The position numbers and the translations under genes were made by a program. A DNA stretch of 64,000 bases from Nocardia alni (GTDB taxonomy: Bacteria; Actinomycetota; Actinomycetes; Mycobacteriales; Mycobacteriaceae). Position 1 is the stretch's first letter. Each line of letters starts with the position of its first letter. The notes beneath the pieces are model-generated. The model saw nothing but the letters and a program-made list of their open reading frames with translations, had not been told where the DNA came from and made no database searches. The stretch lies in the NCBI RefSeq assembly GCF_019038435.1, contig NZ_JAGPOX010000039.1:1-64000 (forward strand). The letters are read 5' to 3'. Shown piece after piece: positions 1 to 64,000 of this stretch.

Positions 1-492
1 GTGGGACAGCAGGGCGTATCCGCCCGCGCACCATAGCGCGGTGCAGCACGCGAAGACCACCAGGGTCAGGATCAGGGCGGGCGAGCTCATGACGCGGAAC
101 GCCGTGGTGTAGGCGGCGATGTTGTCGCCGCCACCCGACAGGGTGGCGCCGGCTACCGAGAGCAGGCCGGCGACCGTCACCGGTGGTTGCGGTCTGCCAC
201 GGTGGCGGATCGCTTTGAGTAGCAGGATGATTCCCAGCGCCAGGGGCACGAATCCCAGCAGGCCCAGCCAATCCGAGGGTATCGAACCCAATCCGAAGGC
301 GGCCAGCCAGGATACGAACACCACCAGCGCCATGCCGAGGTACTGGCCCGCCCAGATCTGCCGATGGGTCGGGGCGCCGATGCTGCGGGCGGCGATGTTG
401 AGTGCTGCCAGCACGACCGCGTCGTCGATATTGGTGGCGGCGAACAGCAGCACGGCCGCGAGGGCGACGCCGCCCCAGTGACCGCCGGTCAC
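1..492 (-). CDS. CadD-like cadmium/cation resistance transporter, C-terminus beyond window
   Basis: Integral membrane protein; 164 residues are visible and the gene runs off the left edge. The translation has several hydrophobic segments, an N-I-D-D motif at residues 21-24 after the first helix, and a G-G-G-D-N-I-A-A-Y motif at about 120-128. These repeated acidic motifs are typical of the CadD/cadmium resistance transporter family (PF03596). The GTG at 492 puts the N-I-D-D motif at the usual distance from the N-terminus; an in-frame GTG at 549 would add 19 polar residues. It diverges from the large plus-strand operon and shows no functional link to it. The specific metal is not known. Confidence 0.72.
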   Translation of the reverse strand, partial: MTGGHWGGVALAAVLLFAATNIDDAVVLAALNIAARSIGAPTHRQIWAGQYLGMALVVFVSWLAAFGLGSIPSDWLGLLGFVPLALGIILLLKAIRHRGRPQPPVTVAGLLSVAGATLSGGGDNIAAYTTAFRVMSSPALILTLVVFACCTALWCAGGYALLSH

Positions 493-610
493 CGCGAACC
501 GGCCGGCGGCCGATCTTCGTGGCGGACACGACTGTTCATAGAGCGGCACTCCTCATCAGGCTGATCCCGTTCCCCGGAGCAGCGGAGTTTAACCAGGAAA
601 TCACTACCAC

Positions 611-638
611 TCAAGTATTGCTATCCTTATGAGGATTG
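611..638. promoter_or_regulatory. Family A operator upstream of the lactonase operon
   Basis: ATCCTTATGAGGAT at 623-636 is a palindrome with one mismatched pair. It is preceded by an extra half-site AAGTATTG at 613-620 and followed by TTG, so GAGGATTG mirrors AAGTATTG. Closely related sites lie at 22922, 48100 and 62339, all in front of catabolic genes. The site would overlap or adjoin the promoter of the 746-19974 operon, about 110 bases before the chosen start. The regulator is unknown. Confidence 0.6.
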
Positions 639-745
639 ACGTAGCGTGGCTCCACGATAGAAGTGGCCTACGTCACGGCCGACAGGCCGGCAGCGAGGCT
701 CACATCGCGAACATCGCCGTTCTCACACTCATGGGAGGCCCCGCC

Positions 746-2341
746 TTGTCCAAGGGGGCGCGCTACGCCAGCACCACACCTGTCACCCTCGCGCAAGGGT
801 GGCACCTCGAACGACTAACACCACCCAGTCGCCTGTTCGGCGCCAACGGTTTGCGCACCGGATCCGACGGCCGCATCTATGTGGCCCAGGTGGCGGGCAG
901 CACGATCAGCGCACTGGATGTCATCACCGGTGATCTGGAGACGATCAGCGGCAAGGGCGGCGACATCATCGCCCCTGACGACATCGCCTTCGATCCCGAC
1001 GGCAACCTCATCGCCACCGAGTACATGGACGCTCGCGTCAGTATTCGCGGCGCCGATGGCCGCACCCGGGTGATCCGCGACGATCTGCCCGGCGCGAACG
1101 GCATCACCGTGCACCGTGGCCGATTGTTCGTCAACGAATGCCGGGTCGGCGGGCGCCTCATGGAGGTACCCCTCGACGGCGGCGCGCCGCGGATACTCCA
1201 GGACAACATGGCGATGCCCAATGCCATGGAGGTCGGCCCGGACGGCTTGCTCTACTACCCGGTCATGGGCAGCAACGACATTTGGCGCATCGACCCCGAT
1301 GGCGGTGAGCCGGAACGGGTCGCGGGCGATCTCGGTGTACCCGACTCGGTCAAGTTCGACTCCGAGGGCTTCATCGTCTCCACCCAGGTGGCCAGCGGTC
1401 AGGTGCTGCGCATCGATCCGCGCACGGGCGAGCAGCAGGTACTGGCGCAATTGGCGCCCGGCCTGGACAACTGCACCTTCGTCGGCGACCGGCTGTTCGT
1501 CTCCAGCTTCACCGGCGAGATCACCGAAATCCTCGGCGGCGGGCAGACACGGGAGGTCCTGGAGGGCGGGCTGATGTGGCCGCTGGACCTGACGGTCGGG
1601 CCGGACGGCAGTCTGTATGTCGCCGACGGCACCTACTTCCACGTCCTGCGCGAGGGCCGATTGCAGGTCGTCGCTTCGCTTTTCAGCCCCGGCACCCCCG
1701 GCTACGTACGCGGCGTCACCGCGGTCGGCCCGGGAGAGTTCCTGTGCACCACCTCCAACGGCGAGGTCTCCTACCACCGGCCGGGCGCCGACGCCGAAAC
1801 CGAGGTCGTGGCAGAGGGATTCGATCAGCTGTACGGGGTGATCTCGGGCCCGAATCGCACCATCGTCACCGCGGAATTCGGTGGCGGCCGGGTCCTGTCG
1901 ATCCGGCCCGGCCAGACCGACGTGCTGGCCTCGGGGCTCAACGGCCCGCTCGGCGTCGCGTTCGGCCCGGATGGGAACGTGCTGGTGTCCGAATCCGGGG
2001 CCGGGCGGATCGTCTCGATCAACGGCTCGACCGTCGACACGGTGGTCGACGGCCTCGATACCCCGCACGGAATCCTGGTGCGCGGCAATCAATTACTGAT
2101 CGTCGACGTCGGGCTCAAGGCACTGATCGGCGTGAACCTGGAGACCGGCACACGGCAGACGATCGCCGCCGACCTTCCGGTGGGCGTGCCGCCCGGGGTG
2201 GTCGCCAAACCGCTGCGCGGGACCCCGCCGTTCTCCGGGCCGATGGGACCCTTCGCGGGTATCACCGCCGGGCCGGACGGCACCGTCTATCTCTCGGCCG
2301 ACGCAGAAGGCAGCGTGATGGCGCTGCGATTCACAGAATGA
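746..2341 (+). CDS. SMP-30/gluconolactonase/LRE-type beta-propeller protein (possible lactonase)
   Basis: Repeated blade signatures such as G-x-D-G-x-I/L-Y-V-A, P-D-G-N-L/V and P-x-G-x-A-F/V-G run through the whole 531-residue protein, as in SMP-30/NHL-type propellers. At 531 residues it is nearly twice a single six-bladed propeller, suggesting two propeller-like halves. TTG at 746 is chosen because GGGAGG at 733-738 sits 7 bases before it. The in-frame ATG at 629 overlaps the operator at 623-636, and the ATG at 731 lacks a ribosome site. It is first in a 17-gene run; beside a Baeyer-Villiger monooxygenase, opening the resulting lactone is a plausible role (inference). Confidence 0.75.
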   Translation: MSKGARYASTTPVTLAQGWHLERLTPPSRLFGANGLRTGSDGRIYVAQVAGSTISALDVITGDLETISGKGGDIIAPDDIAFDPDGNLIATEYMDARVSIRGADGRTRVIRDDLPGANGITVHRGRLFVNECRVGGRLMEVPLDGGAPRILQDNMAMPNAMEVGPDGLLYYPVMGSNDIWRIDPDGGEPERVAGDLGVPDSVKFDSEGFIVSTQVASGQVLRIDPRTGEQQVLAQLAPGLDNCTFVGDRLFVSSFTGEITEILGGGQTREVLEGGLMWPLDLTVGPDGSLYVADGTYFHVLREGRLQVVASLFSPGTPGYVRGVTAVGPGEFLCTTSNGEVSYHRPGADAETEVVAEGFDQLYGVISGPNRTIVTAEFGGGRVLSIRPGQTDVLASGLNGPLGVAFGPDGNVLVSESGAGRIVSINGSTVDTVVDGLDTPHGILVRGNQLLIVDVGLKALIGVNLETGTRQTIAADLPVGVPPGVVAKPLRGTPPFSGPMGPFAGITAGPDGTVYLSADAEGSVMALRFTE

Positions 2342-2349
2342 GTGGAGCG

Positions 2350-3192
2350 ATGACAGACTTTTTCGGACTGGACGGACGCATCGTCATTGTTTCCGGTGCG
2401 GGCGGCGGCGGTATCGGCACCGCGGTGACCCGGCTGGTCGCCGAGGCCGGCGCCACCGTGATCGCGGTGAGCCGGTCCGCGGAGAATCTGAACAAGCACG
2501 TGGAACCCCTTGCCGCAGAGGGTCTTCCGGTGATCTCCGTGGCCGCCGACGCGGCCACCGACGAGGGCATCGAGACCGTGCTCGAGCGGGTGCGCCAGAC
2601 GGACGGTCAGCTGCACGGGCTGGTCAACGTGGCCGGCGGCGCGGCGCCCGCGACGTGGATGCCCTCCACCCGGGTCACCCGGGAGGATTGGCGCGCATTG
2701 TTCGCCTGGAATCTCGAGACGATGTTCTTCTTCAGCCGGGCCGTCGCGGCCGAACTGAAGTCGCACGAACACCCGGGCTCGATCGTGTCGCTCTCCTCGA
2801 TCAGCGGAATGAACACGGCCCCTTTCCATATCGGCTACGGCACCGCGAAGGCGGCGCTGGTGGCGGCCACCCGCACCATGGCCGTGGAGCTGGCGCAGGA
2901 AGGCATCCGGGTCAACGCCGTCGCCCCCGGGGTCACCGAAACCCCGTCGTCGCGAATGTATGTCGCGCCCGACCCGGAGCGCGACCGCCGGGCCATCGCG
3001 ATGGGCCGCCGCGCACAGCCGCACGAGCAGGCGGGACCGATCCTGTTCCTGCTCTCGGATCTGTCCAGTTACGTCACCGGGCAGACACTGCTCGTGGACG
3101 GCGGCCTCAACCTCAAGTGGACGCACCTGGACGCGGACAACACCTCGCTGTTCCTCGAGGACGAAGAGTTCCGCGCCGCCATCACGCGTTGA
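2350..3192 (+). CDS. Short-chain dehydrogenase/reductase
   Basis: Classical SDR of about 280 residues with a glycine-rich nucleotide loop (S-G-A-G-G-G-G-I-G), an N-V-A-G-G version of the N-N-A-G motif, a catalytic serine in S-L-S-S-I-S-G, and the active-site pair Y-G-T-A-K. The product should be a soluble NAD(P)-dependent oxidoreductase for an alcohol or ketone; the substrate is not deducible. The ATG at 2350 has GGAG a few bases upstream; an in-frame ATG at 2338 overlaps the stop of the preceding gene (ATGA), so the two genes are translationally coupled either way. A 40-base gap leads to the Rieske gene. Confidence 0.88.
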   Translation: MTDFFGLDGRIVIVSGAGGGGIGTAVTRLVAEAGATVIAVSRSAENLNKHVEPLAAEGLPVISVAADAATDEGIETVLERVRQTDGQLHGLVNVAGGAAPATWMPSTRVTREDWRALFAWNLETMFFFSRAVAAELKSHEHPGSIVSLSSISGMNTAPFHIGYGTAKAALVAATRTMAVELAQEGIRVNAVAPGVTETPSSRMYVAPDPERDRRAIAMGRRAQPHEQAGPILFLLSDLSSYVTGQTLLVDGGLNLKWTHLDADNTSLFLEDEEFRAAITR

Positions 3193-3232
3193 TCCGAAAT
3201 ATCACCCAGGAGAATTGCAGCAGGAGATCACG

Positions 3233-4609
3233 ATGACCGATATCGCCGAGCACCCCAATTCCGCTCCCGCCGAGCCGCTGTCGACACCGATGCTCATCCC
3301 GGTGGAGGCATATATCTCCCCCGAATACGCCCGCGCCGAACGCGACAAGTTGTGGCGCAAGGTGTGGCAGCAGGTCGACCGGATCGAGGAGATCCCCAAC
3401 GTCGGCGATTTCCTCACCTACGAGATCCTGGACGACTCGATCATCGTCATACGCACGGCGGCGGACACGATTCGCGCATACCACAATGTGTGCGCGCATC
3501 GCGGTCGCCGTCTGATCGACACGCCACCGGGTGAGCACGACGCCCGCGGCAGCCGCAAACAATTCGTCTGCGGCTTCCACGGCTGGCGATACGACCTCGA
3601 GGGACGCAATACGTTCGCCGCCGAGCGGGAGGATTGGCCGTGCGGGCTGACCGAACGCAACGACGGGCTCAACCAGGTCAAAATCGACACCTGGGGCGGC
3701 TGGATCTGGATCAATCTGGACCCGGACGCCGAACCGCTGCATGATTATCTGGAACCGGCCGCGGGTCTGCTCGATCCGTTCGAACTGGAGAACATGCGGT
3801 ACCGGTGGCGGCGCTGGCTGACGTTCGACTGCAACTGGAAGGTCGCGTTCGAGGCCTTCATGGAGACCTACCACGTGCCCTACACCCATCCGGAATTCAT
3901 GAATTTCGGGAATTTCCTCGGGTGGGCACGCTCGCAGGGCCTACACAGCAATATCGGCTACGACGCGCCCAAGGGTATGGACGAGAACCAGGGCAAGCTG
4001 CGCATCGGCAGCGGCCCCGACGCTCGCGTATCGACCGCCCAGTTGCAGAACTTCACCTGGGAGAACGCCAATACCAACACCACCCAGACGATGGTCGACG
4101 TGGCCAACCGGCTGGCCGACGAACTGCCCGACGGCACGCCCGCCGGTGAGGTGCTGCGGTACTGGCTGGACACCTCCCGGGCCGAGGACGCCAAGCGCGG
4201 CGTGAAGTGGCCGACCGTGCCCCCGGAGATCGTCGCCAAGAGCGGCACCTCCTGGCAGATCTTCCCCAACTTCCAGATCGGCCATGCCCCGAACAACGCC
4301 CTGGTCTACCGCTTCCGGCCGCACGGCTACGATCCGGACAAATGCATCTTCGAGGCCGCCGTCTTCGAACTCTTCCCGGAAGGTGAAGAGCCGGAGACGA
4401 AATGGGAATACACCCCGGTCGGCGATCCGGGCTGGCGCACCGTGCTGCCCCAGGATTTCGACAATATGGCCGCCGTTCAGCAGGGCATGAAATCGGCCGG
4501 CTTCTCCGGACCGAAACCCAATCCGTATCGCGAACGCACGATCGTCAACCTGCACCACAATCTCGCCCGGTACATGGGCGTCGGTGAACCCGGCGACCTC
4601 ACCGACTGA
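3233..4609 (+). CDS. Rieske aromatic ring-hydroxylating oxygenase, alpha subunit
   Basis: 458 residues. The N-terminal Rieske [2Fe-2S] domain shows C87-x-H89 (C-A-H-R-G) and C113-x2-H116 (C-G-F-H-G-W). The catalytic domain carries the mononuclear iron motif E-T-Y-H-V-P-Y-T-H with H214 and H219, and a candidate aspartate ligand in Q-D-F-D-N near the C-terminus. Members of this family insert oxygen into aromatic or alicyclic rings or demethylate ethers. No obvious small (beta) subunit, ferredoxin or reductase is adjacent; the SnoaL-fold proteins at 11506 and 19510 share the general fold of beta subunits but are not convincing partners. AGGAG at 3222-3226 supports the ATG. Confidence 0.92.
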   Translation: MTDIAEHPNSAPAEPLSTPMLIPVEAYISPEYARAERDKLWRKVWQQVDRIEEIPNVGDFLTYEILDDSIIVIRTAADTIRAYHNVCAHRGRRLIDTPPGEHDARGSRKQFVCGFHGWRYDLEGRNTFAAEREDWPCGLTERNDGLNQVKIDTWGGWIWINLDPDAEPLHDYLEPAAGLLDPFELENMRYRWRRWLTFDCNWKVAFEAFMETYHVPYTHPEFMNFGNFLGWARSQGLHSNIGYDAPKGMDENQGKLRIGSGPDARVSTAQLQNFTWENANTNTTQTMVDVANRLADELPDGTPAGEVLRYWLDTSRAEDAKRGVKWPTVPPEIVAKSGTSWQIFPNFQIGHAPNNALVYRFRPHGYDPDKCIFEAAVFELFPEGEEPETKWEYTPVGDPGWRTVLPQDFDNMAAVQQGMKSAGFSGPKPNPYRERTIVNLHHNLARYMGVGEPGDLTD

Positions 4610-4635
4610 AGACCCGCATCACATTAGGAATTCGA

Positions 4636-6462
4636 ATGCCGCAGTGCACCCCCTCCGAAACCCCCGAGGTCGACGTCTCCGCCCTCCGGGAGAAATATCT
4701 CGCCGAGCGCGATAGACGGCTGCGACCCGAGGCCGGCAGCCAATATATCTCGGTCGACGGACAATTCGCGGACTATTACGAGTCCGACCCGCACCAGCCG
4801 GTCGTGCCCCGCGAACCGATCATCGGCGACCTCGAGGTGGTGATCCTCGGTGGCGGATTCGCCGGGCTGATCACCGCCCATCGGCTTCAGCACGCGGGCG
4901 TGGAGGACTTCCAGATCATCGAGCTGGGCGGCGACTTCGGCGGCGTCTGGTATTGGAATCGCTACCCGGGCATCCAGGTCGACTCCGACGCCTACTGCTA
5001 TCTGCCGCTGCTCGAGGAGACCGGCTATCTGCCGAAGGAGAAATTCACTCACGGCGACGAGTGCTACGAGCACGCCCAGCGGATCGCCAAACAGTTCGGC
5101 TTCTACGACAAGGCGATCTTCCACACCCTGATCCACTCGCTGGAGTGGGACGAGCAGCTCGAGCGCTGGCGTATCCTCACCAACCGCGGCGACGACATCC
5201 GCGCCCGCTTCGTGATCATGTGCCAGGGTCCGTACAACCGGCCGAAACTGCCAGGCATACCCGGTATTTCGGACTTCAAGGGACGCATGTTCCACACCGC
5301 GCGCTGGGATTACGACTACACCGGCGGTGGTGTGCACGGCGGGCTCGACAAGATCGGCGACAAGCGCATCGCGGTCGTCGGCACCGGCGCCAGCGGCGTC
5401 CAGGTCATCCCCCACCTGGCCCGCGGCGCAAAGCATCTGACCGTCTTCCAGCGCACGCCGTCCTACATCTTCGAGCGCGCCGACCAGCCGACCGACCCCG
5501 AATGGGCGAAGACCCTGGAACCGGGGTGGCGCAACGCGCGGCAGCGCAACTTCCACAACGCGGCCTTCGCGTTCTACTCCCCCGGTGAGCCGGACCTCAT
5601 CTGCGACGGCTGGACCGAGGTCGCCCGCAATCTGGCTGCCAAGCTCGACGCCTCCAACGGCTGGGCCGCGCTGGCCGATCCGCTGAAGTTCCTCGAGCTC
5701 AAGGAGGTCGAGGACTATCGCGCGATGGAACGGCTGCGCAACCGGGTCGCCGAGATCGTCGAGGACCCGGCGACGGCGGAGGTACTGAAGCCGTACTACC
5801 GCAACATGTGCAAGCGGCCGGTGTTCAGCGACGCCTATCTGCCGACGTTCAACCGCCCGAACGTCACCCTGGTCGATGTCGCCGACTCCAAAGGCGTGGA
5901 ACGCATCACCGAGAAGGGCGTCGTCGCGAACGGGGTCGAGTACGAGGTCGACTGCATCGTGTTCGCGAGCGGTTTCGAGATCACCACCGCGCTCGAGCGC
6001 CAGTTCGACATCAAGCCCTTCGCCGGCCGCGGTGGCGAGTCGCTGTACGAGCACTGGGGCAAGGGTTTCCGCACCCTGCACGGCATCATGTCGCGCGGGT
6101 TCCCGAACCATTTCGCCACCGGGTTCGTCCAGGGCGGCGTGACCGCGTCGACCACGCTCATGTTCGAGCAGCAGGCCGATCACATCGCCTACATCGTCGC
6201 GCAGGCGAAAGCGCGCGGCGCCACGGTCGTGGAGCCCAGCCAGGAAGCCGAGGACGAGTGGGTGGCGACGATCCGGGCGAATTCGATCGACAACTCCGAA
6301 TTCGTCGAGACCTGTACTCCCGGTTACTACAACGCCGAGGGTGAGCCGAACGGCCGCTCGTTCCTCGGTGATCCGTACTGGGGTGGTTTCTATGTGCTCG
6401 AGGAGCTGTTGCAGGCCTGGCGTGACGCCGGTGATCTGGCCGGGCTCGAGCTGAAGCAGTAA
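4636..6462 (+). CDS. Flavin-containing Baeyer-Villiger-type monooxygenase
   Basis: 608 residues with two Rossmann motifs, an FAD loop (G-G-G-F-A-G-L at about 72-78) and an NADPH loop (G-T-G-A-S-G). Between them lies the type I Baeyer-Villiger fingerprint F-x-G-x-x-x-H-x-x-x-W-D (F-K-G-R-M-F-H-T-A-R-W-D, residues about 214-225). The G-G-V-W-Y-W-N-R-Y-P-G segment is also typical of this class. Such enzymes convert ketones to esters or lactones with O2 and NADPH. The length fits the larger BVMOs with N-terminal extensions (steroid, cyclopentadecanone and phenylacetone types). It follows the Rieske gene by 26 bases with AGGAA at 4626. Confidence 0.92.
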   Translation: MPQCTPSETPEVDVSALREKYLAERDRRLRPEAGSQYISVDGQFADYYESDPHQPVVPREPIIGDLEVVILGGGFAGLITAHRLQHAGVEDFQIIELGGDFGGVWYWNRYPGIQVDSDAYCYLPLLEETGYLPKEKFTHGDECYEHAQRIAKQFGFYDKAIFHTLIHSLEWDEQLERWRILTNRGDDIRARFVIMCQGPYNRPKLPGIPGISDFKGRMFHTARWDYDYTGGGVHGGLDKIGDKRIAVVGTGASGVQVIPHLARGAKHLTVFQRTPSYIFERADQPTDPEWAKTLEPGWRNARQRNFHNAAFAFYSPGEPDLICDGWTEVARNLAAKLDASNGWAALADPLKFLELKEVEDYRAMERLRNRVAEIVEDPATAEVLKPYYRNMCKRPVFSDAYLPTFNRPNVTLVDVADSKGVERITEKGVVANGVEYEVDCIVFASGFEITTALERQFDIKPFAGRGGESLYEHWGKGFRTLHGIMSRGFPNHFATGFVQGGVTASTTLMFEQQADHIAYIVAQAKARGATVVEPSQEAEDEWVATIRANSIDNSEFVETCTPGYYNAEGEPNGRSFLGDPYWGGFYVLEELLQAWRDAGDLAGLELKQ

Positions 6463-6472
6463 AGGAACGTCC

Positions 6473-7417
6473 ATGACACAGCTGCGATTCGACGATCGTG
6501 TCGCCGTGATCACCGGCGCCGGACGCGGTTTGGGCCGCGCCTACGCCGAATTACTGGCCTCCCTGGGCGCGAAGGTCGTCGTCAACGACGTCGGCGGCAC
6601 CATGCGCGGGGACGTCTTCGAGGCCGACGTGGCCGCCGAGGTGGTTCAAGCCATCAAGGACGACGGCGGCGAGGCGGTGGCCAGCACTGATTCGGTGGCC
6701 ACCGCGGCGGGCGGGCAAGCGATCGTCGAATCGGCGCTGGATCATTACGGGCGCCTGGACATCGTGATCCACAACGCGGGCAACGTCCGCTACGGCTCGC
6801 TCACCGAGCTGAGCTACGAGGATTTCGAGGCGGTCCTGGATGTGCACCTGCGGGGCGCATTCCACGTGGTGCGGGCCGGTTTCCCGGTGATGGCCGCGGC
6901 CGGATACGGCCGGGTGGTGCTGACCTCCTCGATCGGCGGCATCTACGGCAACAAGAGCGTCGCCAATTACGCGGTGTCCAAGGCCGGGCTGATCGGGTTG
7001 TCGAATGTCGTCGCGCTGGAGGGCGCCGAGGTGGGCGTTCGATCCAACGTGATCATCCCCTCGGCGCTGACCCGCATGGCCGCGGGCATCGACACCTCCG
7101 CCTATCCCGATATGCGGCCCGAGCTGGTGGCCCCCGCGGTCGGCTACCTGGCCCACGAATCCTGCACTCCCACCGGCGAATTGCTGGTGGCCATCGCGGG
7201 GCGGGTGGCCCGTGCCTACATCGGCGAAACGCCCGGCGTGTATCAACCCGCCTGGACCGTGGATGAGGTCGCCGACCGCATCGACGAGATCCGCGACACC
7301 GACAACTCCTGGATTCTGCCGCCGCTGTCGGCTCATGCCGATCACATCGGCCGGAGCTTCGCGATGGCGAGCCGCGAAATGCCCACCGGGGCAGCACAAC
7401 CTTCGAAAGGAAAGTGA
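6473..7417 (+). CDS. Short-chain dehydrogenase/reductase resembling the MFE-2 type 3-hydroxyacyl-CoA dehydrogenase domain
   Basis: 314 residues, longer than classical SDRs because of a C-terminal extension. It has T-G-A-G-R-G-L-G, H-N-A-G (N-N-A-G position), S-S-I-G-G and the active-site Y-A-V-S-K. The order of motifs and the H-L-R-G-A-F-H segment resemble the (3R)-hydroxyacyl-CoA dehydrogenase domain of peroxisomal multifunctional enzyme type 2, so a CoA-thioester substrate is possible but not shown. AAAGGA precedes the ATG. Its stop overlaps the ribosome-site region of the thiamine-diphosphate enzyme gene. Confidence 0.88.
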   Translation: MTQLRFDDRVAVITGAGRGLGRAYAELLASLGAKVVVNDVGGTMRGDVFEADVAAEVVQAIKDDGGEAVASTDSVATAAGGQAIVESALDHYGRLDIVIHNAGNVRYGSLTELSYEDFEAVLDVHLRGAFHVVRAGFPVMAAAGYGRVVLTSSIGGIYGNKSVANYAVSKAGLIGLSNVVALEGAEVGVRSNVIIPSALTRMAAGIDTSAYPDMRPELVAPAVGYLAHESCTPTGELLVAIAGRVARAYIGETPGVYQPAWTVDEVADRIDEIRDTDNSWILPPLSAHADHIGRSFAMASREMPTGAAQPSKGK

Positions 7418-7419
7418 GC

Positions 7420-9126
7420 ATGGCGATCAAGGTCTACGAACGCATCCTGGAACTGTTCGAAGCAGAGGGTATCAACACCATCTTCGGCATTCCGGACCCG
7501 AACTTCGTGCACCTTTTCCTGCGCGCGCAGGAGCGCGGCTGGAATGTCGTTTCGCCGCACCATGAGGAGGCGGCCGGCTTCATGGCCGAGGGTGTGTCGC
7601 GGATGACCGGCAAGGCGGCGGTGGCCATCGGCACCCTGGGACCGGGCGTCGCCAACCTCGCCGGATCCATCATGTGCGCCAAGGTGGAGAATTCGCCGAT
7701 CATCTTCTTGGGCGGACAGCGCGACCGGATCACCGAGCAGCGGGTGCGTCGCGGCCGAATCCAGTTCGTGCAGCAGGCCGGACTGATCGAGAACGCCGTG
7801 AAGTACAGCGCCAGCATCGAATACGCGGACCAGACCGACGAGATCATCCGCGAGGGTCTGCGCAAGGCGCTGTCCGGGACTCCCGGCCCGGTGTACATCG
7901 AGTACCCCCAGAACGTGATCCTGCAGGAGCTCGACCTCCCGCCGGTGTTGCCGCCCCACCGCTATCGCCTCGTCGGCCAGACCGCCGGACCGGACAAGAT
8001 CGCGGAGGCGGTGCAGTACATCCGCGCCGCGAAGCAGCCGATTCTGCTGGTGGGCCACGGGGTTCACACCTCTCGTGCGGGAGAGTCCGTCAGACAGCTC
8101 GCGGATCTCATCGCGGCGCCGGTCCTGCAGACCTCCGGCGGCACCTCGTACATCGAGGGCCTCGAGGATCGCACCTTCCCGTACGGCTTCTCGAAGGCCG
8201 GGCTCGAGGCCGTGGTGCAGTCCGATCTGTGCCTGGCCATCGGCACCGAACTCGGTGAACCCGTGCACTTCGGCCGCTGGCGGCACTGGGTGGCCAACGA
8301 GGAGAACCGCAAATGGATTCTGGTGGAACAGGATCCGTCTGCCATCGGGGTCAACCGCCCGATCGACGTTCCGCTGGTCGGCGACCTGCGCGCGATCGTG
8401 CCACAGCTGGTCGAGGCGCTGAAGGACACCCCGCGCAAGCCCACCCCGCAGCTGCAGGGCTGGATCGACCAGGACGCCGCCCGGCTCGCGGAGCTGGCCG
8501 AGACCGCGCCGTCGGGCCAGACCCCGGTGCATCCGGCCCGTCTGATCGTGGAGGCCACCAAGGCATTTCCGCCCGAGGGCATCATGGTCCGCGACGGCGG
8601 CGCGACCACGATCTTCGGCTGGACCTATTCGCAGGCCAAACCCCACGATGTGATCTGGAACCAGAACTTCGGGCATCTGGGCACCGGCCTGCCGTACGCG
8701 GTGGGCGCGTCGGTGGCCGACGGCGGTAAGCGGCCGGTCATGCTGATCACCGGCGACTCGTCGTTCCAGTTCCAGATCGCGGAGCTGGAAACCGCCGCGC
8801 GCCACAATCTTCCGCTGGTCTGCGTGGTCGGCGTGGACTACGCCTGGGGCCTCGAGGTCGGGGTCTACAAGCGCACGTTCGGGCAGGGTTCGCTGGAGAC
8901 CGCCGCGCACTGGAGCAAGGACGTGCGGCTGGACAAGGTGGCCGAGGGCTTCGGATGCTATGGCGAATACGTCGAGCGCGACGAGGATATCGCCCCCGCC
9001 ATCAAGCGTGCCTACGCCAGCGGCAAGCCCGGAGTCATCCACGTCGCGGTCGACCCGAAGGCCAACTCGGAAGAGATGCCGAGCTACGACGAATTCCGTA
9101 CCTGGTACGCGGAAGGGCAGCAGTAG
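7420..9126 (+). CDS. Thiamine-diphosphate-dependent enzyme (acetolactate synthase / 2-hydroxyacyl-CoA lyase superfamily)
   Basis: 568 residues with the three-domain layout of the family. The activating glutamate is in H-H-E-E-A-A (about E49). The cofactor-binding motif G-D-S-S-F-Q begins at about 445. Where most members have N-N, about 27 residues after G-D, this protein has V-D (residues 472-473). The family makes or cleaves C-C bonds next to a carbonyl; examples are acetolactate synthase, benzoylformate decarboxylase and 2-hydroxyacyl-CoA lyase. ATG at 7420 is preferred because AAAGGA at 7406-7411 is well spaced; GTG 7414 is too close. With the aldehyde dehydrogenase next to it, a lyase releasing an aldehyde is plausible (inference). 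Confidence 0.85.
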   Translation: MAIKVYERILELFEAEGINTIFGIPDPNFVHLFLRAQERGWNVVSPHHEEAAGFMAEGVSRMTGKAAVAIGTLGPGVANLAGSIMCAKVENSPIIFLGGQRDRITEQRVRRGRIQFVQQAGLIENAVKYSASIEYADQTDEIIREGLRKALSGTPGPVYIEYPQNVILQELDLPPVLPPHRYRLVGQTAGPDKIAEAVQYIRAAKQPILLVGHGVHTSRAGESVRQLADLIAAPVLQTSGGTSYIEGLEDRTFPYGFSKAGLEAVVQSDLCLAIGTELGEPVHFGRWRHWVANEENRKWILVEQDPSAIGVNRPIDVPLVGDLRAIVPQLVEALKDTPRKPTPQLQGWIDQDAARLAELAETAPSGQTPVHPARLIVEATKAFPPEGIMVRDGGATTIFGWTYSQAKPHDVIWNQNFGHLGTGLPYAVGASVADGGKRPVMLITGDSSFQFQIAELETAARHNLPLVCVVGVDYAWGLEVGVYKRTFGQGSLETAAHWSKDVRLDKVAEGFGCYGEYVERDEDIAPAIKRAYASGKPGVIHVAVDPKANSEEMPSYDEFRTWYAEGQQ

Positions 9127-9131
9127 AGATC

Positions 9132-10562
9132 ATGCGTGAATACCTGAAGTTCTACATCGGCTGTGAGTGGGTCGATCCGGCCGGCCGGTCCACCTTCGAG
9201 GTCATCAACCCGGCGACCGAACAGGTCTGCGGCACCGTGGCCGCGGGCACGGCCGCCGACGTCGACCGCGCCGTAGCCGCTGCGCGACAGGCGTTTCCCG
9301 GTTGGTCGGCGACCAGCGTCACCGAGCGCCTGGACATCCTGCGCCGCATCCAGGATGCCTTCCAGAAGCGGCGCGACGACCTGGGCGCCGCGCTCACCGA
9401 GGAGATGGGCGCGCCCACCGCACTGGCCAACGGGTTCCAGTTGGATTTGGCGGCAGGGCATCTCGCGCAGGCCATCGAGGTCCTGGAGAGCTACGAGTTC
9501 ACCGAGCAGCGCGGCGAGACCCTGATCATCAAGGAGCCCATCGGCGTCTGCGGCATGATCACGCCGTGGAACTGGCCGCTGAATCAGATCGCGGTGAAGG
9601 TCTTCCCGGCGCTGGCGACCGGATGCACCATGGTGCTCAAGCCCTCCGAGCAGTCACCGTTCAACGGCCAGGTGTTCGCCGAAATCCTCGATGAGGCAGG
9701 CGTTCCCGCCGGTGTGTTCAACCTGGTGCAGGGCGACGGGCCCGGTGTCGGCGTACCGCTGTCGGCGCATCCGGATATCGACATGGTCTCCTTCACCGGC
9801 TCCACGCGCGCGGGTGTGGAGGTGGCTCGCAACGCCGCCGCCACGGTCAAGCGGGTGACGCAGGAGCTGGGCGGGAAGGGCCCCAACGTCATCCTCGACG
9901 ACGCGGACCTCGCGGCCAACGTCGGTAAGGGCGTGGCGGGCGTGATGATGAACTCCGGCCAGACCTGTAGTGCCGCGACGCGCATGATCGTGCCCGCCGG
10001 CCGGATGGCCGAGGTGATCGAGGCGGCCCGCGCGGCCGCCGAGCAGACCACCGTGGGCGATCCGAGCGGCGACGTGGGGATCGGGCCGGTGGTGTCGGGC
10101 GGGCAGTTCGACAAGGTCCAGGCGTTGATCCAGAAGGGTATCGACGAGGGCGCCACACTGGTCACCGGTGGCACCGGGCGCCCGGACGGGCTGACGACGG
10201 GGTACTACGTCAAGCCCACCGTGTTCGCGAACGTCACCAACGAGATGACCATTGCCCGTGAGGAGATCTTCGGGCCGGTGCTCTCGATCCTCGGATACGA
10301 GGACATCGATCAGGCCGTCGCGATCGCCAACGACACCGAGTACGGACTCGCCGGCAACGTCGCCGGCGCCGATCTGGATGCCGTGCGGGCCGTCGCCCGC
10401 CGCATCCGGGTCGGGTTCGTCTCGATCAACGACGCCTTCGACTTCGCCTGTCCGTTCGGCGGATACCGCAAGAGCGGCAACGGGCGTGAATGGGGCGCGG
10501 ACGGTTTCGGCGAGTATCTGGAAACCAAGGGCATCATGGGCTACGCGCCCGCGGAATCCTAG
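9132..10562 (+). CDS. NAD(P)-dependent aldehyde dehydrogenase
   Basis: 476 residues, normal for the ALDH superfamily. The general-base glutamate is in Q-E-L-G-G-K-G-P (about E245) and the nucleophilic cysteine in N-S-G-Q-T-C-S-A (about C279). The NAD-binding segment with W-N-W-P and K-P-S-E-Q-S-P is present. It oxidises an aldehyde to the acid. It starts 5 bases after the thiamine enzyme, suggesting that it takes the aldehyde released there. The ribosome site is weak (AGAG), consistent with translational coupling. Confidence 0.93.
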   Translation: MREYLKFYIGCEWVDPAGRSTFEVINPATEQVCGTVAAGTAADVDRAVAAARQAFPGWSATSVTERLDILRRIQDAFQKRRDDLGAALTEEMGAPTALANGFQLDLAAGHLAQAIEVLESYEFTEQRGETLIIKEPIGVCGMITPWNWPLNQIAVKVFPALATGCTMVLKPSEQSPFNGQVFAEILDEAGVPAGVFNLVQGDGPGVGVPLSAHPDIDMVSFTGSTRAGVEVARNAAATVKRVTQELGGKGPNVILDDADLAANVGKGVAGVMMNSGQTCSAATRMIVPAGRMAEVIEAARAAAEQTTVGDPSGDVGIGPVVSGGQFDKVQALIQKGIDEGATLVTGGTGRPDGLTTGYYVKPTVFANVTNEMTIAREEIFGPVLSILGYEDIDQAVAIANDTEYGLAGNVAGADLDAVRAVARRIRVGFVSINDAFDFACPFGGYRKSGNGREWGADGFGEYLETKGIMGYAPAES

Positions 10563-10603
10563 AGGGCCGCAACGGATATGAACAGCCTCTGAACGGAGGG
10601 ACC

Positions 10604-11464
10604 ATGGGTGCACTGACAGGCCGGGTGGCCGTTGTCACCGGCGCCAGTCGCGGGATCGGCAAGGGTATCGCGGTCGCGCTGGCCGAGCAGGGCGCCACCG
10701 TCTACGTCACCGGACGCACGGTGACCTCCGGCACGTATCCCCTGCCCGGGACCGTCGGCGAGACCGCTAAGGAATGTGATCGCCGGGGCGGCAAGGGAAT
10801 CGCCGTACGGGTCGATCACGGCGACGACGCACAGGTCGCCGCCCTGTTCGACCGGGTCGCCCGCGAGCAGGGGCGGCTGGACATCCTGGTGAACAACGCC
10901 TTCTCACTGCCGGAGGATCTCACCGATCCCAATCCGTTCTGGGAGAAGCCGCTGTCCAACTGGGAGATGGTCGATGTCGGCGTGCGATCCAATTTCGTGG
11001 CGGCGTGGCATGCGGCGAACATCATGGCATCGCAGAAATCGGGTCTGGTGGTGGCGATCTCCGGATACACCGGAGTGAGCTACACCTACGGCGTCGTATT
11101 CGGCACCGCGAAATCGGCGGTGGATCGGATGGCGCGGGATATGGCCGTGGAGCTGAAACCCCATGATGTGGCGTCGATCTCGATCTGGCAGGGCCTCACC
11201 TGGACCGAGCGCGCCGAACGCAATCTGGCGAACATTCCGGGTCTGGCGGACCAGGCGTCCACGCGACCGGAAAATGGGTGCTCTCCGGAGTATCCGGGCC
11301 GCGTGATCGTCGCGCTCGCGACCGATCCGGACATCATGAAACGCTCCGGCGGCACATTCATCACCGCCGAACTCGGCCGGGACTACGGCATCACCGATAT
11401 CGACGGCACGATGGTCCCCTCGCTGCGTACGACCCGCGGCGAACCCATCTGGTCACCGGTATAG
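10604..11464 (+). CDS. SDR family protein (DHRS1-like) with Phe in place of the catalytic Tyr
   Basis: 286 residues; T-G-A-S-R-G-I-G-K-G cofactor loop and N-N-A-F in the N-N-A-G position. The overall motif order resembles dehydrogenase/reductase member 1 (DHRS1). In the active-site segment the sequence reads Y-G-V-V-F-G-T-A-K: the residue four before the lysine is Phe (codon TTC at 11099-11101), not Tyr. It may have altered or no oxidoreductase chemistry, unless a nearby Tyr substitutes. GGAGGG at 10595-10600 gives a strong start. Part of the same operon. Confidence 0.8.
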   Translation: MGALTGRVAVVTGASRGIGKGIAVALAEQGATVYVTGRTVTSGTYPLPGTVGETAKECDRRGGKGIAVRVDHGDDAQVAALFDRVAREQGRLDILVNNAFSLPEDLTDPNPFWEKPLSNWEMVDVGVRSNFVAAWHAANIMASQKSGLVVAISGYTGVSYTYGVVFGTAKSAVDRMARDMAVELKPHDVASISIWQGLTWTERAERNLANIPGLADQASTRPENGCSPEYPGRVIVALATDPDIMKRSGGTFITAELGRDYGITDIDGTMVPSLRTTRGEPIWSPV

Positions 11465-11505
11465 CCGGACGATCCCCACTTGCCTTCTATCGCTTGGAAC
11501 TACGG

Positions 11506-12066
11506 ATGACCACTTCGACGACCCCGGATCAGCTCGCGAAACTCCAGCAGTTGCTGGACCGCCAGGAAATCCTCGACTGCCTCACCAAATTCAGTCGCGG
11601 CATGGACCGTTTCGACCGGGGTCTGTTCCTCGAGGCGTTCCACGCCGACGCCACCATAGCGGCGGGCATATTCGTCGGCGGACCTGGCGAGCTGTACGAC
11701 TGGGCGAGCGCCATGCACGAACAGGGCCAGATCGCCACCCAGCACAACCTGCTCAATCACACCTGCGATCTCGAGGGCGACATCGCGCACACCGAGACCT
11801 ATTACCTGTACGCCGTGCGCAACCGCGACGACACCAACTGGCTGGCGGGCGGCCGTTACCTCGACCGGCTCGAGCGGCGCTCCGGAATTTGGCGAATCAC
11901 GATGCGCACCAACATGATCGAATGGTCCGGGCTGCTGCCCACCATGCCGATTCCCTTCTCGGACGTGCCCGATATCCACGGTAACGGCGCACCGGCGCGC
12001 AGCACGGCCGACCCCTCGTACCAGCGGCCGCTGATCAACAGGCGCCGGCCGAACATCCCCGGCTGA
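11506..12066 (+). CDS. SnoaL-like / nuclear transport factor 2-fold protein
   Basis: 186 residues. The N-terminal helix segment with R-Q-E-I-L-D-C-L-T-K-F-S-R-G-M-D-R-F-D and the following F-H-A-D-A-T motif are typical of SnoaL_4/NTF2-like proteins (PF13577). This small alpha-beta barrel fold includes cyclases, isomerases and dehydratases as well as dioxygenase beta subunits. A catalytic role cannot be assigned. The ribosome site is weak; the ATG at 11506 is chosen because it opens the conserved domain. A second member of the fold is at 19510. Confidence 0.75.
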   Translation: MTTSTTPDQLAKLQQLLDRQEILDCLTKFSRGMDRFDRGLFLEAFHADATIAAGIFVGGPGELYDWASAMHEQGQIATQHNLLNHTCDLEGDIAHTETYYLYAVRNRDDTNWLAGGRYLDRLERRSGIWRITMRTNMIEWSGLLPTMPIPFSDVPDIHGNGAPARSTADPSYQRPLINRRRPNIPG

Positions 12067-12114
12067 GCCGTCGTGGGCCCCCATGAACCTCGACAGAAGC
12101 AGGAAGGAGAACCG

Positions 12115-13152
12115 ATGCGAGAGCTGAGTTTCGGATATCTCTACGACTTCCGCAATCCGCCGCAGTGGCAGCGCCCCTGGGCCGAACTTTACGCCGAGAC
12201 GCTCGACCTGATCGCATGGAGCGAGACCGTCGGCTTCACCGGCGCCTGGGTGCCGGAGCATCATGGCGCGGACGACGGGTACATCCCCACGCCCACCACG
12301 GTCCTGGCCGCCATCGCCGCGCGCACGAATTCGCTGCGGCTCGGCTCCGCTGTCGCGCTCGCGCCGCTCTATCATCCGGTACGTTTCGCCGAGGAATGCG
12401 CGGTCCTGGACATCCTGTCGGACGGCCGGCTCGACATGGCGCTCGCGATCGGCTACCGGCAACGCGAATATGCCGGCTACGGCCTCGAATTCGGGGCCCG
12501 GGGACGTCGTTTCGACGAATTTCTCGATATCGTGCTCGCACTCTGGGCGGGTGAGACGGTGACCTACGAGGGCAAATACTTCACCGTGCGGGACGCGCGC
12601 ATCGTTCCCCCGCCGACGCGCGGCCGGGTTCCGCTGTACCTCGGCGGCTTCGCCGACAGGGCGCTGGAACGCACCGCGAAATACGCCGACGGCTATTTCG
12701 GCAACGAGGAGTTCTGCGACCTCTACGCGCGGAAACTGGCGGCGAACGGAAAGGATTCCGCGCAGGCGAGAGTCCGCATCCAGGGGCTGTTCACCGTCGT
12801 CGCCGAGGATCCGGAGGCGGCAATTGAGGAACTCGCGCCGTACTACCACCACGTCAACAACAGCTACGGCGTCTGGCTGAACGAGGACAAGGCCAGCGGC
12901 CTGGATGCCCCGGGGCTGGAGCCGATGGATCTGGCGGCCTTCAAACGCAGCGGAATACTACAGATCCTCACTCCCGGCCACGCGATCAAGAGATTCGAAC
13001 GCATGCGGGAGAAGGCGCCGGTCGAGCATTTCATGATGATGCGTCCACCCGGACTGCCCGCCGAACGCTTTCAGCAATACGCCCAACTTTTCGCGGACGA
13101 GGTCATCCCGGCCTTCCGCCGAGACGTTCCGCTGGTAACAAGCGGCCGTTGA
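12115..13152 (+). CDS. LLM-class flavin-dependent oxidoreductase (luciferase-like)
   Basis: 345 residues of the bacterial luciferase-like monooxygenase family (PF00296). It contains W-V-P-E-H-H-G, a repeated L-G-S-A-V-A-L-A-P-L-Y-H-P segment, and L-D-I-L-S-D-G-R-L, the usual strand-turn of the TIM barrel. Such enzymes use FMN or F420; which one is used here is not visible. A strong AGGAAGGAG at 12101-12109 fixes the start. A monooxygenase or F420 dehydrogenase role in the same pathway is inferred from context. Confidence 0.88.
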   Translation: MRELSFGYLYDFRNPPQWQRPWAELYAETLDLIAWSETVGFTGAWVPEHHGADDGYIPTPTTVLAAIAARTNSLRLGSAVALAPLYHPVRFAEECAVLDILSDGRLDMALAIGYRQREYAGYGLEFGARGRRFDEFLDIVLALWAGETVTYEGKYFTVRDARIVPPPTRGRVPLYLGGFADRALERTAKYADGYFGNEEFCDLYARKLAANGKDSAQARVRIQGLFTVVAEDPEAAIEELAPYYHHVNNSYGVWLNEDKASGLDAPGLEPMDLAAFKRSGILQILTPGHAIKRFERMREKAPVEHFMMMRPPGLPAERFQQYAQLFADEVIPAFRRDVPLVTSGR

Positions 13153-13178
13153 ACCGCAGGAGTAGATAGGAGAGGCGA

Positions 13179-14006
13179 ATGGCAACCGTCGCCACCGAGA
13201 AACTGAGTGACAAGGTCGGAGTGGAGATCCTCGACGTCGACGTCGAGCGCCTGCTCACCGACGACGACCTGCCCGCGGCATGCCTGGACCTGCTCGAGGA
13301 ACACAGCGTGCTGCTGTTCCGCGAACTGCACGCCGGGGACGACGCGCAGGTGACGTTCAGCCGCAAACTGGGCGAACTGGTTCAGTTCCCCAAATACGCG
13401 AACCCGAACGTCATGGAGGTCAGTTTCGATCCGGACAACCCGAATGCGAAATACCTGCCCAGCAACGACTATTGGCATCTCGACGGATTCATGGACGAGG
13501 TACCGGCACGGGCCTCCATCATGAGCGCTCACGTGGTGACCGATGTCGGCGGCGAGACGGGTTTCGCCAGTACCTACGCGGCCTATGACGAACTGTCCGA
13601 TGCGGAAAAGGAACAATTCGGCTCGCTGCGCGTGATCCACTCGATGTCGAAGGTCCAGCGCCTGTCCTATCCGAATCCCACCGCGGAGCAGGAGGCCGAC
13701 TGGGCGCGGTGGACCGACCGCGAACATCCGCTGGTGTGGAAGCACGAGTCGGGCCGCAACTCGCTCGTGTTCGGGTCCAGTGCGGAGCGCATCGTCGGCA
13801 TGGATATCGCGGAAAGCCGCGAGCTCCTGGACGATCTGGAGCGCCGCGCCACCACGCCGGACCGGATCTACAAGCACACCTGGGCGGTCGGGGACCTGGT
13901 GATCTGGGACAACACCGGCCTGCTGCACCGGGCCTGCGAATTCGACCGCGCCAAGCCGCGGCGGATGCACCGCACGACCCTCGTCGGTCAGGAATCGGTC
14001 AAATAG
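13179..14006 (+). CDS. TauD/TfdA-family Fe(II)/2-oxoglutarate dioxygenase
   Basis: 275 residues, the normal size. Iron ligands are visible: H100-x-D102 in Y-W-H-L-D-G and a distal H250 in L-L-H-R-A-C. The 2-oxoglutarate-binding arginine is in the R-R-M-H-R segment (261-265). The family hydroxylates alkyl sulfonates, aryloxyalkanoates and related acids, often causing C-S, C-O or C-N cleavage. The substrate is unknown. TAGGAGAGG precedes the ATG. Confidence 0.9.
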   Translation: MATVATEKLSDKVGVEILDVDVERLLTDDDLPAACLDLLEEHSVLLFRELHAGDDAQVTFSRKLGELVQFPKYANPNVMEVSFDPDNPNAKYLPSNDYWHLDGFMDEVPARASIMSAHVVTDVGGETGFASTYAAYDELSDAEKEQFGSLRVIHSMSKVQRLSYPNPTAEQEADWARWTDREHPLVWKHESGRNSLVFGSSAERIVGMDIAESRELLDDLERRATTPDRIYKHTWAVGDLVIWDNTGLLHRACEFDRAKPRRMHRTTLVGQESVK

Positions 14007-14025
14007 CCCGGAAGGGGTTATCGAT

Positions 14026-14044
14026 GGCGGCGAGGTAGGCCGCC
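14026..14044 (+). terminator. Small intercistronic hairpin before the MFS gene
   Basis: GGCGGC-gaggtag-GCCGCC (6-bp stem, 7-base loop) followed by CCAATTTC in a 91-base gap, the largest break in the operon. It may be an attenuator or a processing site rather than a full terminator. Confidence 0.3.
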
Positions 14045-14097
14045 CCAATTTCGTGCGAAAAACTCGCAACCAATGCTGTTTGCCTTGTGGAGCCTTC

Positions 14098-15732
14098 ATG
14101 TCCAGCACCGAGACAACTCCCCCGCCCGATAACGTCGACACCGTCGATTCGGTCACCGAACCCGATTCCGGCCGACTCGACGGGGCCTCGCCCCTGCGTC
14201 TGTTCTCGATCCTCATCGTCGTCATTCTGTTCACCGAGATCGCACCGTTGCAATACACGATGGTGGCCGCGGCCCTGCAGAAGATGACGAAGACCTTCCC
14301 CACCGTCGGGGGCAATATCAACTGGGCGGTCATCATTCTCGGTGTCGTCGGCGCCTCCGCCACACCACTGGTCGGCAAGGCCAGCGATATCTGGGGCAAG
14401 AAAAGGCTGCTGCTGCTCTGCGGCCTGATCTTCCTGGTGGGCGCGGTGATCGACGCGACCACCACGAACTGGACGCTGTTCCTCATCGGCCGCGGCCTGT
14501 CGGCCCTGGCCATCGCCACCCAGTTCATCGCCTACGGTCTCGTCCGGGACCTCATGCCGCGCAAGTACGTTCCCATCGGTATCGGCATGATCGGTGCGGG
14601 CGTGGGCTTTTCGGGCGCCATCGCGCCCCTGGTCGGCGGCTATCTGGTCGACCATTTTCAATGGCAGGCCATGTTCTGGTTCCTGGCGATCTACACCGTC
14701 GTCCTCACACCGCTGGTGATATTCCTGGTGCCGGAATCGAAAATCCGTGTGCGGGAACGGATCGATCCGATCGGTGCGATCACGCTGTCCGCGGGCGTGC
14801 TGTTCGTGCTGCTCTACCTCGACAACGGCCAGAACTGGGGTTGGGCTCGCCCGAGCAGCCTCGCCTGGCTGATCGGCGGGCTGGTGCTGGTGGCGGCGTT
14901 CTTCGCCGTCGAATCCCGGATCCGCCAGCCGATCATGGATATGAAACTGCTGGCCAATCCGAAGGTCAGCATCGTCATGCTGATGGCGCTGGTGGGCATG
15001 GGAATCACCGCCGTGCAGCCCTTGGCCCTCGGCTACATGACGCAGACGCCCGGCAGTGACGCACTGCGCGCCAATGTCGTCGAAGGTGTTGTCGCCCAGG
15101 CGCATCAGAAGGGCGCCAACCTTCCCGCCGCCCTGGTGCACGTGAGTCTCGACCCGGGCTACAGCTACGGCAGCGGATTCACCATGCTGGGGTACGCGTT
15201 TCACATCGCCCTCTGGGTCGGCGTGATGGCCGTCATCTTCGGTCCGATCGCCGGCATCGTGGCCCGGCGCACGGGTCCCCGTATCTCGGCGATCATCGCG
15301 TTCACGGTGCTGACGGTGTCCGGAATCGGTTTCGCGGTGTTCCATTACAGCTGGGTGACCTATCTGGTGCTCGCCATGCTGGGTGGTATCGCCTTCGGGT
15401 TCGTCAACGCCGCGCTGCCCAACCTCATCGTCGAGGCCGTTCCCCCCGAACAGCAGGGCATCAGCACCGGCATGCTCGGCGTCACCATGAGCGTGGGCAC
15501 CGGCGGCGCGATGGCCATCACCACCGCACTGCTCAACAACAACCCGGTCAAGGCGCATATCGATGTGATGGGTCATCAAGCGGTGCAGGTGATTCCGCAG
15601 GTGTTCGCCGACCGCGGCTACACCGAGAGTTTCTGGGTGGTCGTCGGCACCACGGTCGCGGCCCTCGTCATCGCCCTGCTCATGCGTCACGGTCGCCAAC
15701 CCGCCACCGGCGGAGCACGGGGAAAGTCATGA
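14098..15732 (+). CDS. MFS transporter, DHA2-like (about 14 membrane segments)
   Basis: 544 residues with many hydrophobic helices. The loop after the second helix has the MFS motif G-K-A-S-D-I-W-G-K-K-R and the fifth-helix region has G-A-G-V-G-F-S-G-A-I-A-P-L-V-G-G, as in drug:H+ antiporters. A soluble loop of about 50 residues in the second half (around 320-370) is longer than usual. ATG 14098 is chosen because GTGGAG at 14087-14092 is well placed; GTG 14053 lies upstream in frame. It probably moves the pathway substrate or a toxic product across the inner membrane. Its stop overlaps the next ATG. Confidence 0.9.
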   Translation: MSSTETTPPPDNVDTVDSVTEPDSGRLDGASPLRLFSILIVVILFTEIAPLQYTMVAAALQKMTKTFPTVGGNINWAVIILGVVGASATPLVGKASDIWGKKRLLLLCGLIFLVGAVIDATTTNWTLFLIGRGLSALAIATQFIAYGLVRDLMPRKYVPIGIGMIGAGVGFSGAIAPLVGGYLVDHFQWQAMFWFLAIYTVVLTPLVIFLVPESKIRVRERIDPIGAITLSAGVLFVLLYLDNGQNWGWARPSSLAWLIGGLVLVAAFFAVESRIRQPIMDMKLLANPKVSIVMLMALVGMGITAVQPLALGYMTQTPGSDALRANVVEGVVAQAHQKGANLPAALVHVSLDPGYSYGSGFTMLGYAFHIALWVGVMAVIFGPIAGIVARRTGPRISAIIAFTVLTVSGIGFAVFHYSWVTYLVLAMLGGIAFGFVNAALPNLIVEAVPPEQQGISTGMLGVTMSVGTGGAMAITTALLNNNPVKAHIDVMGHQAVQVIPQVFADRGYTESFWVVVGTTVAALVIALLMRHGRQPATGGARGKS

Positions 15733-16745
15733 AGACGGTCCTGGTGACCGCGCCGGGCCGGACCGAGGTACGGCAGGTCGAGCAGCCCGCGGCCGGTCCA
15801 GCGGATGTGGTCGTGCGGGTGAAGGCGTGCGGAATCTGCGGATCCGACGGCTTCTACATCCACAACGGCGGCATCCCGCCGCGTATGGGCGCGACGCCGC
15901 TCGGGCACGAACCGGCCGGTGAGGTCGTCGCGGTCGGAGATCGGGTCGCCGGTGTCGAGGTGGGAGACCACATCGTCGTGGACCCGATGGCGACCACCGA
16001 CGGCCTGGTCGGCGGCGGTGGCGCCCAAGGCGCCCTCTCTGATGTGCTGGTCCTGTACGACGCGAAGCCCGGCAAGCATTTCCGTGTCGTGCCGCGCGAA
16101 ATCCCTTGGCACGTCCTGGCGCTCAACGAGCCGATGGCGGTCGCCTATCACGGCGTCAACCGTTCCGGTGCGGGTGTGGGCGCCAAGGCCGTGGTGTTCG
16201 GTGCCGGGCCGGTCGGTCTCGGCGCCGCGATCGGGCTGAAATCCAAGGGCGCCGCGCATGTGGTGGTGATCGATGTGGTGCCCAACCGGCTCCAGAAGGC
16301 GCTGCTGGTCGGCGCGGACGCGGTGATCAACTCCGCCGAGGAGGACGTGGTGACCCGCCTGAAGACCCTGCACGGGGAGGCACCGAGCCACATGGGCCGC
16401 CCCACGCGACCCGATACCGACGTCTACATCGACGCCGCGGGCGCCGCGGCCGTGGTCGAGACCGCACTGCGGTCGGTGAAGCACCGCGGTGTGCTCACCA
16501 TCGTCGGAGTGCACAAGCAGCCGGTGCCGATCGACTTCCAGCAGATCCTCACCAGCGAGGTCGACATCCGGATGTCGATGGGATATCCGACGGAGATATT
16601 CGAGGTGACGGACTCGATCATCAGGGATTGGGACAAATACCAGCACATCGTGAGCGACATCGTGCCGTTCTCGGATGCCGAGAGCGGCCTTCGCCTGGCC
16701 GCCACCCCGGGAGCGACCGACAAGGTCGTCATCACATTCGACTGA
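15729..16745 (+). CDS. Zinc-type alcohol dehydrogenase (medium-chain, lacking the structural-zinc lobe)
   Basis: 338 residues. Catalytic-zinc residues are visible in C-G-I-C-G-S-D, G-H-E-P and the N-E-P-M segment; the Rossmann loop is V-F-G-A-G-P-V-G-L-G. The four-cysteine structural-zinc loop is absent and replaced by a glycine-rich stretch. It is clearly paralogous to the dehydrogenase at 46887-47942: both share V-N-R-S-G-A-G, T-D-V-Y-I-D-A-A-G and the Y-P-T-E-I-F-E end. It oxidises an alcohol or reduces a ketone with NAD(P). ATGA overlap with the transporter gene indicates coupling. Confidence 0.9.
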   Translation: MKTVLVTAPGRTEVRQVEQPAAGPADVVVRVKACGICGSDGFYIHNGGIPPRMGATPLGHEPAGEVVAVGDRVAGVEVGDHIVVDPMATTDGLVGGGGAQGALSDVLVLYDAKPGKHFRVVPREIPWHVLALNEPMAVAYHGVNRSGAGVGAKAVVFGAGPVGLGAAIGLKSKGAAHVVVIDVVPNRLQKALLVGADAVINSAEEDVVTRLKTLHGEAPSHMGRPTRPDTDVYIDAAGAAAVVETALRSVKHRGVLTIVGVHKQPVPIDFQQILTSEVDIRMSMGYPTEIFEVTDSIIRDWDKYQHIVSDIVPFSDAESGLRLAATPGATDKVVITFD

Positions 16746-16768
16746 CCCACGAACAGAGGAAGTATCAG

Positions 16769-17512
16769 ATGACTACTCGCACAGCCATTGTCACCGGCGG
16801 CGCCTCCGGAATCGGCGGCGCCATCAGCAAACGCCTCGCCGCCGACGGCGCCCGGGTGGCGATCTTCGACATCAACGGCGACGCCGCCAAGAACGCGGCG
16901 GCGGCCATCGAGGAAAAGGGCGGCACCGCAATCGGTCTCGCCGTCGACGTGACGAACCGCGCCGGCATCGACGCCGGGATCGCGGACGTGGGCGCCCGGC
17001 TCGGCCGCCCGACGATCCTGGTGAACAGCGCCGGGATCACCCTGGCCGGGCCGACCCTCGAATTCACCGCCGCCGACTGGAACACGGTGCTGGCGATCAA
17101 CCTGACGGGCACCTTCGACTGCTGCCAGGCGGCGCTGCCCGGAATGATCGAGGAGGGCTGGGGCCGCATCGTCAACATCTCGTCGTCCAGCATGCACAGT
17201 GGGGTGGCCCGGATGGCCGCCTACGTGTCGTCGAAGGCGGCGGTGGTCGGTCTCACCAAGGTGCTGGCGCTCGAATTCGCCCGAAACGGCGTCACGGTCA
17301 ACACGATTCCGCCCGGGTTCATCGAGACTCCCATGCTGGACGGCGCCAAGGCCGGCGGCGTGTTCGATATGGAGAAGCAACTGGCGAACACGCCGGTGGG
17401 CCGGATCGGCCAGCCCGAGGACATCGCGGCCGCCTGCGCGTACCTGGTGAGCGAGGAGGCCAGTTACGTCACCGGCCAGGTGATCGGCGTCAACGGCGGA
17501 CGCAACACCTGA
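16769..17512 (+). CDS. Short-chain dehydrogenase/reductase, FabG-like
   Basis: 247 residues, classical SDR length. T-G-G-A-S-G-I-G-G, N-S-A-G (N-N-A-G position), S-S-S-S-M and Y-V-S-S-K are all present. AGAGGA at 16755-16760 supports the ATG. It resembles 3-oxoacyl-ACP/CoA reductases, but many secondary alcohol dehydrogenases share this pattern, so the substrate is open. Confidence 0.9.
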   Translation: MTTRTAIVTGGASGIGGAISKRLAADGARVAIFDINGDAAKNAAAAIEEKGGTAIGLAVDVTNRAGIDAGIADVGARLGRPTILVNSAGITLAGPTLEFTAADWNTVLAINLTGTFDCCQAALPGMIEEGWGRIVNISSSSMHSGVARMAAYVSSKAAVVGLTKVLALEFARNGVTVNTIPPGFIETPMLDGAKAGGVFDMEKQLANTPVGRIGQPEDIAAACAYLVSEEASYVTGQVIGVNGGRNT

Positions 17513-17530
17513 CCCGAACGACAACCCCTG

Positions 17531-17567
17531 TCGCGGGCCGCCCATCGCAGGTTCGGGCGGCCCGCGA
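17531..17567 (+). terminator. Strong GC hairpin, 13-bp perfect stem, inside the operon
   Basis: TCGCGGGCCGCCC and GGGCGGCCCGCGA pair perfectly around an 11-base loop. There is no T-run after it. Actinobacterial terminators often lack U tails, so it may end or attenuate transcription between the SDR and the CMD gene, or protect the upstream mRNA. Confidence 0.6.
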
Positions 17568-17595
17568 CATTCACCTACCGGAAGGATCGACAACC

Positions 17596-18177
17596 ATGGC
17601 TCGGATCGAACCCGTCGCGAAGGCCGACTGGCCTTCGGAGATAACGGATTTCATCGCGAACTTCCAAGCGTCGGTGCGCGGTGACCGGCCGCCGGGCAAT
17701 CGCCCGGGCGGGGTCAACCTGCTCGGCACGCTGGTCCGCTATCCCGAACTCGCGATGCCGTTCCTGACCTTCAACGGCCATTTCCTCTACGGAAATTCGC
17801 TGTCGCCGCGACACCGCGAGATGCTCATCCTGCGCGTCGCGACCCTGCGTCACTGCGACTACGAGTGGGCTCAGCACACGCTGCTCGCCGGGGACGCCGG
17901 GCTGTCGGCCCAGGAGATCGAGTACGCCACCGCGGGACCCGACACACCGGGCTGGGCGCCGATCGAGCAGGCCCTGCTGCGGGCGGTCGACGAGCTGATC
18001 GGTGACGGCGCGATCGGCGGCGACACCTGGAAGCTGCTGGCCGCCGAGTTCGACGAGAAGCAGCTCATGGACGTCGTTTTCACCGTGGCCACCTACGAGA
18101 TGGTGGCGATGATGCTGCGCTCGCTCGACGTCGACCCGGAACCCGATCTCGTGCCCCACCTGCCCGACCGGAAATAA
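17596..18177 (+). CDS. Carboxymuconolactone decarboxylase / AhpD-like family protein
   Basis: 193 residues. The conserved helix R-E-M-L-I-L-R-V-A-T-L-R-H-C-D-Y-E-W-A-Q-H matches the CMD family (PF02627) with the Y-E-W-x-x-H active-site signature. It has a single Cys there, so it is not a CxxC AhpD-type disulfide reductase. Family members decarboxylate gamma-carboxymuconolactone or act as uncharacterised enzymes. GAAGGATC precedes the ATG at 17596. A role in ring-cleavage product processing is inferred. Confidence 0.83.
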   Translation: MARIEPVAKADWPSEITDFIANFQASVRGDRPPGNRPGGVNLLGTLVRYPELAMPFLTFNGHFLYGNSLSPRHREMLILRVATLRHCDYEWAQHTLLAGDAGLSAQEIEYATAGPDTPGWAPIEQALLRAVDELIGDGAIGGDTWKLLAAEFDEKQLMDVVFTVATYEMVAMMLRSLDVDPEPDLVPHLPDRK

Positions 18178-18204
18178 TCGGCCGAGAACGATGGGAACAC
18201 AACT

Positions 18205-19071
18205 GTGACAGTCGAATCCGCCCGCAACGTCGCGGTCGTCACCGGAGCCAGCGCCGGAATAGGCAAGTCGACCGCCCGGATGCTCGCGGCCCGCGGCTGG
18301 CAGGTGATCGGCGTCGGCCGCAACCCCGAGCGCAGCGCCGCCGCCACCGCCGAGATCAACGCCGCCGCACGTGAGGGCGGGACGTTCACCATGGTGCGCG
18401 GCGACTTCACCCTGATGGCCGAGGTCAAGCGGGTGGCGGCCGAAATAGGCGATAGCACAGCACATATCGATGTGCTGATCAACAACGCCGGCGGCGTCCG
18501 CGACCAGCGGATCGTGACCGCCGAGGGCACCGAGGCGACCTTCGCCGCCAACCACCTCGCCCCCTTTCTGCTGACCCGCGAACTCATGCCGCTCCTGCTC
18601 GAGTCCGATTCGGCCCGGGTGATCGCGGTATCCTCCGCGGGCCACCGCATGAGCCGCGGCCTGGACTGGGAGGATCTGCAGAGCCTGGGCAACTTCCGCA
18701 CCGGCTCCGCGTACTGCCAGGCCAAACTCGCCAACATCCTGTTCACCCGCGAACTCGACCGGCGCGCCGGCCAGGACGGAATCACCGCGCAGGCAATGCA
18801 TCCCGGGACAGTGGACAGCAACTTCGCCTCGCACGGGGACGCGACGATGAAGGCACACATGGAGAATAAGGTCGACGCCGTCTCACCCGACGAACCGGCC
18901 GAGACGCTGGTCTGGCTCGCCACCGACCCCGCGGCGGGCGATACGGGCGGTCGTTTCTTCTACCGCAAGGCCGAGGAGATTCCGGCCGATCCGGCTCTGG
19001 ACGACGCCGCGGCCGCCCGACTCTGGATCGAAAGCGAGAAGCTCCTGGCCACGCTCGGCTACCCGGCGTAG
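18205..19071 (+). CDS. Short-chain dehydrogenase, retinol-dehydrogenase-like
   Basis: 288 residues starting at GTG. It has T-G-A-S-A-G-I-G, L-I-N-N-A-G-G, V-S-S-A-G-H and Y-C-Q-A-K-L-A-N, the last being typical of the retinol dehydrogenase/WW-domain oxidoreductase-type SDRs. The upstream ATG at 18191 is out of frame. The substrate is likely hydrophobic (inference from family). Confidence 0.87.
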   Translation: MTVESARNVAVVTGASAGIGKSTARMLAARGWQVIGVGRNPERSAAATAEINAAAREGGTFTMVRGDFTLMAEVKRVAAEIGDSTAHIDVLINNAGGVRDQRIVTAEGTEATFAANHLAPFLLTRELMPLLLESDSARVIAVSSAGHRMSRGLDWEDLQSLGNFRTGSAYCQAKLANILFTRELDRRAGQDGITAQAMHPGTVDSNFASHGDATMKAHMENKVDAVSPDEPAETLVWLATDPAAGDTGGRFFYRKAEEIPADPALDDAAAARLWIESEKLLATLGYPA

Positions 19072-19120
19072 CCCGGATCCTCGAATACACCGCAGTACTC
19101 GACAACACAGGAGAAGTCGG

Positions 19121-19492
19121 ATGCCGGTTTACAAACTGATCTTGTTACTCAAGAAACGTCCCGACATGTCGGTGCAGGAGTTTCGTGACTACTACGAGAC
19201 GAAGCATCGTCTGATCGGCGAGAAATACCCCGCCGGCATGGTGCGCTACGTGCGCCGGTACCTCGATCCAGCGCCGGGCGATACCGCGGAGCTCCCGTAC
19301 GACGTGATCACCGAGGTTTGGTTCGACAATCGCAAGATATTCGAAGCCGCTCTGCGGAATGTGTCGAGCGAAAACCTTGACGCGGAAGTCGTCGCCGACG
19401 AGGAGCGACTGTTCGACAGGCCGAAGAACCGGGTGATGACCGTTGTCGAGGTCGAATCGGACCTGGACCGCATCAGGGCCGGGAATTCATAA
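19121..19492 (+). CDS. EthD-domain protein
   Basis: 123 residues; the start Y-K-L-I-L-L-L-K-K-R-P-D-M-S and the F-R-D-Y-Y-E-T-K-H motif are typical of EthD (PF07110) dimeric alpha-beta barrel proteins. EthD is needed for ethyl tert-butyl ether degradation in Rhodococcus beside a P450; other members act in polyketide or aromatic pathways. AGGAGAAG lies before the ATG. The exact biochemical role is unknown. Confidence 0.82.
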   Translation: MPVYKLILLLKKRPDMSVQEFRDYYETKHRLIGEKYPAGMVRYVRRYLDPAPGDTAELPYDVITEVWFDNRKIFEAALRNVSSENLDAEVVADEERLFDRPKNRVMTVVEVESDLDRIRAGNS

Positions 19493-19509
19493 ATCACCCG
19501 GGAGCGACG

Positions 19510-19974
19510 GTGTTGGACAATACGGACCGACTGCTGGCGATCGAGGCCATACGCCGGGCCAAGGCCCGCTATTTTCGCGGCGTCGACACGTGCGACGGCG
19601 AGATGGTGCGCGATATTCTCGCCGCCGACTGCGTCCTGGACTACCGGGGCTGCTGCACCGATCCGGCGACCGGACATGACTTTCTCCCGGCCATGAATGT
19701 GGTGATGCGAGGCCGTGAATCCTGGGTCTCGGACGGCCTGTCCGGCCTCGGCATCGTCAGCGTTCATCAGAGTCACGACAGTGAAATCACGCTTACCGGT
19801 GACCGTTCCGCCGGCGCGATATGGTCGATGACCGACCGGCTGTACATGCCCGCGGGATCCGATATCGGGGTGATGACCGGATTCGGCTATTACCACGAGA
19901 CCTACGAGCAGACCGGCGGAGCCTGGCAGATCAAAACTCTGCGGATCACCCGTCTGCGGGTCGAGGGCGCCTGA
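19510..19974 (+). CDS. SnoaL-like NTF2-fold protein, last gene of the operon
   Basis: 154 residues. E-A-I-R-R-A-K-A-R-Y-F-R-G-V-D and the following I-L-A-A-D-C-V-L-D-Y match SnoaL-like domains (PF13577). GTG 19510 or TTG 19513 start; GGGAG at about 19499-19503 serves either. It is the second protein of this fold in the operon (with 11506). Function is not assignable beyond a small-molecule binding or isomerase/hydratase fold. Confidence 0.75.
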   Translation: MLDNTDRLLAIEAIRRAKARYFRGVDTCDGEMVRDILAADCVLDYRGCCTDPATGHDFLPAMNVVMRGRESWVSDGLSGLGIVSVHQSHDSEITLTGDRSAGAIWSMTDRLYMPAGSDIGVMTGFGYYHETYEQTGGAWQIKTLRITRLRVEGA

Positions 19975-19983
19975 ACATCCGGC

Positions 19984-20010
19984 ACCGCACGGCGAATGTC
20001 GCCGTGCGGT
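19984..20010. terminator. Bidirectional terminator between convergent genes
   Basis: ACCGCACGGCGA-atg-TCGCCGTGCGGT, a 12-bp perfect stem with a 3-base loop, lies between the plus-strand operon end (19974) and the convergent DUF1214 gene end (20021). Confidence 0.8.
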
Positions 20011-20020
20011 TCCGGCCTCA

Positions 20021-21214
20021 TCAGGATGTGCGAGAAGCGTATGTCTCGGCGCGCTGCGCCGATTGCTCCTTACGCTGCTGTGCCGTCACGCGCGGCAGAT
20101 CGGGCATTCCTTCGAGTTCGGCGTGCGTGACGACGCGGAATTCACGCACCAGATCCGCCGGACGCACACTGTCGATATCCGTCATCGCCTGCCACCGCAC
20201 AATCCCCAGCCCAGTGCTCAGGTCTCCCGTCGACAGCCAGTTCGCCAGGCCCGGATCGGATCGCGAGATGACATAGGTGAAGCTGCCGTCCGCGTTGGGC
20301 ACCGTCTGCGATTTGTTCAGGCTGACAGGATGTTCGGTGACATCGACGCTGAGCATCCACGGGTCGATGATCTGAAAACCCGTGTACGCGGCCCCTACCG
20401 GAAGCGTCGTGACGAGAATCGCCTCGTCGGGCGCGAGATCGAAACTCATGGCGGCGATGCAGCCCGCCATACTTCCGTTACGGACCTGTACGGGAGTGAT
20501 CGTGGTGCCGCTCAGGCCGCCGAACCATCTCTCCGGAAAGCTCGCCCAGAATCGAATATAGGGCGGCAGATCCTTATACGTCGCACGCAGGATATCGTCG
20601 TCGGTATGGCTCTTCGCCGGTTCCTCGTCGAGGGGCCGGAACTCGAGCATGCAGGGTCGCTGCCGCCAGTCGGAAAGAATGTCGCGAATACCGAGTGTGA
20701 GCATACCCGGCGCCGAGGTCATATGAACGGCACTTTCGGCATCGCGGCCGACGGTGAACCGGAAGGTTCCATCGGGCGCGACGTCGAGATCGCGATCGCT
20801 GATACTCGCCAGCGGCATGAGATCGGACATATTACCGTCCATCGGCGGCGGCGTCACCTTGGCGCCCTTGTGCAAGACCGCATCGGGATTGTCGCCGGAA
20901 GTCCCGACTCCCGACAACGTGTATCCCATCCAGGTGCGTGGTGTGTTGTCGGTACCCCAGGTAAACGCCGGAGTCGGCTGATGGATGGAAATCTCGGCCA
21001 AGACCAGAGAATTCGTCCAGAGCGCAATGGCGTGATCGAGCGTGGCCGCCCCTGATTCGGTGCGACCCCGAGGCCTCGCCGCCAGTTCCTCCCGAATTTC
21101 CGCCTGTATTCGCCGCAACTCCGGATCACGCAGCAGCCGCATCAATGTCTGTTCGGCATCGACTTGCGCGGACGTCGCCAAAAGCGGACGAGCAGCCGCC
21201 TCGAGATCACTCAT
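20021..21214 (-). CDS. DUF1214 domain-containing protein
   Basis: 397 residues. The C-terminal half with F-W-A-S-F-P-E-R-W, the I-I-D-P-W-M segment, N-A-D-G-S-F-T-Y-V-I-S-R-S-D-P and N-W-L-S-T-G is typical of DUF1214 (PF06742). No signal peptide or membrane segment is visible. Biochemical function is unknown; proteins of this family often sit beside oxidoreductases and sulfotransferases. GGAAGGATG lies just upstream of the ATG. It is convergent to the lactonase operon and shares a strand with three small genes upstream. Confidence 0.75.
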   Translation of the reverse strand: MSDLEAAARPLLATSAQVDAEQTLMRLLRDPELRRIQAEIREELAARPRGRTESGAATLDHAIALWTNSLVLAEISIHQPTPAFTWGTDNTPRTWMGYTLSGVGTSGDNPDAVLHKGAKVTPPPMDGNMSDLMPLASISDRDLDVAPDGTFRFTVGRDAESAVHMTSAPGMLTLGIRDILSDWRQRPCMLEFRPLDEEPAKSHTDDDILRATYKDLPPYIRFWASFPERWFGGLSGTTITPVQVRNGSMAGCIAAMSFDLAPDEAILVTTLPVGAAYTGFQIIDPWMLSVDVTEHPVSLNKSQTVPNADGSFTYVISRSDPGLANWLSTGDLSTGLGIVRWQAMTDIDSVRPADLVREFRVVTHAELEGMPDLPRVTAQQRKEQSAQRAETYASRTS

Positions 21215-21299
21215 AGGTAGTCATCCTTCCGTCGGCGGGCCGACCGGCCCACTGCCCACGAGCCTAAAACCGCGCGGTCCGAGCGGGCCAATACAGAAT

Positions 21300-21341
21300 C
21301 CGGCCGATCGTCATATCACCGTGTTATGGCTTATCGGCCGG
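21300..21341 (-). terminator. Inverted repeat between two minus-strand genes
   Basis: CCGGCCGAT (21300-21308) and ATCGGCCGG (21333-21341) form a 9-bp stem. It lies just downstream of the hypothetical gene ending at 21353 and upstream of the DUF1214 gene; it may be a terminator or an operator. Confidence 0.45.
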
Positions 21342-21352
21342 CCACCGCCGAC

Positions 21353-21670
21353 TCAGGCAACACCCGTGGGCCGCCGCGCGCGGTCGCGTTCCGCCATCCG
21401 CTTGGCCAGCAGGATCACCGCATGTTCGTGCAGGATGCCCAACTGGTCGGCGTAGGCGTCCGCCTGCGCCATGGACAGGCGGTCGTATACCACCGCGGGG
21501 TCGCTGAGGATCTCGTCGAGTCTCATTCCGGCCAGCGCCTGCACACGGGTCAACGACCGGGCAGGCAGCCAGCTCAACCGCCACGCATGACCGCTGCGCT
21601 CGGTGCGACGGTGTGCCGACTCAGGGGTGATATCGCTGAGCATCGACGCATCGTTGACGATGACGGTCAT
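21353..21670 (-). CDS. Small conserved hypothetical protein
   Basis: 105 residues from the ATG at 21670, which has GGGAGGTGGG just upstream; the longer in-frame reading to 21781 is not needed. The segment W-R-L-S-W-L-P-A-R-S-L-T-R-x-Q-A looks like the W-L-P-G-R-x-L-T-R-x-Q-A motif I associate with small mycobacterial and nocardial hypothetical proteins. No membrane segment is seen. Function is unknown. Confidence 0.6.
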   Translation of the reverse strand: MTVIVNDASMLSDITPESAHRRTERSGHAWRLSWLPARSLTRVQALAGMRLDEILSDPAVVYDRLSMAQADAYADQLGILHEHAVILLAKRMAERDRARRPTGVA

Positions 21671-21755
21671 AGGCCCACCTCCCGAAGTTCGTGCGCGTCT
21701 GCCCTGATTCCGGACTGCCGCTATCGCTACGGAGTCACCGATCGCCAAGAGCGGC

Positions 21756-22163
21756 TTACGAAATCGAGGATCCCATCTCACCGTCCTCCAACGCGACGGG
21801 TTTTCGGGAGATCCGGCGTGCGGCAGTGATCACCACGATCAGGACGGTGACGATCGCGGCGTGCAGGGCCCACAGGGTGAGCCATGGGAGCAAGAAGCCC
21901 ACCTCGGTGTACTGGCCGCGCTGCCCGACGCAATACATGGTGATGTTGGTGCCGCCGTCGGAATCCACCGGGTAGCTGACCACGATCGGGTCGGTGTATG
22001 GGCCGTGGCAGAACACCGGTGCGGTGAGTTTCGCTTCGCCGGGCCAGATCGCCACGGGCAGAACGCATCCGAGCAATGCCGTCCCGACCAGGATCGCGAA
22101 TCCGACCGCAATCACCGCTCCTGCGCCGATGCGGCGGCGAGATGGACGATCCTGCACGCTCAT
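21756..22163 (-). CDS. Small membrane protein with two transmembrane helices
   Basis: 135 residues. Hydrophobic stretches lie near residues 12-35 and 85-115, with an extracytoplasmic loop containing two or more Cys between them. The ATG at 22163 overlaps the stop of the lipoprotein gene (ATGA), so the two are co-translated and probably work together at the membrane. Function is not recognised. Confidence 0.65.
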   Translation of the reverse strand: MSVQDRPSRRRIGAGAVIAVGFAILVGTALLGCVLPVAIWPGEAKLTAPVFCHGPYTDPIVVSYPVDSDGGTNITMYCVGQRGQYTEVGFLLPWLTLWALHAAIVTVLIVVITAARRISRKPVALEDGEMGSSIS

Positions 22164-22852
22164 GCCTGCTGAATCCCGAGGAAGGCGCCGGTCCGGTCGA
22201 ACCTGACGACCGATATCGAGCGCGGTGCGGTGACCTGGACGGTGACGAGAACGTCGGCGCCGTAACGGTTCACCAGGATCGAGGAGACATAGCCGCCCTC
22301 GGATCCGCTGTGCGCCAGTGCGCTGTCGACGATGCCCTCGATCTTGCCGAGTACGGGAACGTCCGCGAGGGAGAAGGTTTCGTCGTCCGGGCCGCTGGAT
22401 GCCGACACCCGCACCGGCGTGGACGACCCGAGCACACCGTTCGCATAGCTGTAGTCGTCGAACTCGCCGGGCCGGCTCGGCACCGCGATCCGCAGGTGCA
22501 CCACCGCGTCGGGACTCGCCAGGTCCGGATTGTCGTCGAGGTAGCTCGTCACCTGAGCGGGTTGGTCCGGCACCTCCAGCCGGAAACCCGACGAGTCGGG
22601 GCTGGTGAGCAGGACGACAACGGCCTGTAGGCCGGGCGTGCCCAGACGTTGCCGCAGGGCGGCGATCGCCCCCGCGGGCAGCGATGACACCAATCCCCCG
22701 CCGCGCTGGTGTACGACCTGTTCGAAATCGGCGCGATCGACCGTCCCAATGCACCCGCTGGTGAGCAGCATGAGCAGAATCACCGCCGCTACCAGCCCTA
22801 GCCGTCCTCGGCAGCGGCGAAGCCTCACGGCTCGAATCGTACAGCCGCGCAT
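22160..22852 (-). CDS. Putative secreted lipoprotein
   Basis: 230 residues. An arginine-rich N-terminus is followed by a hydrophobic stretch and a lipobox L-L-T-S-G-C with the lipidated Cys at about residue 34, so export and lipid anchoring are likely. The rest has no motif I recognise. The start is uncertain: ATG 22852, or GTG 22828, which gives a more typical 26-residue signal. It is divergent from the operon beginning at 23017 and coupled to the small membrane protein. Confidence 0.65.
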   Translation of the reverse strand: MRGCTIRAVRLRRCRGRLGLVAAVILLMLLTSGCIGTVDRADFEQVVHQRGGGLVSSLPAGAIAALRQRLGTPGLQAVVVLLTSPDSSGFRLEVPDQPAQVTSYLDDNPDLASPDAVVHLRIAVPSRPGEFDDYSYANGVLGSSTPVRVSASSGPDDETFSLADVPVLGKIEGIVDSALAHSGSEGGYVSSILVNRYGADVLVTVQVTAPRSISVVRFDRTGAFLGIQQA

Positions 22853-22921
22853 GCGCCCGCGCAGCGCGAGCCCGTCCCCGGCATCCCGTCGTCTGTAGAC
22901 AGCAGATGACGCTATGGTTAC

Positions 22922-22939
22922 TATCCTTATAAGTATTGA
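22922..22939. promoter_or_regulatory. Family A operator upstream of the 23017 operon
   Basis: TATCCTTATAAGTATTGA has a CTTATAAG core that is perfectly palindromic, within AT-C-CTTATAAG-T-AT. It matches the site at 623 (ATCCTTAT) and its half-site AAGTATTG. It lies about 80 bases before the 23017 start, in the divergent intergenic region with the lipoprotein gene. Confidence 0.6.
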
Positions 22940-23016
22940 TCGAACAATCGAGTTGGGTGGAAAGGCAGGCGATTTCGCATGTTCGCCACCATGACGCAGG
23001 GAACGGGTGTGCCGTC

Positions 23017-23913
23017 ATGAGCCTCGCACCATCGACCTTGGGGTTCATCGGCCTGGGCGTGATGGGCGCGGCCGAATGCCTCAATCTGCTCCGCAAGTCC
23101 GGGACGCCGACAGTCGTCTTCGACCTGAATCCGGACAATATCGAACCGCTGGTGGCCGCCGGCGCCATTCCGGCGGAATCGGTCGCCGAGGTGGCCGCGC
23201 GGGCCGACGTGATGTTCCTGTCGCTGCCCGGCGGCACCGAGGTTTCGGCCGTGCTCTACGACGAGGGCGGCATTCTCGGCGCGGCGCGGCCCGGCAGCCT
23301 GGTCATCGATCTGTCGACCACGCCGGTGGCAGTGGCGAAGGCGGCGCACGATCGACTCGCGCAGCGGCAGCTGAGTTTTCTCGACGCACCGGTGGCACGC
23401 ACCAGGAAGGCCGCCGTGGCGGGCACCCTGGCGATCATGGTGGGCGGGGCCGAGAGCGACTACCGGCGCGCGGAGCCGTTGCTGCGCACCATGGGCACCG
23501 ACGTCACGCACTGCGGTCCCGGCGGCGCGGGCGCGCTGCTGAAGCTGGTCAACAACACGGTCGTCTTCGAAACCGTGGTGGCCCTGGCCGAAGCGGTCAC
23601 CCTCGCCCGGCACAGTGGGCTGGTGACCGACGAGACGCTCTTCGACGTCCTGGGCGGCGGTTCGGCGGGCAGTTTCGTCCTGGAGAACCACGGCCGCTCG
23701 GCCCTGCTGCCGGACCAGCATCCCACCGGCATCTTCCCGGCGGCCTACATGCGCAAGGACCTCGGCTACACCCTGGAACTGGCGGCGGAACTGGGCGTCG
23801 AACTGCCCTCGGCCACGCTCGCGCACTCCATGCTGGATCAACTGTGCGACAACGGTTTCGCCCAGAACTACCACACCGCGGTGGTACGCCTGCTGGACAA
23901 GGACCGGAAATGA
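23017..23913 (+). CDS. NAD(P)-dependent beta-hydroxyacid dehydrogenase (3-hydroxyisobutyrate dehydrogenase family)
   Basis: 298 residues. The cofactor loop G-F-I-G-L-G-V-M-G opens the protein, the substrate motif D-A-P-V-A-R-T appears around 120, and the catalytic lysine is in L-L-K-L-V-N-N (about K176). Members oxidise 3-hydroxyisobutyrate, tartronate semialdehyde, 6-phosphogluconate or similar. The motif D-A-P-V-A-R-T differs from the common D-A-P-V-S-G-G, so substrate preference may differ. ATG 23017 opens the domain; a TTG at 22936 overlaps the operator. First gene of a five-gene coupled operon. Confidence 0.9.
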   Translation: MSLAPSTLGFIGLGVMGAAECLNLLRKSGTPTVVFDLNPDNIEPLVAAGAIPAESVAEVAARADVMFLSLPGGTEVSAVLYDEGGILGAARPGSLVIDLSTTPVAVAKAAHDRLAQRQLSFLDAPVARTRKAAVAGTLAIMVGGAESDYRRAEPLLRTMGTDVTHCGPGGAGALLKLVNNTVVFETVVALAEAVTLARHSGLVTDETLFDVLGGGSAGSFVLENHGRSALLPDQHPTGIFPAAYMRKDLGYTLELAAELGVELPSATLAHSMLDQLCDNGFAQNYHTAVVRLLDKDRK

Positions 23914-25040
23914 CGTCCGGCCGCGGCGTTCCCGCGGTCCTCATGCGCGGCGGCACCAGCAAGGGATTGTTCCTGCACGCCCGGGATCTCCCCCCGGCCG
24001 GGCCGCGACGCGACGCGCTCGTCCTGGACCTGATGGGCAGTCCGGACCCGATGCAGATCGACGGACTCGGCGGAACATATTCCAGCACCAGCAAAGTGAT
24101 GGTCGTCGAGCCCGGACCCGAAGGCGCGGTGACGTATTGGTTCGGCCAGGTCGGAATCGACACTCCCACCGTGGACTGGCGTGGCAACTGCGGCAACCTG
24201 ACCACCGCGGTCGCGGCGTTCGCCGTCGACGAGAAGCTCGTCCCCCCGGTGGAACCCACGACTCGGGTGCGGATGATCAACGGCAACACCGGCGTCCGGA
24301 TCGAGGCCGAGGTTCCGGTGCGGGACGGACGCGCCCGCACCGACGGCGAGCTGCGGGTCGCCGGCGTCCCCCGGCCGGGTTCACCGATCGTCACGCACTA
24401 CTCGGACCCGGGCGGAGCCGTCACCGGCAAGCTGCTCCCGACCGGCAATCCGGTCGACACCGCCGAGGGGCCCGCCGGTCCGCTGGAGCTGTCCATCCTG
24501 GACGTGACCAGCGCCTATGTCTTCGCCCGGGCCGCCGACCTGGATATCGTTCCGCACGAGCGCAGCGTCGCCGAACTGAACGCGGACCCCGATCTGCTGC
24601 TGCGCATCGAGCGTATCCGGGGCGAGGCGGCACGGTTGCTGGGCGTCGTCGACAAGGCCGACGACGCCCAGGAGCTGTCCCCGGTGATTCCGCGCATCGT
24701 CCTGGTGGGCCCCGCGCGCGCACCGGACACCGACCTGGCCGTGGTCGCGGTGTCGATGGGCGTGGTGCATCGCGCCGTGCCGATCACCGCAGCGCTGTGC
24801 CTGGCCGCGGCGGCCCGCATTCCCGGCACGCTCCCCCACGGTTGCCTCGCCCGGGAGGACACCGTGCCGCCTTCGAGCGCGCTACGGATCGCACACCCGC
24901 TGGGCACGGTGGACGTCCTGGCGCAGGTGCGCGCCGACGGCCCGCACGTCGACTCGGTGGGGGTGGTCCGCACCGCCAGGCGATTGATGAGCGGCATCGC
25001 GCATCCGTACGCGGACCATGACATCGAGGAGACTTCATGA
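23910..25040 (+). CDS. PrpF-family isomerase (2-methylaconitate / 4-oxalomesaconate-type tautomerase)
   Basis: 376 residues. It starts with the family hallmark M-R-G-G-T-S-K-G and has W-R-G-N-C-G-N-L-T with the catalytic-region Cys at about 94 (PF04303). PrpF isomerises 2-methylaconitate; the relative GalD tautomerises 4-oxalomesaconate in gallate breakdown. The neighbours do not include prpB/C/D, so a methylcitrate role is not supported. ATGA overlap with the previous gene and with the following ALDH gene shows tight coupling. Confidence 0.85.
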   Translation: MTSGRGVPAVLMRGGTSKGLFLHARDLPPAGPRRDALVLDLMGSPDPMQIDGLGGTYSSTSKVMVVEPGPEGAVTYWFGQVGIDTPTVDWRGNCGNLTTAVAAFAVDEKLVPPVEPTTRVRMINGNTGVRIEAEVPVRDGRARTDGELRVAGVPRPGSPIVTHYSDPGGAVTGKLLPTGNPVDTAEGPAGPLELSILDVTSAYVFARAADLDIVPHERSVAELNADPDLLLRIERIRGEAARLLGVVDKADDAQELSPVIPRIVLVGPARAPDTDLAVVAVSMGVVHRAVPITAALCLAAAARIPGTLPHGCLAREDTVPPSSALRIAHPLGTVDVLAQVRADGPHVDSVGVVRTARRLMSGIAHPYADHDIEETS

Positions 25041-26500
25041 AACACGCGACCATGGTCATCGACGGCAAGCCCGTCGCAGGCGCCGCGACGCGCGAGGCGG
25101 TCAATCCGTACAGCGGGCAGGTGTGGGCGCGAATCCCCGACGCGAGCGCCGACGAGGTGGACCGGGCGGTCGAATCCGCCCAGCGCGCGTTCCGCGAAAC
25201 CTGGCGTCGCACACCGGGAGTCGAGCGAGCCCGGCTGATGCTCGCACTGGCCGACGCGCTGGAGGCCGAGGCCGACTCGATGGCCCGGATGGAATCCACC
25301 GACAACGGCAAGATAATCCGCGAGACGCGCCCTCAGATGACCTTCGCGGCAAGGAATCTGCGGTTCTTCGCCGGTTACGCCGACAAGCTCTACGGCCGCA
25401 CGATTCCGCTGGACAACCCCAGCCTGTTCGACTACACCCGCCGCCGCCCCTACGGCGTCGCAGCGCTGATCACCGCGTGGAATTCACCGATCGGACTGCT
25501 GGCCAACAAACTTCCGCCGGCCCTGGCCACCGGCAACACAGTGGTCGTCAAGCCGTCGGAGCACGCCTCGGTGACCACCTGCGAACTCGCGCGGCTGGCC
25601 TGCGAGGTCGGCTTCCCGCCCGGTGTGGTGAACGTGATCACCGGCGGCCCGCAGGCCGGTGAGGCCCTGATCTCCCATCCCGGTGTCAGCAAGATCAGTT
25701 TCACCGGCGGCAGCGCGACCGGAACCCGGATCGCGGAAGCCGCGGCGCGGCGGCTGGTTCCGGTCACCCTGGAACTGGGCGGCAAGTCGCCCAACATCAT
25801 CTTCGACGACGCCGACCTGGACCGCGCGATCGTCGGCGCGGTCTCCGGGATCTTCGCCGCGGCCGGGCAGACCTGCGTGGCGGGCTCGCGGCTGCTGGTG
25901 CAGCGCCCGGTCTACGACGAGGTGGTCGCCGCGATCGCGGAGCGGGCGGCCGGAATTCGGCTCGGTGACCCGCTCGACCCCGCCACGGAGATGGGCCCGG
26001 TGGCCAATGAACCGCAGTACCAACGGATCCTGGGCCTGATCGAGGCCGCCCGGGGCGACGGCGCGACGCTCGTCGCCGGCGGCGGGCCCGCGACCGGATT
26101 CGGCGCCGGACTGTTCGTCGCCCCGACCGTCTTCGCCGACGTCGCACCCGATATGCGGGTCGCGACCGAGGAGGTGTTCGGCCCGGTCCTGTCGATCATT
26201 CCGTTCGACGACGAGGACGACGCCGTGCGCATCGCCAACGGCATCGACTACGGGCTCGCGGCCGCGGTCTGGAGCCGGAACATCGACCGCGTGCACCGCG
26301 TGGTCGAGCAACTGGAGGTGGGTGCGGTGTGGGTCAACACCTACCGCAGCACCGCCGCCCAGGCCCCGTTCGGCGGGATCAAGCGCAGCGGTTACGGCCG
26401 CGAGCGCGGCGAGGACGCGCTCGCGGAGTACACCTACACCCAGAACGTGATGATCGACTACTCCGGGGCCGCCCGGGACCCGTTCGTCATCCGCACCTGA
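25037..26500 (+). CDS. NAD(P)-dependent aldehyde dehydrogenase
   Basis: 487 residues. Catalytic glutamate in L-E-L-G-G-K-S-P (about E246) and nucleophile in A-G-Q-T-C-V-A-G (about C280). The W-N-S-P and K-P-S-E-H-A-S segments mark the cofactor site. It resembles the gamma-aminobutyraldehyde/betaine-aldehyde type but the substrate is unknown. GAGGAGA precedes the ATG, which overlaps the stop of the PrpF-like gene. Second of two ALDHs in the window. Confidence 0.92.
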   Translation: MKHATMVIDGKPVAGAATREAVNPYSGQVWARIPDASADEVDRAVESAQRAFRETWRRTPGVERARLMLALADALEAEADSMARMESTDNGKIIRETRPQMTFAARNLRFFAGYADKLYGRTIPLDNPSLFDYTRRRPYGVAALITAWNSPIGLLANKLPPALATGNTVVVKPSEHASVTTCELARLACEVGFPPGVVNVITGGPQAGEALISHPGVSKISFTGGSATGTRIAEAAARRLVPVTLELGGKSPNIIFDDADLDRAIVGAVSGIFAAAGQTCVAGSRLLVQRPVYDEVVAAIAERAAGIRLGDPLDPATEMGPVANEPQYQRILGLIEAARGDGATLVAGGGPATGFGAGLFVAPTVFADVAPDMRVATEEVFGPVLSIIPFDDEDDAVRIANGIDYGLAAAVWSRNIDRVHRVVEQLEVGAVWVNTYRSTAAQAPFGGIKRSGYGRERGEDALAEYTYTQNVMIDYSGAARDPFVIRT

Positions 26501-26573
26501 GCCGAATTCCATTGCGGTGCTGTGTTTCACCGAATACATGGAGAGTCGCGCTCGATTCAGGAAGGAATTCGCT

Positions 26574-28082
26574 TTGTCTACAGCGGAATACGACGTCATC
26601 GTGGTCGGCGCGGGGAACGCCGGGCTGGTCGCCGCGCTCACGGCCCGCGAGGCCGGCGCGCGAGTGCTGGTGCTGGAGGCCGCCAACCAGGAGGAGCGCG
26701 GCGGCAACAGCCGGTTCTCCGGCTCCATCTTCCGGGCCGTACACGACGGCCTGGACTCGATCCGGCCGATCCTGGTCGATCCCGACGAGAACATCCTGGC
26801 CCGGGTGTCGGTGGCCGCGTACACCCGCGAGAACTACATCCGCGACTGGATGAACACCTCGCAGGGGCATCCGCCGCGGGATCTGGTGGAAACGGTCGTG
26901 GACCGATCGTTCGCGACCCTCGAATGGATGCGCGGGCACGGCGTCGAATGGGAATTGACCGCCAACAAGCTGTTCGACCTGGACAGCCTCGATCAGGTGT
27001 ACGCGCTGACACCCGGCGGCGCGATCCGGGTGCGGCACGAGGGCATCGGCCTGGTCGCCTCGCTGTTCGCCGCGGCGGAGGCCGCCGGGATCGATATCTG
27101 GTACGACGCGCCGGCGGCCGACCTCATCACCAGCGGCGCGACCGTCGAGGGTGTGCGCGTGCGCCGGCCGGACCGGTTCGAGGAGGTCCGGGGCACGGTG
27201 GTGCTGGCCTGCGGTGGGTTCGAGGCCAATCCCGAGATGCGGATGCGCTACCTCGGCCCCGGCTGGGATCTGGTGCGGGTGCGCGGCACCCGCTTCAACA
27301 TGGGCACCATGCTGGCCAAAGCGCTCGAGGCCGGGGCGCAACCGACCGGCCACTGGGGCGGCTGCCACGCCAGCCCGCAGGACGCGGCCCATCCCCCGGT
27401 CGGCGATCTGCGCCTGACCGATAAGCTCGCCCGCTACTCCTATCCGTATTCGCTGCTGGTCAACTCCGAGGGCGTGCGTTTCGTCGACGAGGGCGAGGAT
27501 CAGGTCTTCCTCACCTACGCCAAGACCGGTTCGGCGATCCTGCGGCAGCGCGGCGCTGTCGCCTACCAGATCTTCGATCGCAAGACCGCGCATCTGCTCG
27601 AACCGCGTTATCGCACCGGTGCGCCGATCGAGGCCGACACGCTGGAGGAACTCGCCACCCGGCTGGGCATTCCGGGCGACACGCTCACCGCGACGGTCAC
27701 CGCGTTCAACAAGGCCGTCGCGTCCGACGCCGAACTCAGATTCGACCCGATCTCCCTCGACGGGCTCGCCGCACGGCCGGAAGGTCAACCGCCCAAATCC
27801 AATTGGGCCATCACCCTGGATCGGGCGCCGTTCGTCGCCTATCCGGTCACCTGCGGAATCACCTTCACCTACGGCGGCCTGAAGATCGACACCGACGCCC
27901 GGGTGCTGGACGTGACCGGGCAGCCCATGCCCGGCCTCTACGCCACCGGCGAGATCACCGGCGACTTCTTCCATCACAACTACGCCGCGGGCGCCGGCCT
28001 GATGCGCGGCGCGGTGTTCGGGCGGATCGCGGGGGCGAACGCGGCGGGACGAGTGGGCGAGCACGGTCGGGTCCGGCCATGA
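26574..28082 (+). CDS. FAD-dependent dehydrogenase resembling tricarballylate dehydrogenase (TcuA) / fumarate-reductase flavoproteins
   Basis: 502 residues. The FAD loop is V-V-G-A-G-N-A-G-L (11-18) and R-G-G-N-S-R-F-S-G follows (42-50), a motif I associate with TcuA-type flavoproteins of the succinate dehydrogenase/fumarate reductase/KstD superfamily. The C-terminal T-G-E-I-T-G-D-F and R-G-A-V-F-G-R-I complete the flavin site. TTG 26574 is chosen because AGGAAGGA at 26559-26566 is 7 bases upstream; GTG 26517 and ATG 26538 lie in frame without such a site. Likely desaturates a (tri)carboxylic acid or a ring ketone. Confidence 0.82.
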   Translation: MSTAEYDVIVVGAGNAGLVAALTAREAGARVLVLEAANQEERGGNSRFSGSIFRAVHDGLDSIRPILVDPDENILARVSVAAYTRENYIRDWMNTSQGHPPRDLVETVVDRSFATLEWMRGHGVEWELTANKLFDLDSLDQVYALTPGGAIRVRHEGIGLVASLFAAAEAAGIDIWYDAPAADLITSGATVEGVRVRRPDRFEEVRGTVVLACGGFEANPEMRMRYLGPGWDLVRVRGTRFNMGTMLAKALEAGAQPTGHWGGCHASPQDAAHPPVGDLRLTDKLARYSYPYSLLVNSEGVRFVDEGEDQVFLTYAKTGSAILRQRGAVAYQIFDRKTAHLLEPRYRTGAPIEADTLEELATRLGIPGDTLTATVTAFNKAVASDAELRFDPISLDGLAARPEGQPPKSNWAITLDRAPFVAYPVTCGITFTYGGLKIDTDARVLDVTGQPMPGLYATGEITGDFFHHNYAAGAGLMRGAVFGRIAGANAAGRVGEHGRVRP

Positions 28083-28867
28083 CGGAGCCGATGCACGAGG
28101 TCTACGCGATAAAGTTCGGCGAGAACCCCGGCGGCACCCGCGGCGAGTATTTCCACGGCTGCGCAGCCGATCCCCGCGATCAGTCGATGCAGCTGGACTA
28201 CTACGTATGGCTGGTCCGCACCGCGGAGGCCGATATCGTGGTCGACGCCGGATTCACCGCCGCCATGGCCCAGCGCCGCAAGCGCACGCACTTTCGCGCC
28301 CCCTCCGAGGCGCTGGCCCTGCTCGGGGTCGACTGCGCCGCCGTGTCGCAGGTGGTGCTCTCGCACTTCCACTACGACCACGTCGGCGATCTCGACGCCT
28401 TCCCGAACGCGAAATTCATCGTCCAATCCAGTGAAATGGCCTTTTGGACAGGGCGTTTCGCGTCCCGTCTCGAATTTCATCGCCTCATCGAGGCCGAAGA
28501 CATCGTGCGGCTGGTGGAACTCGGGCTGGCCGGACGCCTCGAATACGTCGACGGCGAGCGAGAATTGGCCCCGGGCGTCCGGGTGCACCTGGTCGGCGGC
28601 CACACCCCCGGCATGCAGATCGTCAGCATCGCCACCGCGCGCGGCACGGTCGTCCTGGCCGCCGACTCCTCCCATTTCTACGGAAATGTCTGCGGTGACG
28701 CCCCCTTCGCCGTGCACACCGACCTGCCCGGCACCTATCACGCCTTCGACGTCATGCACGGTCTCGCGAGCTCCCCGGATCTCATCGTGCCCGGTCACGA
28801 CCCGGAAGTGCTGACGCGATTCGAACCGGTACCCGGTACCGAGGGGACCGCGGTGCGGATCGCCTGA
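28079..28867 (+). CDS. Metallo-beta-lactamase-fold hydrolase, N-acyl-homoserine-lactonase-like
   Basis: 262 residues. Metal motif H96-F-H98-Y-D100-H101, then G-G-H-T-P-G-M-Q, A-D-S-S-H-F-Y and G-H-D-P supply the other ligands, matching the AiiA-like lactonase branch. It hydrolyses a lactone or ester; with an intracellular catabolic operon, a pathway lactone is as likely as a quorum-sensing signal. ATG overlaps the previous stop. Confidence 0.85.
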   Translation: MTEPMHEVYAIKFGENPGGTRGEYFHGCAADPRDQSMQLDYYVWLVRTAEADIVVDAGFTAAMAQRRKRTHFRAPSEALALLGVDCAAVSQVVLSHFHYDHVGDLDAFPNAKFIVQSSEMAFWTGRFASRLEFHRLIEAEDIVRLVELGLAGRLEYVDGERELAPGVRVHLVGGHTPGMQIVSIATARGTVVLAADSSHFYGNVCGDAPFAVHTDLPGTYHAFDVMHGLASSPDLIVPGHDPEVLTRFEPVPGTEGTAVRIA

Positions 28868-28995
28868 CATCGGCGCGGCGCATGCGTACGAACCGATCGC
28901 CCATGGCAGCATGGAGCGGCAGGTTATCAACGGGTCCGAACCGCGCTATCGTTGAGCGACGAGGTCGGGATGAGTAGCCGTCCGCGGAGGTGAGC

Positions 28996-29070
28996 ATGGT
29001 TCCAGAGCTGTACGTCGGACCCGTGGAGCCACGCCGCCGACACCGGGCCCCGGGCTCCCGGGCGGCCTGA
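28996..29070 (+). CDS. Possible 24-residue leader ORF ahead of the kinase gene
   Basis: ATG 28996 has an excellent GGAGGTGAGC immediately upstream, and the short frame ends at TGA 29068-29070, 17 bases before the kinase ATG at 29088, which itself has no ribosome site. The peptide is rich in Arg and Pro towards its end. It may be a leader peptide that couples translation of the kinase. No homology is recognised. Confidence 0.4.
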   Translation: MVPELYVGPVEPRRRHRAPGSRAA

Positions 29071-29087
29071 GCGCATCGGCGCATCCC

Positions 29088-32000
29088 ATGGGACGGTCCG
29101 ACGACGGCGCTACCCAGCGGGATCTCCCCACCGGGATCACCGCCGAGCTGGCAGCTGCCGGTTTCGGCGAGGCCGAGGAGATCGGGCGGGGAGGGTTCGG
29201 CATCGTGTACCGGTGCTATGAATACACCCTCGAACGCCACGTCGCGGTCAAGATCCTGATGTCCGAGGTCCGCGGCGACGAGCGCGAGCAATTCGTGCGC
29301 GAACAGCGAGCACTCGGCCGCCTGTCCGGCCATCCGCATATTCTGCAGGTGCTCCAGGCCGACATCACCGCCACCGGCCGCCCCTATATCGTGATGCCGT
29401 ATCACGCCCAGGGCTCGCTGGACCGGATGCTGGACCGGCTGGGTGCGCTGCGCTGGCCGGACGTGCTGTCGATCGGAGTCAAGATCGCCGGCGCCTTGGC
29501 GGCGGCCCATGCGCTGGGTATTCTGCACCGCGATGTGAAACCGGGCAACATCCTGCTCACCGACTACGGCGAGCCGCAGCTGTCCGACTTCGGCATCGCC
29601 CACTTCGGCGAGCAGATCAGCGTGGAGCCGATCGTCGCGGGCACGCCCGCGTTCACCGCGCCCGAGGTGCTCGGCGGCGCCGTCCCCACCGCGGCGTCCG
29701 ATATCTACGGGCTGGGCGCGACCCTGTTCAGCCTGCTGGCCGGGCACGCGGCGTACGCCCGGCGCACCGGCGAGACGCTCGAGGCCCAGCTCGCCCGGAT
29801 CGCCACCGCACCGCTGCCCGACTTGCGTGAGTTCGACATTCCGGACGCCGTGTGCGCGGCGATCGAGGCGGCGATGGCGACCGACCCCGCGCGGCGGCCC
29901 GCCTCGGCGACCGACTTCGGCGAAACGCTCCGCGACGTGCAGCGCGGCTGCGGCTGCCCGGTCGACGCCATGGCCGTGCCGCCCGCAGCGCCGACCGCGA
30001 TCACCGGTGCGCCGCCCGCACCGCTGGTCGCGCATCCCGCCGGGTCGGTGACGCCGCCGAGCGCCGCGACCAGGTTCCGCCCGCCGGACCCACCTCGAAC
30101 GCAGATCGAGCGCACCCGCCTGTTGGATGCCCTGGGACAGGCCCCCACGCGCCGGCTGACGGTGATCCACGGGCCGGCCGGATTCGGCAAGACCGTCCTG
30201 GCCGCGCAGTGGGGCCGTCGCCTCGAGTCGCAGGGCATGCCGATCGCATGGCTGTCCGCGGATTCCGACGACGACAACCTCGTCTGGTTCCTGGCCCACC
30301 TCGTCGAGGCGATCCGGCGGGTGCGGCCCGACCTGGCGCGCGAAATGGGCGCGCTGCTCGAGGAGCACGCGTCGGACACCGCGCGATACGTGCTGTCCAC
30401 GCTCATCGACGAGATCCACGACAGTGGCCGCGCCCTGGTTCTGGTGATCGACGACTGGCACCGGGTGACGGGCCGTACGACCCTCGCGGCGCTGGACTAT
30501 CTGCTCGAGCGCGGCTGTCATCATCTGCGGATCGTGGTCGTGACCCGGGCACGGGACCGGCTGCCGCTGAGCCGTCTGCTGGTGCAGGACGAGCTGCTCG
30601 AATTCGATACCGCCGCACTGCGTTTCGACTCCGCGGAGACACGGGAGTTTCTGGTCGCGGAGAACAACCTGCCGCTGACCGACGCGGAGGTGACCGCGTT
30701 GCAGGAGGCGACCGAGGGTTGGCCCGCCGCTCTGCAACTGGCCGCGCTCTCCTTGCGCGGGCGCGAGGACCCGGACTCCTTCATCGAGCAGCTCACCGGC
30801 CGCCACCACATCATCGGCGAATACCTGGCCGAGAACGTGCTGAAGTCGCTCGATCCGCGACTACTCGATTTCCTGCTCTGCACCTCGATCACCGCCAGGA
30901 TTCGCGCCGATCTGGCCACGGTGCTCTCCGGCCGGGCCGACAGCCAGGAACTGCTCGAGCAGATCACCGACCGCGGGCTGTTTTTGCGCCGGCTGGACGA
31001 GGACTCCGAATGGTTCCGCTATGGACGGCTGTTCGCCGACTATCTGCACCGGCGGCTCGTCCAGGAGCAGCCGGACCGCCTCGACCGGCTGCACGAGCTG
31101 GCGGGATCCTGGTTCGCCGAGCACGGCATGCTCACCGAGGCCCTCGATCATGCCCTGGCATCGGGCGATCCGGCACGCGCGGCCGACCTGCTCGAGGCCC
31201 GGGCCGAGCCGTTGATCGCCGAATCCCGGATGACCACCTTTCTGGGCCTGATGGCGAAACTCCCTGTGGGCCTGGCGGAATTGCGACCACGATTGCAGCT
31301 GAGCGCGGCATGGGCCTACCTCGCCCTGCAACGCCCCCAGCCGATGCACGCCGCACTGCACCACACCCTCGCCGCGCTGGCCACGACCTCGCCACCCGAA
31401 CCGCTGGCGACCGCGCTGCGCGTGGAAGCCGCGATGGTGAGCTGCGTCGAGCTGTACGTGACCGACCGGCTCAACGGACTGCCCGATCTGGTGCTCGAGC
31501 ATCGGCAGGACCCGCTCGGCGACTTCACCGCGATCTGTGCCGCCAACCTCTCCGCCATCGACGCGCTCGATCACTTCGAATTCGACGAGGCGACACGCTG
31601 GTTCGTGTGGGCCGCGCCGCATGCGCTCGGCCAGGGCGCGCCCTTCCTCATCATGCACGGGCGCTGCATCGCCGGGCTCGCGGCCCTCGAACAGCTCGAC
31701 ATACCTACGGCGGAACAGCTTTTCGAGGCGGCCATCGCCATCGCGCAACGCTCGGGCAGTGGCCCGAACCAGTTCACGACCCTGGCCGGGGTGCTGCTGG
31801 GCGAGCTGCGCTATCAGCAGGGCCGGATCGCCGAGGCCACCGAATTACTCACCGCCAGTGCGCGACTGGGTCGCCACGGTGGGCCGGTCGACTTTCTGCT
31901 GGCCACCTTCGGCACCGGCGCCCGGCTGTCCGCGTTGCGCGGCGATCTCGACACCGCCGCGCAGCACCTCGCGACGGGCGAGACGATCGCGAACGCCGGC

Positions 32001-32435
32001 TCACTGTCCCGGCTGACCGCCCGGATCCTCGACGAGCGCAGCCGACTCGGCCTGCCGATCGCCCCGGACGTGCGCGCCCGTCTGCTATCACTCCCGCCGT
32101 ATGGCAAGCAGGACAACCGGATCCACGCCGCCATCGCGGAGCTGGAACAGGAGGCGGCCATCCGCCTGCTGCTGGCCCGGCACACGGCGGCCGCCGCCGA
32201 CGAGGCATGCACCCGTGCCGATCGGATGATGCGGCAGATCCGATCCCAGCACCGCCCGCTGGCGCTGCTACGCGCCCAACTCCTCCACAGCTGCTGCCTG
32301 TGGGCGGCGGGACGCCGCGACGAGGCGAAACACACTCTCCAACCGGCACTTTCACGCTGCGCCGACCACGGCCTGCCGCAGCTCGCCGCCGACGCCGGAC
32401 CGCAGATCACCGAGATCATCGCCGCGATCGGATAG
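29088..32435 (+). CDS. Ser/Thr protein kinase fused to a MalT-like ATPase and helical-repeat domain (PknK-like)
   Basis: 1115 residues. The kinase domain (about 25-285) shows I-G-R-G-G-F-G-I-V, invariant K55, H147-R-D149 in H-R-D-V-K-P-G-N and D167-F-G. A STAND/MalT-type ATPase follows, with Walker A G-P-A-G-F-G-K-T (K368) and Walker B V-L-V-I-D-D (455-456), then TPR-like helical repeats to the end. No LuxR helix-turn-helix is present at the C-terminus, as in mycobacterial PknK. PknK signals through a transcription regulator (VirS) in M. tuberculosis; no such partner is adjacent here. Confidence 0.88.
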   Translation: MGRSDDGATQRDLPTGITAELAAAGFGEAEEIGRGGFGIVYRCYEYTLERHVAVKILMSEVRGDEREQFVREQRALGRLSGHPHILQVLQADITATGRPYIVMPYHAQGSLDRMLDRLGALRWPDVLSIGVKIAGALAAAHALGILHRDVKPGNILLTDYGEPQLSDFGIAHFGEQISVEPIVAGTPAFTAPEVLGGAVPTAASDIYGLGATLFSLLAGHAAYARRTGETLEAQLARIATAPLPDLREFDIPDAVCAAIEAAMATDPARRPASATDFGETLRDVQRGCGCPVDAMAVPPAAPTAITGAPPAPLVAHPAGSVTPPSAATRFRPPDPPRTQIERTRLLDALGQAPTRRLTVIHGPAGFGKTVLAAQWGRRLESQGMPIAWLSADSDDDNLVWFLAHLVEAIRRVRPDLAREMGALLEEHASDTARYVLSTLIDEIHDSGRALVLVIDDWHRVTGRTTLAALDYLLERGCHHLRIVVVTRARDRLPLSRLLVQDELLEFDTAALRFDSAETREFLVAENNLPLTDAEVTALQEATEGWPAALQLAALSLRGREDPDSFIEQLTGRHHIIGEYLAENVLKSLDPRLLDFLLCTSITARIRADLATVLSGRADSQELLEQITDRGLFLRRLDEDSEWFRYGRLFADYLHRRLVQEQPDRLDRLHELAGSWFAEHGMLTEALDHALASGDPARAADLLEARAEPLIAESRMTTFLGLMAKLPVGLAELRPRLQLSAAWAYLALQRPQPMHAALHHTLAALATTSPPEPLATALRVEAAMVSCVELYVTDRLNGLPDLVLEHRQDPLGDFTAICAANLSAIDALDHFEFDEATRWFVWAAPHALGQGAPFLIMHGRCIAGLAALEQLDIPTAEQLFEAAIAIAQRSGSGPNQFTTLAGVLLGELRYQQGRIAEATELLTASARLGRHGGPVDFLLATFGTGARLSALRGDLDTAAQHLATGETIANAGSLSRLTARILDERSRLGLPIAPDVRARLLSLPPYGKQDNRIHAAIAELEQEAAIRLLLARHTAAAADEACTRADRMMRQIRSQHRPLALLRAQLLHSCCLWAAGRRDEAKHTLQPALSRCADHGLPQLAADAGPQITEIIAAIG

Positions 32436-32451
32436 TCCGCGCCGCGCGGCC

Positions 32452-32469
32452 GGTGTACCTCGCTACACC
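32452..32469. promoter_or_regulatory. Family C operator GGTGTA-N6-TACACC
   Basis: GGTGTA (32452-32457) and TACACC (32464-32469) flank CCTCGC. The same arms and spacing recur at 43683 and 48048. This copy lies between the kinase stop and the small membrane protein gene, about 88 bases upstream of 32557. Confidence 0.55.
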
Positions 32470-32556
32470 ACGGACCGGCGAGTTCGCTCCATCGTGACCA
32501 GCGACGGAAACCGGAATGGTGAGAGGTGCAACGCCCCCGCCATTCCAGGAGACCCC

Positions 32557-32916
32557 ATGAAATCCCTGCTCAGCACCGTCGCCCTGTGGTGCCTGTTCGT
32601 CGCCGGACTCATCGCCTGCCTCGGATCGGGGTTCGTACTGCACGGCGATCCGCAACAGGTCACGACCTACTCGGGCACCGCGCTCGCGCTGGTGACCGGG
32701 CCCTTGGTCATGCGCAAGGAACCGATTCGCACATGGTTGTCCGCCCGCCCGACGCTGTGGTTCCTGTTCCTGTTCAATCTGCTCGTCGCCGTGTGCGCCG
32801 GTCTGTTCGTGGACGGTCCGCAGAGCATCCTGGCGGCGGCCGGAATGGGAGTGGTCGCGCTGGGGGCCGGAATCGGGTTGCCGCGGTCCGGGCGCCGACG
32901 GCCGGTGCGGATCTGA
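32557..32916 (+). CDS. Small integral membrane protein, about four helices
   Basis: 119 residues, almost entirely hydrophobic in four stretches (about 5-28, 38-50, 67-85 and 92-108), ending in an Arg-rich tail. AGGAGA lies 5-6 bases before the ATG. No family is recognised. A family C operator sits upstream, so it may be co-regulated with the genes at 43.7 and 48.1 kb. Confidence 0.65.
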   Translation: MKSLLSTVALWCLFVAGLIACLGSGFVLHGDPQQVTTYSGTALALVTGPLVMRKEPIRTWLSARPTLWFLFLFNLLVAVCAGLFVDGPQSILAAAGMGVVALGAGIGLPRSGRRRPVRI

Positions 32917-33000
32917 TCTCGTACCGGCCGTACCGCGCTCCGGCAACCGAACCCGGCGGCTGCCGTGTGAACCGCCAGGCCCGTTGTGCGATACCGCGAT

Positions 33001-34245
33001 TCAGCGACCGTGCTTGACCTGGTTGAACGGCACGTCACGGTCCGCGGCGAACTCGCGCGGCATGCCGAGCACCCGTTCGCTGATGATGTTCCGGGCCATC
33101 TCGGTGCTGCCGCCGCCCAGGCTCGAGGCGTTGCGGAACAGATAGTCGATGCTGATCTGCCCGGTGCCCGGACCGTCCGGGTCTCCGGTGACGGCCGCAG
33201 AGCCCGCGATCGCCATGACGGCGTCCGCGTGCGTCCAGCTGTTCTCCGCGCCGAACAGCCGCACGATGGAACCGGCCGCGGGCGGCAGTTCACCGGTGCC
33301 GATGGCATTCGAGACGTGGGCGATGAGCTGGTTGCGCACCACGGTCATCGCGCGGGCGGCGCCGATCTCCTCGCGCGCCCGCGGATCGTCGAGGCGGCCC
33401 GTGCTCTGGGCGAGTTCGACCAGAGAGGAGATCTCGCCGCCGAGATGGGGGCGCGCCCCGCTGATGAAGGGCGAGGTGCCGCCCATCGCCTCCCGCTCGC
33501 GCTGCAACAGCCGTGAGGCGGCCGCCCAGCCGCCGCCGACCTCCCCGAGCACCGCGTCGGCGGGCAGCCTGACATCGTCGAAGAACTCCTGGCAGAACTC
33601 CGTGGACCCGGTGACCTGTTTGATGCGCTGGATGGTTACGCCGGGCGCGGCGACCGGCACGAGGAACAGCGTGAGCCCGTTGTGCTTGGGCACGTCCCAG
33701 TTGGTCCGCGCCAGGCACAGCCCGTAGTCCGCGGCGTAGGCCCCCGAACTCCAGATCTTCGAGCCGTTGAGGACCCATTCGTCGCCGTCGCGGTCCGCAC
33801 GGGTGGTCAGCCCCGCCAGATCCGAGCCGCCGCGCGGTTCGGACAGGAACTGGACCAGCACCTCGTCGCCGCGCAGCACCGCGGTCAGATGTGCCCGCTT
33901 CTGCTCCTCGGTGCCCAGGTCGAGCACGGCCGCGGCGCAGATCGCGAGGGTGGGCACGTTGAGTGCCAGCGGCATCTCGTAGCCGAGCGCCTCCTCGGTG
34001 AAGGCCCGCTGATGGGCGGGGGTGAGTCCTTGGCCGCCATAGGCTTCGGGGAAGCAGATACCCGCGAAGCCGCCGTCGGACAGCCGGCGCTGCAATTCGC
34101 GCGCGCGGGGCCACTCCTCGTCGTCGGGGACGCCGAGACCGGAGTACGGCACTGCCTGCTCGAGGTTGTCCTTCAGCCAGTGCCGGGCGCGGTCGCGAAA
34201 GCTCTCGACGGATTCGGCTGTGGTGGTGTCGGTTTCGATGGTCAT
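33001..34245 (-). CDS. Acyl-CoA dehydrogenase family protein
   Basis: 414 residues. The N-terminal helical domain, the F-C/L-S-E-P-R-G-G-S-D-L-A-G flavin-contact segment, N-G-S-K-I-W-S-S-G-A and the C-terminal helices are typical of FadE-type enzymes. It should introduce a 2,3-double bond into an acyl-CoA with FAD. Its ATG overlaps the stop of the other acyl-CoA dehydrogenase (ATGA), so they probably form a heteromer, as known for actinobacterial steroid-side-chain FadE pairs (alpha2beta2). Substrate unknown. Confidence 0.9.
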   Translation of the reverse strand: MTIETDTTTAESVESFRDRARHWLKDNLEQAVPYSGLGVPDDEEWPRARELQRRLSDGGFAGICFPEAYGGQGLTPAHQRAFTEEALGYEMPLALNVPTLAICAAAVLDLGTEEQKRAHLTAVLRGDEVLVQFLSEPRGGSDLAGLTTRADRDGDEWVLNGSKIWSSGAYAADYGLCLARTNWDVPKHNGLTLFLVPVAAPGVTIQRIKQVTGSTEFCQEFFDDVRLPADAVLGEVGGGWAAASRLLQREREAMGGTSPFISGARPHLGGEISSLVELAQSTGRLDDPRAREEIGAARAMTVVRNQLIAHVSNAIGTGELPPAAGSIVRLFGAENSWTHADAVMAIAGSAAVTGDPDGPGTGQISIDYLFRNASSLGGGSTEMARNIISERVLGMPREFAADRDVPFNQVKHGR

Positions 34246-35372
34246 GCGGCGCTCCGGACGAGTAGATCGGTGATGCGGTGGTGGTGTTCCTCGGGAGTGC
34301 CGTACAGCGCCCGGCCGAGGGTGACCCGCCGCAGGAACAGGTGCAGATCGTGTTCCCAGGTGACGCCGATGCCCCCGTGGATCTGCACGCAGTCCTGGAC
34401 GATCACCGGCGCCTTGGTGCTCACGTACGATTTGGCGACACTGACGAGTTCCGCGGCGGTGGAGGGACTCTCGTCCACCGCGCGAGCCGCAGCGCGTGCG
34501 GTGGCGCGGCAGGCCTCGAGCCAGGTCTTGTTGTCGGCCATGCGGTGCTTGAGGACCTGATAGGACGCCAGCGGGCGGCCGAAGGTGTAGCGGTCGAACA
34601 TCCACGCGACGGTGGCGTCGAAGGCGACCTGCGTGGCGCCCACGGATTCCGCCGCGGTCAGCGCCGCGGCGATGTGAAGCTGGGATTGCGCTGCCGCGGC
34701 GGCGGATTCACCGCGCTGCACGACCGAGTCGGCGTCCACGGCGACATCGTCGAATTCCACCCGGGCGGTGCGGCGGACCAGATCGAGGGTCCACGTCGGG
34801 GTGACTGTCACCCCCGGCGCGTCGGCGCGCACGAGCACCTGGACCGGGCCGTCCGTGCTGTGCGCGGTGACCAGGAAGATGCCGGCGCTGTCGCCGGCCT
34901 CGACGCGGTCCTTGCACCCGGTGAGACGGTAGCCCGCGCCGTCGGGTTCCGCGCGCGTCTGCGCCGGTGCGAGATCCAGCCCGTGACGCGGCTCGTACAG
35001 CGCCCACGCGGCGACGAGATCACCGGTGAGGATCTCGGCGACGACGTCGGCGAACCGGTCGCCCGCGGCGACCAGCCCCGCCAGCACCGCGCTGGTGGGG
35101 ATCAGCGGCCCGGGCGCGCAGGTGCGCCCGAATTCCGTTGCCACCAGCGCGAGTTCGGACAGCGGCTGCCCGGCAACCGAGCCGCCCCCGAGGTCTTCGG
35201 GAACCAGCATCGCGGTCCAGCCCAGCTCCGCTCCCCGGCGCCACCAGTCGCGGTCGAAACCCGTTGCGGTATCGGCGAGTTGACGCACCACCCCGATCGG
35301 TACGGTGCGATCCAGGAATTCCCGGGTCGTATTCTGGAACAGTATCTGGTCGCCGGTCGGCTCGAGGGTCAT
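34242..35372 (-). CDS. Acyl-CoA dehydrogenase family protein, partner subunit
   Basis: 376 residues; divergent acyl-CoA dehydrogenase lacking the clear S-E-P-x-G-S motif of its partner but with the conserved C-terminal Q-x-x-Q-x-H-G-G-I-G-V-T-W-E-H-D-L-H-L segment. The FAD-binding and catalytic residues of the pair may be split between the subunits, as in FadE heteromers. ATG 35372 is preferred; upstream in-frame codons run into the family B operator at 35449. GAAGGA is the probable ribosome site. Confidence 0.85.
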   Translation of the reverse strand: MTLEPTGDQILFQNTTREFLDRTVPIGVVRQLADTATGFDRDWWRRGAELGWTAMLVPEDLGGGSVAGQPLSELALVATEFGRTCAPGPLIPTSAVLAGLVAAGDRFADVVAEILTGDLVAAWALYEPRHGLDLAPAQTRAEPDGAGYRLTGCKDRVEAGDSAGIFLVTAHSTDGPVQVLVRADAPGVTVTPTWTLDLVRRTARVEFDDVAVDADSVVQRGESAAAAAQSQLHIAAALTAAESVGATQVAFDATVAWMFDRYTFGRPLASYQVLKHRMADNKTWLEACRATARAAARAVDESPSTAAELVSVAKSYVSTKAPVIVQDCVQIHGGIGVTWEHDLHLFLRRVTLGRALYGTPEEHHHRITDLLVRSAA

Positions 35373-35448
35373 GGTGTGGCGGTCCTTCGTGTCGCGATCC
35401 TCATGCGACGGCCCTCCGACCGGTACGAGAATCAGATCATCGAATAAT

Positions 35449-35463
35449 GAGAATAACATTCTC
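35449..35463. promoter_or_regulatory. Family B operator (GAGAATAACATTCTC)
   Basis: GAGAAT-aac-ATTCTC, perfect 6-bp arms, 77 bases upstream of the acyl-CoA dehydrogenase start at 35372. Identical arms occur at 48132 and 58660. An additional GAGAATC half-site lies at about 35427. Confidence 0.6.
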
Positions 35464-35533
35464 CCCGCCACCCCGACGCACCCACCGGCCCGAATCCGAT
35501 CACCGGCGGCGAACTCAGCGAACAGGCGGCACA

Positions 35534-35567
35534 TTAGGAGTATAGTCCTAAGGGGTATAGTCCTAAG
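35534..35567. repeat. Overlapping direct and inverted repeats at the ATPase promoter
   Basis: TTAGGA-GTATAG-TCCTAA is an inverted repeat (35534-35551). GTATAGTCCTAAG then occurs twice with a 15-base period (35540-35552 and 35555-35567). The repeats sit 17-50 bases before the GTG at 35584, where a promoter would be, so they are likely operator copies for an autoregulator or another repressor. Confidence 0.55.
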
Positions 35568-35583
35568 CGCTGGGAGGAAGCCT

Positions 35584-37062
35584 GTGGCGAAACCGGAGCA
35601 CCTGTTCGACCGGGCAGTGGAATGGGATGCCCTGGTCTCATTCGCGTCACGGCCCGGCGCCACTGCCCGGCTGGGCATTGTCAGTGGGCGCCGCCGCATG
35701 GGCAAGACCTACCTTCTCCGCGCCATTGTCGAGCAACTCGGCGGGCTCTACTTCGGCGCCACGACGGCTACCTCCGGCGAATCACTGCGCCAGTTCGGTG
35801 CTGCCATCGCCGAACATTCCGGAGCCGAGGTGCCGATCTCGTTCGACACCTGGGATCACGCGATCACCTATCTGTTCGGACTCGCGGCCCGTGACCATGC
35901 CAATTCGCCGTTTCTGGTTGTGCTGGACGAGTTTTCGTACCTGGTGAAATCGGTGCCCGAGCTGCCGTCACTGGTTCAGCGGGAGATCGATCGCTACCAG
36001 ACCGAGCCGAGCGGGATGCGCCTGCTGCTGTGTGGATCGGCCATGTCGGTCATGGGTGGGCTGCTGGCCAGCAGTGCGCCGCTGCGCGGACGAGCACAGC
36101 TCGAACTCGTGGTGCAGCCGTTCGGTTTTCGCGATGCGGCACAGTTCTGGGGGGTCGCGGAAAATCCCGCGCTCGCGTTGCGATTGCACGCCGTACTCGG
36201 CGGAACCCCCGCATACCGCCGCCAATTTCTGGCAGACGATGTGCCCGCTTCGCTCGACGATTTCGATCAATGGCTGTGCCGCACGGTGCTATCCCCGCTG
36301 AGCCCACTGTTCCGAGAGGCTCGCTACCTGCTGGCGGAGGAGGCCGAGGTCCGCGATACCGCGCTGTACCACTCGGTATTGGCCGCCGTGGCACAGGGAA
36401 ACAACACCCGGGGCGGCATCGCTGGTTACATCGGCCGCAAGTCGGTCGACATCTCGCATCCCCTCGCCGTGTTGGAGGACTGCCGCCTTCTTGTCCGGGA
36501 ACAAGACGCTTTCCGAGCCGGTAAATCCGTCTACCGCATCACCGAGCCGCTGATCACCTTCTACGAGGCCATCATGCGCCCGGCCTGGGTTCGTCTGGAG
36601 GACGGGCAGGCACAGCAGGTCTGGGCGCGGTCCCGAGAGCGCTTCGCCGCCCAGGTCGCGGGCCCTCACTTCGAGACGATGTGCCGGGAATTCATGCTCG
36701 GCGACGGCATCGACCTACTCGGCCCGGAGGCCGAATTCGGTGATGTCGGCTGCGGCATCGTCCCAGATCCAGCGACCCGCAGCCAGATTCAGATAGACGT
36801 CGCGATGACCCATCCGGGCGACGGCGGCCGCAAGCCCGCGGTGTCACTGCTCGGCGAGGTGAAATGGGGCGCCATCATGGGCATCGGCCACACAAGCCGC
36901 CTGAGCCGGGCACGAGATCTTCTGGCGGCCGCCGGTTGGGACGTATCCCGCTGCCGCCTGGCCTGTTTCAGCGGAGCTGGTTTCAGCGACACACTGCGCA
37001 ACCAACAAGACGACACCGCACCGCCGCTACTTATCGGACTCGATGAGATATATGGCAGTTGA
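35584..37062 (+). CDS. AAA ATPase with C-terminal DUF234-type nuclease-like domain
   Basis: 492 residues. Walker A G-R-R-R-M-G-K-T (35-42) and Walker B V-V-L-D-E-F (around 115) define an archaeal-type ATPase domain (PF01637). The C-terminal third resembles DUF234, with I-D-V (D405) and G-E-V-K (E425, K427) in a PD-(D/E)xK arrangement. GTG 35584 is chosen because GGAGGA at 35574-35579 precedes it; the longer frame from 35305 runs back over the divergent promoter. The family's role is unclear; it is common as a stand-alone accessory gene, often patchily distributed. Confidence 0.78.
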   Translation: MAKPEHLFDRAVEWDALVSFASRPGATARLGIVSGRRRMGKTYLLRAIVEQLGGLYFGATTATSGESLRQFGAAIAEHSGAEVPISFDTWDHAITYLFGLAARDHANSPFLVVLDEFSYLVKSVPELPSLVQREIDRYQTEPSGMRLLLCGSAMSVMGGLLASSAPLRGRAQLELVVQPFGFRDAAQFWGVAENPALALRLHAVLGGTPAYRRQFLADDVPASLDDFDQWLCRTVLSPLSPLFREARYLLAEEAEVRDTALYHSVLAAVAQGNNTRGGIAGYIGRKSVDISHPLAVLEDCRLLVREQDAFRAGKSVYRITEPLITFYEAIMRPAWVRLEDGQAQQVWARSRERFAAQVAGPHFETMCREFMLGDGIDLLGPEAEFGDVGCGIVPDPATRSQIQIDVAMTHPGDGGRKPAVSLLGEVKWGAIMGIGHTSRLSRARDLLAAAGWDVSRCRLACFSGAGFSDTLRNQQDDTAPPLLIGLDEIYGS

Positions 37063-37079
37063 CCTGCGAGGCCCCTTTC

Positions 37080-37631
37080 TCAGCGGTTGAGTGCGAGGGT
37101 GAGTGTCTCGGCGGTGGGGAGGGTCGTGAGGGCGCTGCCCGGGACGAAGAGTTTGCTGCGGCGCAGGCCGCTGCCTACGACCACCTCGGGGGATCGGGCG
37201 ACGGCGGTGTCGATCAGGAGCGGCCAGTCGGCGGGGAGGCCCAAGGGGGTGATGCCGCCGTATTCCATGGCGGTCAGGCCGACGGCCTCTGTCATGGGGG
37301 CGAAGGAGATTTTGCGGGCGTCCAGGTGGCGACGGATGATGCCGTTGACGTCGGCTCGGTCGGTGGCCAGGACCATGCAGGCGGCGTAGCGGATCTCGCC
37401 GGCCCGCTTGGCCGCGACCACGACACAGTTGGCCGATACCTCCAGGCCCACCTGGTAACGCTCACAGAAGGCCGCGGTGTCGGCCAGCTCCGGATCGATC
37501 TCGGCCACGCCCCAGCGATCCGCACCCTCCAGCCCGTCCAGGGCCTTGCGGACCGGATCGGCCAGCAGATCCGGGTGTTCCACTGCGGGGACGACATCCA
37601 GCACGCCGCCCGTGGTCCAGGAAGAAGTCAT
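37080..37631 (-). CDS. YbaK/EbsC-like aminoacyl-tRNA deacylase-domain protein
   Basis: 183 residues. C-V-V-V-A-A-K-R, D-V-N-G-I-I-R-R-H-L, F-A-P-M-T-E-A-V-G-L-T-A-M-E-Y-G-G-I-T-P-L-G and V-V-V-G-S-G-L-R-R-S-K match the YbaK domain (PF04073). Stand-alone members hydrolyse mischarged tRNAs such as Cys-tRNA(Pro). Convergent with the ATPase gene, 17 bases apart. The ribosome site is weak. Confidence 0.82.
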   Translation of the reverse strand: MTSSWTTGGVLDVVPAVEHPDLLADPVRKALDGLEGADRWGVAEIDPELADTAAFCERYQVGLEVSANCVVVAAKRAGEIRYAACMVLATDRADVNGIIRRHLDARKISFAPMTEAVGLTAMEYGGITPLGLPADWPLLIDTAVARSPEVVVGSGLRRSKLFVPGSALTTLPTAETLTLALNR

Positions 37632-37705
37632 CCATGCAGGCTAATCGCATGGTGTGCGGACCTTGCGGCGGCGGGTGCGCCCCCGAAGCAGGCTCCCGTC
37701 AGGCG

Positions 37706-38260
37706 TCAAACTCCCGCCGGAGTGTCGCGATAGGTCGTGAGAATCTCGCGAATCGACGACGTCACCGGCAGTTCTCCGGTCAGCGGCAGCCACACGTAAT
37801 GGGCATAGTTGCTGAGCCGGATCGGCTGGTCGGCCGCCACATCGACGGCGAAATGCAGTCGGCGCACGGGGGTTCCGGCATTGGACAGATAATCGAAGCT
37901 GCCGATGAACCGACTGATGTCCGTCACGATCAGCCCGGTCTCCTCCAACACGGCCCGGTAGACGGCCGCCGCCAGGCTCTCCTTGGATTTCACCGTCGTG
38001 CCCGGCAGCATGAGCAAACGCCCGGGCGCGACCTCGGCCCGGTCCAGCAGCAGCACCTCCCCCCGGCGCTCGATGATCACTCCGAGCCGCAACGCGACAT
38101 CGTCCTCGTCCGCCCGCGCCTGTAGCTCCGCCAAGGCCGACTCACCGATCGACTGCCTCAGCACCACGTTGAAATCTTGCACAGCAACCCCATCCGTCAG
38201 ACCGGCCTCGACGCAGGCCTGGGTTAACGTTACCGTCATCTGCCCGGCATCCAACAGCAT
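37706..38260 (-). CDS. Nudix-fold protein with a degenerate Nudix box
   Basis: 184 residues with a Nudix domain at about 55-160. The box reads G87-x6-E94-x7-R102-A-V-L-E106-E107-T-G109. Relative to G-x5-E-x7-R-E-U-x-E-E-x-G-U it has one extra residue and Ala where the first Glu of R-E should be. The metal-binding E-E pair is kept, so nucleotide hydrolysis may persist or the protein may be a ligand sensor. ATG 38260 or 38239 could start it. Confidence 0.7.
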   Translation of the reverse strand: MLLDAGQMTVTLTQACVEAGLTDGVAVQDFNVVLRQSIGESALAELQARADEDDVALRLGVIIERRGEVLLLDRAEVAPGRLLMLPGTTVKSKESLAAAVYRAVLEETGLIVTDISRFIGSFDYLSNAGTPVRRLHFAVDVAADQPIRLSNYAHYVWLPLTGELPVTSSIREILTTYRDTPAGV

Positions 38261-38501
38261 CGTGTGCCGACATCCGGTGTCTGTGTGGATATCACCGCAC
38301 CAACGACACCGCGGTGTCCACCGAAAGGTCGCAAAGAAGAAGTCGAACGGGTGATCGTCAAGGTGTCGGGGAGACCGCGGCCTACCTGATCGGGGTGATG
38401 ATCGACAGCTCAGCCATCCGGGTGATCACACCGCCCAGCATGCCCTGGTGACGCCGAAGGATCCACATTACCTGCGGCAGTTCATAACTCGCGAGCGATT
38501 G

Positions 38502-39515
38502 TCAGTCGAAGACACTCTCGAGGGTGGCCCCTGCCAGCACACTCTCGGTCCATGCCTGCAACTGCGTGATGTCAGCGGCTCGCACGGTCTCGACCACCTC
38601 GGTCGGCAGCGAGGTGAACTTCGCGCACAACAGTTGGAGCAGCGCCTCTGCGCGACCCCGGGCCTCACCACGAGCTTCACCACGAGCTTCACCACGCGCC
38701 TCGCCGCGAGCCTCGTACTTTTCGGCAAGTGTCACGGCGATCTCCTTCGCTTCCGGGCCGAGTAGCTCGTATATCGGTTCCAGATCATGCTCGCTGATCG
38801 AACCAGCGGTCACAAACAAAATATACTCCATCACGTACTCGAATCGCCTGTCTCCGCCGGCGGCGTTGAACGAGGCCTTCAGGTCGGGACCGTAGTCCTG
38901 GGTCAGCAGGTCGACCAGGGCCGGGTTGCCCGGCCCGAACCGCAACAGCACCTTCAACACCCGTAGTTCCGGGGGCTGGGGCAGGGTCAGCATGGCCGGT
39001 TTGTCCAGCCGGTTGACATCATCGACCAGATACCGGGATCGCGGCACCAGCTCTCCGAGTGCAGCGCGGCTCTGCTCGTCCAGGTCGATCAGGTCGGCCA
39101 GGTCCAGCGGAACATGCCAGCGGCGGCCCTCGTGGTTGCAGTGCATCACCAGCGAGATCACCATTGGCACCGTGGTGGCGCCAGGATGCTCGTCCAGCCA
39201 TGCGCTCCAGAACCGCTGCCGGTATTCATCGAGCCGATAGGGCATCAATGGATCGGGACTGCTTTGGTGCTCCACCAGGCAGTACAGAAACGCTTCGGTG
39301 CCGTCGATCAGCCGGGTCTCCAGCATCAGGTCGGTGTGCCGCTGCCGCAGGTCCGGTCGGACGAAGCTGCCCGGATACGGTGTGAGCCAGCGCCAATCGA
39401 TCCGCGCCGCCGCCGCAGGCGACAACGCTGAACGCAACTCCGCAGCAGCGTTCTCCTTGTTGCTCATCAACTGCTTGAACAACGAATCATAAGGTGTGGA
39501 CGGCGTCTCGGCCAT
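38502..39515 (-). CDS. Rpn/transposase_31-like PD-(D/E)xK nuclease-family protein
   Basis: 337 residues. The N-terminal D-S-L-F-K-Q-L-M, then T-D62-L-M-L and C-L-V-E82-H-Q84-S-S-P match the recombination-promoting nuclease/putative transposase family (PF04754), with D...ExQ as a PD-(D/E)xK-like site. Near the C-terminus is a tandem repeat of E-A-R-G (five copies), encoded by 12-base repeats. Rpn proteins promote RecA-independent recombination in E. coli. It is an isolated gene in an accessory stretch. Confidence 0.78.
   Translation of the reverse strand: MAETPSTPYDSLFKQLMSNKENAAAELRSALSPAAAARIDWRWLTPYPGSFVRPDLRQRHTDLMLETRLIDGTEAFLYCLVEHQSSPDPLMPYRLDEYRQRFWSAWLDEHPGATTVPMVISLVMHCNHEGRRWHVPLDLADLIDLDEQSRAALGELVPRSRYLVDDVNRLDKPAMLTLPQPPELRVLKVLLRFGPGNPALVDLLTQDYGPDLKASFNAAGGDRRFEYVMEYILFVTAGSISEHDLEPIYELLGPEAKEIAVTLAEKYEARGEARGEARGEARGEARGRAEALLQLLCAKFTSLPTEVVETVRAADITQLQAWTESVLAGATLESVFD
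38663..38714. repeat. 12-base tandem repeat encoding E-A-R-G units
   Basis: Unit CTTCACCACGAG and near copies (CCTCACCACGAG, CTTCACCACGCG, CCTCGCCGCGAG) occur in tandem within the Rpn-like gene. The unit length is a multiple of three, so copy-number change would add or remove four residues without a frameshift. Confidence 0.85.
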
Positions 39516-39590
39516 GATTCAGCAATCTAGCGCGTACCCAACACGAAACCGAAACAACCGGACGGCATTTCACCGCAACACGCCGAGGCC

Positions 39591-39626
39591 GTGCCCTGAA
39601 ACCGACCGGCATCGGTTCCAGGGCAC
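39591..39626. terminator. Terminator hairpin downstream of the MFS/P450 operon
   Basis: GTGCCCTGAAACCGA and TCGGTTCCAGGGCAC pair over 15 positions with one mismatch and a 6-base loop. It lies just after the stop of the minus-strand MFS gene at 39666 and upstream of the Rpn-like gene. Confidence 0.7.
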
Positions 39627-39665
39627 TGTGTTTCGCCGACCCGACGGCCGGCGAGTCTCAGCCGT

Positions 39666-41114
39666 TCAGCGGGCGGGTGAGGTCTCGGGCTCGGTGTCCG
39701 CGGCCGGTTCCGCTCGCACGGCCGCGCGAATCGGGATGGCCATGGAGATTAGCGCCGCGACGACCGAGACGCCGCATCCGATCGCGAAGACGACCTGGAA
39801 GCCGCGCTCGGTCGGAATGTTGTGCCCGCCAACGGTAATGGTCATCTGTGCCAGGACCGCACCGATCACCGCCGAGGAGATCGAGGTGCCGACCGATCGC
39901 ATCAGTTGGTTGAAGCTGTTCGCGGCGGCGGTTTCCGACTGCGGAACTCCTCCGATGATCAGTGCCGGCATGGCGCCGTAGGCGAAGGCGACGCCGGTGG
40001 TGCTGACGACGTTGACGATCAGCAGGCCCCAGGTGTGGTGCATCAGGCCCAGTGCGGAGCCGTAACCCACGGCCATGATCAGGCCGCCGACGACGAGGGT
40101 GAACTTCGGGCCCTTGGCGGCCGACAACCGGGCGCCGACCGGTGAGATCAGCATCATAACGATGCCCGCCGGGGCCATCCACAGGCCCATCGCCATCATC
40201 GACTGGCCCAGGCCGTAGCCGAGGCGCCGGGGAAGCTGCAGCAGCTGCGGGACCGCGAGTTGCAGCCCGTACATGCCCACGCCGACCGCGATGGACGCGA
40301 TGTTGGTGACCAGTACCTGTGGCCGGGCGGTCACCCGCAAATCGACCAGCGGTTCGGGCGCAACCCGCAGCTCCCACCAGCCCCACGCCAGCAGCACCAC
40401 CAGCGCGGCCGCGAACAGACTCAGCACGCTCGTACTTGTCCAACCCCAGCTCGCACCCTTGGACACGGCCAGCAGCGTCGAAACCAGCCCGACGCCCAGC
40501 GCCAGCGCGCCGAGAAAATCGAACCGTCCGGAAGACCCCTCGGACATGCCTTCCGGGACGAAGGCGATGATCAGCGCCGTGGACACGGCCACCAGCCCGG
40601 CGGCGACCCAGAACAGCACCCGCCAGGTGCTGTATTCGGTGACGGCCGCCGATATCGGCAGGCCGAGCGCGCCGCCGATCCCCAGCGACGAGCTGATCAG
40701 CGCGATCGCCGATCCCAGCCGCTCGGGCGGCAGCACATCGCGCAACAGGGCTATCGCCAGCGGGATCACGCCGAATCCCAGCCCCTGGAGGCCGCGGCCG
40801 ACGATCATCGGCACCAGCGAGCTCGCCACCGCGCAGAGCGCCGAGCCGGCGATCAGCGGGATGGTCGAGATGATCACCATCCGCCGTTTGCCGTACATGT
40901 CGCCCAGCCGGCCGGCGACCGGTGTCGCCACCGCGCCGACCAGCAGGGTGACGGTGACCACCCACGAGGTGTTCGCCGCCGACGAATGCAGGATCTGCGG
41001 CAGCTGGCCCAGCAGCGGAACCACCAGCGTCTGCATCAGCGATGCGACGATGCCGGTGTATGCCAGTACCGCCAGGACGCTGCCGGAGCGTACGGCGGTA
41101 TCGGGCTTGGTCAT
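39666..41114 (-). CDS. MFS transporter, DHA2-like
   Basis: 482 residues with about 14 hydrophobic helices, the motif G-R-L-G-D-M-Y-G-K-R-R in the second loop and L-G-I-G-G-A-L-G-L-P in helix five, as in drug:H+ antiporters. AAGGAGAG lies before the ATG. Last gene of the ferredoxin-P450-SDR-MFS operon, so export of a hydroxylated product or uptake of the substrate is plausible. Relative of the 14098 transporter by family, not obviously a recent duplicate. Confidence 0.9.
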   Translation of the reverse strand: MTKPDTAVRSGSVLAVLAYTGIVASLMQTLVVPLLGQLPQILHSSAANTSWVVTVTLLVGAVATPVAGRLGDMYGKRRMVIISTIPLIAGSALCAVASSLVPMIVGRGLQGLGFGVIPLAIALLRDVLPPERLGSAIALISSSLGIGGALGLPISAAVTEYSTWRVLFWVAAGLVAVSTALIIAFVPEGMSEGSSGRFDFLGALALGVGLVSTLLAVSKGASWGWTSTSVLSLFAAALVVLLAWGWWELRVAPEPLVDLRVTARPQVLVTNIASIAVGVGMYGLQLAVPQLLQLPRRLGYGLGQSMMAMGLWMAPAGIVMMLISPVGARLSAAKGPKFTLVVGGLIMAVGYGSALGLMHHTWGLLIVNVVSTTGVAFAYGAMPALIIGGVPQSETAAANSFNQLMRSVGTSISSAVIGAVLAQMTITVGGHNIPTERGFQVVFAIGCGVSVVAALISMAIPIRAAVRAEPAADTEPETSPAR

Positions 41115-41130
41115 TCGAGTCTCTCCTTGA

Positions 41131-41961
41131 TTATGCGGATATCGGTGTAGCGCAGGACTTCTCGATATCCGCCATGGCGTTCAGCGGCATGCCGGCGACG
41201 ATACCGCCGTCGACGGGCAAGATCGTGCCGGTGATGTAGTCGGAGCGGTCGCCCGCGAAATAGAGGGCGGCTTCGGCGATATCGTCGGCGTTGCCGTCGT
41301 GCGGCAGCGGCCGGATGGACTTGATCACCTCGCGCAGCTCACGGACGGCCTCGTCCGGGTCGGCCAGGTGCGCGGTGGTTATGGACAGGATTTTCGTGGG
41401 AATGCCACCGGGCGCAATGCAATTGACACGGATACCGTACTCCGCCAGATCGATGGCAACACACTTCGTGAAGTGGATCACGCCCGCTTTGGCCGCGCGG
41501 TAGGCCATTTGGCCGCGCCTGGCCTGGATACCGCCGATGGAGGTGGTGTTGATGATCGAGCCGCCGCCGTGCTCGGCCATGTAGCGAGCCGCGTGCTGGG
41601 TGCCGAGCATGACGCCGAGCAGATCGACGTCCATGATGTGCCGGAAATCGTGCAGGTCGTCGTCGAGGAAGCTCGAGCGCATGGCCGCCGGGATACCGGC
41701 GTTGTTGAACATGATGTCCAGGCCGCCGAACGTATCGACGGTGAAGTCGATCAGATCGCCGATCTGGCCGGTATCGGAGACGTCGGCGGTCTTGAAGGCG
41801 GCGTTCGATCCCAGTGCCGCGGCGGCGGATTCGCCACCCTCGGCGTTGATGTCCGCGATGACGACGCGGGCGCCGTGTGCCAGGAACTTCTCCGCCGAGG
41901 CCAGCCCGATGCCCGACGCACCGCCGGTGACTATCGCGACTTTGCCCTTCAATTCGTTCAT
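41131..41961 (-). CDS. Short-chain dehydrogenase/reductase
   Basis: 276 residues with T-G-G-A-S-G-I-G, N-N-A-G-I, T-T-S-I-G-G and Y-R-A-A-K, and a C-terminal G-T-I-L-P-V-D-G-G segment. GGAAAGGA lies before the ATG. It follows the P450 gene by 29 bases, suggesting oxidation of the alcohol made by the P450 (inference). Confidence 0.9.
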   Translation of the reverse strand: MNELKGKVAIVTGGASGIGLASAEKFLAHGARVVIADINAEGGESAAAALGSNAAFKTADVSDTGQIGDLIDFTVDTFGGLDIMFNNAGIPAAMRSSFLDDDLHDFRHIMDVDLLGVMLGTQHAARYMAEHGGGSIINTTSIGGIQARRGQMAYRAAKAGVIHFTKCVAIDLAEYGIRVNCIAPGGIPTKILSITTAHLADPDEAVRELREVIKSIRPLPHDGNADDIAEAALYFAGDRSDYITGTILPVDGGIVAGMPLNAMADIEKSCATPISA

Positions 41962-41990
41962 TTCAGTATTTCCTTTCCGAAAGGGTCCGA

Positions 41991-43214
41991 TTACCAGGTG
42001 ACCGGGAGTTCGTGAACGCCGAAGGCGAACATGTCGTGCTTGAACTCGATCCGGTCGGCCGTGGTGGCCAGCCGGAGGGTGGGGACGCGGCGATAGAGGG
42101 TGCCGTAGACGACCTGCAACTCCACCCGTGCCAGCTGCTGCCCGACGCACTGGTGGATACCGAAGCCGAAGGCGTGGTGGGCGCGCGCCTGCCGGTGCAG
42201 GTCGAGCCGCTCGGGGTCGGGAAAGACCGAGGGATCCCAGTTGGCGATCGGCAGCGGCGTGATGATTCCCTCCCCCGCGCGGATCGTCCGGCCGCCGACC
42301 TCGATGTCCTGCACGGCGATCCGGCGCAGGCCGTGCTGCGGGATGGACAGGTAGCGCAGCATCTCCTCGACCCCGGCGGTGATCGCCTTCGGGTCGTCGC
42401 TGTCGCGGAACACCGCCAGCTGGTCCGGATTCTCCAGCAGTGCAAGGGTTCCGAGGCCGATCATGTTCGCGCTGGTCTCGTGCCCGGCGATGAGCAGCAC
42501 CACACCCATCTGCGCAGCCTCGTGGACGGTGAGCTCACCGGCGTCCACCCGTTCGGCCAGGTCCGAAACCCAGCCCACGCCGGGCTCTTTCATCCGCTCG
42601 GTGATCAGCCCGGCCAGGTATTCCACGATCGCCCCGCTGGACTCGGCGTTCTGCTCGGACGTGGCCTTGCTGTCCACCGCGGTGGCGGCGTGCTCGTGGA
42701 AGAATTCCTTGTCCGCGTAGGGAACTCCGAGCAGCTCGCAGATCATCAGCGACGGCAGCGGCAGTGCGAGCACCTGTACCAGGTCGACCGGCTTCGGCCC
42801 GGCCAGCATCTCGTCGATGAGGTCGTCGGTGATCTGCTGGATGATCGGGCGCAGCGCCTCCACCTTCTTGACCGTGAACGGGAAGGTCATGAAGCGCCGG
42901 AAGCGGGTGTGTTCGGGGGCGTCGGTGTTGAAGATGGTCGGGGGCCGGTGCTCGATGGTCTCGGCCATTCCCCGGTTGTGATGCGGGAAGCCCGGCAGCC
43001 GCTCGTCGGCGCTGACCCGCGGATCGGACAGGACGACGCGCTGTTCGGCATGGCCGGTGACCAGCCAGGGGGTGCTGCCGTCCCAGATACGCACCCGGGA
43101 CAGCGGCGCCCGCGCCAGCAGTTCGCGCTGTTCGGCGGGCGGGTGGAACGGGCAGCTCGCGGACCGGGCGGCCGGGAATTCGGGCAGCTTCGTGGCAATC
43201 GTGGACTCGGTCAT
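41991..43214 (-). CDS. Cytochrome P450
   Basis: 407 residues. I-helix A-G-H-E-T-S (243-248), K-helix E284-M-L-R287 and the haem loop F-G-F-G-I-H-Q-C356-V-G are all intact. The pattern resembles the actinobacterial CYP105 and similar soluble families that hydroxylate terpenoids, steroids and drugs. Electrons should come from the ferredoxin encoded 23 bases upstream; the reductase gene that would normally follow is only a remnant (43462-43605). CGAAAGGAAAG lies before the ATG. Confidence 0.93.
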   Translation of the reverse strand: MTESTIATKLPEFPAARSASCPFHPPAEQRELLARAPLSRVRIWDGSTPWLVTGHAEQRVVLSDPRVSADERLPGFPHHNRGMAETIEHRPPTIFNTDAPEHTRFRRFMTFPFTVKKVEALRPIIQQITDDLIDEMLAGPKPVDLVQVLALPLPSLMICELLGVPYADKEFFHEHAATAVDSKATSEQNAESSGAIVEYLAGLITERMKEPGVGWVSDLAERVDAGELTVHEAAQMGVVLLIAGHETSANMIGLGTLALLENPDQLAVFRDSDDPKAITAGVEEMLRYLSIPQHGLRRIAVQDIEVGGRTIRAGEGIITPLPIANWDPSVFPDPERLDLHRQARAHHAFGFGIHQCVGQQLARVELQVVYGTLYRRVPTLRLATTADRIEFKHDMFAFGVHELPVTW

Positions 43215-43237
43215 GGTCTTTCCTTTCGCGGGACTGG

Positions 43238-43432
43238 TCATTCCTGGAAGGTGATGACGAGCGCAGGGCAGACACCGGCCGCCTCGCGGACGTCGCCGTC
43301 CTGCTCGGACGGCGGGTTCTCGTCGAGCAGGATGACGATGCCGTCCTCGTCGCGCTGGTCGAAGACCTCGGGAGCGGCGGCCACACACTGGCCGCAGGCG
43401 ACGCACTTGTCCTGGTCTACGAACACTTTCAC
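43238..43432 (-). CDS. Small ferredoxin, P450 redox partner
   Basis: 64 residues starting at GTG. Cluster ligands are C10-x2-C13-x2-C16 and C55-P. Most actinobacterial P450 ferredoxins carry a non-Cys residue at the second position and bind [3Fe-4S]; here it is Cys13, so a [4Fe-4S] cluster is possible. Directly upstream of the P450 gene on the same strand. Confidence 0.9.
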   Translation of the reverse strand: MKVFVDQDKCVACGQCVAAAPEVFDQRDEDGIVILLDENPPSEQDGDVREAAGVCPALVITFQE

Positions 43433-43461
43433 GGGGGCTCCTCGGGTATCGAATGAATCGC

Positions 43462-43605
43462 TCAGTGCGCCGGCGCCGCTCGGGCGTGGACGATTTCCTG
43501 GCGGCGCAGGCGGCCCTGCTCGGGCATGTTGCAGCCGACGAGTCCGGTGCCCCGGCCGTCGTGGCGGTAACGGGCGACGAACCGCCGCTCGGCCGGCGAG
43601 CCTTC
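43462..43605 (-). pseudogene. C-terminal remnant of an FAD-dependent ferredoxin reductase
   Basis: About 48 codons ending at the TGA at 43462-43464 read R-R-F-V-A-R-Y-R-H-D-G-R-G-T-G-L-V-G-C-N-M then P-E-Q-G-R-L-R-R-Q-E-I, which resembles the C-terminal reductase domain of ferredoxin reductases that pair with P450 ferredoxins. There is no start codon, FAD loop or NAD loop upstream; the frame closes in the promoter region. It probably records deletion of a reductase gene that once headed the operon. Confidence 0.6.
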
Positions 43606-43640
43606 GGTATGTGATGGACTCCGACATCTCAACGATCTCG

Positions 43641-43700
43641 TTGCCGGGCGGTTGCCGCGAGGGGGTGCGGTCCCGAAGGGGCGGTGTATTCCGCTACACC
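43641..43700. promoter_or_regulatory. Two-part regulatory block with family C operator, divergent promoter
   Basis: TTGCCGGGCGGTTGCC starts at 43641 and GGTGTA-ttccgc-TACACC lies at 43683-43700, so the two parts are 42 bases apart. The same arrangement with the same 42-base distance is at 48006-48065. The block lies between the ferredoxin operon (minus) and the sensor kinase gene (plus, 43749) and may control either. The 43433-43748 gap otherwise holds only the reductase remnant. Confidence 0.6.
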
Positions 43701-43748
43701 CTGGCGGTGCACGTGGCTCCCCCGTAATCCTGTCGTTCCCGGATTACT

Positions 43749-44921
43749 GTGATGGTCATGCTGGTATCGGTGCGGCAGGCGGCGCGGGCCTCGATGCATT
43801 TGGCCAATGCCATCGCGCTGTGCTTCGCGATGTATCTGTTCATCAGCATGATCCTGTTGGCCGTGGCCGGGACGGTGACGGTGATCGGGATCGGGATACT
43901 GCCGGAAACCGTTCTGTTGCTGCGCCGGATCACCTCGTCCAAGCGCCGGATGACCACGAAATGGACGGGGCGGCCGATACCGGAGGCGTATCTGCCGCTC
44001 GACCCGCCGCTGCGCGCGGCGTTCCGCAACGCCGTGCGCGACCCGTGCACCTATGCGGACCTGCGCTGGCTGCTCGCCTACTACCTGTACGGCGCGCTGG
44101 CGGTCCTCGCGATCCCGCTGTGGCCGGTGGGGCTGGTGGTCGACGGGATCGGCTGCGGGATGCTGCGACGCCCCGCCGTGGTCCTGCCGCTGATCTCCCG
44201 CCTCGCCGACCTGGACGCCCGCCTGTCTCGCACACTGCTGGCCCCGCCGCCGCGCGCCCGGCTCACCGAGCGCGTGGAGCAGTTGACCACGACCCGCGCC
44301 GGCGCGATCGCCGCGCACGGCGCCGAACTACGCCGGATCGAGCGCGACCTGCACGACGGCGCGCAGGCCAGGCTGGTCGCCCTCTCGATGCGGATCGGCC
44401 TGGCCAAACGGGCGTGCGCGACCGATCCGCAGGGCGCGCTGGCCCTGCTCGATCAGGCGCAGGACCAGGCGCAGCAGGCGCTGGCCGAGCTGCGGCACGT
44501 GGTGCGGACCATCCATCCGCCGATCCTCACCGACCGCGGTCTGCTCGGCGCGGTCCGTGCGCTGGCCGCCGACAGCACCGTGGCCACCACCGTCGACACC
44601 GACGGCGTGCACGAAGGGTCTCGCGCGCCCGCGGCCGTGGAGGCGGCCGCCTACTTCGTGGTCGCCGAGGCCCTGACCAACGCCGCCAAACACGGCCACG
44701 GCGACCGCGCCGAGGTGACCCTGGCCAGAACCGCCGCGGGCCTACACGTCACCGTCCGCGACAATGGTTGCGGCGGGGCGGAATTCGGCGAGCCGACGGC
44801 CGATCGTTCCGGCCTGCTCGGCATGCAGCGGCGAGTCGCCGCCCTCGACGGTACGTTCACCCTGACCAGCCCCGCCGGGGGCCCGACGACGATCGAAGCG
44901 GAGCTCCCATGCGTGTGGTGA
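43749..44921 (+). CDS. Sensor histidine kinase, NarL-system type (HisKA_3)
   Basis: 390 residues. Two to four N-terminal hydrophobic helices (about 15-60 and 105-140) are followed by the phospho-acceptor motif E-R-D-L-H-D-G-A-Q (H about 202) and an ATPase domain with E-A-L-T-N-A-A-K-H and D-N-G-C-G-G. The extracytoplasmic sensing region is very small, so the signal may be sensed in the membrane. Starts at GTG 43749 or ATG 43752; no clear ribosome site. It overlaps the response regulator by 13 bases. Confidence 0.9.
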   Translation: MMVMLVSVRQAARASMHLANAIALCFAMYLFISMILLAVAGTVTVIGIGILPETVLLLRRITSSKRRMTTKWTGRPIPEAYLPLDPPLRAAFRNAVRDPCTYADLRWLLAYYLYGALAVLAIPLWPVGLVVDGIGCGMLRRPAVVLPLISRLADLDARLSRTLLAPPPRARLTERVEQLTTTRAGAIAAHGAELRRIERDLHDGAQARLVALSMRIGLAKRACATDPQGALALLDQAQDQAQQALAELRHVVRTIHPPILTDRGLLGAVRALAADSTVATTVDTDGVHEGSRAPAAVEAAAYFVVAEALTNAAKHGHGDRAEVTLARTAAGLHVTVRDNGCGGAEFGEPTADRSGLLGMQRRVAALDGTFTLTSPAGGPTTIEAELPCVW

Positions 44922-45553
44922 TCGCCGAGGACAACGCCCTGCTGCGCGAGGGGCTGGTACTGCTGCTCACCTCGGCCGGGCACGAGGTGGTCGCGATCGC
45001 CGGGACCGGCCCGGAGATCATGCCGATGCTGCTCGAGCACCACCCCGACATCGCGGTTCTCGACGTGCGGATGCCGCCCGGATTCCGGGACGAGGGCCTG
45101 CAGGCGGCGCTCGAGGCCCGCGCGCGGATGCCGGAGCTGCCGGTCCTGGTGCTGTCGCAATATGTCGAACAGTCCTATGCCACAGAACTTCTCGGCGGCG
45201 GCGCGAGCGGTGTCGGCTATCTGCTGAAGGATCGGGTGGGCCGGGTGGACGAATTCCTCGACGCCCTGGATCGGGTCGCCGCCGGGGGCACCGCCCTGGA
45301 TCCCGAGGTCGTCAGCCAATTGCTCACGCGCCCAAGGCGATCCCCCCTCGATTCGCTGACCCCCCGCGAACGCGAGGTCCTCGCGCTGATGGCCGCCGGC
45401 CACGACAACGCGGGCATCGCCGCGACCCTCGTCGTCACCGAACGCGCGGTCTCCAAACACATCGGCAACGTCTTCCTCAAACTCGGCCTGCCGCCAACCG
45501 ACAGTGGTCATCGCCGCGTGCTCGCCGTCCTGGCCTACCTCAACCAGGAGTGA
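44909..45553 (+). CDS. LuxR/NarL-family response regulator
   Basis: 214 residues. Receiver domain with acidic E7-D8, phospho-acceptor D52 in V-L-D-V-R-M-P and a Lys in L-L-K-D (about 106), then a LuxR helix-turn-helix (S-L-T-P-R-E-R-E-V-L and V-S-K-H-I-G-N-V-F). It is the cognate partner of the preceding kinase. Its targets are unknown; the family C site upstream of the kinase gene could be autoregulatory. Confidence 0.92.
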   Translation: MRVVIAEDNALLREGLVLLLTSAGHEVVAIAGTGPEIMPMLLEHHPDIAVLDVRMPPGFRDEGLQAALEARARMPELPVLVLSQYVEQSYATELLGGGASGVGYLLKDRVGRVDEFLDALDRVAAGGTALDPEVVSQLLTRPRRSPLDSLTPREREVLALMAAGHDNAGIAATLVVTERAVSKHIGNVFLKLGLPPTDSGHRRVLAVLAYLNQE

Positions 45554-45658
45554 CGCGATCCGGATCGAGCGTCGTGCCGGTCGGCATCGTGCTGTCCCGA
45601 CGGCTCGTGCGGACAAGATCGAGTACTCGGGCAACGTTCGCGCCTAGACTTCGAGGTT

Positions 45659-46723
45659 GTGGAATATCGCAGCCTCGGACGAACAGGCATCCAAGTCAGT
45701 CCGCTGTGCCTCGGCGCCATGATGTTCGGCGCCTGGGGCGAGCCAGACCACGAGACATGTATCAAAACCATCCATACGGCCCTGGACGCCGGCATCAACT
45801 TCATCGACACCGCCGACGTCTACTCTCAGGGTGAATCGGAGACCATCGTCGGCAAGGCCCTGGCGGGCGGCAAACGAGACGACGTGGTCCTGGCCACCAA
45901 GGTCCATTTCCAGATGGGCCTCCCGACCGACGCGCTCCCGGGCGCCAAGGGTGATCCCAACCAGCGCGGCAACTCCCGCCGCTGGATCATCCAGGAGGTC
46001 GAGAACAGCCTGCGGCGCTTGAACACCGACTGGATCGACCTCTATCAGATACACCGCCCCGATCCGGACACCGACGTCGAGGAGACCCTCGCCGCCCTCA
46101 CCGATCTGCAGCGCCAGGGCAAGATCCGCGCCTTCGGCTCGTCGACCTTCCCCGCCCACCAGATGGTGCAAGCCCAGTGGACGAGCGAGCGGCGCGGACT
46201 CGGCCGATTCGTGACCGAGCAGCCGCCCTATTCGCTGCTGGTGCGCGGGATCGAGGCGGACGTACTGCCCGTCGCCCAGGAGTACGGCATGGGAGTGCTG
46301 CCGTGGAGCCCGCTGAGCGGCGGCTGGCTCACCGGGGGCTACCGCAAGGACAAGGACCTGCCGGATTCCCAGCGCCGCAACCGGATGCCGGCCCGATACG
46401 ACCTCTCGAATCCGGATAACCAGCGTAAGTTCGACGCCGCCGACGCCTTGGGCGCACTGGCCGACGAGGCCGGTCTCCCGCTGATCCACCTGGCGCTGGC
46501 GTTCGTGATACAGCATCCGGCAGTCACCGCCCCGATCATCGGCCCGCGCACCCTGGCGCATCTCGAGTCCCAGATCGGCGCGGCGGACGTCACGCTGTCC
46601 ACCGACATCCTGGACAAGATCGATGAGATCGTGCCGCCCGGCGTGACGATCTCCCGGGCCGACCAGAGCTATCAGCCGCCAGCCCTGACCGACCCGTTCC
46701 TGCGCCGCCGCCGCACCGCGTAA
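45659..46723 (+). CDS. Aldo/keto reductase
   Basis: 354 residues. R-S-L-G-R-T-G opens the barrel; catalytic D50 and Y55 (F-I-D-T-A-D-V-Y), K81 (A-T-K-V) and H in Y-Q-I-H-R-P are present. It is NADPH-dependent and reduces carbonyls. The start is GTG 45659 with GAGG close by; a TAGACT hexamer at 45644-45649 could be a -10 element giving a nearly leaderless message. A perfect terminator separates it from the convergent dehydrogenase gene. Confidence 0.88.
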   Translation: MEYRSLGRTGIQVSPLCLGAMMFGAWGEPDHETCIKTIHTALDAGINFIDTADVYSQGESETIVGKALAGGKRDDVVLATKVHFQMGLPTDALPGAKGDPNQRGNSRRWIIQEVENSLRRLNTDWIDLYQIHRPDPDTDVEETLAALTDLQRQGKIRAFGSSTFPAHQMVQAQWTSERRGLGRFVTEQPPYSLLVRGIEADVLPVAQEYGMGVLPWSPLSGGWLTGGYRKDKDLPDSQRRNRMPARYDLSNPDNQRKFDAADALGALADEAGLPLIHLALAFVIQHPAVTAPIIGPRTLAHLESQIGAADVTLSTDILDKIDEIVPPGVTISRADQSYQPPALTDPFLRRRRTA

Positions 46724-46737
46724 CGGCCGGATTCGCC

Positions 46738-46777
46738 CGCACGGTTATCGACTCGAGCCGCAGTCGGTAACCGTGCG
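46738..46777. terminator. Bidirectional terminator, 16-bp stem
   Basis: CGCACGGTTATCGACT and AGTCGGTAACCGTGCG pair with one G-U and an 8-base loop, between the convergent aldo/keto reductase and alcohol dehydrogenase genes. Confidence 0.85.
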
Positions 46778-46886
46778 CGGATGGCGGCCGGATCGGGCGA
46801 GCGCATCGATCACCTGTACTGCGGCCATGCGGTCGGTGACAGCGATCCCCCGCCCCCGTCGTACCGGAATATGGCGCCGACTCGGC

Positions 46887-47942
46887 TCACTCGTAGGTGA
46901 CGACAACCTTTTCCGCGGCCCCCGGGGTCAAGGCGAGTTCGAAAGCCTTGTGCACCTCCGCGAACGGAACGCGGTGGCTGATCAGGCGCGCGAAAAGCTC
47001 GGCATGCTCGGCCAATTCGGGGGTGATCTCGAAGATTTCGGTGGGGTATCCCTGAGACCCGACGATGGTCATCTCGCTGCGCAGGATCGCACCGAGGTCG
47101 ATCGGTTCGGGCTTCTTGTGCACCGCGACCGTGACGAGTTTGGCTCCCCATTTCCCGGCGTTCAGGGCGGTATTGACGACCACCGCCACCCCGGCGGCAT
47201 CGATGTAGACGTCGGTGTCGGGACGCGGCGCGCCCAGGGCGTTGCGGCCCTCGCCGTGTAGTTCGAGCAGGCGGGCGGTGACGTCCTCGGACGAGGAGTC
47301 GATCACCGCGTCGACGCCCACGGCCAGTGCGGTCTCGAGCCGCGACGGGATCACGTCGGCGACGACCACGTGTACGCCGCGCAGCTTCAGCCAGATCGCC
47401 GCGCCGAGGCCGATCGGGCCCGCGCCGAATACCAGGGCCTTGTCGCCGGCCCCGGCCCCGGAACGGTTCACCGCGTGCCGGGACACCGCCATCGGCTCGT
47501 TCATCGCCGCGACCTCGAAGGGCAGCGAGTCCGGCACCACCGCAACACTTTTCCCGATCTCGGCATCCTGGATCAGCAGGTATTCGCTCATCCCGCCCAG
47601 CGGGCCGCCGCAGCCGATGATGCCCGAAGGTGCGCCCTGCGGGTTGATCACCACGTGGTCGCCGGACTTCAGCCCGGTGACCTGCGCGCCCACCTCGACC
47701 ACCTCACCCGCCGGTTCGTGGCCCAGTACCACCGGACGCAGCTGATCGGGCGTAACCGCCTCGGCCTGCGGTCCGAGCACCTTGGGCATGCCGCCCATAT
47801 GCACGAAGGTCACGTCGGTGCCGCAGATTCCGCAGGCGCGGATGCGCACCAGCGCGTCGCGCGGGCCGACGGCGGGCCGGGCGACCTCGACGACCTCGAC
47901 ACCGCCGGAACCCGCGGTCTGAACCGACTTCATAGCCGACAT
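46887..47942 (-). CDS. Zinc-type alcohol dehydrogenase, paralogue of 15729
   Basis: 351 residues. C-G-I-C-G-T-D, G-H-E-P and N-E-P-M supply the catalytic zinc; V-F-G-A-G-P-I-G-L-G binds NAD(P). As in the 15729 enzyme, the four-cysteine structural-zinc loop is missing. The shared V-N-R-S-G-A-G and T-D-V-Y-I-D-A-A-G motifs indicate a duplication. It starts at ATG 47942 with GAAAGGA upstream; ATG 47933 is an alternative. Divergent from the amidohydrolase gene with a complex intergenic control region. Confidence 0.9.
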   Translation of the reverse strand: MSAMKSVQTAGSGGVEVVEVARPAVGPRDALVRIRACGICGTDVTFVHMGGMPKVLGPQAEAVTPDQLRPVVLGHEPAGEVVEVGAQVTGLKSGDHVVINPQGAPSGIIGCGGPLGGMSEYLLIQDAEIGKSVAVVPDSLPFEVAAMNEPMAVSRHAVNRSGAGAGDKALVFGAGPIGLGAAIWLKLRGVHVVVADVIPSRLETALAVGVDAVIDSSSEDVTARLLELHGEGRNALGAPRPDTDVYIDAAGVAVVVNTALNAGKWGAKLVTVAVHKKPEPIDLGAILRSEMTIVGSQGYPTEIFEITPELAEHAELFARLISHRVPFAEVHKAFELALTPGAAEKVVVTYE

Positions 47943-48005
47943 GGGTGTTCGTCCTTTCTCGGCGCTCCTCGACGCGGGAGCTGGACCGGTCAACCCACCG
48001 TATCG

Positions 48006-48065
48006 TTGCCGGGCGATTGCCACCGGGGAGTACAGGCCCGGATCGCCGGTGTATCCAGCTACACC
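48006..48065. promoter_or_regulatory. Two-part block with family C operator at the amidohydrolase/ADH divergent promoter
   Basis: TTGCCGGGCGATTGCC starts at 48006 and GGTGTA-tccagc-TACACC lies at 48048-48065. Sequence and the 42-base distance match the block at 43641-43700. Confidence 0.6.
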
Positions 48066-48087
48066 ACGACGAGCCTGCTCGCGCGGG

Positions 48088-48115
48088 TATTTCCTTGCAA
48101 TCCTTACCAGTATTG
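48088..48115. promoter_or_regulatory. Family A operator upstream of the amidohydrolase gene
   Basis: ATCCTTACCAGTAT (48100-48113) followed by TG gives the AGTATTG half-site seen at 22932. A TTCCTTGCAA copy immediately upstream (48091-48100) resembles the ATCCTTGCAA arm at 62339. Confidence 0.5.
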
Positions 48116-48130
48116 CGTCGTCCTTATTCG

Positions 48131-48147
48131 GGAGAATACGATTCTCC
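48131..48147. promoter_or_regulatory. Family B operator (GGAGAATACGATTCTCC)
   Basis: GGAGAAT-acg-ATTCTCC has perfect 7-bp arms and lies 21 bases before the amidohydrolase ATG, overlapping where the transcription start or early leader should be. It is the most symmetric of three family B sites (others at 35449 and 58660). Confidence 0.65.
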
Positions 48148-48168
48148 TCAGAAGCAAAGGAGACTTAC

Positions 48169-49344
48169 ATGCCCAAGTGGGACCTGCCCTATCCCCTGTT
48201 CGACGCCGACAACCACCTGTACGAGACCAAGGAGGCGTTCACCAAGTTCCTCCCCAAGGAGTACCGGGACGCGGTCAAGTACGTCGAGGTCGACGGCCGC
48301 ACCAAGATCGCGGTCCTCGGCCAGATCAGCGAGTACATCCCCAACCCCACCTTCGACGTGGTCGCCGCGCCGGGCGCGATGGAGGACTACTTCAAGAACG
48401 GCAATCCCGACGGCAAGAGCATGCGGGAGATCTTCGGCAAGCCGATCCGCGCCACCGACGCCTTCCGCGAGCCCGGCGCCCGCCTGAAGGTCATGGACGA
48501 TCTGCAGATCGACCGGGCGCTGATGTTTCCCACGCTGGCCAGCCTCATCGAAGAGCGGATGAAGGACGATCCGGAGCTGATCCACGCCGCCGTGCACGCG
48601 CTGAACCAGTGGCTGGAGGAGACCTGGTCGTTCAACTACCAGGAGCGGATCTTCACCGTGCCGGTGGTGAGCCTGCCGATCGTGGACAAGGCCATCGAGG
48701 AGCTGGAGTGGGTCGTCGAGCGCGGCGCCAAGGCCATCCTGGTACGGCCCGCCCCGGTACCCGGCCTGCGCGGTCCGCGCTCGTTCGCGGTGCCGGAGTT
48801 CGATCCGTTCTGGAAGCGGGTCGTCGAGCTCGACGTGCTGGTCACGATGCACTCCTCCGATAGCGGGTACGCCCGCTTCGCCTCCGAATGGGACGGCGTG
48901 GCGCGCGAGATGCTGCCGTTCGTCACCAACACCTTCAAGATGGTCAACCAGTGGCAGCCGATCCGCGACGCGATGGCGTCATGGGTATGCCACGGCGCGC
49001 TGTTCCGGTTCCCGGAGCTCAAGATCGCGGTCATCGAGAACGGCGCCGCCTGGCTGCCCGGCCTGATCGACGATCTCGCCGGCATCTACAAGAAGGCGCC
49101 GCAGGGCTTCCTGGGCGATCCGGTCGAGATGATCAAGAAGATCTACGTCAGCCCGTTCTGGGAGGAAGATCTGGTCGAGCTGTCCGGCCTCATCGGCGCC
49201 GATCACGTGCTGTTCGGTTCGGACTGGCCGCACCCCGAGGGCCTGGCCGAGCCCGCCCGCTACGTGAACGAGATCAAGGAGCTGTCCGAGGCGGATCAGG
49301 CCCTGATCATGGGCGGTAACCTGGCCCGGCTGCTGAAGGTCTAG
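48169..49344 (+). CDS. Amidohydrolase family 2 protein (ACMSD/LigJ-like metal-dependent hydrolase)
   Basis: 391 residues. It begins with F-D-A-D-N-H-L (a D-x-H-like metal motif) and ends with H-V-L-F-G-S-D-W-P-H-P, the hallmark of the amidohydrolase_2 family (PF04909), which includes ACMS decarboxylase and the 4-oxalomesaconate hydratase LigJ. It hydrolyses, hydrates or decarboxylates a ring-cleavage-type product; the exact reaction is open. AAAGGAGA precedes the ATG. Its promoter carries all three operator families. Confidence 0.88.
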   Translation: MPKWDLPYPLFDADNHLYETKEAFTKFLPKEYRDAVKYVEVDGRTKIAVLGQISEYIPNPTFDVVAAPGAMEDYFKNGNPDGKSMREIFGKPIRATDAFREPGARLKVMDDLQIDRALMFPTLASLIEERMKDDPELIHAAVHALNQWLEETWSFNYQERIFTVPVVSLPIVDKAIEELEWVVERGAKAILVRPAPVPGLRGPRSFAVPEFDPFWKRVVELDVLVTMHSSDSGYARFASEWDGVAREMLPFVTNTFKMVNQWQPIRDAMASWVCHGALFRFPELKIAVIENGAAWLPGLIDDLAGIYKKAPQGFLGDPVEMIKKIYVSPFWEEDLVELSGLIGADHVLFGSDWPHPEGLAEPARYVNEIKELSEADQALIMGGNLARLLKV

Positions 49345-49390
49345 CCGGAACGGACCGCAACCCGGGAATTCCCGGCCCACGCCGCGCCTG

Positions 49391-49439
49391 TCGGGGTGCT
49401 GCGCGAACCCGCTTGCACCGCAGCGGTTTCCGACCCCGA
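49391..49439 (+). terminator. Stem-loop after the amidohydrolase gene
   Basis: TCGGGGT pairs with ACCCCGA, and inside it GCTGCG pairs with CGCAGC, with an unpaired 8-base bulge on the right side. A short CCGGG-AATT-CCCGG hairpin precedes it at 49362. Probable factor-assisted terminator before the LLM gene. Confidence 0.5.
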
Positions 49440-49513
49440 TAGGCGGCGACGCGGTGCCGGGCTGAACGGCCGCTGAGGTAGTGGCCCCGCACTTTCGACA
49501 ATTCGAGGCAACG

Positions 49514-50419
49514 ATGCGATTCATATTCCACTACCCGGAGGTCACCGGGTACGACGGCGACATGCTCGACGCCGGGCAACTCCGGGAGGTCGCGATCGCG
49601 GTGGAACGGGCCGGATTCGACGGGTTCTCGTTGAGCGAGCACCCCGCACCCGGCGCCCGATGGCTGGCCTCGGGCGGGCATCAGACGCTCGATTCGTTCG
49701 TGGCGCTGGGCTTCGTGGCCGGCGCGACCGAACGGCTGCGGCTGCTCACCTATCTCGCGGTCGCGCCGTATCGCAACCCCCTGCTGCTGGCGAAGGCGGT
49801 GGCGACGCTCGACAGACTGTCGCAGGGGCGGGCGATCCTGGGCCTGGGCACCGGGTATCTGAAGGGCGAATATCACGCTCTCGGAGTCGATTTCGAGGAG
49901 CGCAACGCGCTGTTCGACGAGGCGCTGGACGTGCTGCCGCTGCACTGGCGCGGCGAGCCGTTCAGCTATACGGGCCGTCATTTCAGCGCCCGCGACATCG
50001 TCGCCCGGCCGCTGCCGGTCCAGGATCCGATCCCGATCTGGATCGGCGGCAACTCGGCGCTGACCCGCCGCCGCGTCGCCGCCCGGGCGCAGGCCTGGAT
50101 GCCCATGTCCGGGGGCGCCCAATTGAGCTCCACCGCAAGGACTCCCGCCCTCGGCGGCATCGCCGAACTCGGGGCCAGGATGGCCGAGGTGCGCACCGCG
50201 GCCGAGGCCGCCGGACGCACCGAACATGTCGATCTGGTGTATTCCTACAGTGGCCAGGACATGCAATCACCCGCCGTGGACGCCGACCGGCATCGCGAGA
50301 CGTTCGCGGAACTGGAGAAGATCGGCGTCGACTGGATCGTGGTGTCCAGCCGTACCGGAACCGCCTCGGCCACCTTCGATTTCATCGACGCCTTCGGCTC
50401 GACGTATCTGAACCGATAG
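49514..50419 (+). CDS. LLM-class flavin/F420-dependent oxidoreductase
   Basis: 301 residues. F-D-G-F-S-L-S-E-H-P, L-T-Y-L-A-V-A-P-Y-R-N-P, L-D-R-L-S-Q-G-R-A-I-L-G-L-G-T-G-Y and P-I-P-I-W-I-G-G-N-S are typical of the F420-type luciferase-like proteins. ATG 49514 with GAGG upstream is preferred; the frame extends to 49481 without support. Substrate unknown. Convergent with the LysR gene, 24 bases apart. Confidence 0.87.
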   Translation: MRFIFHYPEVTGYDGDMLDAGQLREVAIAVERAGFDGFSLSEHPAPGARWLASGGHQTLDSFVALGFVAGATERLRLLTYLAVAPYRNPLLLAKAVATLDRLSQGRAILGLGTGYLKGEYHALGVDFEERNALFDEALDVLPLHWRGEPFSYTGRHFSARDIVARPLPVQDPIPIWIGGNSALTRRRVAARAQAWMPMSGGAQLSSTARTPALGGIAELGARMAEVRTAAEAAGRTEHVDLVYSYSGQDMQSPAVDADRHRETFAELEKIGVDWIVVSSRTGTASATFDFIDAFGSTYLNR

Positions 50420-50443
50420 CAGACGCGCCCAGCCTCCACTTTC

Positions 50444-51418
50444 TCACCCGGACGATGGAGGCTGGTCCGGAAAATTAGGGTTCCACCGGTTCGGGGACAG
50501 GAACACCGCGGGCCATGCGCCCGAGCGTGTCAGCTGGGCGACCTCCTCCCGGATCACGTCCCCGATCTTGGTCGCGACCTCACGCGGCAGATCGAGCTGC
50601 CGTGAGGCGGCCACGCCGAACTGCTGGCTCAGTTCGGGCTGACTCAACGGCGCGTAGCACAGCCATCCCGTCTGGAACTCCGCGGCGCAGGCCGACACCG
50701 GCAACACGCCGTAGGCGTGGCCCGCGTGGATGAGTTCCTTGGCGAGCTGTAGCGAATCGGTGGCGAATCTCGAGTCGATCGTCGTTTTCAGCCGGAGTGC
50801 GGCGTTCTCGACGGTCTTGCCGATCCCGGTGGGTGAGGCGGGCATCACCAACGGCAGCTGCGCGAGTTCGAGGAACTCGATCGGATGGTCCGACCGCAGC
50901 GCCGTCGTCGGCCCCCCGACGACGACCAGCCCCTCGGCCAGCATCTCGCGGTAGAACACCCGGTCGTCGGGAACCGGATTGATGATCGCGGTATCGATCG
51001 CGCCCTTGATCATGCCCTCCACGAGATGATCCGTACTGCCGACCGTGACATCGAAACTCATCCGCGGGAATGCGGCGCTGAGCCCGCCCACCAGCGCCGT
51101 GCCCGCGACGTTCGCCACCGTGGTATGCATGCCGAAACGCAGCGCCCGCTCGATGCGCGCGAGCGGCGAGCCCGCGTAATGGAACGCGAGCTCCAGCTGA
51201 CGCAGCGGGGCGGCGGTGGACGCGCGAAACCGCTCGCCCTCTTCGGTGAGTTCCACACCGCGCGAGGTTCGCCGGAAGAGCACGACGCCGAGATTTTCCT
51301 CGAGTAGCCGCATCTGACGACTCAACGCGGGTTGAGCTATTCCGAGCACGCTCGCCGCCCGGGTCATCGACCCCTCCTCGGCAATACGCAGGAAATACTT
51401 GAGTCTATGTGTGTCCAT
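50444..51418 (-). CDS. LysR-family transcriptional regulator
   Basis: 324 residues. The N-terminal winged helix (1-60) has L-K-Y-F-L-R-I-A-E-E-G-S-M-T-R-A-A and L-S-R-Q-M-R-L-L-E; the rest is the periplasmic-binding-protein-like effector domain. It diverges from the SDR/sulfotransferase/cys operon and is its likely regulator by the usual LysR arrangement. Effector unknown; in CysB-type systems a sulfate-pathway metabolite would be expected, but CysB homology is not apparent by eye. Confidence 0.92.
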   Translation of the reverse strand: MDTHRLKYFLRIAEEGSMTRAASVLGIAQPALSRQMRLLEENLGVVLFRRTSRGVELTEEGERFRASTAAPLRQLELAFHYAGSPLARIERALRFGMHTTVANVAGTALVGGLSAAFPRMSFDVTVGSTDHLVEGMIKGAIDTAIINPVPDDRVFYREMLAEGLVVVGGPTTALRSDHPIEFLELAQLPLVMPASPTGIGKTVENAALRLKTTIDSRFATDSLQLAKELIHAGHAYGVLPVSACAAEFQTGWLCYAPLSQPELSQQFGVAASRQLDLPREVATKIGDVIREEVAQLTRSGAWPAVFLSPNRWNPNFPDQPPSSG

Positions 51419-51590
51419 CGCGATCCGAATCTATCCGCTATAACGCAATGATATGACGAATCGACGAAATTGGTATTGGATTCCGGAAAACCCCCGGCCA
51501 TAGAGTACTAACGCGACAGCAAAGTCTCGACGGGGATACCTTGCCGCTCTGGCGTCACACCCGTCGATGACCCTTGAAAGGTGATCTGGC
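51419..51590. promoter_or_regulatory. Divergent control region of the LysR gene and the sulfonation operon
   Basis: 172 bases, less GC-rich than the surroundings. A TAT-aacgcaatg-ATA dyad at 51439-51453 contains a T-N11-A LysR-type pattern close to the regulator start. No family A, B or C site is seen here, so this operon is likely controlled separately. Confidence 0.4.
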
Positions 51591-52463
51591 ATGGATGCGC
51601 GGGAGCAGAACTGGTCCGAGATGCTGGGTATGGATCGATTGCCGAGACACACCATCGACAAACGCGTGACCGAGCTGATGGATCTGTCCGGACGCCGGGC
51701 GATCGTCACCGGCGCGGGCGGCGACGGCCTCGGCCAGGCCATCGCGAATCGCTTCGCCGGACTCGGCGCGGACGTGGCGCTGATCGGCCGGACGTTCGCG
51801 AAGGTCGAGCGCCGCGCCAAGGAGATCGAGCAGCGCTGGGATGTGCGCGCGGTGCCGATCCTGGCCGACCTGTCCGACTGGGATCAGGTGCATCGTGCGG
51901 TACGAGAGAGCCGAGAAGCGTTGGGCGGGTTGGACATCATGGTCAACAACCCGGTCATGGTGAACGCCGGGCCGTTCGAGAAACATACCAGGGAACAGAT
52001 CGACCAGACGGTGCTGGGCAGCCTCACCATGATGATGTACGGCGCCCACGCCGCGCTGGAACATCTGCTTCCCCAGGCGTCGGGCAAGATCATCAACATC
52101 GGGGCCGTCGGCGGCCGGATCCAGCACCGCGGCCTGGTCGTCTACGACTCCTGCAAAGCGGGTGTCATCGGGTTCACCCGCAACCTCGCGCACGAATTCG
52201 CGCCGCGCGGAGTGAACGTGCTCGGCGTGGGGCCCGGCATCATGCTGAAACCCGATATGGAACAGATGATCTTCGACCCGCAGAACGATATGCAGCGCGC
52301 CGGGCGCGATTCGATCGCCGAGTCGATCACTACCCAGGTACAGCTCGGCCGCGCCTGTCTGCCCGAGGAAGTGGCGAATGTGGTCGCCTTTCTGGCGTCC
52401 GATGCGGCCAACTATATGTGCGGCCAGACTATTGATGTGGCCGGCGGACAATGGATGAATTGA
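51591..52463 (+). CDS. Short-chain dehydrogenase/reductase, first gene of the sulfonation operon
   Basis: 290 residues with an N-terminal extension of about 35 residues. T-G-A-G-G-D-G-L-G binds the cofactor, N-N-P-V replaces N-N-A-G, and Y-D-S-C-K supplies the active site. The substitution of the N-N-A-G alanine-glycine is unusual but does not touch the catalytic Tyr/Lys. GAAAGGTG precedes the ATG. A 13-base gap leads to the sulfotransferase, so it may prepare a hydroxyl for sulfonation (inference). Confidence 0.87.
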   Translation: MDAREQNWSEMLGMDRLPRHTIDKRVTELMDLSGRRAIVTGAGGDGLGQAIANRFAGLGADVALIGRTFAKVERRAKEIEQRWDVRAVPILADLSDWDQVHRAVRESREALGGLDIMVNNPVMVNAGPFEKHTREQIDQTVLGSLTMMMYGAHAALEHLLPQASGKIINIGAVGGRIQHRGLVVYDSCKAGVIGFTRNLAHEFAPRGVNVLGVGPGIMLKPDMEQMIFDPQNDMQRAGRDSIAESITTQVQLGRACLPEEVANVVAFLASDAANYMCGQTIDVAGGQWMN

Positions 52464-52476
52464 TCGGTTGACGGTT

Positions 52477-53598
52477 ATGAACGAATTGATCGAGGCCGCG
52501 GTCGCCAAGACCGGCCTGCACGATTTCGGCGATGATTCCTTCCGGGAGGGTCTCGAAATCCTGGCACAGTCATTGCGCACCGAGGCGCAGTTGAATTCCC
52601 GGGGCGAGGACGCGATATATTCGCGCCTGATCACCTATCTGTCGCAACGCCTACAGGTCGAGGATTGGTACCGTCGGCACCCCGAAATAGACGACGTGCC
52701 GATCGTCCCGCCGCTGATCTGCCTGGGCTTACCCCGCACCGGCTCCACGGCATTGTCCGCACTGCTGGCCCAGGACCCCGATACCCGGTATCTGCGCCGC
52801 TGGGAATCCTCGCAACCGTGCCCGCCCCCGTCCACGGTGTCCGGGCCGGATCCCCGAATTCCCTCGGACAAGGGGGAAATGATCGGGACCCGGTATCACG
52901 TCCCGGTCGACGACGCGAACGGCCCGATGGAATGCCTCGAACTGATGGGCCTGGACTTCAAATCCCATCTGTTCCAGGCGTTCGCCCAGGTGCCCACGTA
53001 CTCCGAGTGGCTGGTGAGCCGCGCCGATCTGGCCTCCACGTTCGAGTACCAGCGCCGCGTGATGAAACTGCTGCAATGGGGTGAGCCGACCCGGCCGTGG
53101 CGGCTCAAGTGTCCCGCGCACGTGCTGTTCCTCACCGTCATCGACAAGGTCTTTCCCGACGCCCGGTACGTGATGACCCATCGCGATCCGGCCGACGTCG
53201 TGCTGTCGGTGGCCGAACTGTACGCCGACATCATCGGTGGATTCACCGACCATATCGACCGCCCCTACATCGGCCGGCTCAACGTCGAGCACTGCGCGCT
53301 CGGGGTGCGGCGGGCCGTGCGGTTCCGGGACGACGGTGCCGACGACCGCTTCTACGACATCGACTTCCGCGCCATGCAATCCGATCCGATCGGACAGGTC
53401 GAGGGCCTGTACGCCTGGCTGGGCCAGCCCGTCGGCGCCGAATTCGGTAACCGGATGCGCAGCTGGTGGACCCGGACCGCAGCCGAGCGCGAACCCAGCC
53501 ACCGCGCCGATCCGGCCGCGTTCGGGATCGATATCGACCAGGTCCGGCCGATGTTCGCCGAGTACGTCGAACACGCCGGCCGCTGGACCACGCACTGA
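52477..53598 (+). CDS. PAPS-dependent sulfotransferase
   Basis: 373 residues of the sulfotransferase family (PF13469). The 5'-phosphosulfate loop is L-G-L-P-R-T-G-S-T (83-91) and the 3'-phosphate motif is M-T-H-R-D-P-A-D-V-V-L-S (about 231-242), as in Stf-type enzymes. It transfers the sulfuryl group from PAPS to a hydroxyl of an unknown acceptor, leaving PAP. ATG 52477 is preferred over TTG 52468. The genes for making PAPS (cysD, cysNC) and for clearing PAP (cysQ) follow in the same operon. Confidence 0.88.
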   Translation: MNELIEAAVAKTGLHDFGDDSFREGLEILAQSLRTEAQLNSRGEDAIYSRLITYLSQRLQVEDWYRRHPEIDDVPIVPPLICLGLPRTGSTALSALLAQDPDTRYLRRWESSQPCPPPSTVSGPDPRIPSDKGEMIGTRYHVPVDDANGPMECLELMGLDFKSHLFQAFAQVPTYSEWLVSRADLASTFEYQRRVMKLLQWGEPTRPWRLKCPAHVLFLTVIDKVFPDARYVMTHRDPADVVLSVAELYADIIGGFTDHIDRPYIGRLNVEHCALGVRRAVRFRDDGADDRFYDIDFRAMQSDPIGQVEGLYAWLGQPVGAEFGNRMRSWWTRTAAEREPSHRADPAAFGIDIDQVRPMFAEYVEHAGRWTTH

Positions 53599-53608
53599 AA
53601 GAGAAACC

Positions 53609-54379
53609 ATGCAAGGACTGGCTGACAAGGTCGTCATCGTGGCGGGCGGCGCCACCGGAATCGGCCGCGGCACCGCCGAACGGCTGGGCGCCGAGGGCGC
53701 GCTCGTCGCGATCGGCGACATCAACCTTCCCGGAGCCACGGCCACCGCCGAGCGGATCGCCGCGGCGGGCGGGCGGGCCATCGCGGTCGAATTCGATCTG
53801 TCCGACGAGAAGTCGATCGTGGATCTGGTCCAGCGGACCATCGACGAGTTCGGCGCGGTGCACGGGCTGTACAACGTCGGCGCGGATCTGCGCCCGAGCA
53901 ATCTCGGTCGCGACACCACCCTGCTGGACACCGATATGGACGTGTGGCAGCGCACGTTCGAGGTCAACCTGTTCGGCTACGTGCGCACCATTCGCACGGT
54001 GCTGCCGCACCTGCTCGCCGACGGCGGCGGGAGCATCGTCAACACCTCCTCCGGCGGGTCGCTGGGCAACGATCCCATGCACGTGGCATACAACGCGTCC
54101 AAGGCCGCGATCAATCAGCTGACCCGCCACGTCGCGGTCAACTGGGGCGCCAAGGGAATCCGCAGCAACTGCGTCATGCCGGGCTACGTCATCGGCGAGT
54201 TGCAGATCGAACAGAACGACACCGCGCTGCAGGAGGCCTTCGTGACCCACGGCCGGACCACCCGGTTGGGGCGGCCGAGCGATCTGGCCTCGGTGGTCTC
54301 CTTCCTGCTGTCCGACGAAGCCGAGTGGATCAACGGCCAGACCTGGTACATCGGCGGCGGCTCCCACCTGCGGCAGTGA
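53609..54379 (+). CDS. Short-chain dehydrogenase/reductase
   Basis: 256 residues. A-G-G-A-T-G-I-G-R-G, Y-N-V-G (N-N-A-G position), N-T-S-S-G-G and Y-N-A-S-K are present. It starts 10 bases after the sulfotransferase and precedes cysD. It probably modifies the acceptor or product of sulfonation; direct evidence is lacking. Confidence 0.9.
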   Translation: MQGLADKVVIVAGGATGIGRGTAERLGAEGALVAIGDINLPGATATAERIAAAGGRAIAVEFDLSDEKSIVDLVQRTIDEFGAVHGLYNVGADLRPSNLGRDTTLLDTDMDVWQRTFEVNLFGYVRTIRTVLPHLLADGGGSIVNTSSGGSLGNDPMHVAYNASKAAINQLTRHVAVNWGAKGIRSNCVMPGYVIGELQIEQNDTALQEAFVTHGRTTRLGRPSDLASVVSFLLSDEAEWINGQTWYIGGGSHLRQ

Positions 54380-54406
54380 TTCGGACGAACTCAGATCGGA
54401 AACACC

Positions 54407-55324
54407 ATGACCGGAAACACCATGCATCGACTGACCCATCTGGAGCGCTTGGAGGCCGAGAGCATCCAGATCTTCCGCGAGGCCGTGGCCGAGAGCGAAC
54501 GGCCGGTGATGCTCTACTCGGTGGGTAAGGACAGCTCGGTCCTGCTCCACCTGGCGATGAAGGCCTTCTATCCGTCCAAGCCGCCGTTCCCGCTGCTGCA
54601 CGTGGACACGACCTGGAAGTTCCGGGCCATGTACGAATTCCGCGACCAGCTCGCGGACCGGCTCGGCATCGATCTGATCGTGCACCGGAACCCGGAATGC
54701 GTTGCGCGCGGCATCAATCCGTTCGATCACGGATCCTCGACGCATACCGACATGTGGAAGACCGAGGGCCTCAAACAGGCCCTGGATCTGCATCGGTTCG
54801 ATCTCGCGTTCGGCGGCGCCCGCCGCGACGAGGAGAAGGCCCGGGCCAAGGAACGGGTGTTCTCGATCCGTTCCGCACAGCATCGCTGGGATCCGAAGCA
54901 GCAGCGGCCGGAGCTGTGGCGGCTCTACAACGCCCGCAAGAGTCCGGGTGAGAGCGTGCGGGTGTTCCCGCTGTCGAACTGGACCGAACTGGATGTGTGG
55001 CAGTACATCTACCGGGAGGACATCCCGATCGTGCCACTGTATTTCGCCGCGCCGCGGCCGGTGGTCACGCGGGACGGCACGCTGATCATGGTCGACGACG
55101 ACCGGATGCCGTTGCAGCCCGACGAGGTACCGGTCGAGCGCAGCGTGCGTTTCCGCACGCTGGGCTGCTATCCGCTCACCGGCGCCATCGAGAGCACGGC
55201 CGCGACCCTGCCCGCGATCATCCAGGAGATGCTGCTCACCACCAGCTCCGAGCGGCAGGGCCGGGTCATCGACCACGACGCGAGCGGCTCGATGGAGCGC
55301 AAGAAGCAGGAGGGTTACTTCTGA
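54407..55324 (+). CDS. cysD: Sulfate adenylyltransferase subunit 2 (CysD)
   Basis: 305 residues. Opens with [13 protein letters not shown], then the PP-loop-type motif Y-S-V-G-K-D-S-S-V and H-V-D-T-T-W-K, matching CysD of the ATP sulfurylase heterodimer. With CysN it makes adenylyl sulfate (APS) from sulfate and ATP. ATG 54407 is used; ATG 54422 would start directly at the E. coli-like N-terminus. Overlaps cysNC by one base (TGATG). Confidence 0.95.
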
Positions 55325-57246
55325 TGGCACATACGATCAACGACCTGGTCGGCACCGATATCGAACAGTATCTGGACCAGCACGAACACAAGTCGATGCT
55401 GCGGTTCATCACCTGCGGCAGCGTCGACGACGGCAAGTCGACGCTCATCGGCAGACTGCTGTACGACTCGAAACTTGTTTTCTCCGACCACCTTTCGGCC
55501 CTGGAACAGGATTCGAAGACGGTCGGCACACAGGGCGGGGCGCTGGATTTCGCGCTGCTTGTCGACGGCCTGGCCGCCGAGCGCGAACAGGGCATCACCA
55601 TCGACGTCGCCTACCGCTTCTTCTCCACCGAGCGCCGCAAGTTCATCGTCGCCGATACGCCGGGGCACGAGCAGTACACCCGCAACATGGTCACCGGCGC
55701 CTCGACCGCCGATGCCGCGGTCATCCTCATCGATGCCCGCAAGGGCGTGCTCACCCAGACCCGGCGGCACAGCTATCTGGTGTCGCTGCTGGGGATTCGA
55801 AACATCGTGGTCGCGGTGAACAAGCTCGATCTGGTCGACTACTCCCCCGAGGTGTTCGACACGATCGAGCGCGACTACCGGGAGTTCGCCGCCGGGATCG
55901 GCATCGAGGACTTCACCTGCATCCCGATGTCGGCGCTGCGCGGTGACAACATCACCGAATCCAGTCCCAGCACACCGTGGTACACCGGGCCGTCACTGAT
56001 CGAGCATCTCGAGACGATCGAGATCGCCGACGAGCTGTCGGGCCGGCCCTTCCGCCTGCCGGTGCAGTGGGTCAACCGCCCGAACCTGGATTTCCGCGGC
56101 TTCGCCGGGCAGATCGCGGGCGGCAGCGTGCGGCCCGGTGATCGGATCCGGATCCTGCCCTCCGGCCTCGAGAGCACCGTGGACCGCATCGTCACCGCCG
56201 ATGGCGATCTCGCCGAAGCCGTTGCGGGACAGTCGGTCACGATATCTCTGACCGACGAGGTCGATGTCAGCCGCGGCGACGTGCTGGCCGCCGCCGACGA
56301 ACCGCCCGGCAGCGCCGACCAATTCGAGTGCCACCTGATCTGGATGAGCGACCAGCCGATGCTGGCGGGACGGCCGTACCTCATCAAGCTGGGCACCCGG
56401 ACCGCGACGGCCACCGCGGCCACGCCCAAGTACAAGATCAACGTCAACACCCTCGAGCACACCGCGACCCGCACCCTGGCCCTCAACGAGATCGGGGTCT
56501 GCAACCTCAATCTCGACCGGCAGATCCCCTTCGACCCCTACACCGCCAGCCGGGATATGGGCGGCTTCATTCTCATCGACCGCTTCACCAATGCCACCGT
56601 CGCCGCCGGAATGCTGCACTTCGCCCTGCGCCGCGCCGACAACGTGCACTGGCAGGCCGTCGAGGTGAACAAGCGCGCTCGCGCCCGGACCAAGGCGCAG
56701 CATCCCGCGGTCCTGTGGTTCACCGGCCTGTCCGGCGCGGGCAAGTCCACCATCGCCAACCTCGTCGAGAAGCGGCTGCACGAGCAGGGTTTCCACACCT
56801 ACCTGCTGGACGGCGACAACGTCCGCCACGGCCTGAACAAGGACCTCGGCTTCACCGACTCCGACCGCGTCGAGAACATCCGGCGCATCGCGGAGGTGAC
56901 GCGGCTGATGGCCGACGCCGGGCTCATCGTGCTCGCCTCGTTCATCTCCCCGTTCCGCGCCGAACGACAGTTGGCGCGCGAACTGCTGGACGACGGCGAA
57001 TTCATCGAGATCCACGTGGACGCCCCGCTGTCCGTCGCCGAATCCCGCGACCCGAAGGGCCTGTACGCCAAGGCACGACGCGGCGACCTGGTCCACTTCA
57101 CCGGCATCGACTCCCCCTACGAGCCGCCCGAATCACCCGAACTGCGCCTCGACACCGGCGGCGCGGAATCCGCCGCGACACTGGCCGACCGGGTGGTCGA
57201 GCACCTCCGAACCCTCGGCCTGCTCACCCCTCCCCCGGCGGGATGA
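55324..57246 (+). CDS. cysNC: Bifunctional ATP sulfurylase GTPase subunit / APS kinase (CysNC)
   Basis: 640 residues. CysN part (1-440): GTPase P-loop G-S-V-D-D-G-K-S-T (32-40), D111-T-P-G-H-E and N166-K-L-D. CysC part (about 455-640): APS-kinase P-loop G-L-S-G-A-G-K-S-T (468-476), D-G-D-N-V-R-H-G-L and the C-terminal S-P-Y-E-P-P. The fusion, as in mycobacteria, makes PAPS directly from sulfate. No PAPS/APS reductase or sulfite reductase gene is near, so PAPS supply for the sulfotransferase is the apparent purpose. Confidence 0.95.
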
Positions 57247-57479
57247 GCCGAATGACGCCGATCGACCACCAGGCCTCTCACCGTGCGGCCGAGACTCCGG
57301 CCGCGCAACGGGATCCGAGTCCGATGATCACATATCACAGTGGCGCCGGGATCACCCGTGGCACCGGATCCGAATCCGCCGCGACGCTGGTCCACGGGGC
57401 TGTCGAGTATGTTCGAACGATCGGTGTGCTCACCGCACACCGGCGGAAGGATGGATGTGATGGCGGCGACCGGCGATAG
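57243..57479 (+). pseudogene. Degenerate partial copy of the cysC 3' end
   Basis: A 78-codon frame overlapping the cysNC stop (ATGA). Its segment [20 protein letters not shown] then V-L-T (57358-57420) closely matches the cysNC tail [20 protein letters not shown] then L-L-T. The rest has no homology I recognise. Most simply a decayed tandem duplication; a small expressed protein is less likely. It also carries the ribosome site of cysQ. Confidence 0.55.
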
Positions 57480-58260
57480 CGATCAGGCCCTGCGTGCGGA
57501 CCGTGTTTCCGAGGTGGTCGCGCGGTCGGTGGACGGGGGCGACGACCACGCGGTCGCCGCACGGCTCGCGGCCGAGGCCGGAGTGTTGTTGCTCGAGATC
57601 CGCGGCGAGGGTGGCGCGGCGGGCGACCGGAAGTCGAACGAGCTTCTGCTGCAACGGCTGTCGGAGCTACGCCCCGATGATGCCGTGCTGTCCGAAGAGA
57701 GCGCGGACAACCCGATCCGGCTCGAGCGAGACCGCGTCTGGATCATCGACCCCGTCGACGGCACCCGCGAATACGGCGAGCCGCCGCGCGAGGACTGGGC
57801 GGTCCATGTGGCGCTCGCGATCGACGGCCGGGCGGCGATCGGCGCGGTCGCGCTGCCCGCCGCCGATCTCGTCCTGCACACCGGAGCCCCGCCCGCCCTC
57901 GCGCCCGCGTCGCCGGGCCCGATCCGCATTGTCATGTCCCGCACCCGCCCACCGGCTTGCGTCGGTGTCCTGCTGGACGAACTGGATGCCGCCCCGGTGC
58001 CGATGGGCTCGGCCGGCGCGAAGGCCATGGCCGTGGTCCGCGGCGTGGCCGACGTCTACGCCCACTCCGGCGGCCAGTACGAATGGGATTCGTGCGCTCC
58101 GGCGGCCGTGGCGGCGGCCGCGGGCCTGCACGTCTCCCGGCTCGACGGTTCCCCGCTGCGCTACAACCGCCCCGACCCCTACCTGCCCGACCTGCTCATC
58201 TGTCGTCCGGAACTCGCCGACACCGTGCTCGGCATCCTGCGCGGCGTCATTCCGCGATAG
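57460..58260 (+). CDS. cysQ: 3'(2'),5'-bisphosphate nucleotidase, CysQ-like (inositol monophosphatase family)
   Basis: 266 residues. Metal-site motifs: [18 protein letters not shown] and [11 protein letters not shown]. The D-P-V-D-G-T and W-D motifs define the lithium-sensitive phosphatase superfamily; context points to PAP hydrolysis to AMP, relieving product inhibition of the sulfotransferase. ATG 57460 is preferred (GGAAGG at 57445-57450); GTG 57457 and ATG 57451 are alternatives. Confidence 0.88.
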
Positions 58261-58268
58261 CTCCGCGA

Positions 58269-58305
58269 CCTCCGGGTGCGGCGGGATTGCCGCCGTACCC
58301 GGAGG
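58269..58305. terminator. Bidirectional terminator between cysQ and the DUF1330 gene
   Basis: CCTCCGGGTGCGGCGG and CCGCCGTACCCGGAGG form a 16-bp stem with one G-U pair and a 5-base loop between convergent genes. Confidence 0.82.
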
Positions 58306-58321
58306 GAAGCGTCAGGCGAAA

Positions 58322-58612
58322 TCAGAGGCCGTTGACGATCACGGCATTACTGTCGGCCGCGGCGTGGCGCAGGGGCTTGGCCTTCCCATAGGACTCCGAG
58401 TCGTACCAGGCCTGGGCCGCCTCCGGCGAGTCGAACTCGAGCAGGACCGTCTTGTCGCCGTGCCATTCTCCCTCGAGGACATGGGTTTTCGAATCGAAGG
58501 CCAGAACCCGGGCCCCGCTCTCGGCGATCGACGGCCCGGCCGCCTTACTGTAGGCGGTCATACCGGCCTCGTCTTTGATGGCTTCGGTGACGATGACATA
58601 GGCTTTCGGCAC
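58322..58612 (-). CDS. DUF1330 family protein
   Basis: 96 residues from GTG 58612 (GGAG 8-9 bases upstream). K-A-Y-V-I-V-T-E, Y-S-K-A-A-G-P-S-I and L-L-E-F-D-S-P-E-A-A-Q-A-W-Y-D-S match DUF1330 (PF07045), small dimeric alpha-beta barrel proteins. Molecular function is unknown. A family B operator lies about 48-62 bases upstream, tying it to the acyl-CoA dehydrogenase pair and the amidohydrolase. Confidence 0.85.
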   Translation of the reverse strand: MPKAYVIVTEAIKDEAGMTAYSKAAGPSIAESGARVLAFDSKTHVLEGEWHGDKTVLLEFDSPEAAQAWYDSESYGKAKPLRHAAADSNAVIVNGL

Positions 58613-58659
58613 AGCGGCACTCCATTCGGTATCTGTCTCGGAAACACAGCACTCGTTCG

Positions 58660-58674
58660 GAGAATACCATTCTC
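58660..58674. promoter_or_regulatory. Family B operator upstream of the DUF1330 gene
   Basis: GAGAAT-acc-ATTCTC, perfect 6-bp arms, 48 bases before the GTG at 58612. Same arms as 35449 and 48132. Confidence 0.6.
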
Positions 58675-59032
58675 GCCGCCCGCGCCGGGTGCCCGCACTC
58701 GGCAGCGGAACCTCGGACAGTCCCGGCAGCGCCGAGTTCTCGGCTCCCGGCAGAAACTCCCGACACCACAGTCGAAATACTGAAATCCTATGGCCGACAT
58801 ACAACGACCGCTATAGGAAATGATTACGGACCACCCGCGTCCGAGCATGTCACAGCCAATAATGATCGGGACCGGCGGTTTTTGCGCGAACATCCACCGG
58901 TCGACGACCCATCAAAGAGTAGTATATCTCTCTTCAGAGAACCTACATTCCGGTAATGCAAATCGCGTTACCCCAATTGCAAATACCGATCTTGCCGCAA
59001 CATGTCGACCCCGCCGATACGGGCCGATTCGA
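58675..59032. other. Non-coding stretch with AT-rich core and tandem TGCAAAT repeats
   Basis: No gene is convincing on either strand. The core (58911-58998) is much richer in A+T than its surroundings. TGCAAAT occurs at 58957 and 58978, 21 bases apart (two helical turns), with GGTAA and TTACC arms at 58952-58956 and 58968-58972 around the first. TCTCT-tc-AGAGA is a small dyad at about 58929. It could be an operator or the 3' region of the minus-strand operon ending at 59033. Confidence 0.35.
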
Positions 59033-59812
59033 TCAGCGTCCCTGCCACCGCGGGGAACGCTTCTCCGCGAACGCTTTCGGCCCCTCCTGCGCATCCTCGC
59101 TCAGATAGCACGATTCCGAGGCGTGACGAGCCGCCTGCTGCGCCGCCGAACGACCCATCTCGGTGGAGAGCATCACCGTCTCGCGCGCGGCACGCACCGA
59201 CAGCGGCGCGCCCGCGAGCACCAGCCGGGCGAGTTCCAGTGCGGTATCAAGCAATTCGCCCGGTTCGGCGACCCGGTTGACCAGGCCGACCTCGTAGGCG
59301 CGGCGGGCGGTGATCGGCGCGCCGGTCAGCAGGATCTCCATCATGATCCGCTGCGGAATCATATGGATCAGCGGCGCGGCCCACGGGGAGCTGCGCCCGA
59401 CCCTGACCTCCGTCACCGCGAACTTCGCGGTGGTGCTCGCGACGCAGAGATCGCAGGCCTGCGCGATCATCCAGCCGCCCGCGAACGCGACGCCGTTGAC
59501 CGCGGCGATGGTGGGTTTGGACAGCTCGATGGTGTCGTACGGCAGCGGGAACATCTCGCGCGGCGGCACACCCATGCCTGTCTCCACCATCTCCGCGAGA
59601 TCGCCGCCGGCGCAGAAGGCCTTGTCCCCGGCGCCGGTCAGAATCGCGACGCGCAGGGCCGGATCGCGCTCGAAGCGCTCCCACGCCGCGAACAGGCCCT
59701 CGCGGACGTCTTTCGCCAGGCAGTTCCTGCGCTCGGGCCGGTTGAGCGTGATCACGGCGATGCCGTCGTCGCGGGCATCGAACAGGACGGCGTCGCGCTC
59801 GCTGTCGCCCAT
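59033..59812 (-). CDS. Enoyl-CoA hydratase/isomerase family protein
   Basis: 259 residues of the crotonase family. L-N-R-P-E-R-R-N begins the fold; A-F-C-A-G-G-D-L forms the first part of the oxyanion hole and N-G-V-A-F-A-G-G-W the second. One catalytic Glu is kept in V-T-E-V-R-V-G, but the second Glu of classical hydratases is not evident, so isomerase, hydrolase or lyase activity is equally possible. Its ATG overlaps the stop of the CoA-transferase by one base. Confidence 0.87.
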   Translation of the reverse strand: MGDSERDAVLFDARDDGIAVITLNRPERRNCLAKDVREGLFAAWERFERDPALRVAILTGAGDKAFCAGGDLAEMVETGMGVPPREMFPLPYDTIELSKPTIAAVNGVAFAGGWMIAQACDLCVASTTAKFAVTEVRVGRSSPWAAPLIHMIPQRIMMEILLTGAPITARRAYEVGLVNRVAEPGELLDTALELARLVLAGAPLSVRAARETVMLSTEMGRSAAQQAARHASESCYLSEDAQEGPKAFAEKRSPRWQGR

Positions 59813-61083
59813 CAGAAACCTCTCTCGCGGATGGGGTGGGCCGCGCGCTCGAGCGGCTCCTGAAAGTCGGGGTGCGCGATGGCGATCAGGCGGCGGCTGC
59901 GCTCGGCCAGGGTCTGCCCCCTCAGCTCGGTCGCGCCGAATTCGGTGACGATCACATCCACATCGCTGCGGGCAGTGGTGACCGGCCCGGACAGGGCGGC
60001 GGCGATCCTGCTGATCGTGCCACCCTTGGCGGTGGCGGGCAGCGCGATGATCGAATGCCCACCCGGCGAGCGCGCTCCGGCCCGGACGAAGTCGACCTGA
60101 CCGCCGGTGCCGCCGAAATAGGCCGACCCGCTCTGCTCCGCGTTCACCTGGCCGGTGAGATCGACCTCCATCGCCGAATTGATCGTCACCAGGTTGTCCA
60201 GTCGCGCGAGCACGGCGGCATCATGGGTATAGGACGTGGCGCACATGCGGATTCGCGGATTCCGATCGGCGAACCCATACAGCCGCCCGGTGCCGATCAG
60301 CGCGCCGGTGATCGATACCCCCTGATCGATTCGCTTGCGCGCGTTGGTGATCACCCCGGCCTCGACCAGATCGACCACACCGTCGCCGAGCATGCCCGAG
60401 TGCACACCGAGATCGGTGCGGTCGTGCAGCAGCCGCAGCAGGGCGTCCGGCACGGCGCCCACCCCGGTCTGGATGACCGAACCGTCCTCGATATAGGCCG
60501 CGGCGTGCCCGGCGATCGCGCGGTCCAGTTCACCGATCCGGGCCGGCGGCACTTCGACCGGTGCGCGGGAAACCCTTACGGCGTAGTCGATGTCGGCCGC
60601 GGGAAGCGTCTCGCCGAGGGTGAACGGCACCTGCTCGTTCACCTCGGCCACGACCACGCGCGCCGCGGCCACGGCGGCCCGCACGTGATCACTGATCAGG
60701 CCGTAACTGTGATCGCCGTTCGCGTCGGGCGGACTGACCTGCACGAAGGCGACGTCACACCCGATGATCCCGGCCTCGATCATGGGGCCGACCTGGCTGA
60801 CATGGCATGGGATGACACTGAGCCGATGCTCGGCCGACAGCTTCCGCAGCGCGCCGATCGCGCCCATGCTGGACACCGAGAAGCTCTCTGTCGCATCCGG
60901 GCTCAGCAGACCGGAGAAGCTGGTCGCGACGAAGAGGGACAACCCGCCGATCCGCTGCCCGTCGGCGATCAACGCCTCGATGAGCGTCGTCGGCTCACCG
61001 CACGCCTGACCGACCACGATACGGTCGCCGGGCCGCAGGAATTCGCCGATATCCAGGTCATCCGCGGTGGAGACGACCTTCAT
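59812..61083 (-). CDS. Acetyl-CoA hydrolase/4-hydroxybutyrate CoA-transferase family protein
   Basis: 423 residues. The C-terminal domain has F-G-G-T-G-G-Q-V-D-F, G-G-H-S-I-I-A-L-P-A-T-A-K-G-G, D-V-I-V-T-E-F-G-A-T-E-L-R-G and I-A-H-P-D-F, diagnostic of this family (PF02550/PF13336). The catalytic Glu is probably in N-S-A-M-E-V-D-L. It moves CoA from an acyl-CoA to another acid. ATGA overlap with the CaiB/BaiF-type gene shows coupling of two unrelated CoA-transferases. Confidence 0.9.
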   Translation of the reverse strand: MKVVSTADDLDIGEFLRPGDRIVVGQACGEPTTLIEALIADGQRIGGLSLFVATSFSGLLSPDATESFSVSSMGAIGALRKLSAEHRLSVIPCHVSQVGPMIEAGIIGCDVAFVQVSPPDANGDHSYGLISDHVRAAVAAARVVVAEVNEQVPFTLGETLPAADIDYAVRVSRAPVEVPPARIGELDRAIAGHAAAYIEDGSVIQTGVGAVPDALLRLLHDRTDLGVHSGMLGDGVVDLVEAGVITNARKRIDQGVSITGALIGTGRLYGFADRNPRIRMCATSYTHDAAVLARLDNLVTINSAMEVDLTGQVNAEQSGSAYFGGTGGQVDFVRAGARSPGGHSIIALPATAKGGTISRIAAALSGPVTTARSDVDVIVTEFGATELRGQTLAERSRRLIAIAHPDFQEPLERAAHPIRERGF

Positions 61084-62237
61084 CCGTGGTCCGCCGCATC
61101 CGCGCGAAGCTCGTCCGCGATGTCGGCCGTATGGGCGCCCAGGCGCGGCGCCGGACCGGTGATCCGGCCGGGGGTACGCGAGAACCCCACCGGCACACCG
61201 GGAAAGCGCACCGCACCGTACGGCGCGTCGACCGTCTCGAAGAAGCCCGCCGCGTTCAGGTGCTCGTTGTCGAACAGATCATCCAGGGCGCGCACCGGCG
61301 CGGCGGGAATATCCAGGGACCGAAGCAGATCCAGCCACTGCCCGGTGGTGCGCTCGGCGAATGTCTCGCCGAGCCGCGCGTACACGGTGTCGATCTGGGC
61401 GGCCCGCTGCGCGAGCGTGGCGAAATGCTCTCCGGCCCAGGGCGGCCGGACCGCCCCGACGAACGCGGACCACTGTTTGTCGTTGTACACCAGTGCGGAG
61501 ATGTATCCGTCCTTGGTCCGATAGGGCTTGCGATTCGGCGCCACCGCACGCGGATACACCGCCGGACCGAGCGGCGGGGTGAACATCGCGCCGTTGGCGT
61601 GCTCGACGAGCATGAACGCCGCCATGGTCTCGAACATCGCGACCTCGACCTCCTGCCCCTCGCCGGTTCGCTCGCGATGGAACAGCGCCATCATCGTGGC
61701 GTACAGCGCGGTCAGGCCGGCCACCTTGTCCGCCATGATGGTTCCGACGTAGCCGGGCGTGCCGGTGAGCTGTTCCTGCACGAACGGCAGGCCGCACTCG
61801 GCCTGGATGGTGTCGTCGTACGCGGTCAGGTTCGCGTCCGTGCCGCGCCGGCCGTAGCCGTAGCAGTTGGTATAGATGATCGAGGGATTGAGCGCGCTCA
61901 CCTCGCGGTACCCGAATCCGAGTTCGCCGATCGCCTTGGCCCGCATCGAGTGGATGAACACGTCGCCACCGCGGATCAGCTCACGCAGGGTCCGCGCGTC
62001 ATCCTCGGTGCGCAGATCCAGTACCACACTGCGCTTTCCGCGATTGACGTTGACGAACACGCCGCTCATCCCCGGTTCCGGCCCGGCCGAGATATAGCGG
62101 GTGTTGTCACCCGCGGGCGGCTCTATCTTGATCACATCCGCACCCATGTCGGCCATGATCTGGGTGCAATACGGCCCCATCACCATCGCCGTCAGGTCGA
62201 TGACACGCACTCCGGACAACGGACCGGTGTGTTCCAT
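61080..62237 (-). CDS. Family III CoA-transferase (CaiB/BaiF type)
   Basis: 385 residues. G-V-R-V-I-D-L-T opens the domain, N-V-N-R-G-K-R-S-V follows, and the catalytic aspartate is D170 in I-M-A-D-K-V-A-G. Family III enzymes exchange CoA between acyl groups through an aspartyl-CoA anhydride; others racemise 2-methylacyl-CoAs, but that branch is not indicated here. GAGGCTGAGG precedes the ATG. First gene of a three-gene minus-strand operon diverging from the acyl-CoA synthetase. Confidence 0.92.
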   Translation of the reverse strand: MEHTGPLSGVRVIDLTAMVMGPYCTQIMADMGADVIKIEPPAGDNTRYISAGPEPGMSGVFVNVNRGKRSVVLDLRTEDDARTLRELIRGGDVFIHSMRAKAIGELGFGYREVSALNPSIIYTNCYGYGRRGTDANLTAYDDTIQAECGLPFVQEQLTGTPGYVGTIMADKVAGLTALYATMMALFHRERTGEGQEVEVAMFETMAAFMLVEHANGAMFTPPLGPAVYPRAVAPNRKPYRTKDGYISALVYNDKQWSAFVGAVRPPWAGEHFATLAQRAAQIDTVYARLGETFAERTTGQWLDLLRSLDIPAAPVRALDDLFDNEHLNAAGFFETVDAPYGAVRFPGVPVGFSRTPGRITGPAPRLGAHTADIADELRADAADHG

Positions 62238-62338
62238 ACGCCTCAGCCTCCACAATCCGTCGCTGGCTGCGGGCCGCGAGCCCATACGGCATCGCACGAA
62301 CAGCCACTTCTGGACGACTCGGCCAGAGTATCTGATTA

Positions 62339-62361
62339 ATCCTTGCAAGGATAGCAAGGAT
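62339..62361. promoter_or_regulatory. Family A operator, best palindrome, in the divergent CoA-transferase/synthetase promoter
   Basis: ATCCTTGCAAGGAT (62339-62352) is a perfect 14-base palindrome, and GCAAGGAT is repeated at 62345 and 62354. It lies 102 bases before the CoA-transferase start and about 28 bases before the synthetase start, so it could control both. Confidence 0.65.
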
Positions 62362-62379
62362 CCTGATATCAAGAATGGC

Positions 62380-63924
62380 GTGGAGAGCAGCACCGGCGCC
62401 GATCCATCCGCGCACCCGCAGCCAGGTTCGGTGATCCGGGCGCCCGGCGCCATCGCCGACGTCTTGAACGATGCGCTGGCGGCCCGCCCGCACGCCCCGG
62501 CGGTCGAGGCCGTCTCCGGCGTGTGGTCGTACGCCGAGCTCGACGACCGGGCGCGGCGAGCCGCCGGCGCCCTGTGGTCGCTCGGTGTGCGCCCCGGTGA
62601 TCGCGTCGCGGCCTGTCTGCCCAACGATCTCGACATCGTCGCCGCCTTTCACGGCGCGCAGCGGATCGGGGCGGTCTGGGCGGGCATCGGCGAGGCGCTC
62701 GCCGAGGCCGAACAGGCCGGCCTGCACCAGTTGTGCGAGCCCACGGTCGTGCTGGCCGGACCGCGCTGCCGGCTGAACTCACCGGACTGCGTCGACCTCG
62801 ATCGCTGGGCGGAGCTGATGCGCCGAGCCGAGCCCGCCCCCCATGTCGAGCCCGATATCCATGCCCCCGCCGCCATCGGATTCACCAGCGGAACCTCCGG
62901 AAGCCCCAAGGCCGTCGTGCACAGCCAGCACAATCTGCTGCTGCCGGGCGCGGTCCTGCTCGCCACCCGCGGCTGGGGACCCGAGCTGCGCAAGGGCGAC
63001 AGCTTCCCGCTCACGATCCTCAACCTCATGGTCCTGTCCACCCTGCTCACCGCCCAGGCCGGCGGGTGCGCGGTGATCATGAACCGGCGCGATGTCGAGG
63101 GCGTCGCCGAATGGATCACCACCCGGAAGATCACGGTGTGGAACGGCGCTCCCGCACAGCTTTTCGATCTCGCCGAACGCCCGCAACTACGCCTGGACTC
63201 GCTGCGGGAGGTCTGGAGCGGCGGCGGCGACACCTCGGACGCGCTGCGCCGGGCGTTCGCCGACGCGCACGGACTGGTCCCCCGGACCACCTACGGCCTC
63301 AGCGAGGCGCCGACGGTCGTATCGATCGATCCGCCGGGCGCCGAATGGCATCCCGGCGCGAGCGGAAAACTGCTGCCACACTTCGACGTCGCGGCCTACG
63401 ACGACCAGGACCGCCGCCTGCCGCCGGGCGAACTCGGCGAATTGCGCCTCGGCCCGAGCACTACCGGCCCGTGGGCCGGGCAGTGGAGCCCGGCGCTCGG
63501 ATACTGGGAGAACGGCCGTGTGCGACCGCCCGGCCCGGGCCCGTTCGCCACCGGCGACATCGGCACCGTCGACTCCGAGGGGTGGCTGACGGTGCTGGAC
63601 CGCAAGAAGCTGGTCATCATCCGGGGCGGGGCGAACATCTACCCACTCGAAGTGGAGCGCGTCATCGGCGGATACCCCGGCGTGACCAGGGTGGCCGTCT
63701 GCCCGGTCCCCGACGACCGGCTCGGGCAACGAGTCGCGGCACTGGTCGAATGCGCCGATCCCACACTGGATTTCACCGCCCTCGCGGAGCAGTGCCGCCG
63801 CGAGCTGGCCGGATACAAGGTCCCGGAGATATGGACGCGGGTAGCGTCTCTGCCCACCAACGCCATGGGCAAGGTCGACCGCACTCGCCTCGCCGGACTG
63901 ATCGACCCGGAGGGCCGGGCATGA
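62380..63924 (+). CDS. AMP-dependent acyl-CoA synthetase / CoA ligase
   Basis: 514 residues. The adenylate-forming P-loop F-T-S-G-T-S-G-S-P-K (about 168-177), T-T-Y-G-L-S-E-A-P, the hinge region D-R-K-K-L-V-I-I-R-G-G-A-N-I-Y-P, and the C-terminal lysine in N-A-M-G-K-V-D-R are intact. It activates a carboxylic acid as acyl-CoA. GTG 62380 is the most upstream reasonable start after the operator; GTG 62431 is an alternative. Confidence 0.9.
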   Translation: MESSTGADPSAHPQPGSVIRAPGAIADVLNDALAARPHAPAVEAVSGVWSYAELDDRARRAAGALWSLGVRPGDRVAACLPNDLDIVAAFHGAQRIGAVWAGIGEALAEAEQAGLHQLCEPTVVLAGPRCRLNSPDCVDLDRWAELMRRAEPAPHVEPDIHAPAAIGFTSGTSGSPKAVVHSQHNLLLPGAVLLATRGWGPELRKGDSFPLTILNLMVLSTLLTAQAGGCAVIMNRRDVEGVAEWITTRKITVWNGAPAQLFDLAERPQLRLDSLREVWSGGGDTSDALRRAFADAHGLVPRTTYGLSEAPTVVSIDPPGAEWHPGASGKLLPHFDVAAYDDQDRRLPPGELGELRLGPSTTGPWAGQWSPALGYWENGRVRPPGPGPFATGDIGTVDSEGWLTVLDRKKLVIIRGGANIYPLEVERVIGGYPGVTRVAVCPVPDDRLGQRVAALVECADPTLDFTALAEQCRRELAGYKVPEIWTRVASLPTNAMGKVDRTRLAGLIDPEGRA

Positions 63925-64000
63925 GCGGATCGGGCATCACGCCACCGGGATTCGGTCTGGACGGACGAGTGGCGATCGTGACCGGAGCCTCGTCGGGCCT
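63921..64000 (+). CDS. Short-chain dehydrogenase/reductase, N-terminus only (cut by window end)
   Basis: ATG overlaps the stop of the synthetase gene (ATGA). The visible 26 codons include G-L-D-G-R-V-A-I-V-T-G-A-S-S-G, the beginning of an SDR cofactor loop. The gene continues to the right. Confidence 0.8.
   Translation, partial: MSGSGITPPGFGLDGRVAIVTGASSG

Follow-up and report, generated by a model that had tools for sequence, protein, structure and literature searches.

An 18-gene run in Nocardia headed by a recurrent seven-gene core, probably for the breakdown of a bulky alicyclic compound

Eighteen consecutive plus-strand genes of a Nocardia genome (positions 731 or 746 to 19974 of the window, the whole 64,000-nucleotide stretch of DNA that was analysed) begin with a seven-gene core. 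All seven members lie together in 63 of the 84 loci that were retrieved with the gene for its ThDP-dependent enzyme. The original prediction of an oxygenase-rich, probably catabolic set holds for the Rieske oxygenase, Baeyer–Villiger monooxygenase (BVMO), two SDRs, ThDP enzyme, aldehyde dehydrogenase and propeller protein, which form one module. The run probably serves the catabolism of a bulky alicyclic compound resembling a terpenoid or steroid, and our best reading, which we consider rather likely, is that lactone-type ring cleavage would be followed by ThDP-dependent C–C cleavage or decarboxylation and then by β-oxidation.

The gene run and its core enzymes

Gene calling by codon usage, with inspection of the starts, gives 18 genes rather than the seventeen first counted; the first opens at 731 (ATG) or at 746 (TTG, with GGAGG seven bases 5′ of the TTG). 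The intergenic gaps from gene 1 to gene 18 are 8, 40, 26, 10, 2, 5, 41, 41, 48, 26, 91, −4, 23, 83, 27, 49 and 17 bp, the largest agreeing with the earlier statement that no gap exceeds about 90 bases. Minus-strand genes flank the run, a CadD-like gene on the 5′ side (1–492) and a predicted gene without a Pfam match on the 3′ side (20021–20929). A coin-flip strand model gives P of about 1.5e-4 for a run of at least 18 among 60 genes, a naive guide only, as real operons break its null. A consensus scan found no sigma70-like promoter in the run against 3.1 in shuffles, and six terminator-like sites against 9.2, a result as compatible with the presence of internal promoters as with their absence. 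The predicted enzyme list is recovered in full, with one each of a Rieske α subunit, BVMO, TauD-family protein, LLM flavoprotein, three-domain ThDP enzyme and SGL/NHL propeller, and five SDRs; Pfam and NCBIfam add an aldehyde dehydrogenase (ALDH), a Zn-dependent alcohol dehydrogenase, an MFS transporter, a carboxymuconolactone-decarboxylase-family (CMD) protein, an EthD-domain protein and two SnoaL_4 proteins. Open frames were the input to the Pfam scans, and some of them exceed the final gene calls in length. All genes described below lie on the plus strand.

The first core gene (746–2341, or from 731) encodes a double six-bladed β-propeller that is a lactonase candidate. It matches Pfam SGL, the six-bladed propeller of SMP-30/gluconolactonase-type lactonases, at 52.5 bits (cut-off 26.3) and the NCBIfam ScyD/ScyE family at 123.4 bits (cut-off 80), and its predicted structure has a pLDDT of 88.8. 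Because whole-model Foldseek hits are mostly multi-propeller receptors with an rmsd near 20, we used per-domain matches, in which the N-terminal propeller superposes on the lactonase 7ris (Z 28.0, 2.2 Å, 234 aligned). The fit to the NHL domain 7b2r is as high (Z 29.2), designed propellers fit equally, and NHL domains such as 7b2r are not known as lactonases. N34, D78, D79, N118, N159, D241 and N242, candidate residues of a metal-dependent lactonase site, are invariant in 27/27 sequences, with NHL domains matching the structure equally well. Next stands SDR1 (2350–3192, alternative start 2338; Pfam adh_short_C2), a dehydrogenase whose glycine motif is one residue longer than GxxxGxG and so deviates from that of classical SDRs.

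The third gene (3233–4609; Pfam Rieske and Ring_hydroxyl_A) encodes a Rieske oxygenase α subunit with the Rieske motif (CxH...CxxH) as CAH...CGFH at 87 and the mononuclear-iron ligand motif ETYHVPYTH at 211, Glu211 occupying the bridging position; C87, H89, C113, H116, E211, H214 and H219 are invariant in all 20 sequences compared. Among the 18 genes no Pfam match to a ferredoxin, a reductase or a β subunit was found, both SnoaL_4 proteins matching PF13577 only. Many α-only Rieske oxygenases likewise lack adjoining genes for ferredoxin, reductase or β subunit, so the missing electron-chain neighbours have no bearing on membership in the α-subunit family. The fourth gene (4636–6462) encodes a type I BVMO nearest the PtlE group. 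Its fingerprint FxGxxxHxxxW reads FKGRMFHTARW at 214, between two GxGxxG Rossmann motifs (GGGFAG at 72 and GTGASG at 249), and G216, H220 and W224 are invariant (17/17 sequences). PtlE is the best NCBIfam model, at 667 bits under the equivalog cut-off of 1100, and the protein matches PDB 5mq6 (E 1.5e-117), which we take to be a polycyclic-ketone enzyme; its substrates are probably bulky ketones.

SDR2 (6473–7417), whose best NCBIfam match is PRK07791 at 189 bits, below the cut-off of 373, precedes the ThDP-dependent enzyme (7420–9126). The latter has the three TPP Pfam domains (N, M and C) and an invariant activating Glu49 (19/19) that aligns with the Glu of solved relatives, which places it in the ThDP-dependent decarboxylase/lyase/synthase superfamily. 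It stays below the curated NCBIfam cut-offs for 2-hydroxyacyl-CoA lyase (HACL), acetolactate synthase and oxalyl-CoA decarboxylase: PRK08322, the best model, scores 265 against 509, HACL 191.2 against 600, and oxalyl-CoA decarboxylase 203.2 against 557. Cyclohexane-1,2-dione hydrolase, which cleaves a cyclic 1,2-diketone hydrolytically, is a profile match only (E 3.6e-42), ranking below acetolactate synthase and 2-hydroxyacyl-CoA lyase/oxalyl-CoA decarboxylase. The closest plasmid records are four at 70.5–79.7%, the next-ranked standing at 30.6%, and the predicted structure is poor (pLDDT 69.0). Judged from its sequence, the enzyme is a discrete clade without a solved close relative. The core closes with the ALDH (9132–10562; Pfam Aldedh, 523 bits; GQTC motif).

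Recurrence, accessory genes and a split locus

Taken singly, the core genes are found in 67 (propeller), 72 (SDR1), 78 (Rieske α subunit), 82 (BVMO), 80 (SDR2) and 80 (ALDH) of the 84 loci, the ThDP gene's own count being no evidence since the loci were chosen by it. The loci are not independent, including several strains of a single species and two loci from one Williamsia genome; the presence cut-offs were set by eye at 45–60% identity depending on the gene, and loci truncated at contig ends score as misses. The codon model used to call genes in the loci had been trained on the 18 genes of the window and is at its weakest where the DNA is not actinobacterial. The same core order stands in 42 of the 71 loci of at least 20 kb, and the core is clustered but reordered in Mycobacterium, M. 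branderi, Sphingobium and a gammaproteobacterial MAG. Several actinobacterial genera have it, and complete sphingomonad megaplasmids carry it too. At E of 1e-200 or better, 39 of 118 Nocardia genomes have the ThDP marker, as do 29 of 201 genomes sampled from the family and 5 of 296 from the phylum, each count including the genome studied here. Pairwise distances of the ThDP enzyme, BVMO and Rieske oxygenase correlate across loci (r 0.84–0.86), ALDH and SDR1 co-varying more weakly with the other core genes (r 0.44–0.73); these correlations in part reflect shared host ancestry and have no housekeeping-gene baseline. Several candidate loci were set aside: Sphingobium RC1 and TomTYG64, both tomato strains, have BVMOs of 44–45% with no Rieske or ThDP-core set annotated alongside, and only parts of the core are present at the second RHO loci of Sphingobium RAC03 and WTD-1 and at the Sphingomonas paeninsulae BVMO locus.

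Beyond the core, two groups are recurrent accessories. One pairs SDR3 (10604–11464; 17/84 loci), which has no exact YxxxK and deviates from the classical SDR motif, with the first SnoaL_4 protein (11506–12066; PF13577; 16/84). The other comprises a TauD/TfdA-family 2-oxoglutarate dioxygenase (13179–14006; PF02668; 32/84), for which PtlD is the second-ranked NCBIfam model at 82 against a cut-off of 550, SDR4 (16769–17512; NCBIfam FabG-like; 33/84), which adjoins the TauD gene in relatives, and the CMD protein (17596–18177; PF02627; 31/84). The remaining six genes appear as accretions: the LLM flavoprotein (12115–13152; Pfam Bac_luciferase; 1/84, in Rhodococcus USK13), the MFS transporter (14098–15732; MFS_1; 0/84), the Zn-dependent alcohol dehydrogenase (15729–16745; ADH_N and ADH_zinc_N; 0/84 at 45%, with weaker homologues of 30–41% in 4/84), SDR5 (18205–19071; adh_short; 0/84), the EthD-domain protein (19121–19492; PF07110; 0/84) and the second SnoaL_4 protein (19510–19974; PF13577; 0/84). 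The gene-order search upholds the seven-gene module but does not support the single 19-kb, seventeen-gene pathway first proposed, these six genes being near the core in 0–1 of 84 loci at 45% identity.

Could the run then be a composite, in which the core is one pathway and the distal genes, sharing only direction with it, serve unrelated substrates? We regard this as a possible though less probable arrangement. The low counts arise despite coverage, as 35 of the 36 loci with a plus-strand CMD or SDR4 gene read at least 2 kb beyond it, and in the Nocardia genomes with the ThDP gene as well, the homologues of the LLM protein (2/2 genomes) and of SDR5 (7/7 genomes) sit on a contig other than that of the ThDP gene, albeit in draft assemblies. 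Against it, spacing stays tight to the end of the run (gaps of −4 to 91), the accretions are interleaved with SDR4 and CMD, members of the recurrent TauD cassette, and loci from genome contigs stop 10 kb past the ThDP gene, so that any more distant linkage would go unseen.

The upstream half of the locus in relatives, comprising a putative GntR/FCD regulator and paired acyl-CoA dehydrogenases, was found on the end of a different contig, C411, so that the system extends past the window; the GntR-like gene, which has a Frankia counterpart, lies at C411:29450–30088. That part of the system is encoded outside the window is a point absent from the original prediction. Between the ends of the window and of C411, whose adjacency is putative, there is no exact overlap over 10 bases, and reading six frames by eye we saw no remainder of the CadD-like gene in the C411 tail. 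Three of the four C411 acyl-CoA dehydrogenases match PimC/PimD or IpdE2 models, none of them reaching the cut-off (IpdE2, 123.9 against 450). Paired acyl-CoA dehydrogenases also neighbour core genes in Nocardia, in Mycobacterium and in an acidobacterial MAG with a partial core, and recur at the second RHO locus of the Sphingobium RAC03 plasmid; CoA transferase, CoA ligase or MaoC genes adjoin or lie near SDR2 in Mycobacterium, the gammaproteobacterial MAG and Sphingobium. The Frankia locus further holds an HMG-CoA-lyase-like gene, a CoA transferase and an OYE-like reductase, and four of its genes, the lyase excluded, have 77–82% homologues on C411. Established here are the enzyme families, their catalytic motifs, the gene order, the fact that the core recurs and roughly co-varies, and the split locus.

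Proposed route and candidate substrates

Each reaction given here is inferred, as are the sequence of steps and the class of substrate. The Rieske enzyme would hydroxylate a ring or side-chain carbon, SDR1 would yield the ketone, and the BVMO would convert it by oxygen insertion into a lactone or ester, the lactone then being opened by the propeller protein and the freed alcohol oxidised by an SDR. The ThDP enzyme may cleave a C–C bond beside a carbonyl (in an α-hydroxyketone, α-diketone or 2-oxoacid), releasing an aldehyde that the ALDH would oxidise to the acid; this would be CoA-activated and β-oxidised by the paired acyl-CoA dehydrogenases and the enoyl-CoA hydratase of C411, with SDR2 as a possible 3-hydroxyacyl-CoA dehydrogenase. 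SDR3 with the first SnoaL_4 protein, and TauD with SDR4 and CMD, may handle a substituent or a later step in some hosts. The step order first suggested, from hydroxylation through ketone and lactone to C–C cleavage and aldehyde oxidation, is plausible.

As to the substrate of the core, abscisic acid or a related norisoprenoid with an ionone-type ring is a long shot. In Rhodococcus P1Y abscisic acid is reported to be converted to dehydrovomifoliol and then to rhodococcal acid; for the second conversion its authors propose a BVMO, and they state that the enzymes are not established (PMC9599779). The core has a BVMO and an ALDH, and R. globerulus NBRC 14531, whose species includes an abscisic acid-growing strain, carries it (locus L038); the abscisic acid-utilising strain AX7B has 98.75% ANI to NBRC 14531 (PMC12509608). 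The additional Frankia genes would fit a retro-aldol cleavage of a 3-hydroxy-3-methylacyl-CoA. Yet the lyase-like gene is confined to a single one of the 84 loci (one protein among 1545 predicted), its best match in the genome studied here being 39%; no P1Y record is among 80 loci, P1Y possibly lying outside that collection; the four plasmid records with at least 60% all come from sources other than Novosphingobium P6W; and the host range, with slow-growing mycobacteria and MAGs, is not particular to abscisic acid.

Biosynthesis of a pentalenolactone-like lactone terpenoid (BVMO PtlE, dioxygenase PtlD and an SDR), in which the MFS protein would act as exporter, is highly improbable: PtlE does rank first for the BVMO and PtlD second for the TauD protein, and the MFS protein does match drug-efflux models (the 25 listed all scoring under cut-off), but both Ptl scores fall far short, the 18 genes include no terpene synthase or P450, none of the 84 loci has the MFS gene next to the core, and acyl-CoA dehydrogenases, CoA transferases and an enoyl-CoA hydratase do recur there.

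Returning to the catabolic reading, a module that is widespread yet without an assigned substrate in the sources searched suggests that the genes for breaking down some common natural compound have yet to be recognised. More tentatively, an undescribed, putatively horizontally spread pathway could dismantle an alicyclic terpenoid ring by a Baeyer–Villiger/propeller-lactonase branch together with a new ThDP C–C-cleaving enzyme, the paired acyl-CoA dehydrogenases finishing the task. If true, this could fill in the genes still lacking for a natural compound of wide occurrence, the boldest candidate being a norisoprenoid such as abscisic acid. Of interest in the core itself are the discrete ThDP clade, the BVMO with its probable preference for bulky ketones, and the double propeller as a candidate lactonase.

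Comparison with known systems

The original prediction recognised no described pathway in the run, and among the literature matches listed (open-licence PMC), the family scans and the PDB searches, no characterised pathway matches it. The breakdown of abscisic acid by Rhodococcus P1Y and Novosphingobium P6W shares the BVMO step that its authors propose (PMC9599779), but no genes are named in the texts consulted. Pentalenolactone and neopentalenolactone biosynthesis likewise has a PtlE-like BVMO, a TauD-family dioxygenase and an SDR; here the equivalog scores lie under cut-off and the 18 genes lack a terpene synthase.

FadE pairs and KshA are parts of actinobacterial steroid degradation, which the present system resembles in its paired acyl-CoA dehydrogenases, the IpdE2 match on C411 and a Rieske α subunit without an adjoining β subunit; it differs in that the IpdE2 score is below cut-off and that, among the matches listed, no steroid-specific equivalog stands above it. 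Cyclohexane-1,2-dione hydrolase, which would likewise feed an aldehyde to an ALDH, has the ThDP fold and a profile match to the sixth core protein, but is not its nearest ThDP family. Finally, the chn (cyclohexanol) and cpn (cyclopentanol) pathways proceed through a dehydrogenase, a type I BVMO, lactone opening, a second dehydrogenase, an ALDH and β-oxidation of the acid. Their lactonase is an α/β-hydrolase where the candidate here is a double propeller, and the Rieske oxygenase, ThDP enzyme, PtlE-nearest BVMO and paired acyl-CoA dehydrogenases set the present system apart, but the series from dehydrogenase to β-oxidation is one that the two would share.

Conserved core and lineage-specific tail of the run

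The window forms the first part of contig C330 (65,262 bases) of a 9.98-Mb draft genome, and eighteen consecutive plus-strand genes run through it from 731/746 to 19974 with inter-gene gaps of -4 to 91 bases. They are bounded on one side by a minus-strand CadD-like gene of the cadmium-resistance transporter family (1-492), cut by the contig end, and on the other by a minus-strand predicted gene without a Pfam hit (20021-20929). The original prediction described this same-strand run at 746-19974, and its spacing, correctly; the only discrepancy found in that observation is its number of genes, seventeen instead of eighteen. In relatives such as Nocardia aurantia, the place of the CadD-like gene is taken by a GntR/FCD regulator. 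Farther downstream lie a second same-strand set (23038-28867; 3-hydroxyisobutyrate-dehydrogenase-like, PrpF, ALDH, FAD_binding_2, and metallo-beta-lactamase genes) and a gene (29088-32435) whose 1115-aa product combines Ser/Thr kinase, AAA, and MalT-like TPR regions.

What was proposed as a single nineteen-kilobase unit instead resolves into two parts. We fetched 84 loci with the ThDP protein, comprising 80 genome-contig loci (the best 80 of 330 relatives) and four plasmids. At per-gene identity cut-offs of 45-60%, and with six loci shorter than 15 kb counted as they are, the propeller gene (SGL) is present in 67 of the 84, SDR1 in 72, the Rieske alpha gene (RHO) in 78, the BVMO in 82, and SDR2 and ALDH in 80 each, the ThDP gene being present in all 84 by selection; these loci are not independent, as some species are repeated and Williamsia faeni appears twice. 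The complete seven-gene core occurs in 63 of these 84 loci, and its exact colinear order in 42 of the 71 that reach at least 20 kb. The core is present, in full or for the most part, in hosts such as Nocardia, Rhodococcus, Williamsia, Aldersonia, Mycobacterium/Mycolicibacterium, Actinomadura, Actinocorallia, Streptacidiphilus, Actinophytocola, and Pseudofrankia and, outside the actinobacteria, two Sphingobium megaplasmids and one gammaproteobacterial MAG; Frankia, an acidobacterial MAG, and a Rhodospirillaceae MAG hold only parts (MAG contigs may be misassigned). Gene order differs by group: SGL is divergent in many mycobacteria, and M. branderi has ThDP-ALDH ahead of RHO-BVMO-SDR2. A common function is supported by the fact that the genes, though reshuffled, stay together. 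Pairwise distances correlate at 0.84 for ThDP-BVMO and 0.86 for both ThDP-RHO and BVMO-RHO, to which shared host ancestry contributes, and at a lower 0.44-0.59 for ALDH with the other core genes.

Around the core, five accessory genes recur among the same 84 loci (best 80 of 330 relatives plus four plasmids): SDR3 in 17, SnoaL1 in 16, TauD in 32, SDR4 in 33, and CMD in 31. The six remaining genes do not: at 45% identity, LLM lies near the core in one locus and MFS, Zn-ADH, SDR5, EthD, and SnoaL2 in none, with weaker Zn-ADH homologues (30-41%) in four. Genome-contig loci stop 10 kb past the ThDP gene, and 35 of the 36 loci with a plus-strand CMD or SDR4 gene read at least 2 kb beyond it. Strong matches among 118 Nocardia genomes, the window's own included, number three for LLM and eleven for SDR5, and in the other genomes that also carry the ThDP gene they lie on a different contig from it (two of two for LLM, seven of seven for SDR5). 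Considering the scarcity of distal genes near the core and these separate contigs, the run is best seen as a conserved core carrying a lineage-specific tail, which we infer to be recent. Each reported match to the LLM gene in the two other Nocardia genomes (G086:C1:1077830-1078846 and G091:C23:254591-255607) has one TGA inside.

The ThDP gene itself (E 1e-200 or better) occurs in 39 of 118 Nocardia genomes, in 29 of 201 genomes of the family (8 of 31 genera), and in 5 of 296 phylum genomes, all five within this family; complete plasmid copies at 70-72% occur in alphaproteobacteria. This patchy occurrence, together with the plasmid copies, suggests that the gene may have spread horizontally. 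Williamsia faeni carries two copies in one genome (L063, L066); the second sits among rearranged core genes, and one TGA lies within its reported match. On the Sphingobium RAC03 plasmid (L011), cas2 and cas9 lie close to the cluster (11674-14523), and ALDH and propeller matches without an annotated gene lie at 22500-24606, the ALDH match spanning only 22500-23285 and perhaps representing a broken gene.

An upstream half on a second contig

Relatives at 50% identity or more of three genes on contig C411 of the same genome accompany the core among the 84 loci (best 80 of 330 relatives plus four plasmids): a GntR/FCD regulator (C411 38785-39591, ending 650 bases short of the contig end) in 40, and an acyl-CoA dehydrogenase pair (36541-37485 and 37482-38639) in 28 and 32. 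In N. aurantia the regulator stands directly upstream of SGL. The position of these genes at the C411 end points to a locus split by insertion, rearrangement, or an assembly gap; C411 and C330 share no exact overlap of more than 10 bases at their ends. The same end additionally encodes an enoyl-CoA hydratase and a second acyl-CoA dehydrogenase pair; three of the four dehydrogenases match a PimC/PimD or IpdE2 model, in each case with a score under the cut-off, and the fourth has no match at 1e-20 in the same scan. Comparable pairs of dehydrogenase genes stand beside parts of the system in Mycobacterium, in the acidobacterial MAG, and at a second Sphingobium RAC03 plasmid locus, which also has RHO (66%), SDR4 (50%), and TauD (41%).

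On C411, four further genes are 77-82% identical to genes of a Frankia AgB1.9 locus (L052): those for a CoA transferase, an OYE-like reductase, an Amdase-like protein, and, picked out by eye, a GntR-like regulator. In the Frankia locus, HMG-CoA-lyase-like, CoA transferase, OYE-like, and Amdase-like genes are interposed between core genes (2555-7557). The split-off upstream half and the Frankia-shared set together span C411:25291-39591 (L105, L106).

Enzymes, candidate pathway, and known systems

Families were assigned to the eighteen genes by Pfam and NCBIfam scans. The BVMO has the type I fingerprint; its top-scoring model, PtlE, reaches 667 bits, below the cut-off of 1100, and its best solved relative (E 1.5e-117) is 5mq6, a polycyclic-ketone monooxygenase. 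The genome holds 23 stretches matching this BVMO (itself included, some being two pieces of one gene), among them two others, on C166 and C387, 44-45% identical over nearly full length. Both metal motifs are found in the Rieske protein, with Glu replacing the usual Asp, as in carnitine monooxygenase; the PDB matches of the Rieske protein include solved structures of that enzyme. The ThDP enzyme combines three TPP domains with an invariant Glu49, and reaches the cut-off of none of the 25 NCBIfam models listed; its closest relatives in named genomes are from Nocardia (up to 91%, among the best 80 of 330), and a genome of the same genus (G091) has this gene at the N. aurantia coordinates, so the host is a Nocardia; its plasmid clade comprises four records at 70.5-79.7%, the next-ranked match falling to 30.6%. 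The predicted model of the propeller protein is of high confidence (pLDDT 88.8), and its alignments indicate two six-bladed propellers, the N-terminal of which matches lactonases such as 7ris (Z 28.0, 2.2 A, 234 aligned) and, equally well, NHL domains such as 7b2r (Z 29.2, 2.1 A, 235 aligned). SDR3 has no exact YxxxK motif, and the glycine motif of SDR1 is longer than GxxxGxG by one residue.

From family, motif, order, and recurrence, on which our reading of reactions and substrate rests, we lean towards a module in which a bulky alicyclic compound would be opened via a lactone-type route, the ThDP enzyme would perform C-C cleavage or decarboxylation, and the resulting aldehyde would be oxidized, with beta-oxidation as the last stage. 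Could the substrate be abscisic acid (ABA)? It is a lead in that R. globerulus carries the core, and a BVMO step in ABA breakdown is proposed in PMC9599779, whose authors regard the enzymes as yet to be established; against this, an HMG-CoA-lyase-like gene occurs in only one of the 84 loci (best 80 of 330 relatives plus four plasmids), and we consider ABA a very improbable substrate. ABA catabolic genes are named neither in PMC12509608 and PMC6460035 nor in the available portions of PMC6938937, PMC7996341, PMC12349427, and PMC12462448.

The module, for which we continue to favor the alicyclic-degradation reading, has no characterized counterpart among the open-licence literature listed, the Pfam and NCBIfam models, or the PDB matches, in agreement with the original view that this is not a described pathway. 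It is real, widespread, and probably catabolic; the enzyme families in it are known ones, and their combination is unusual.
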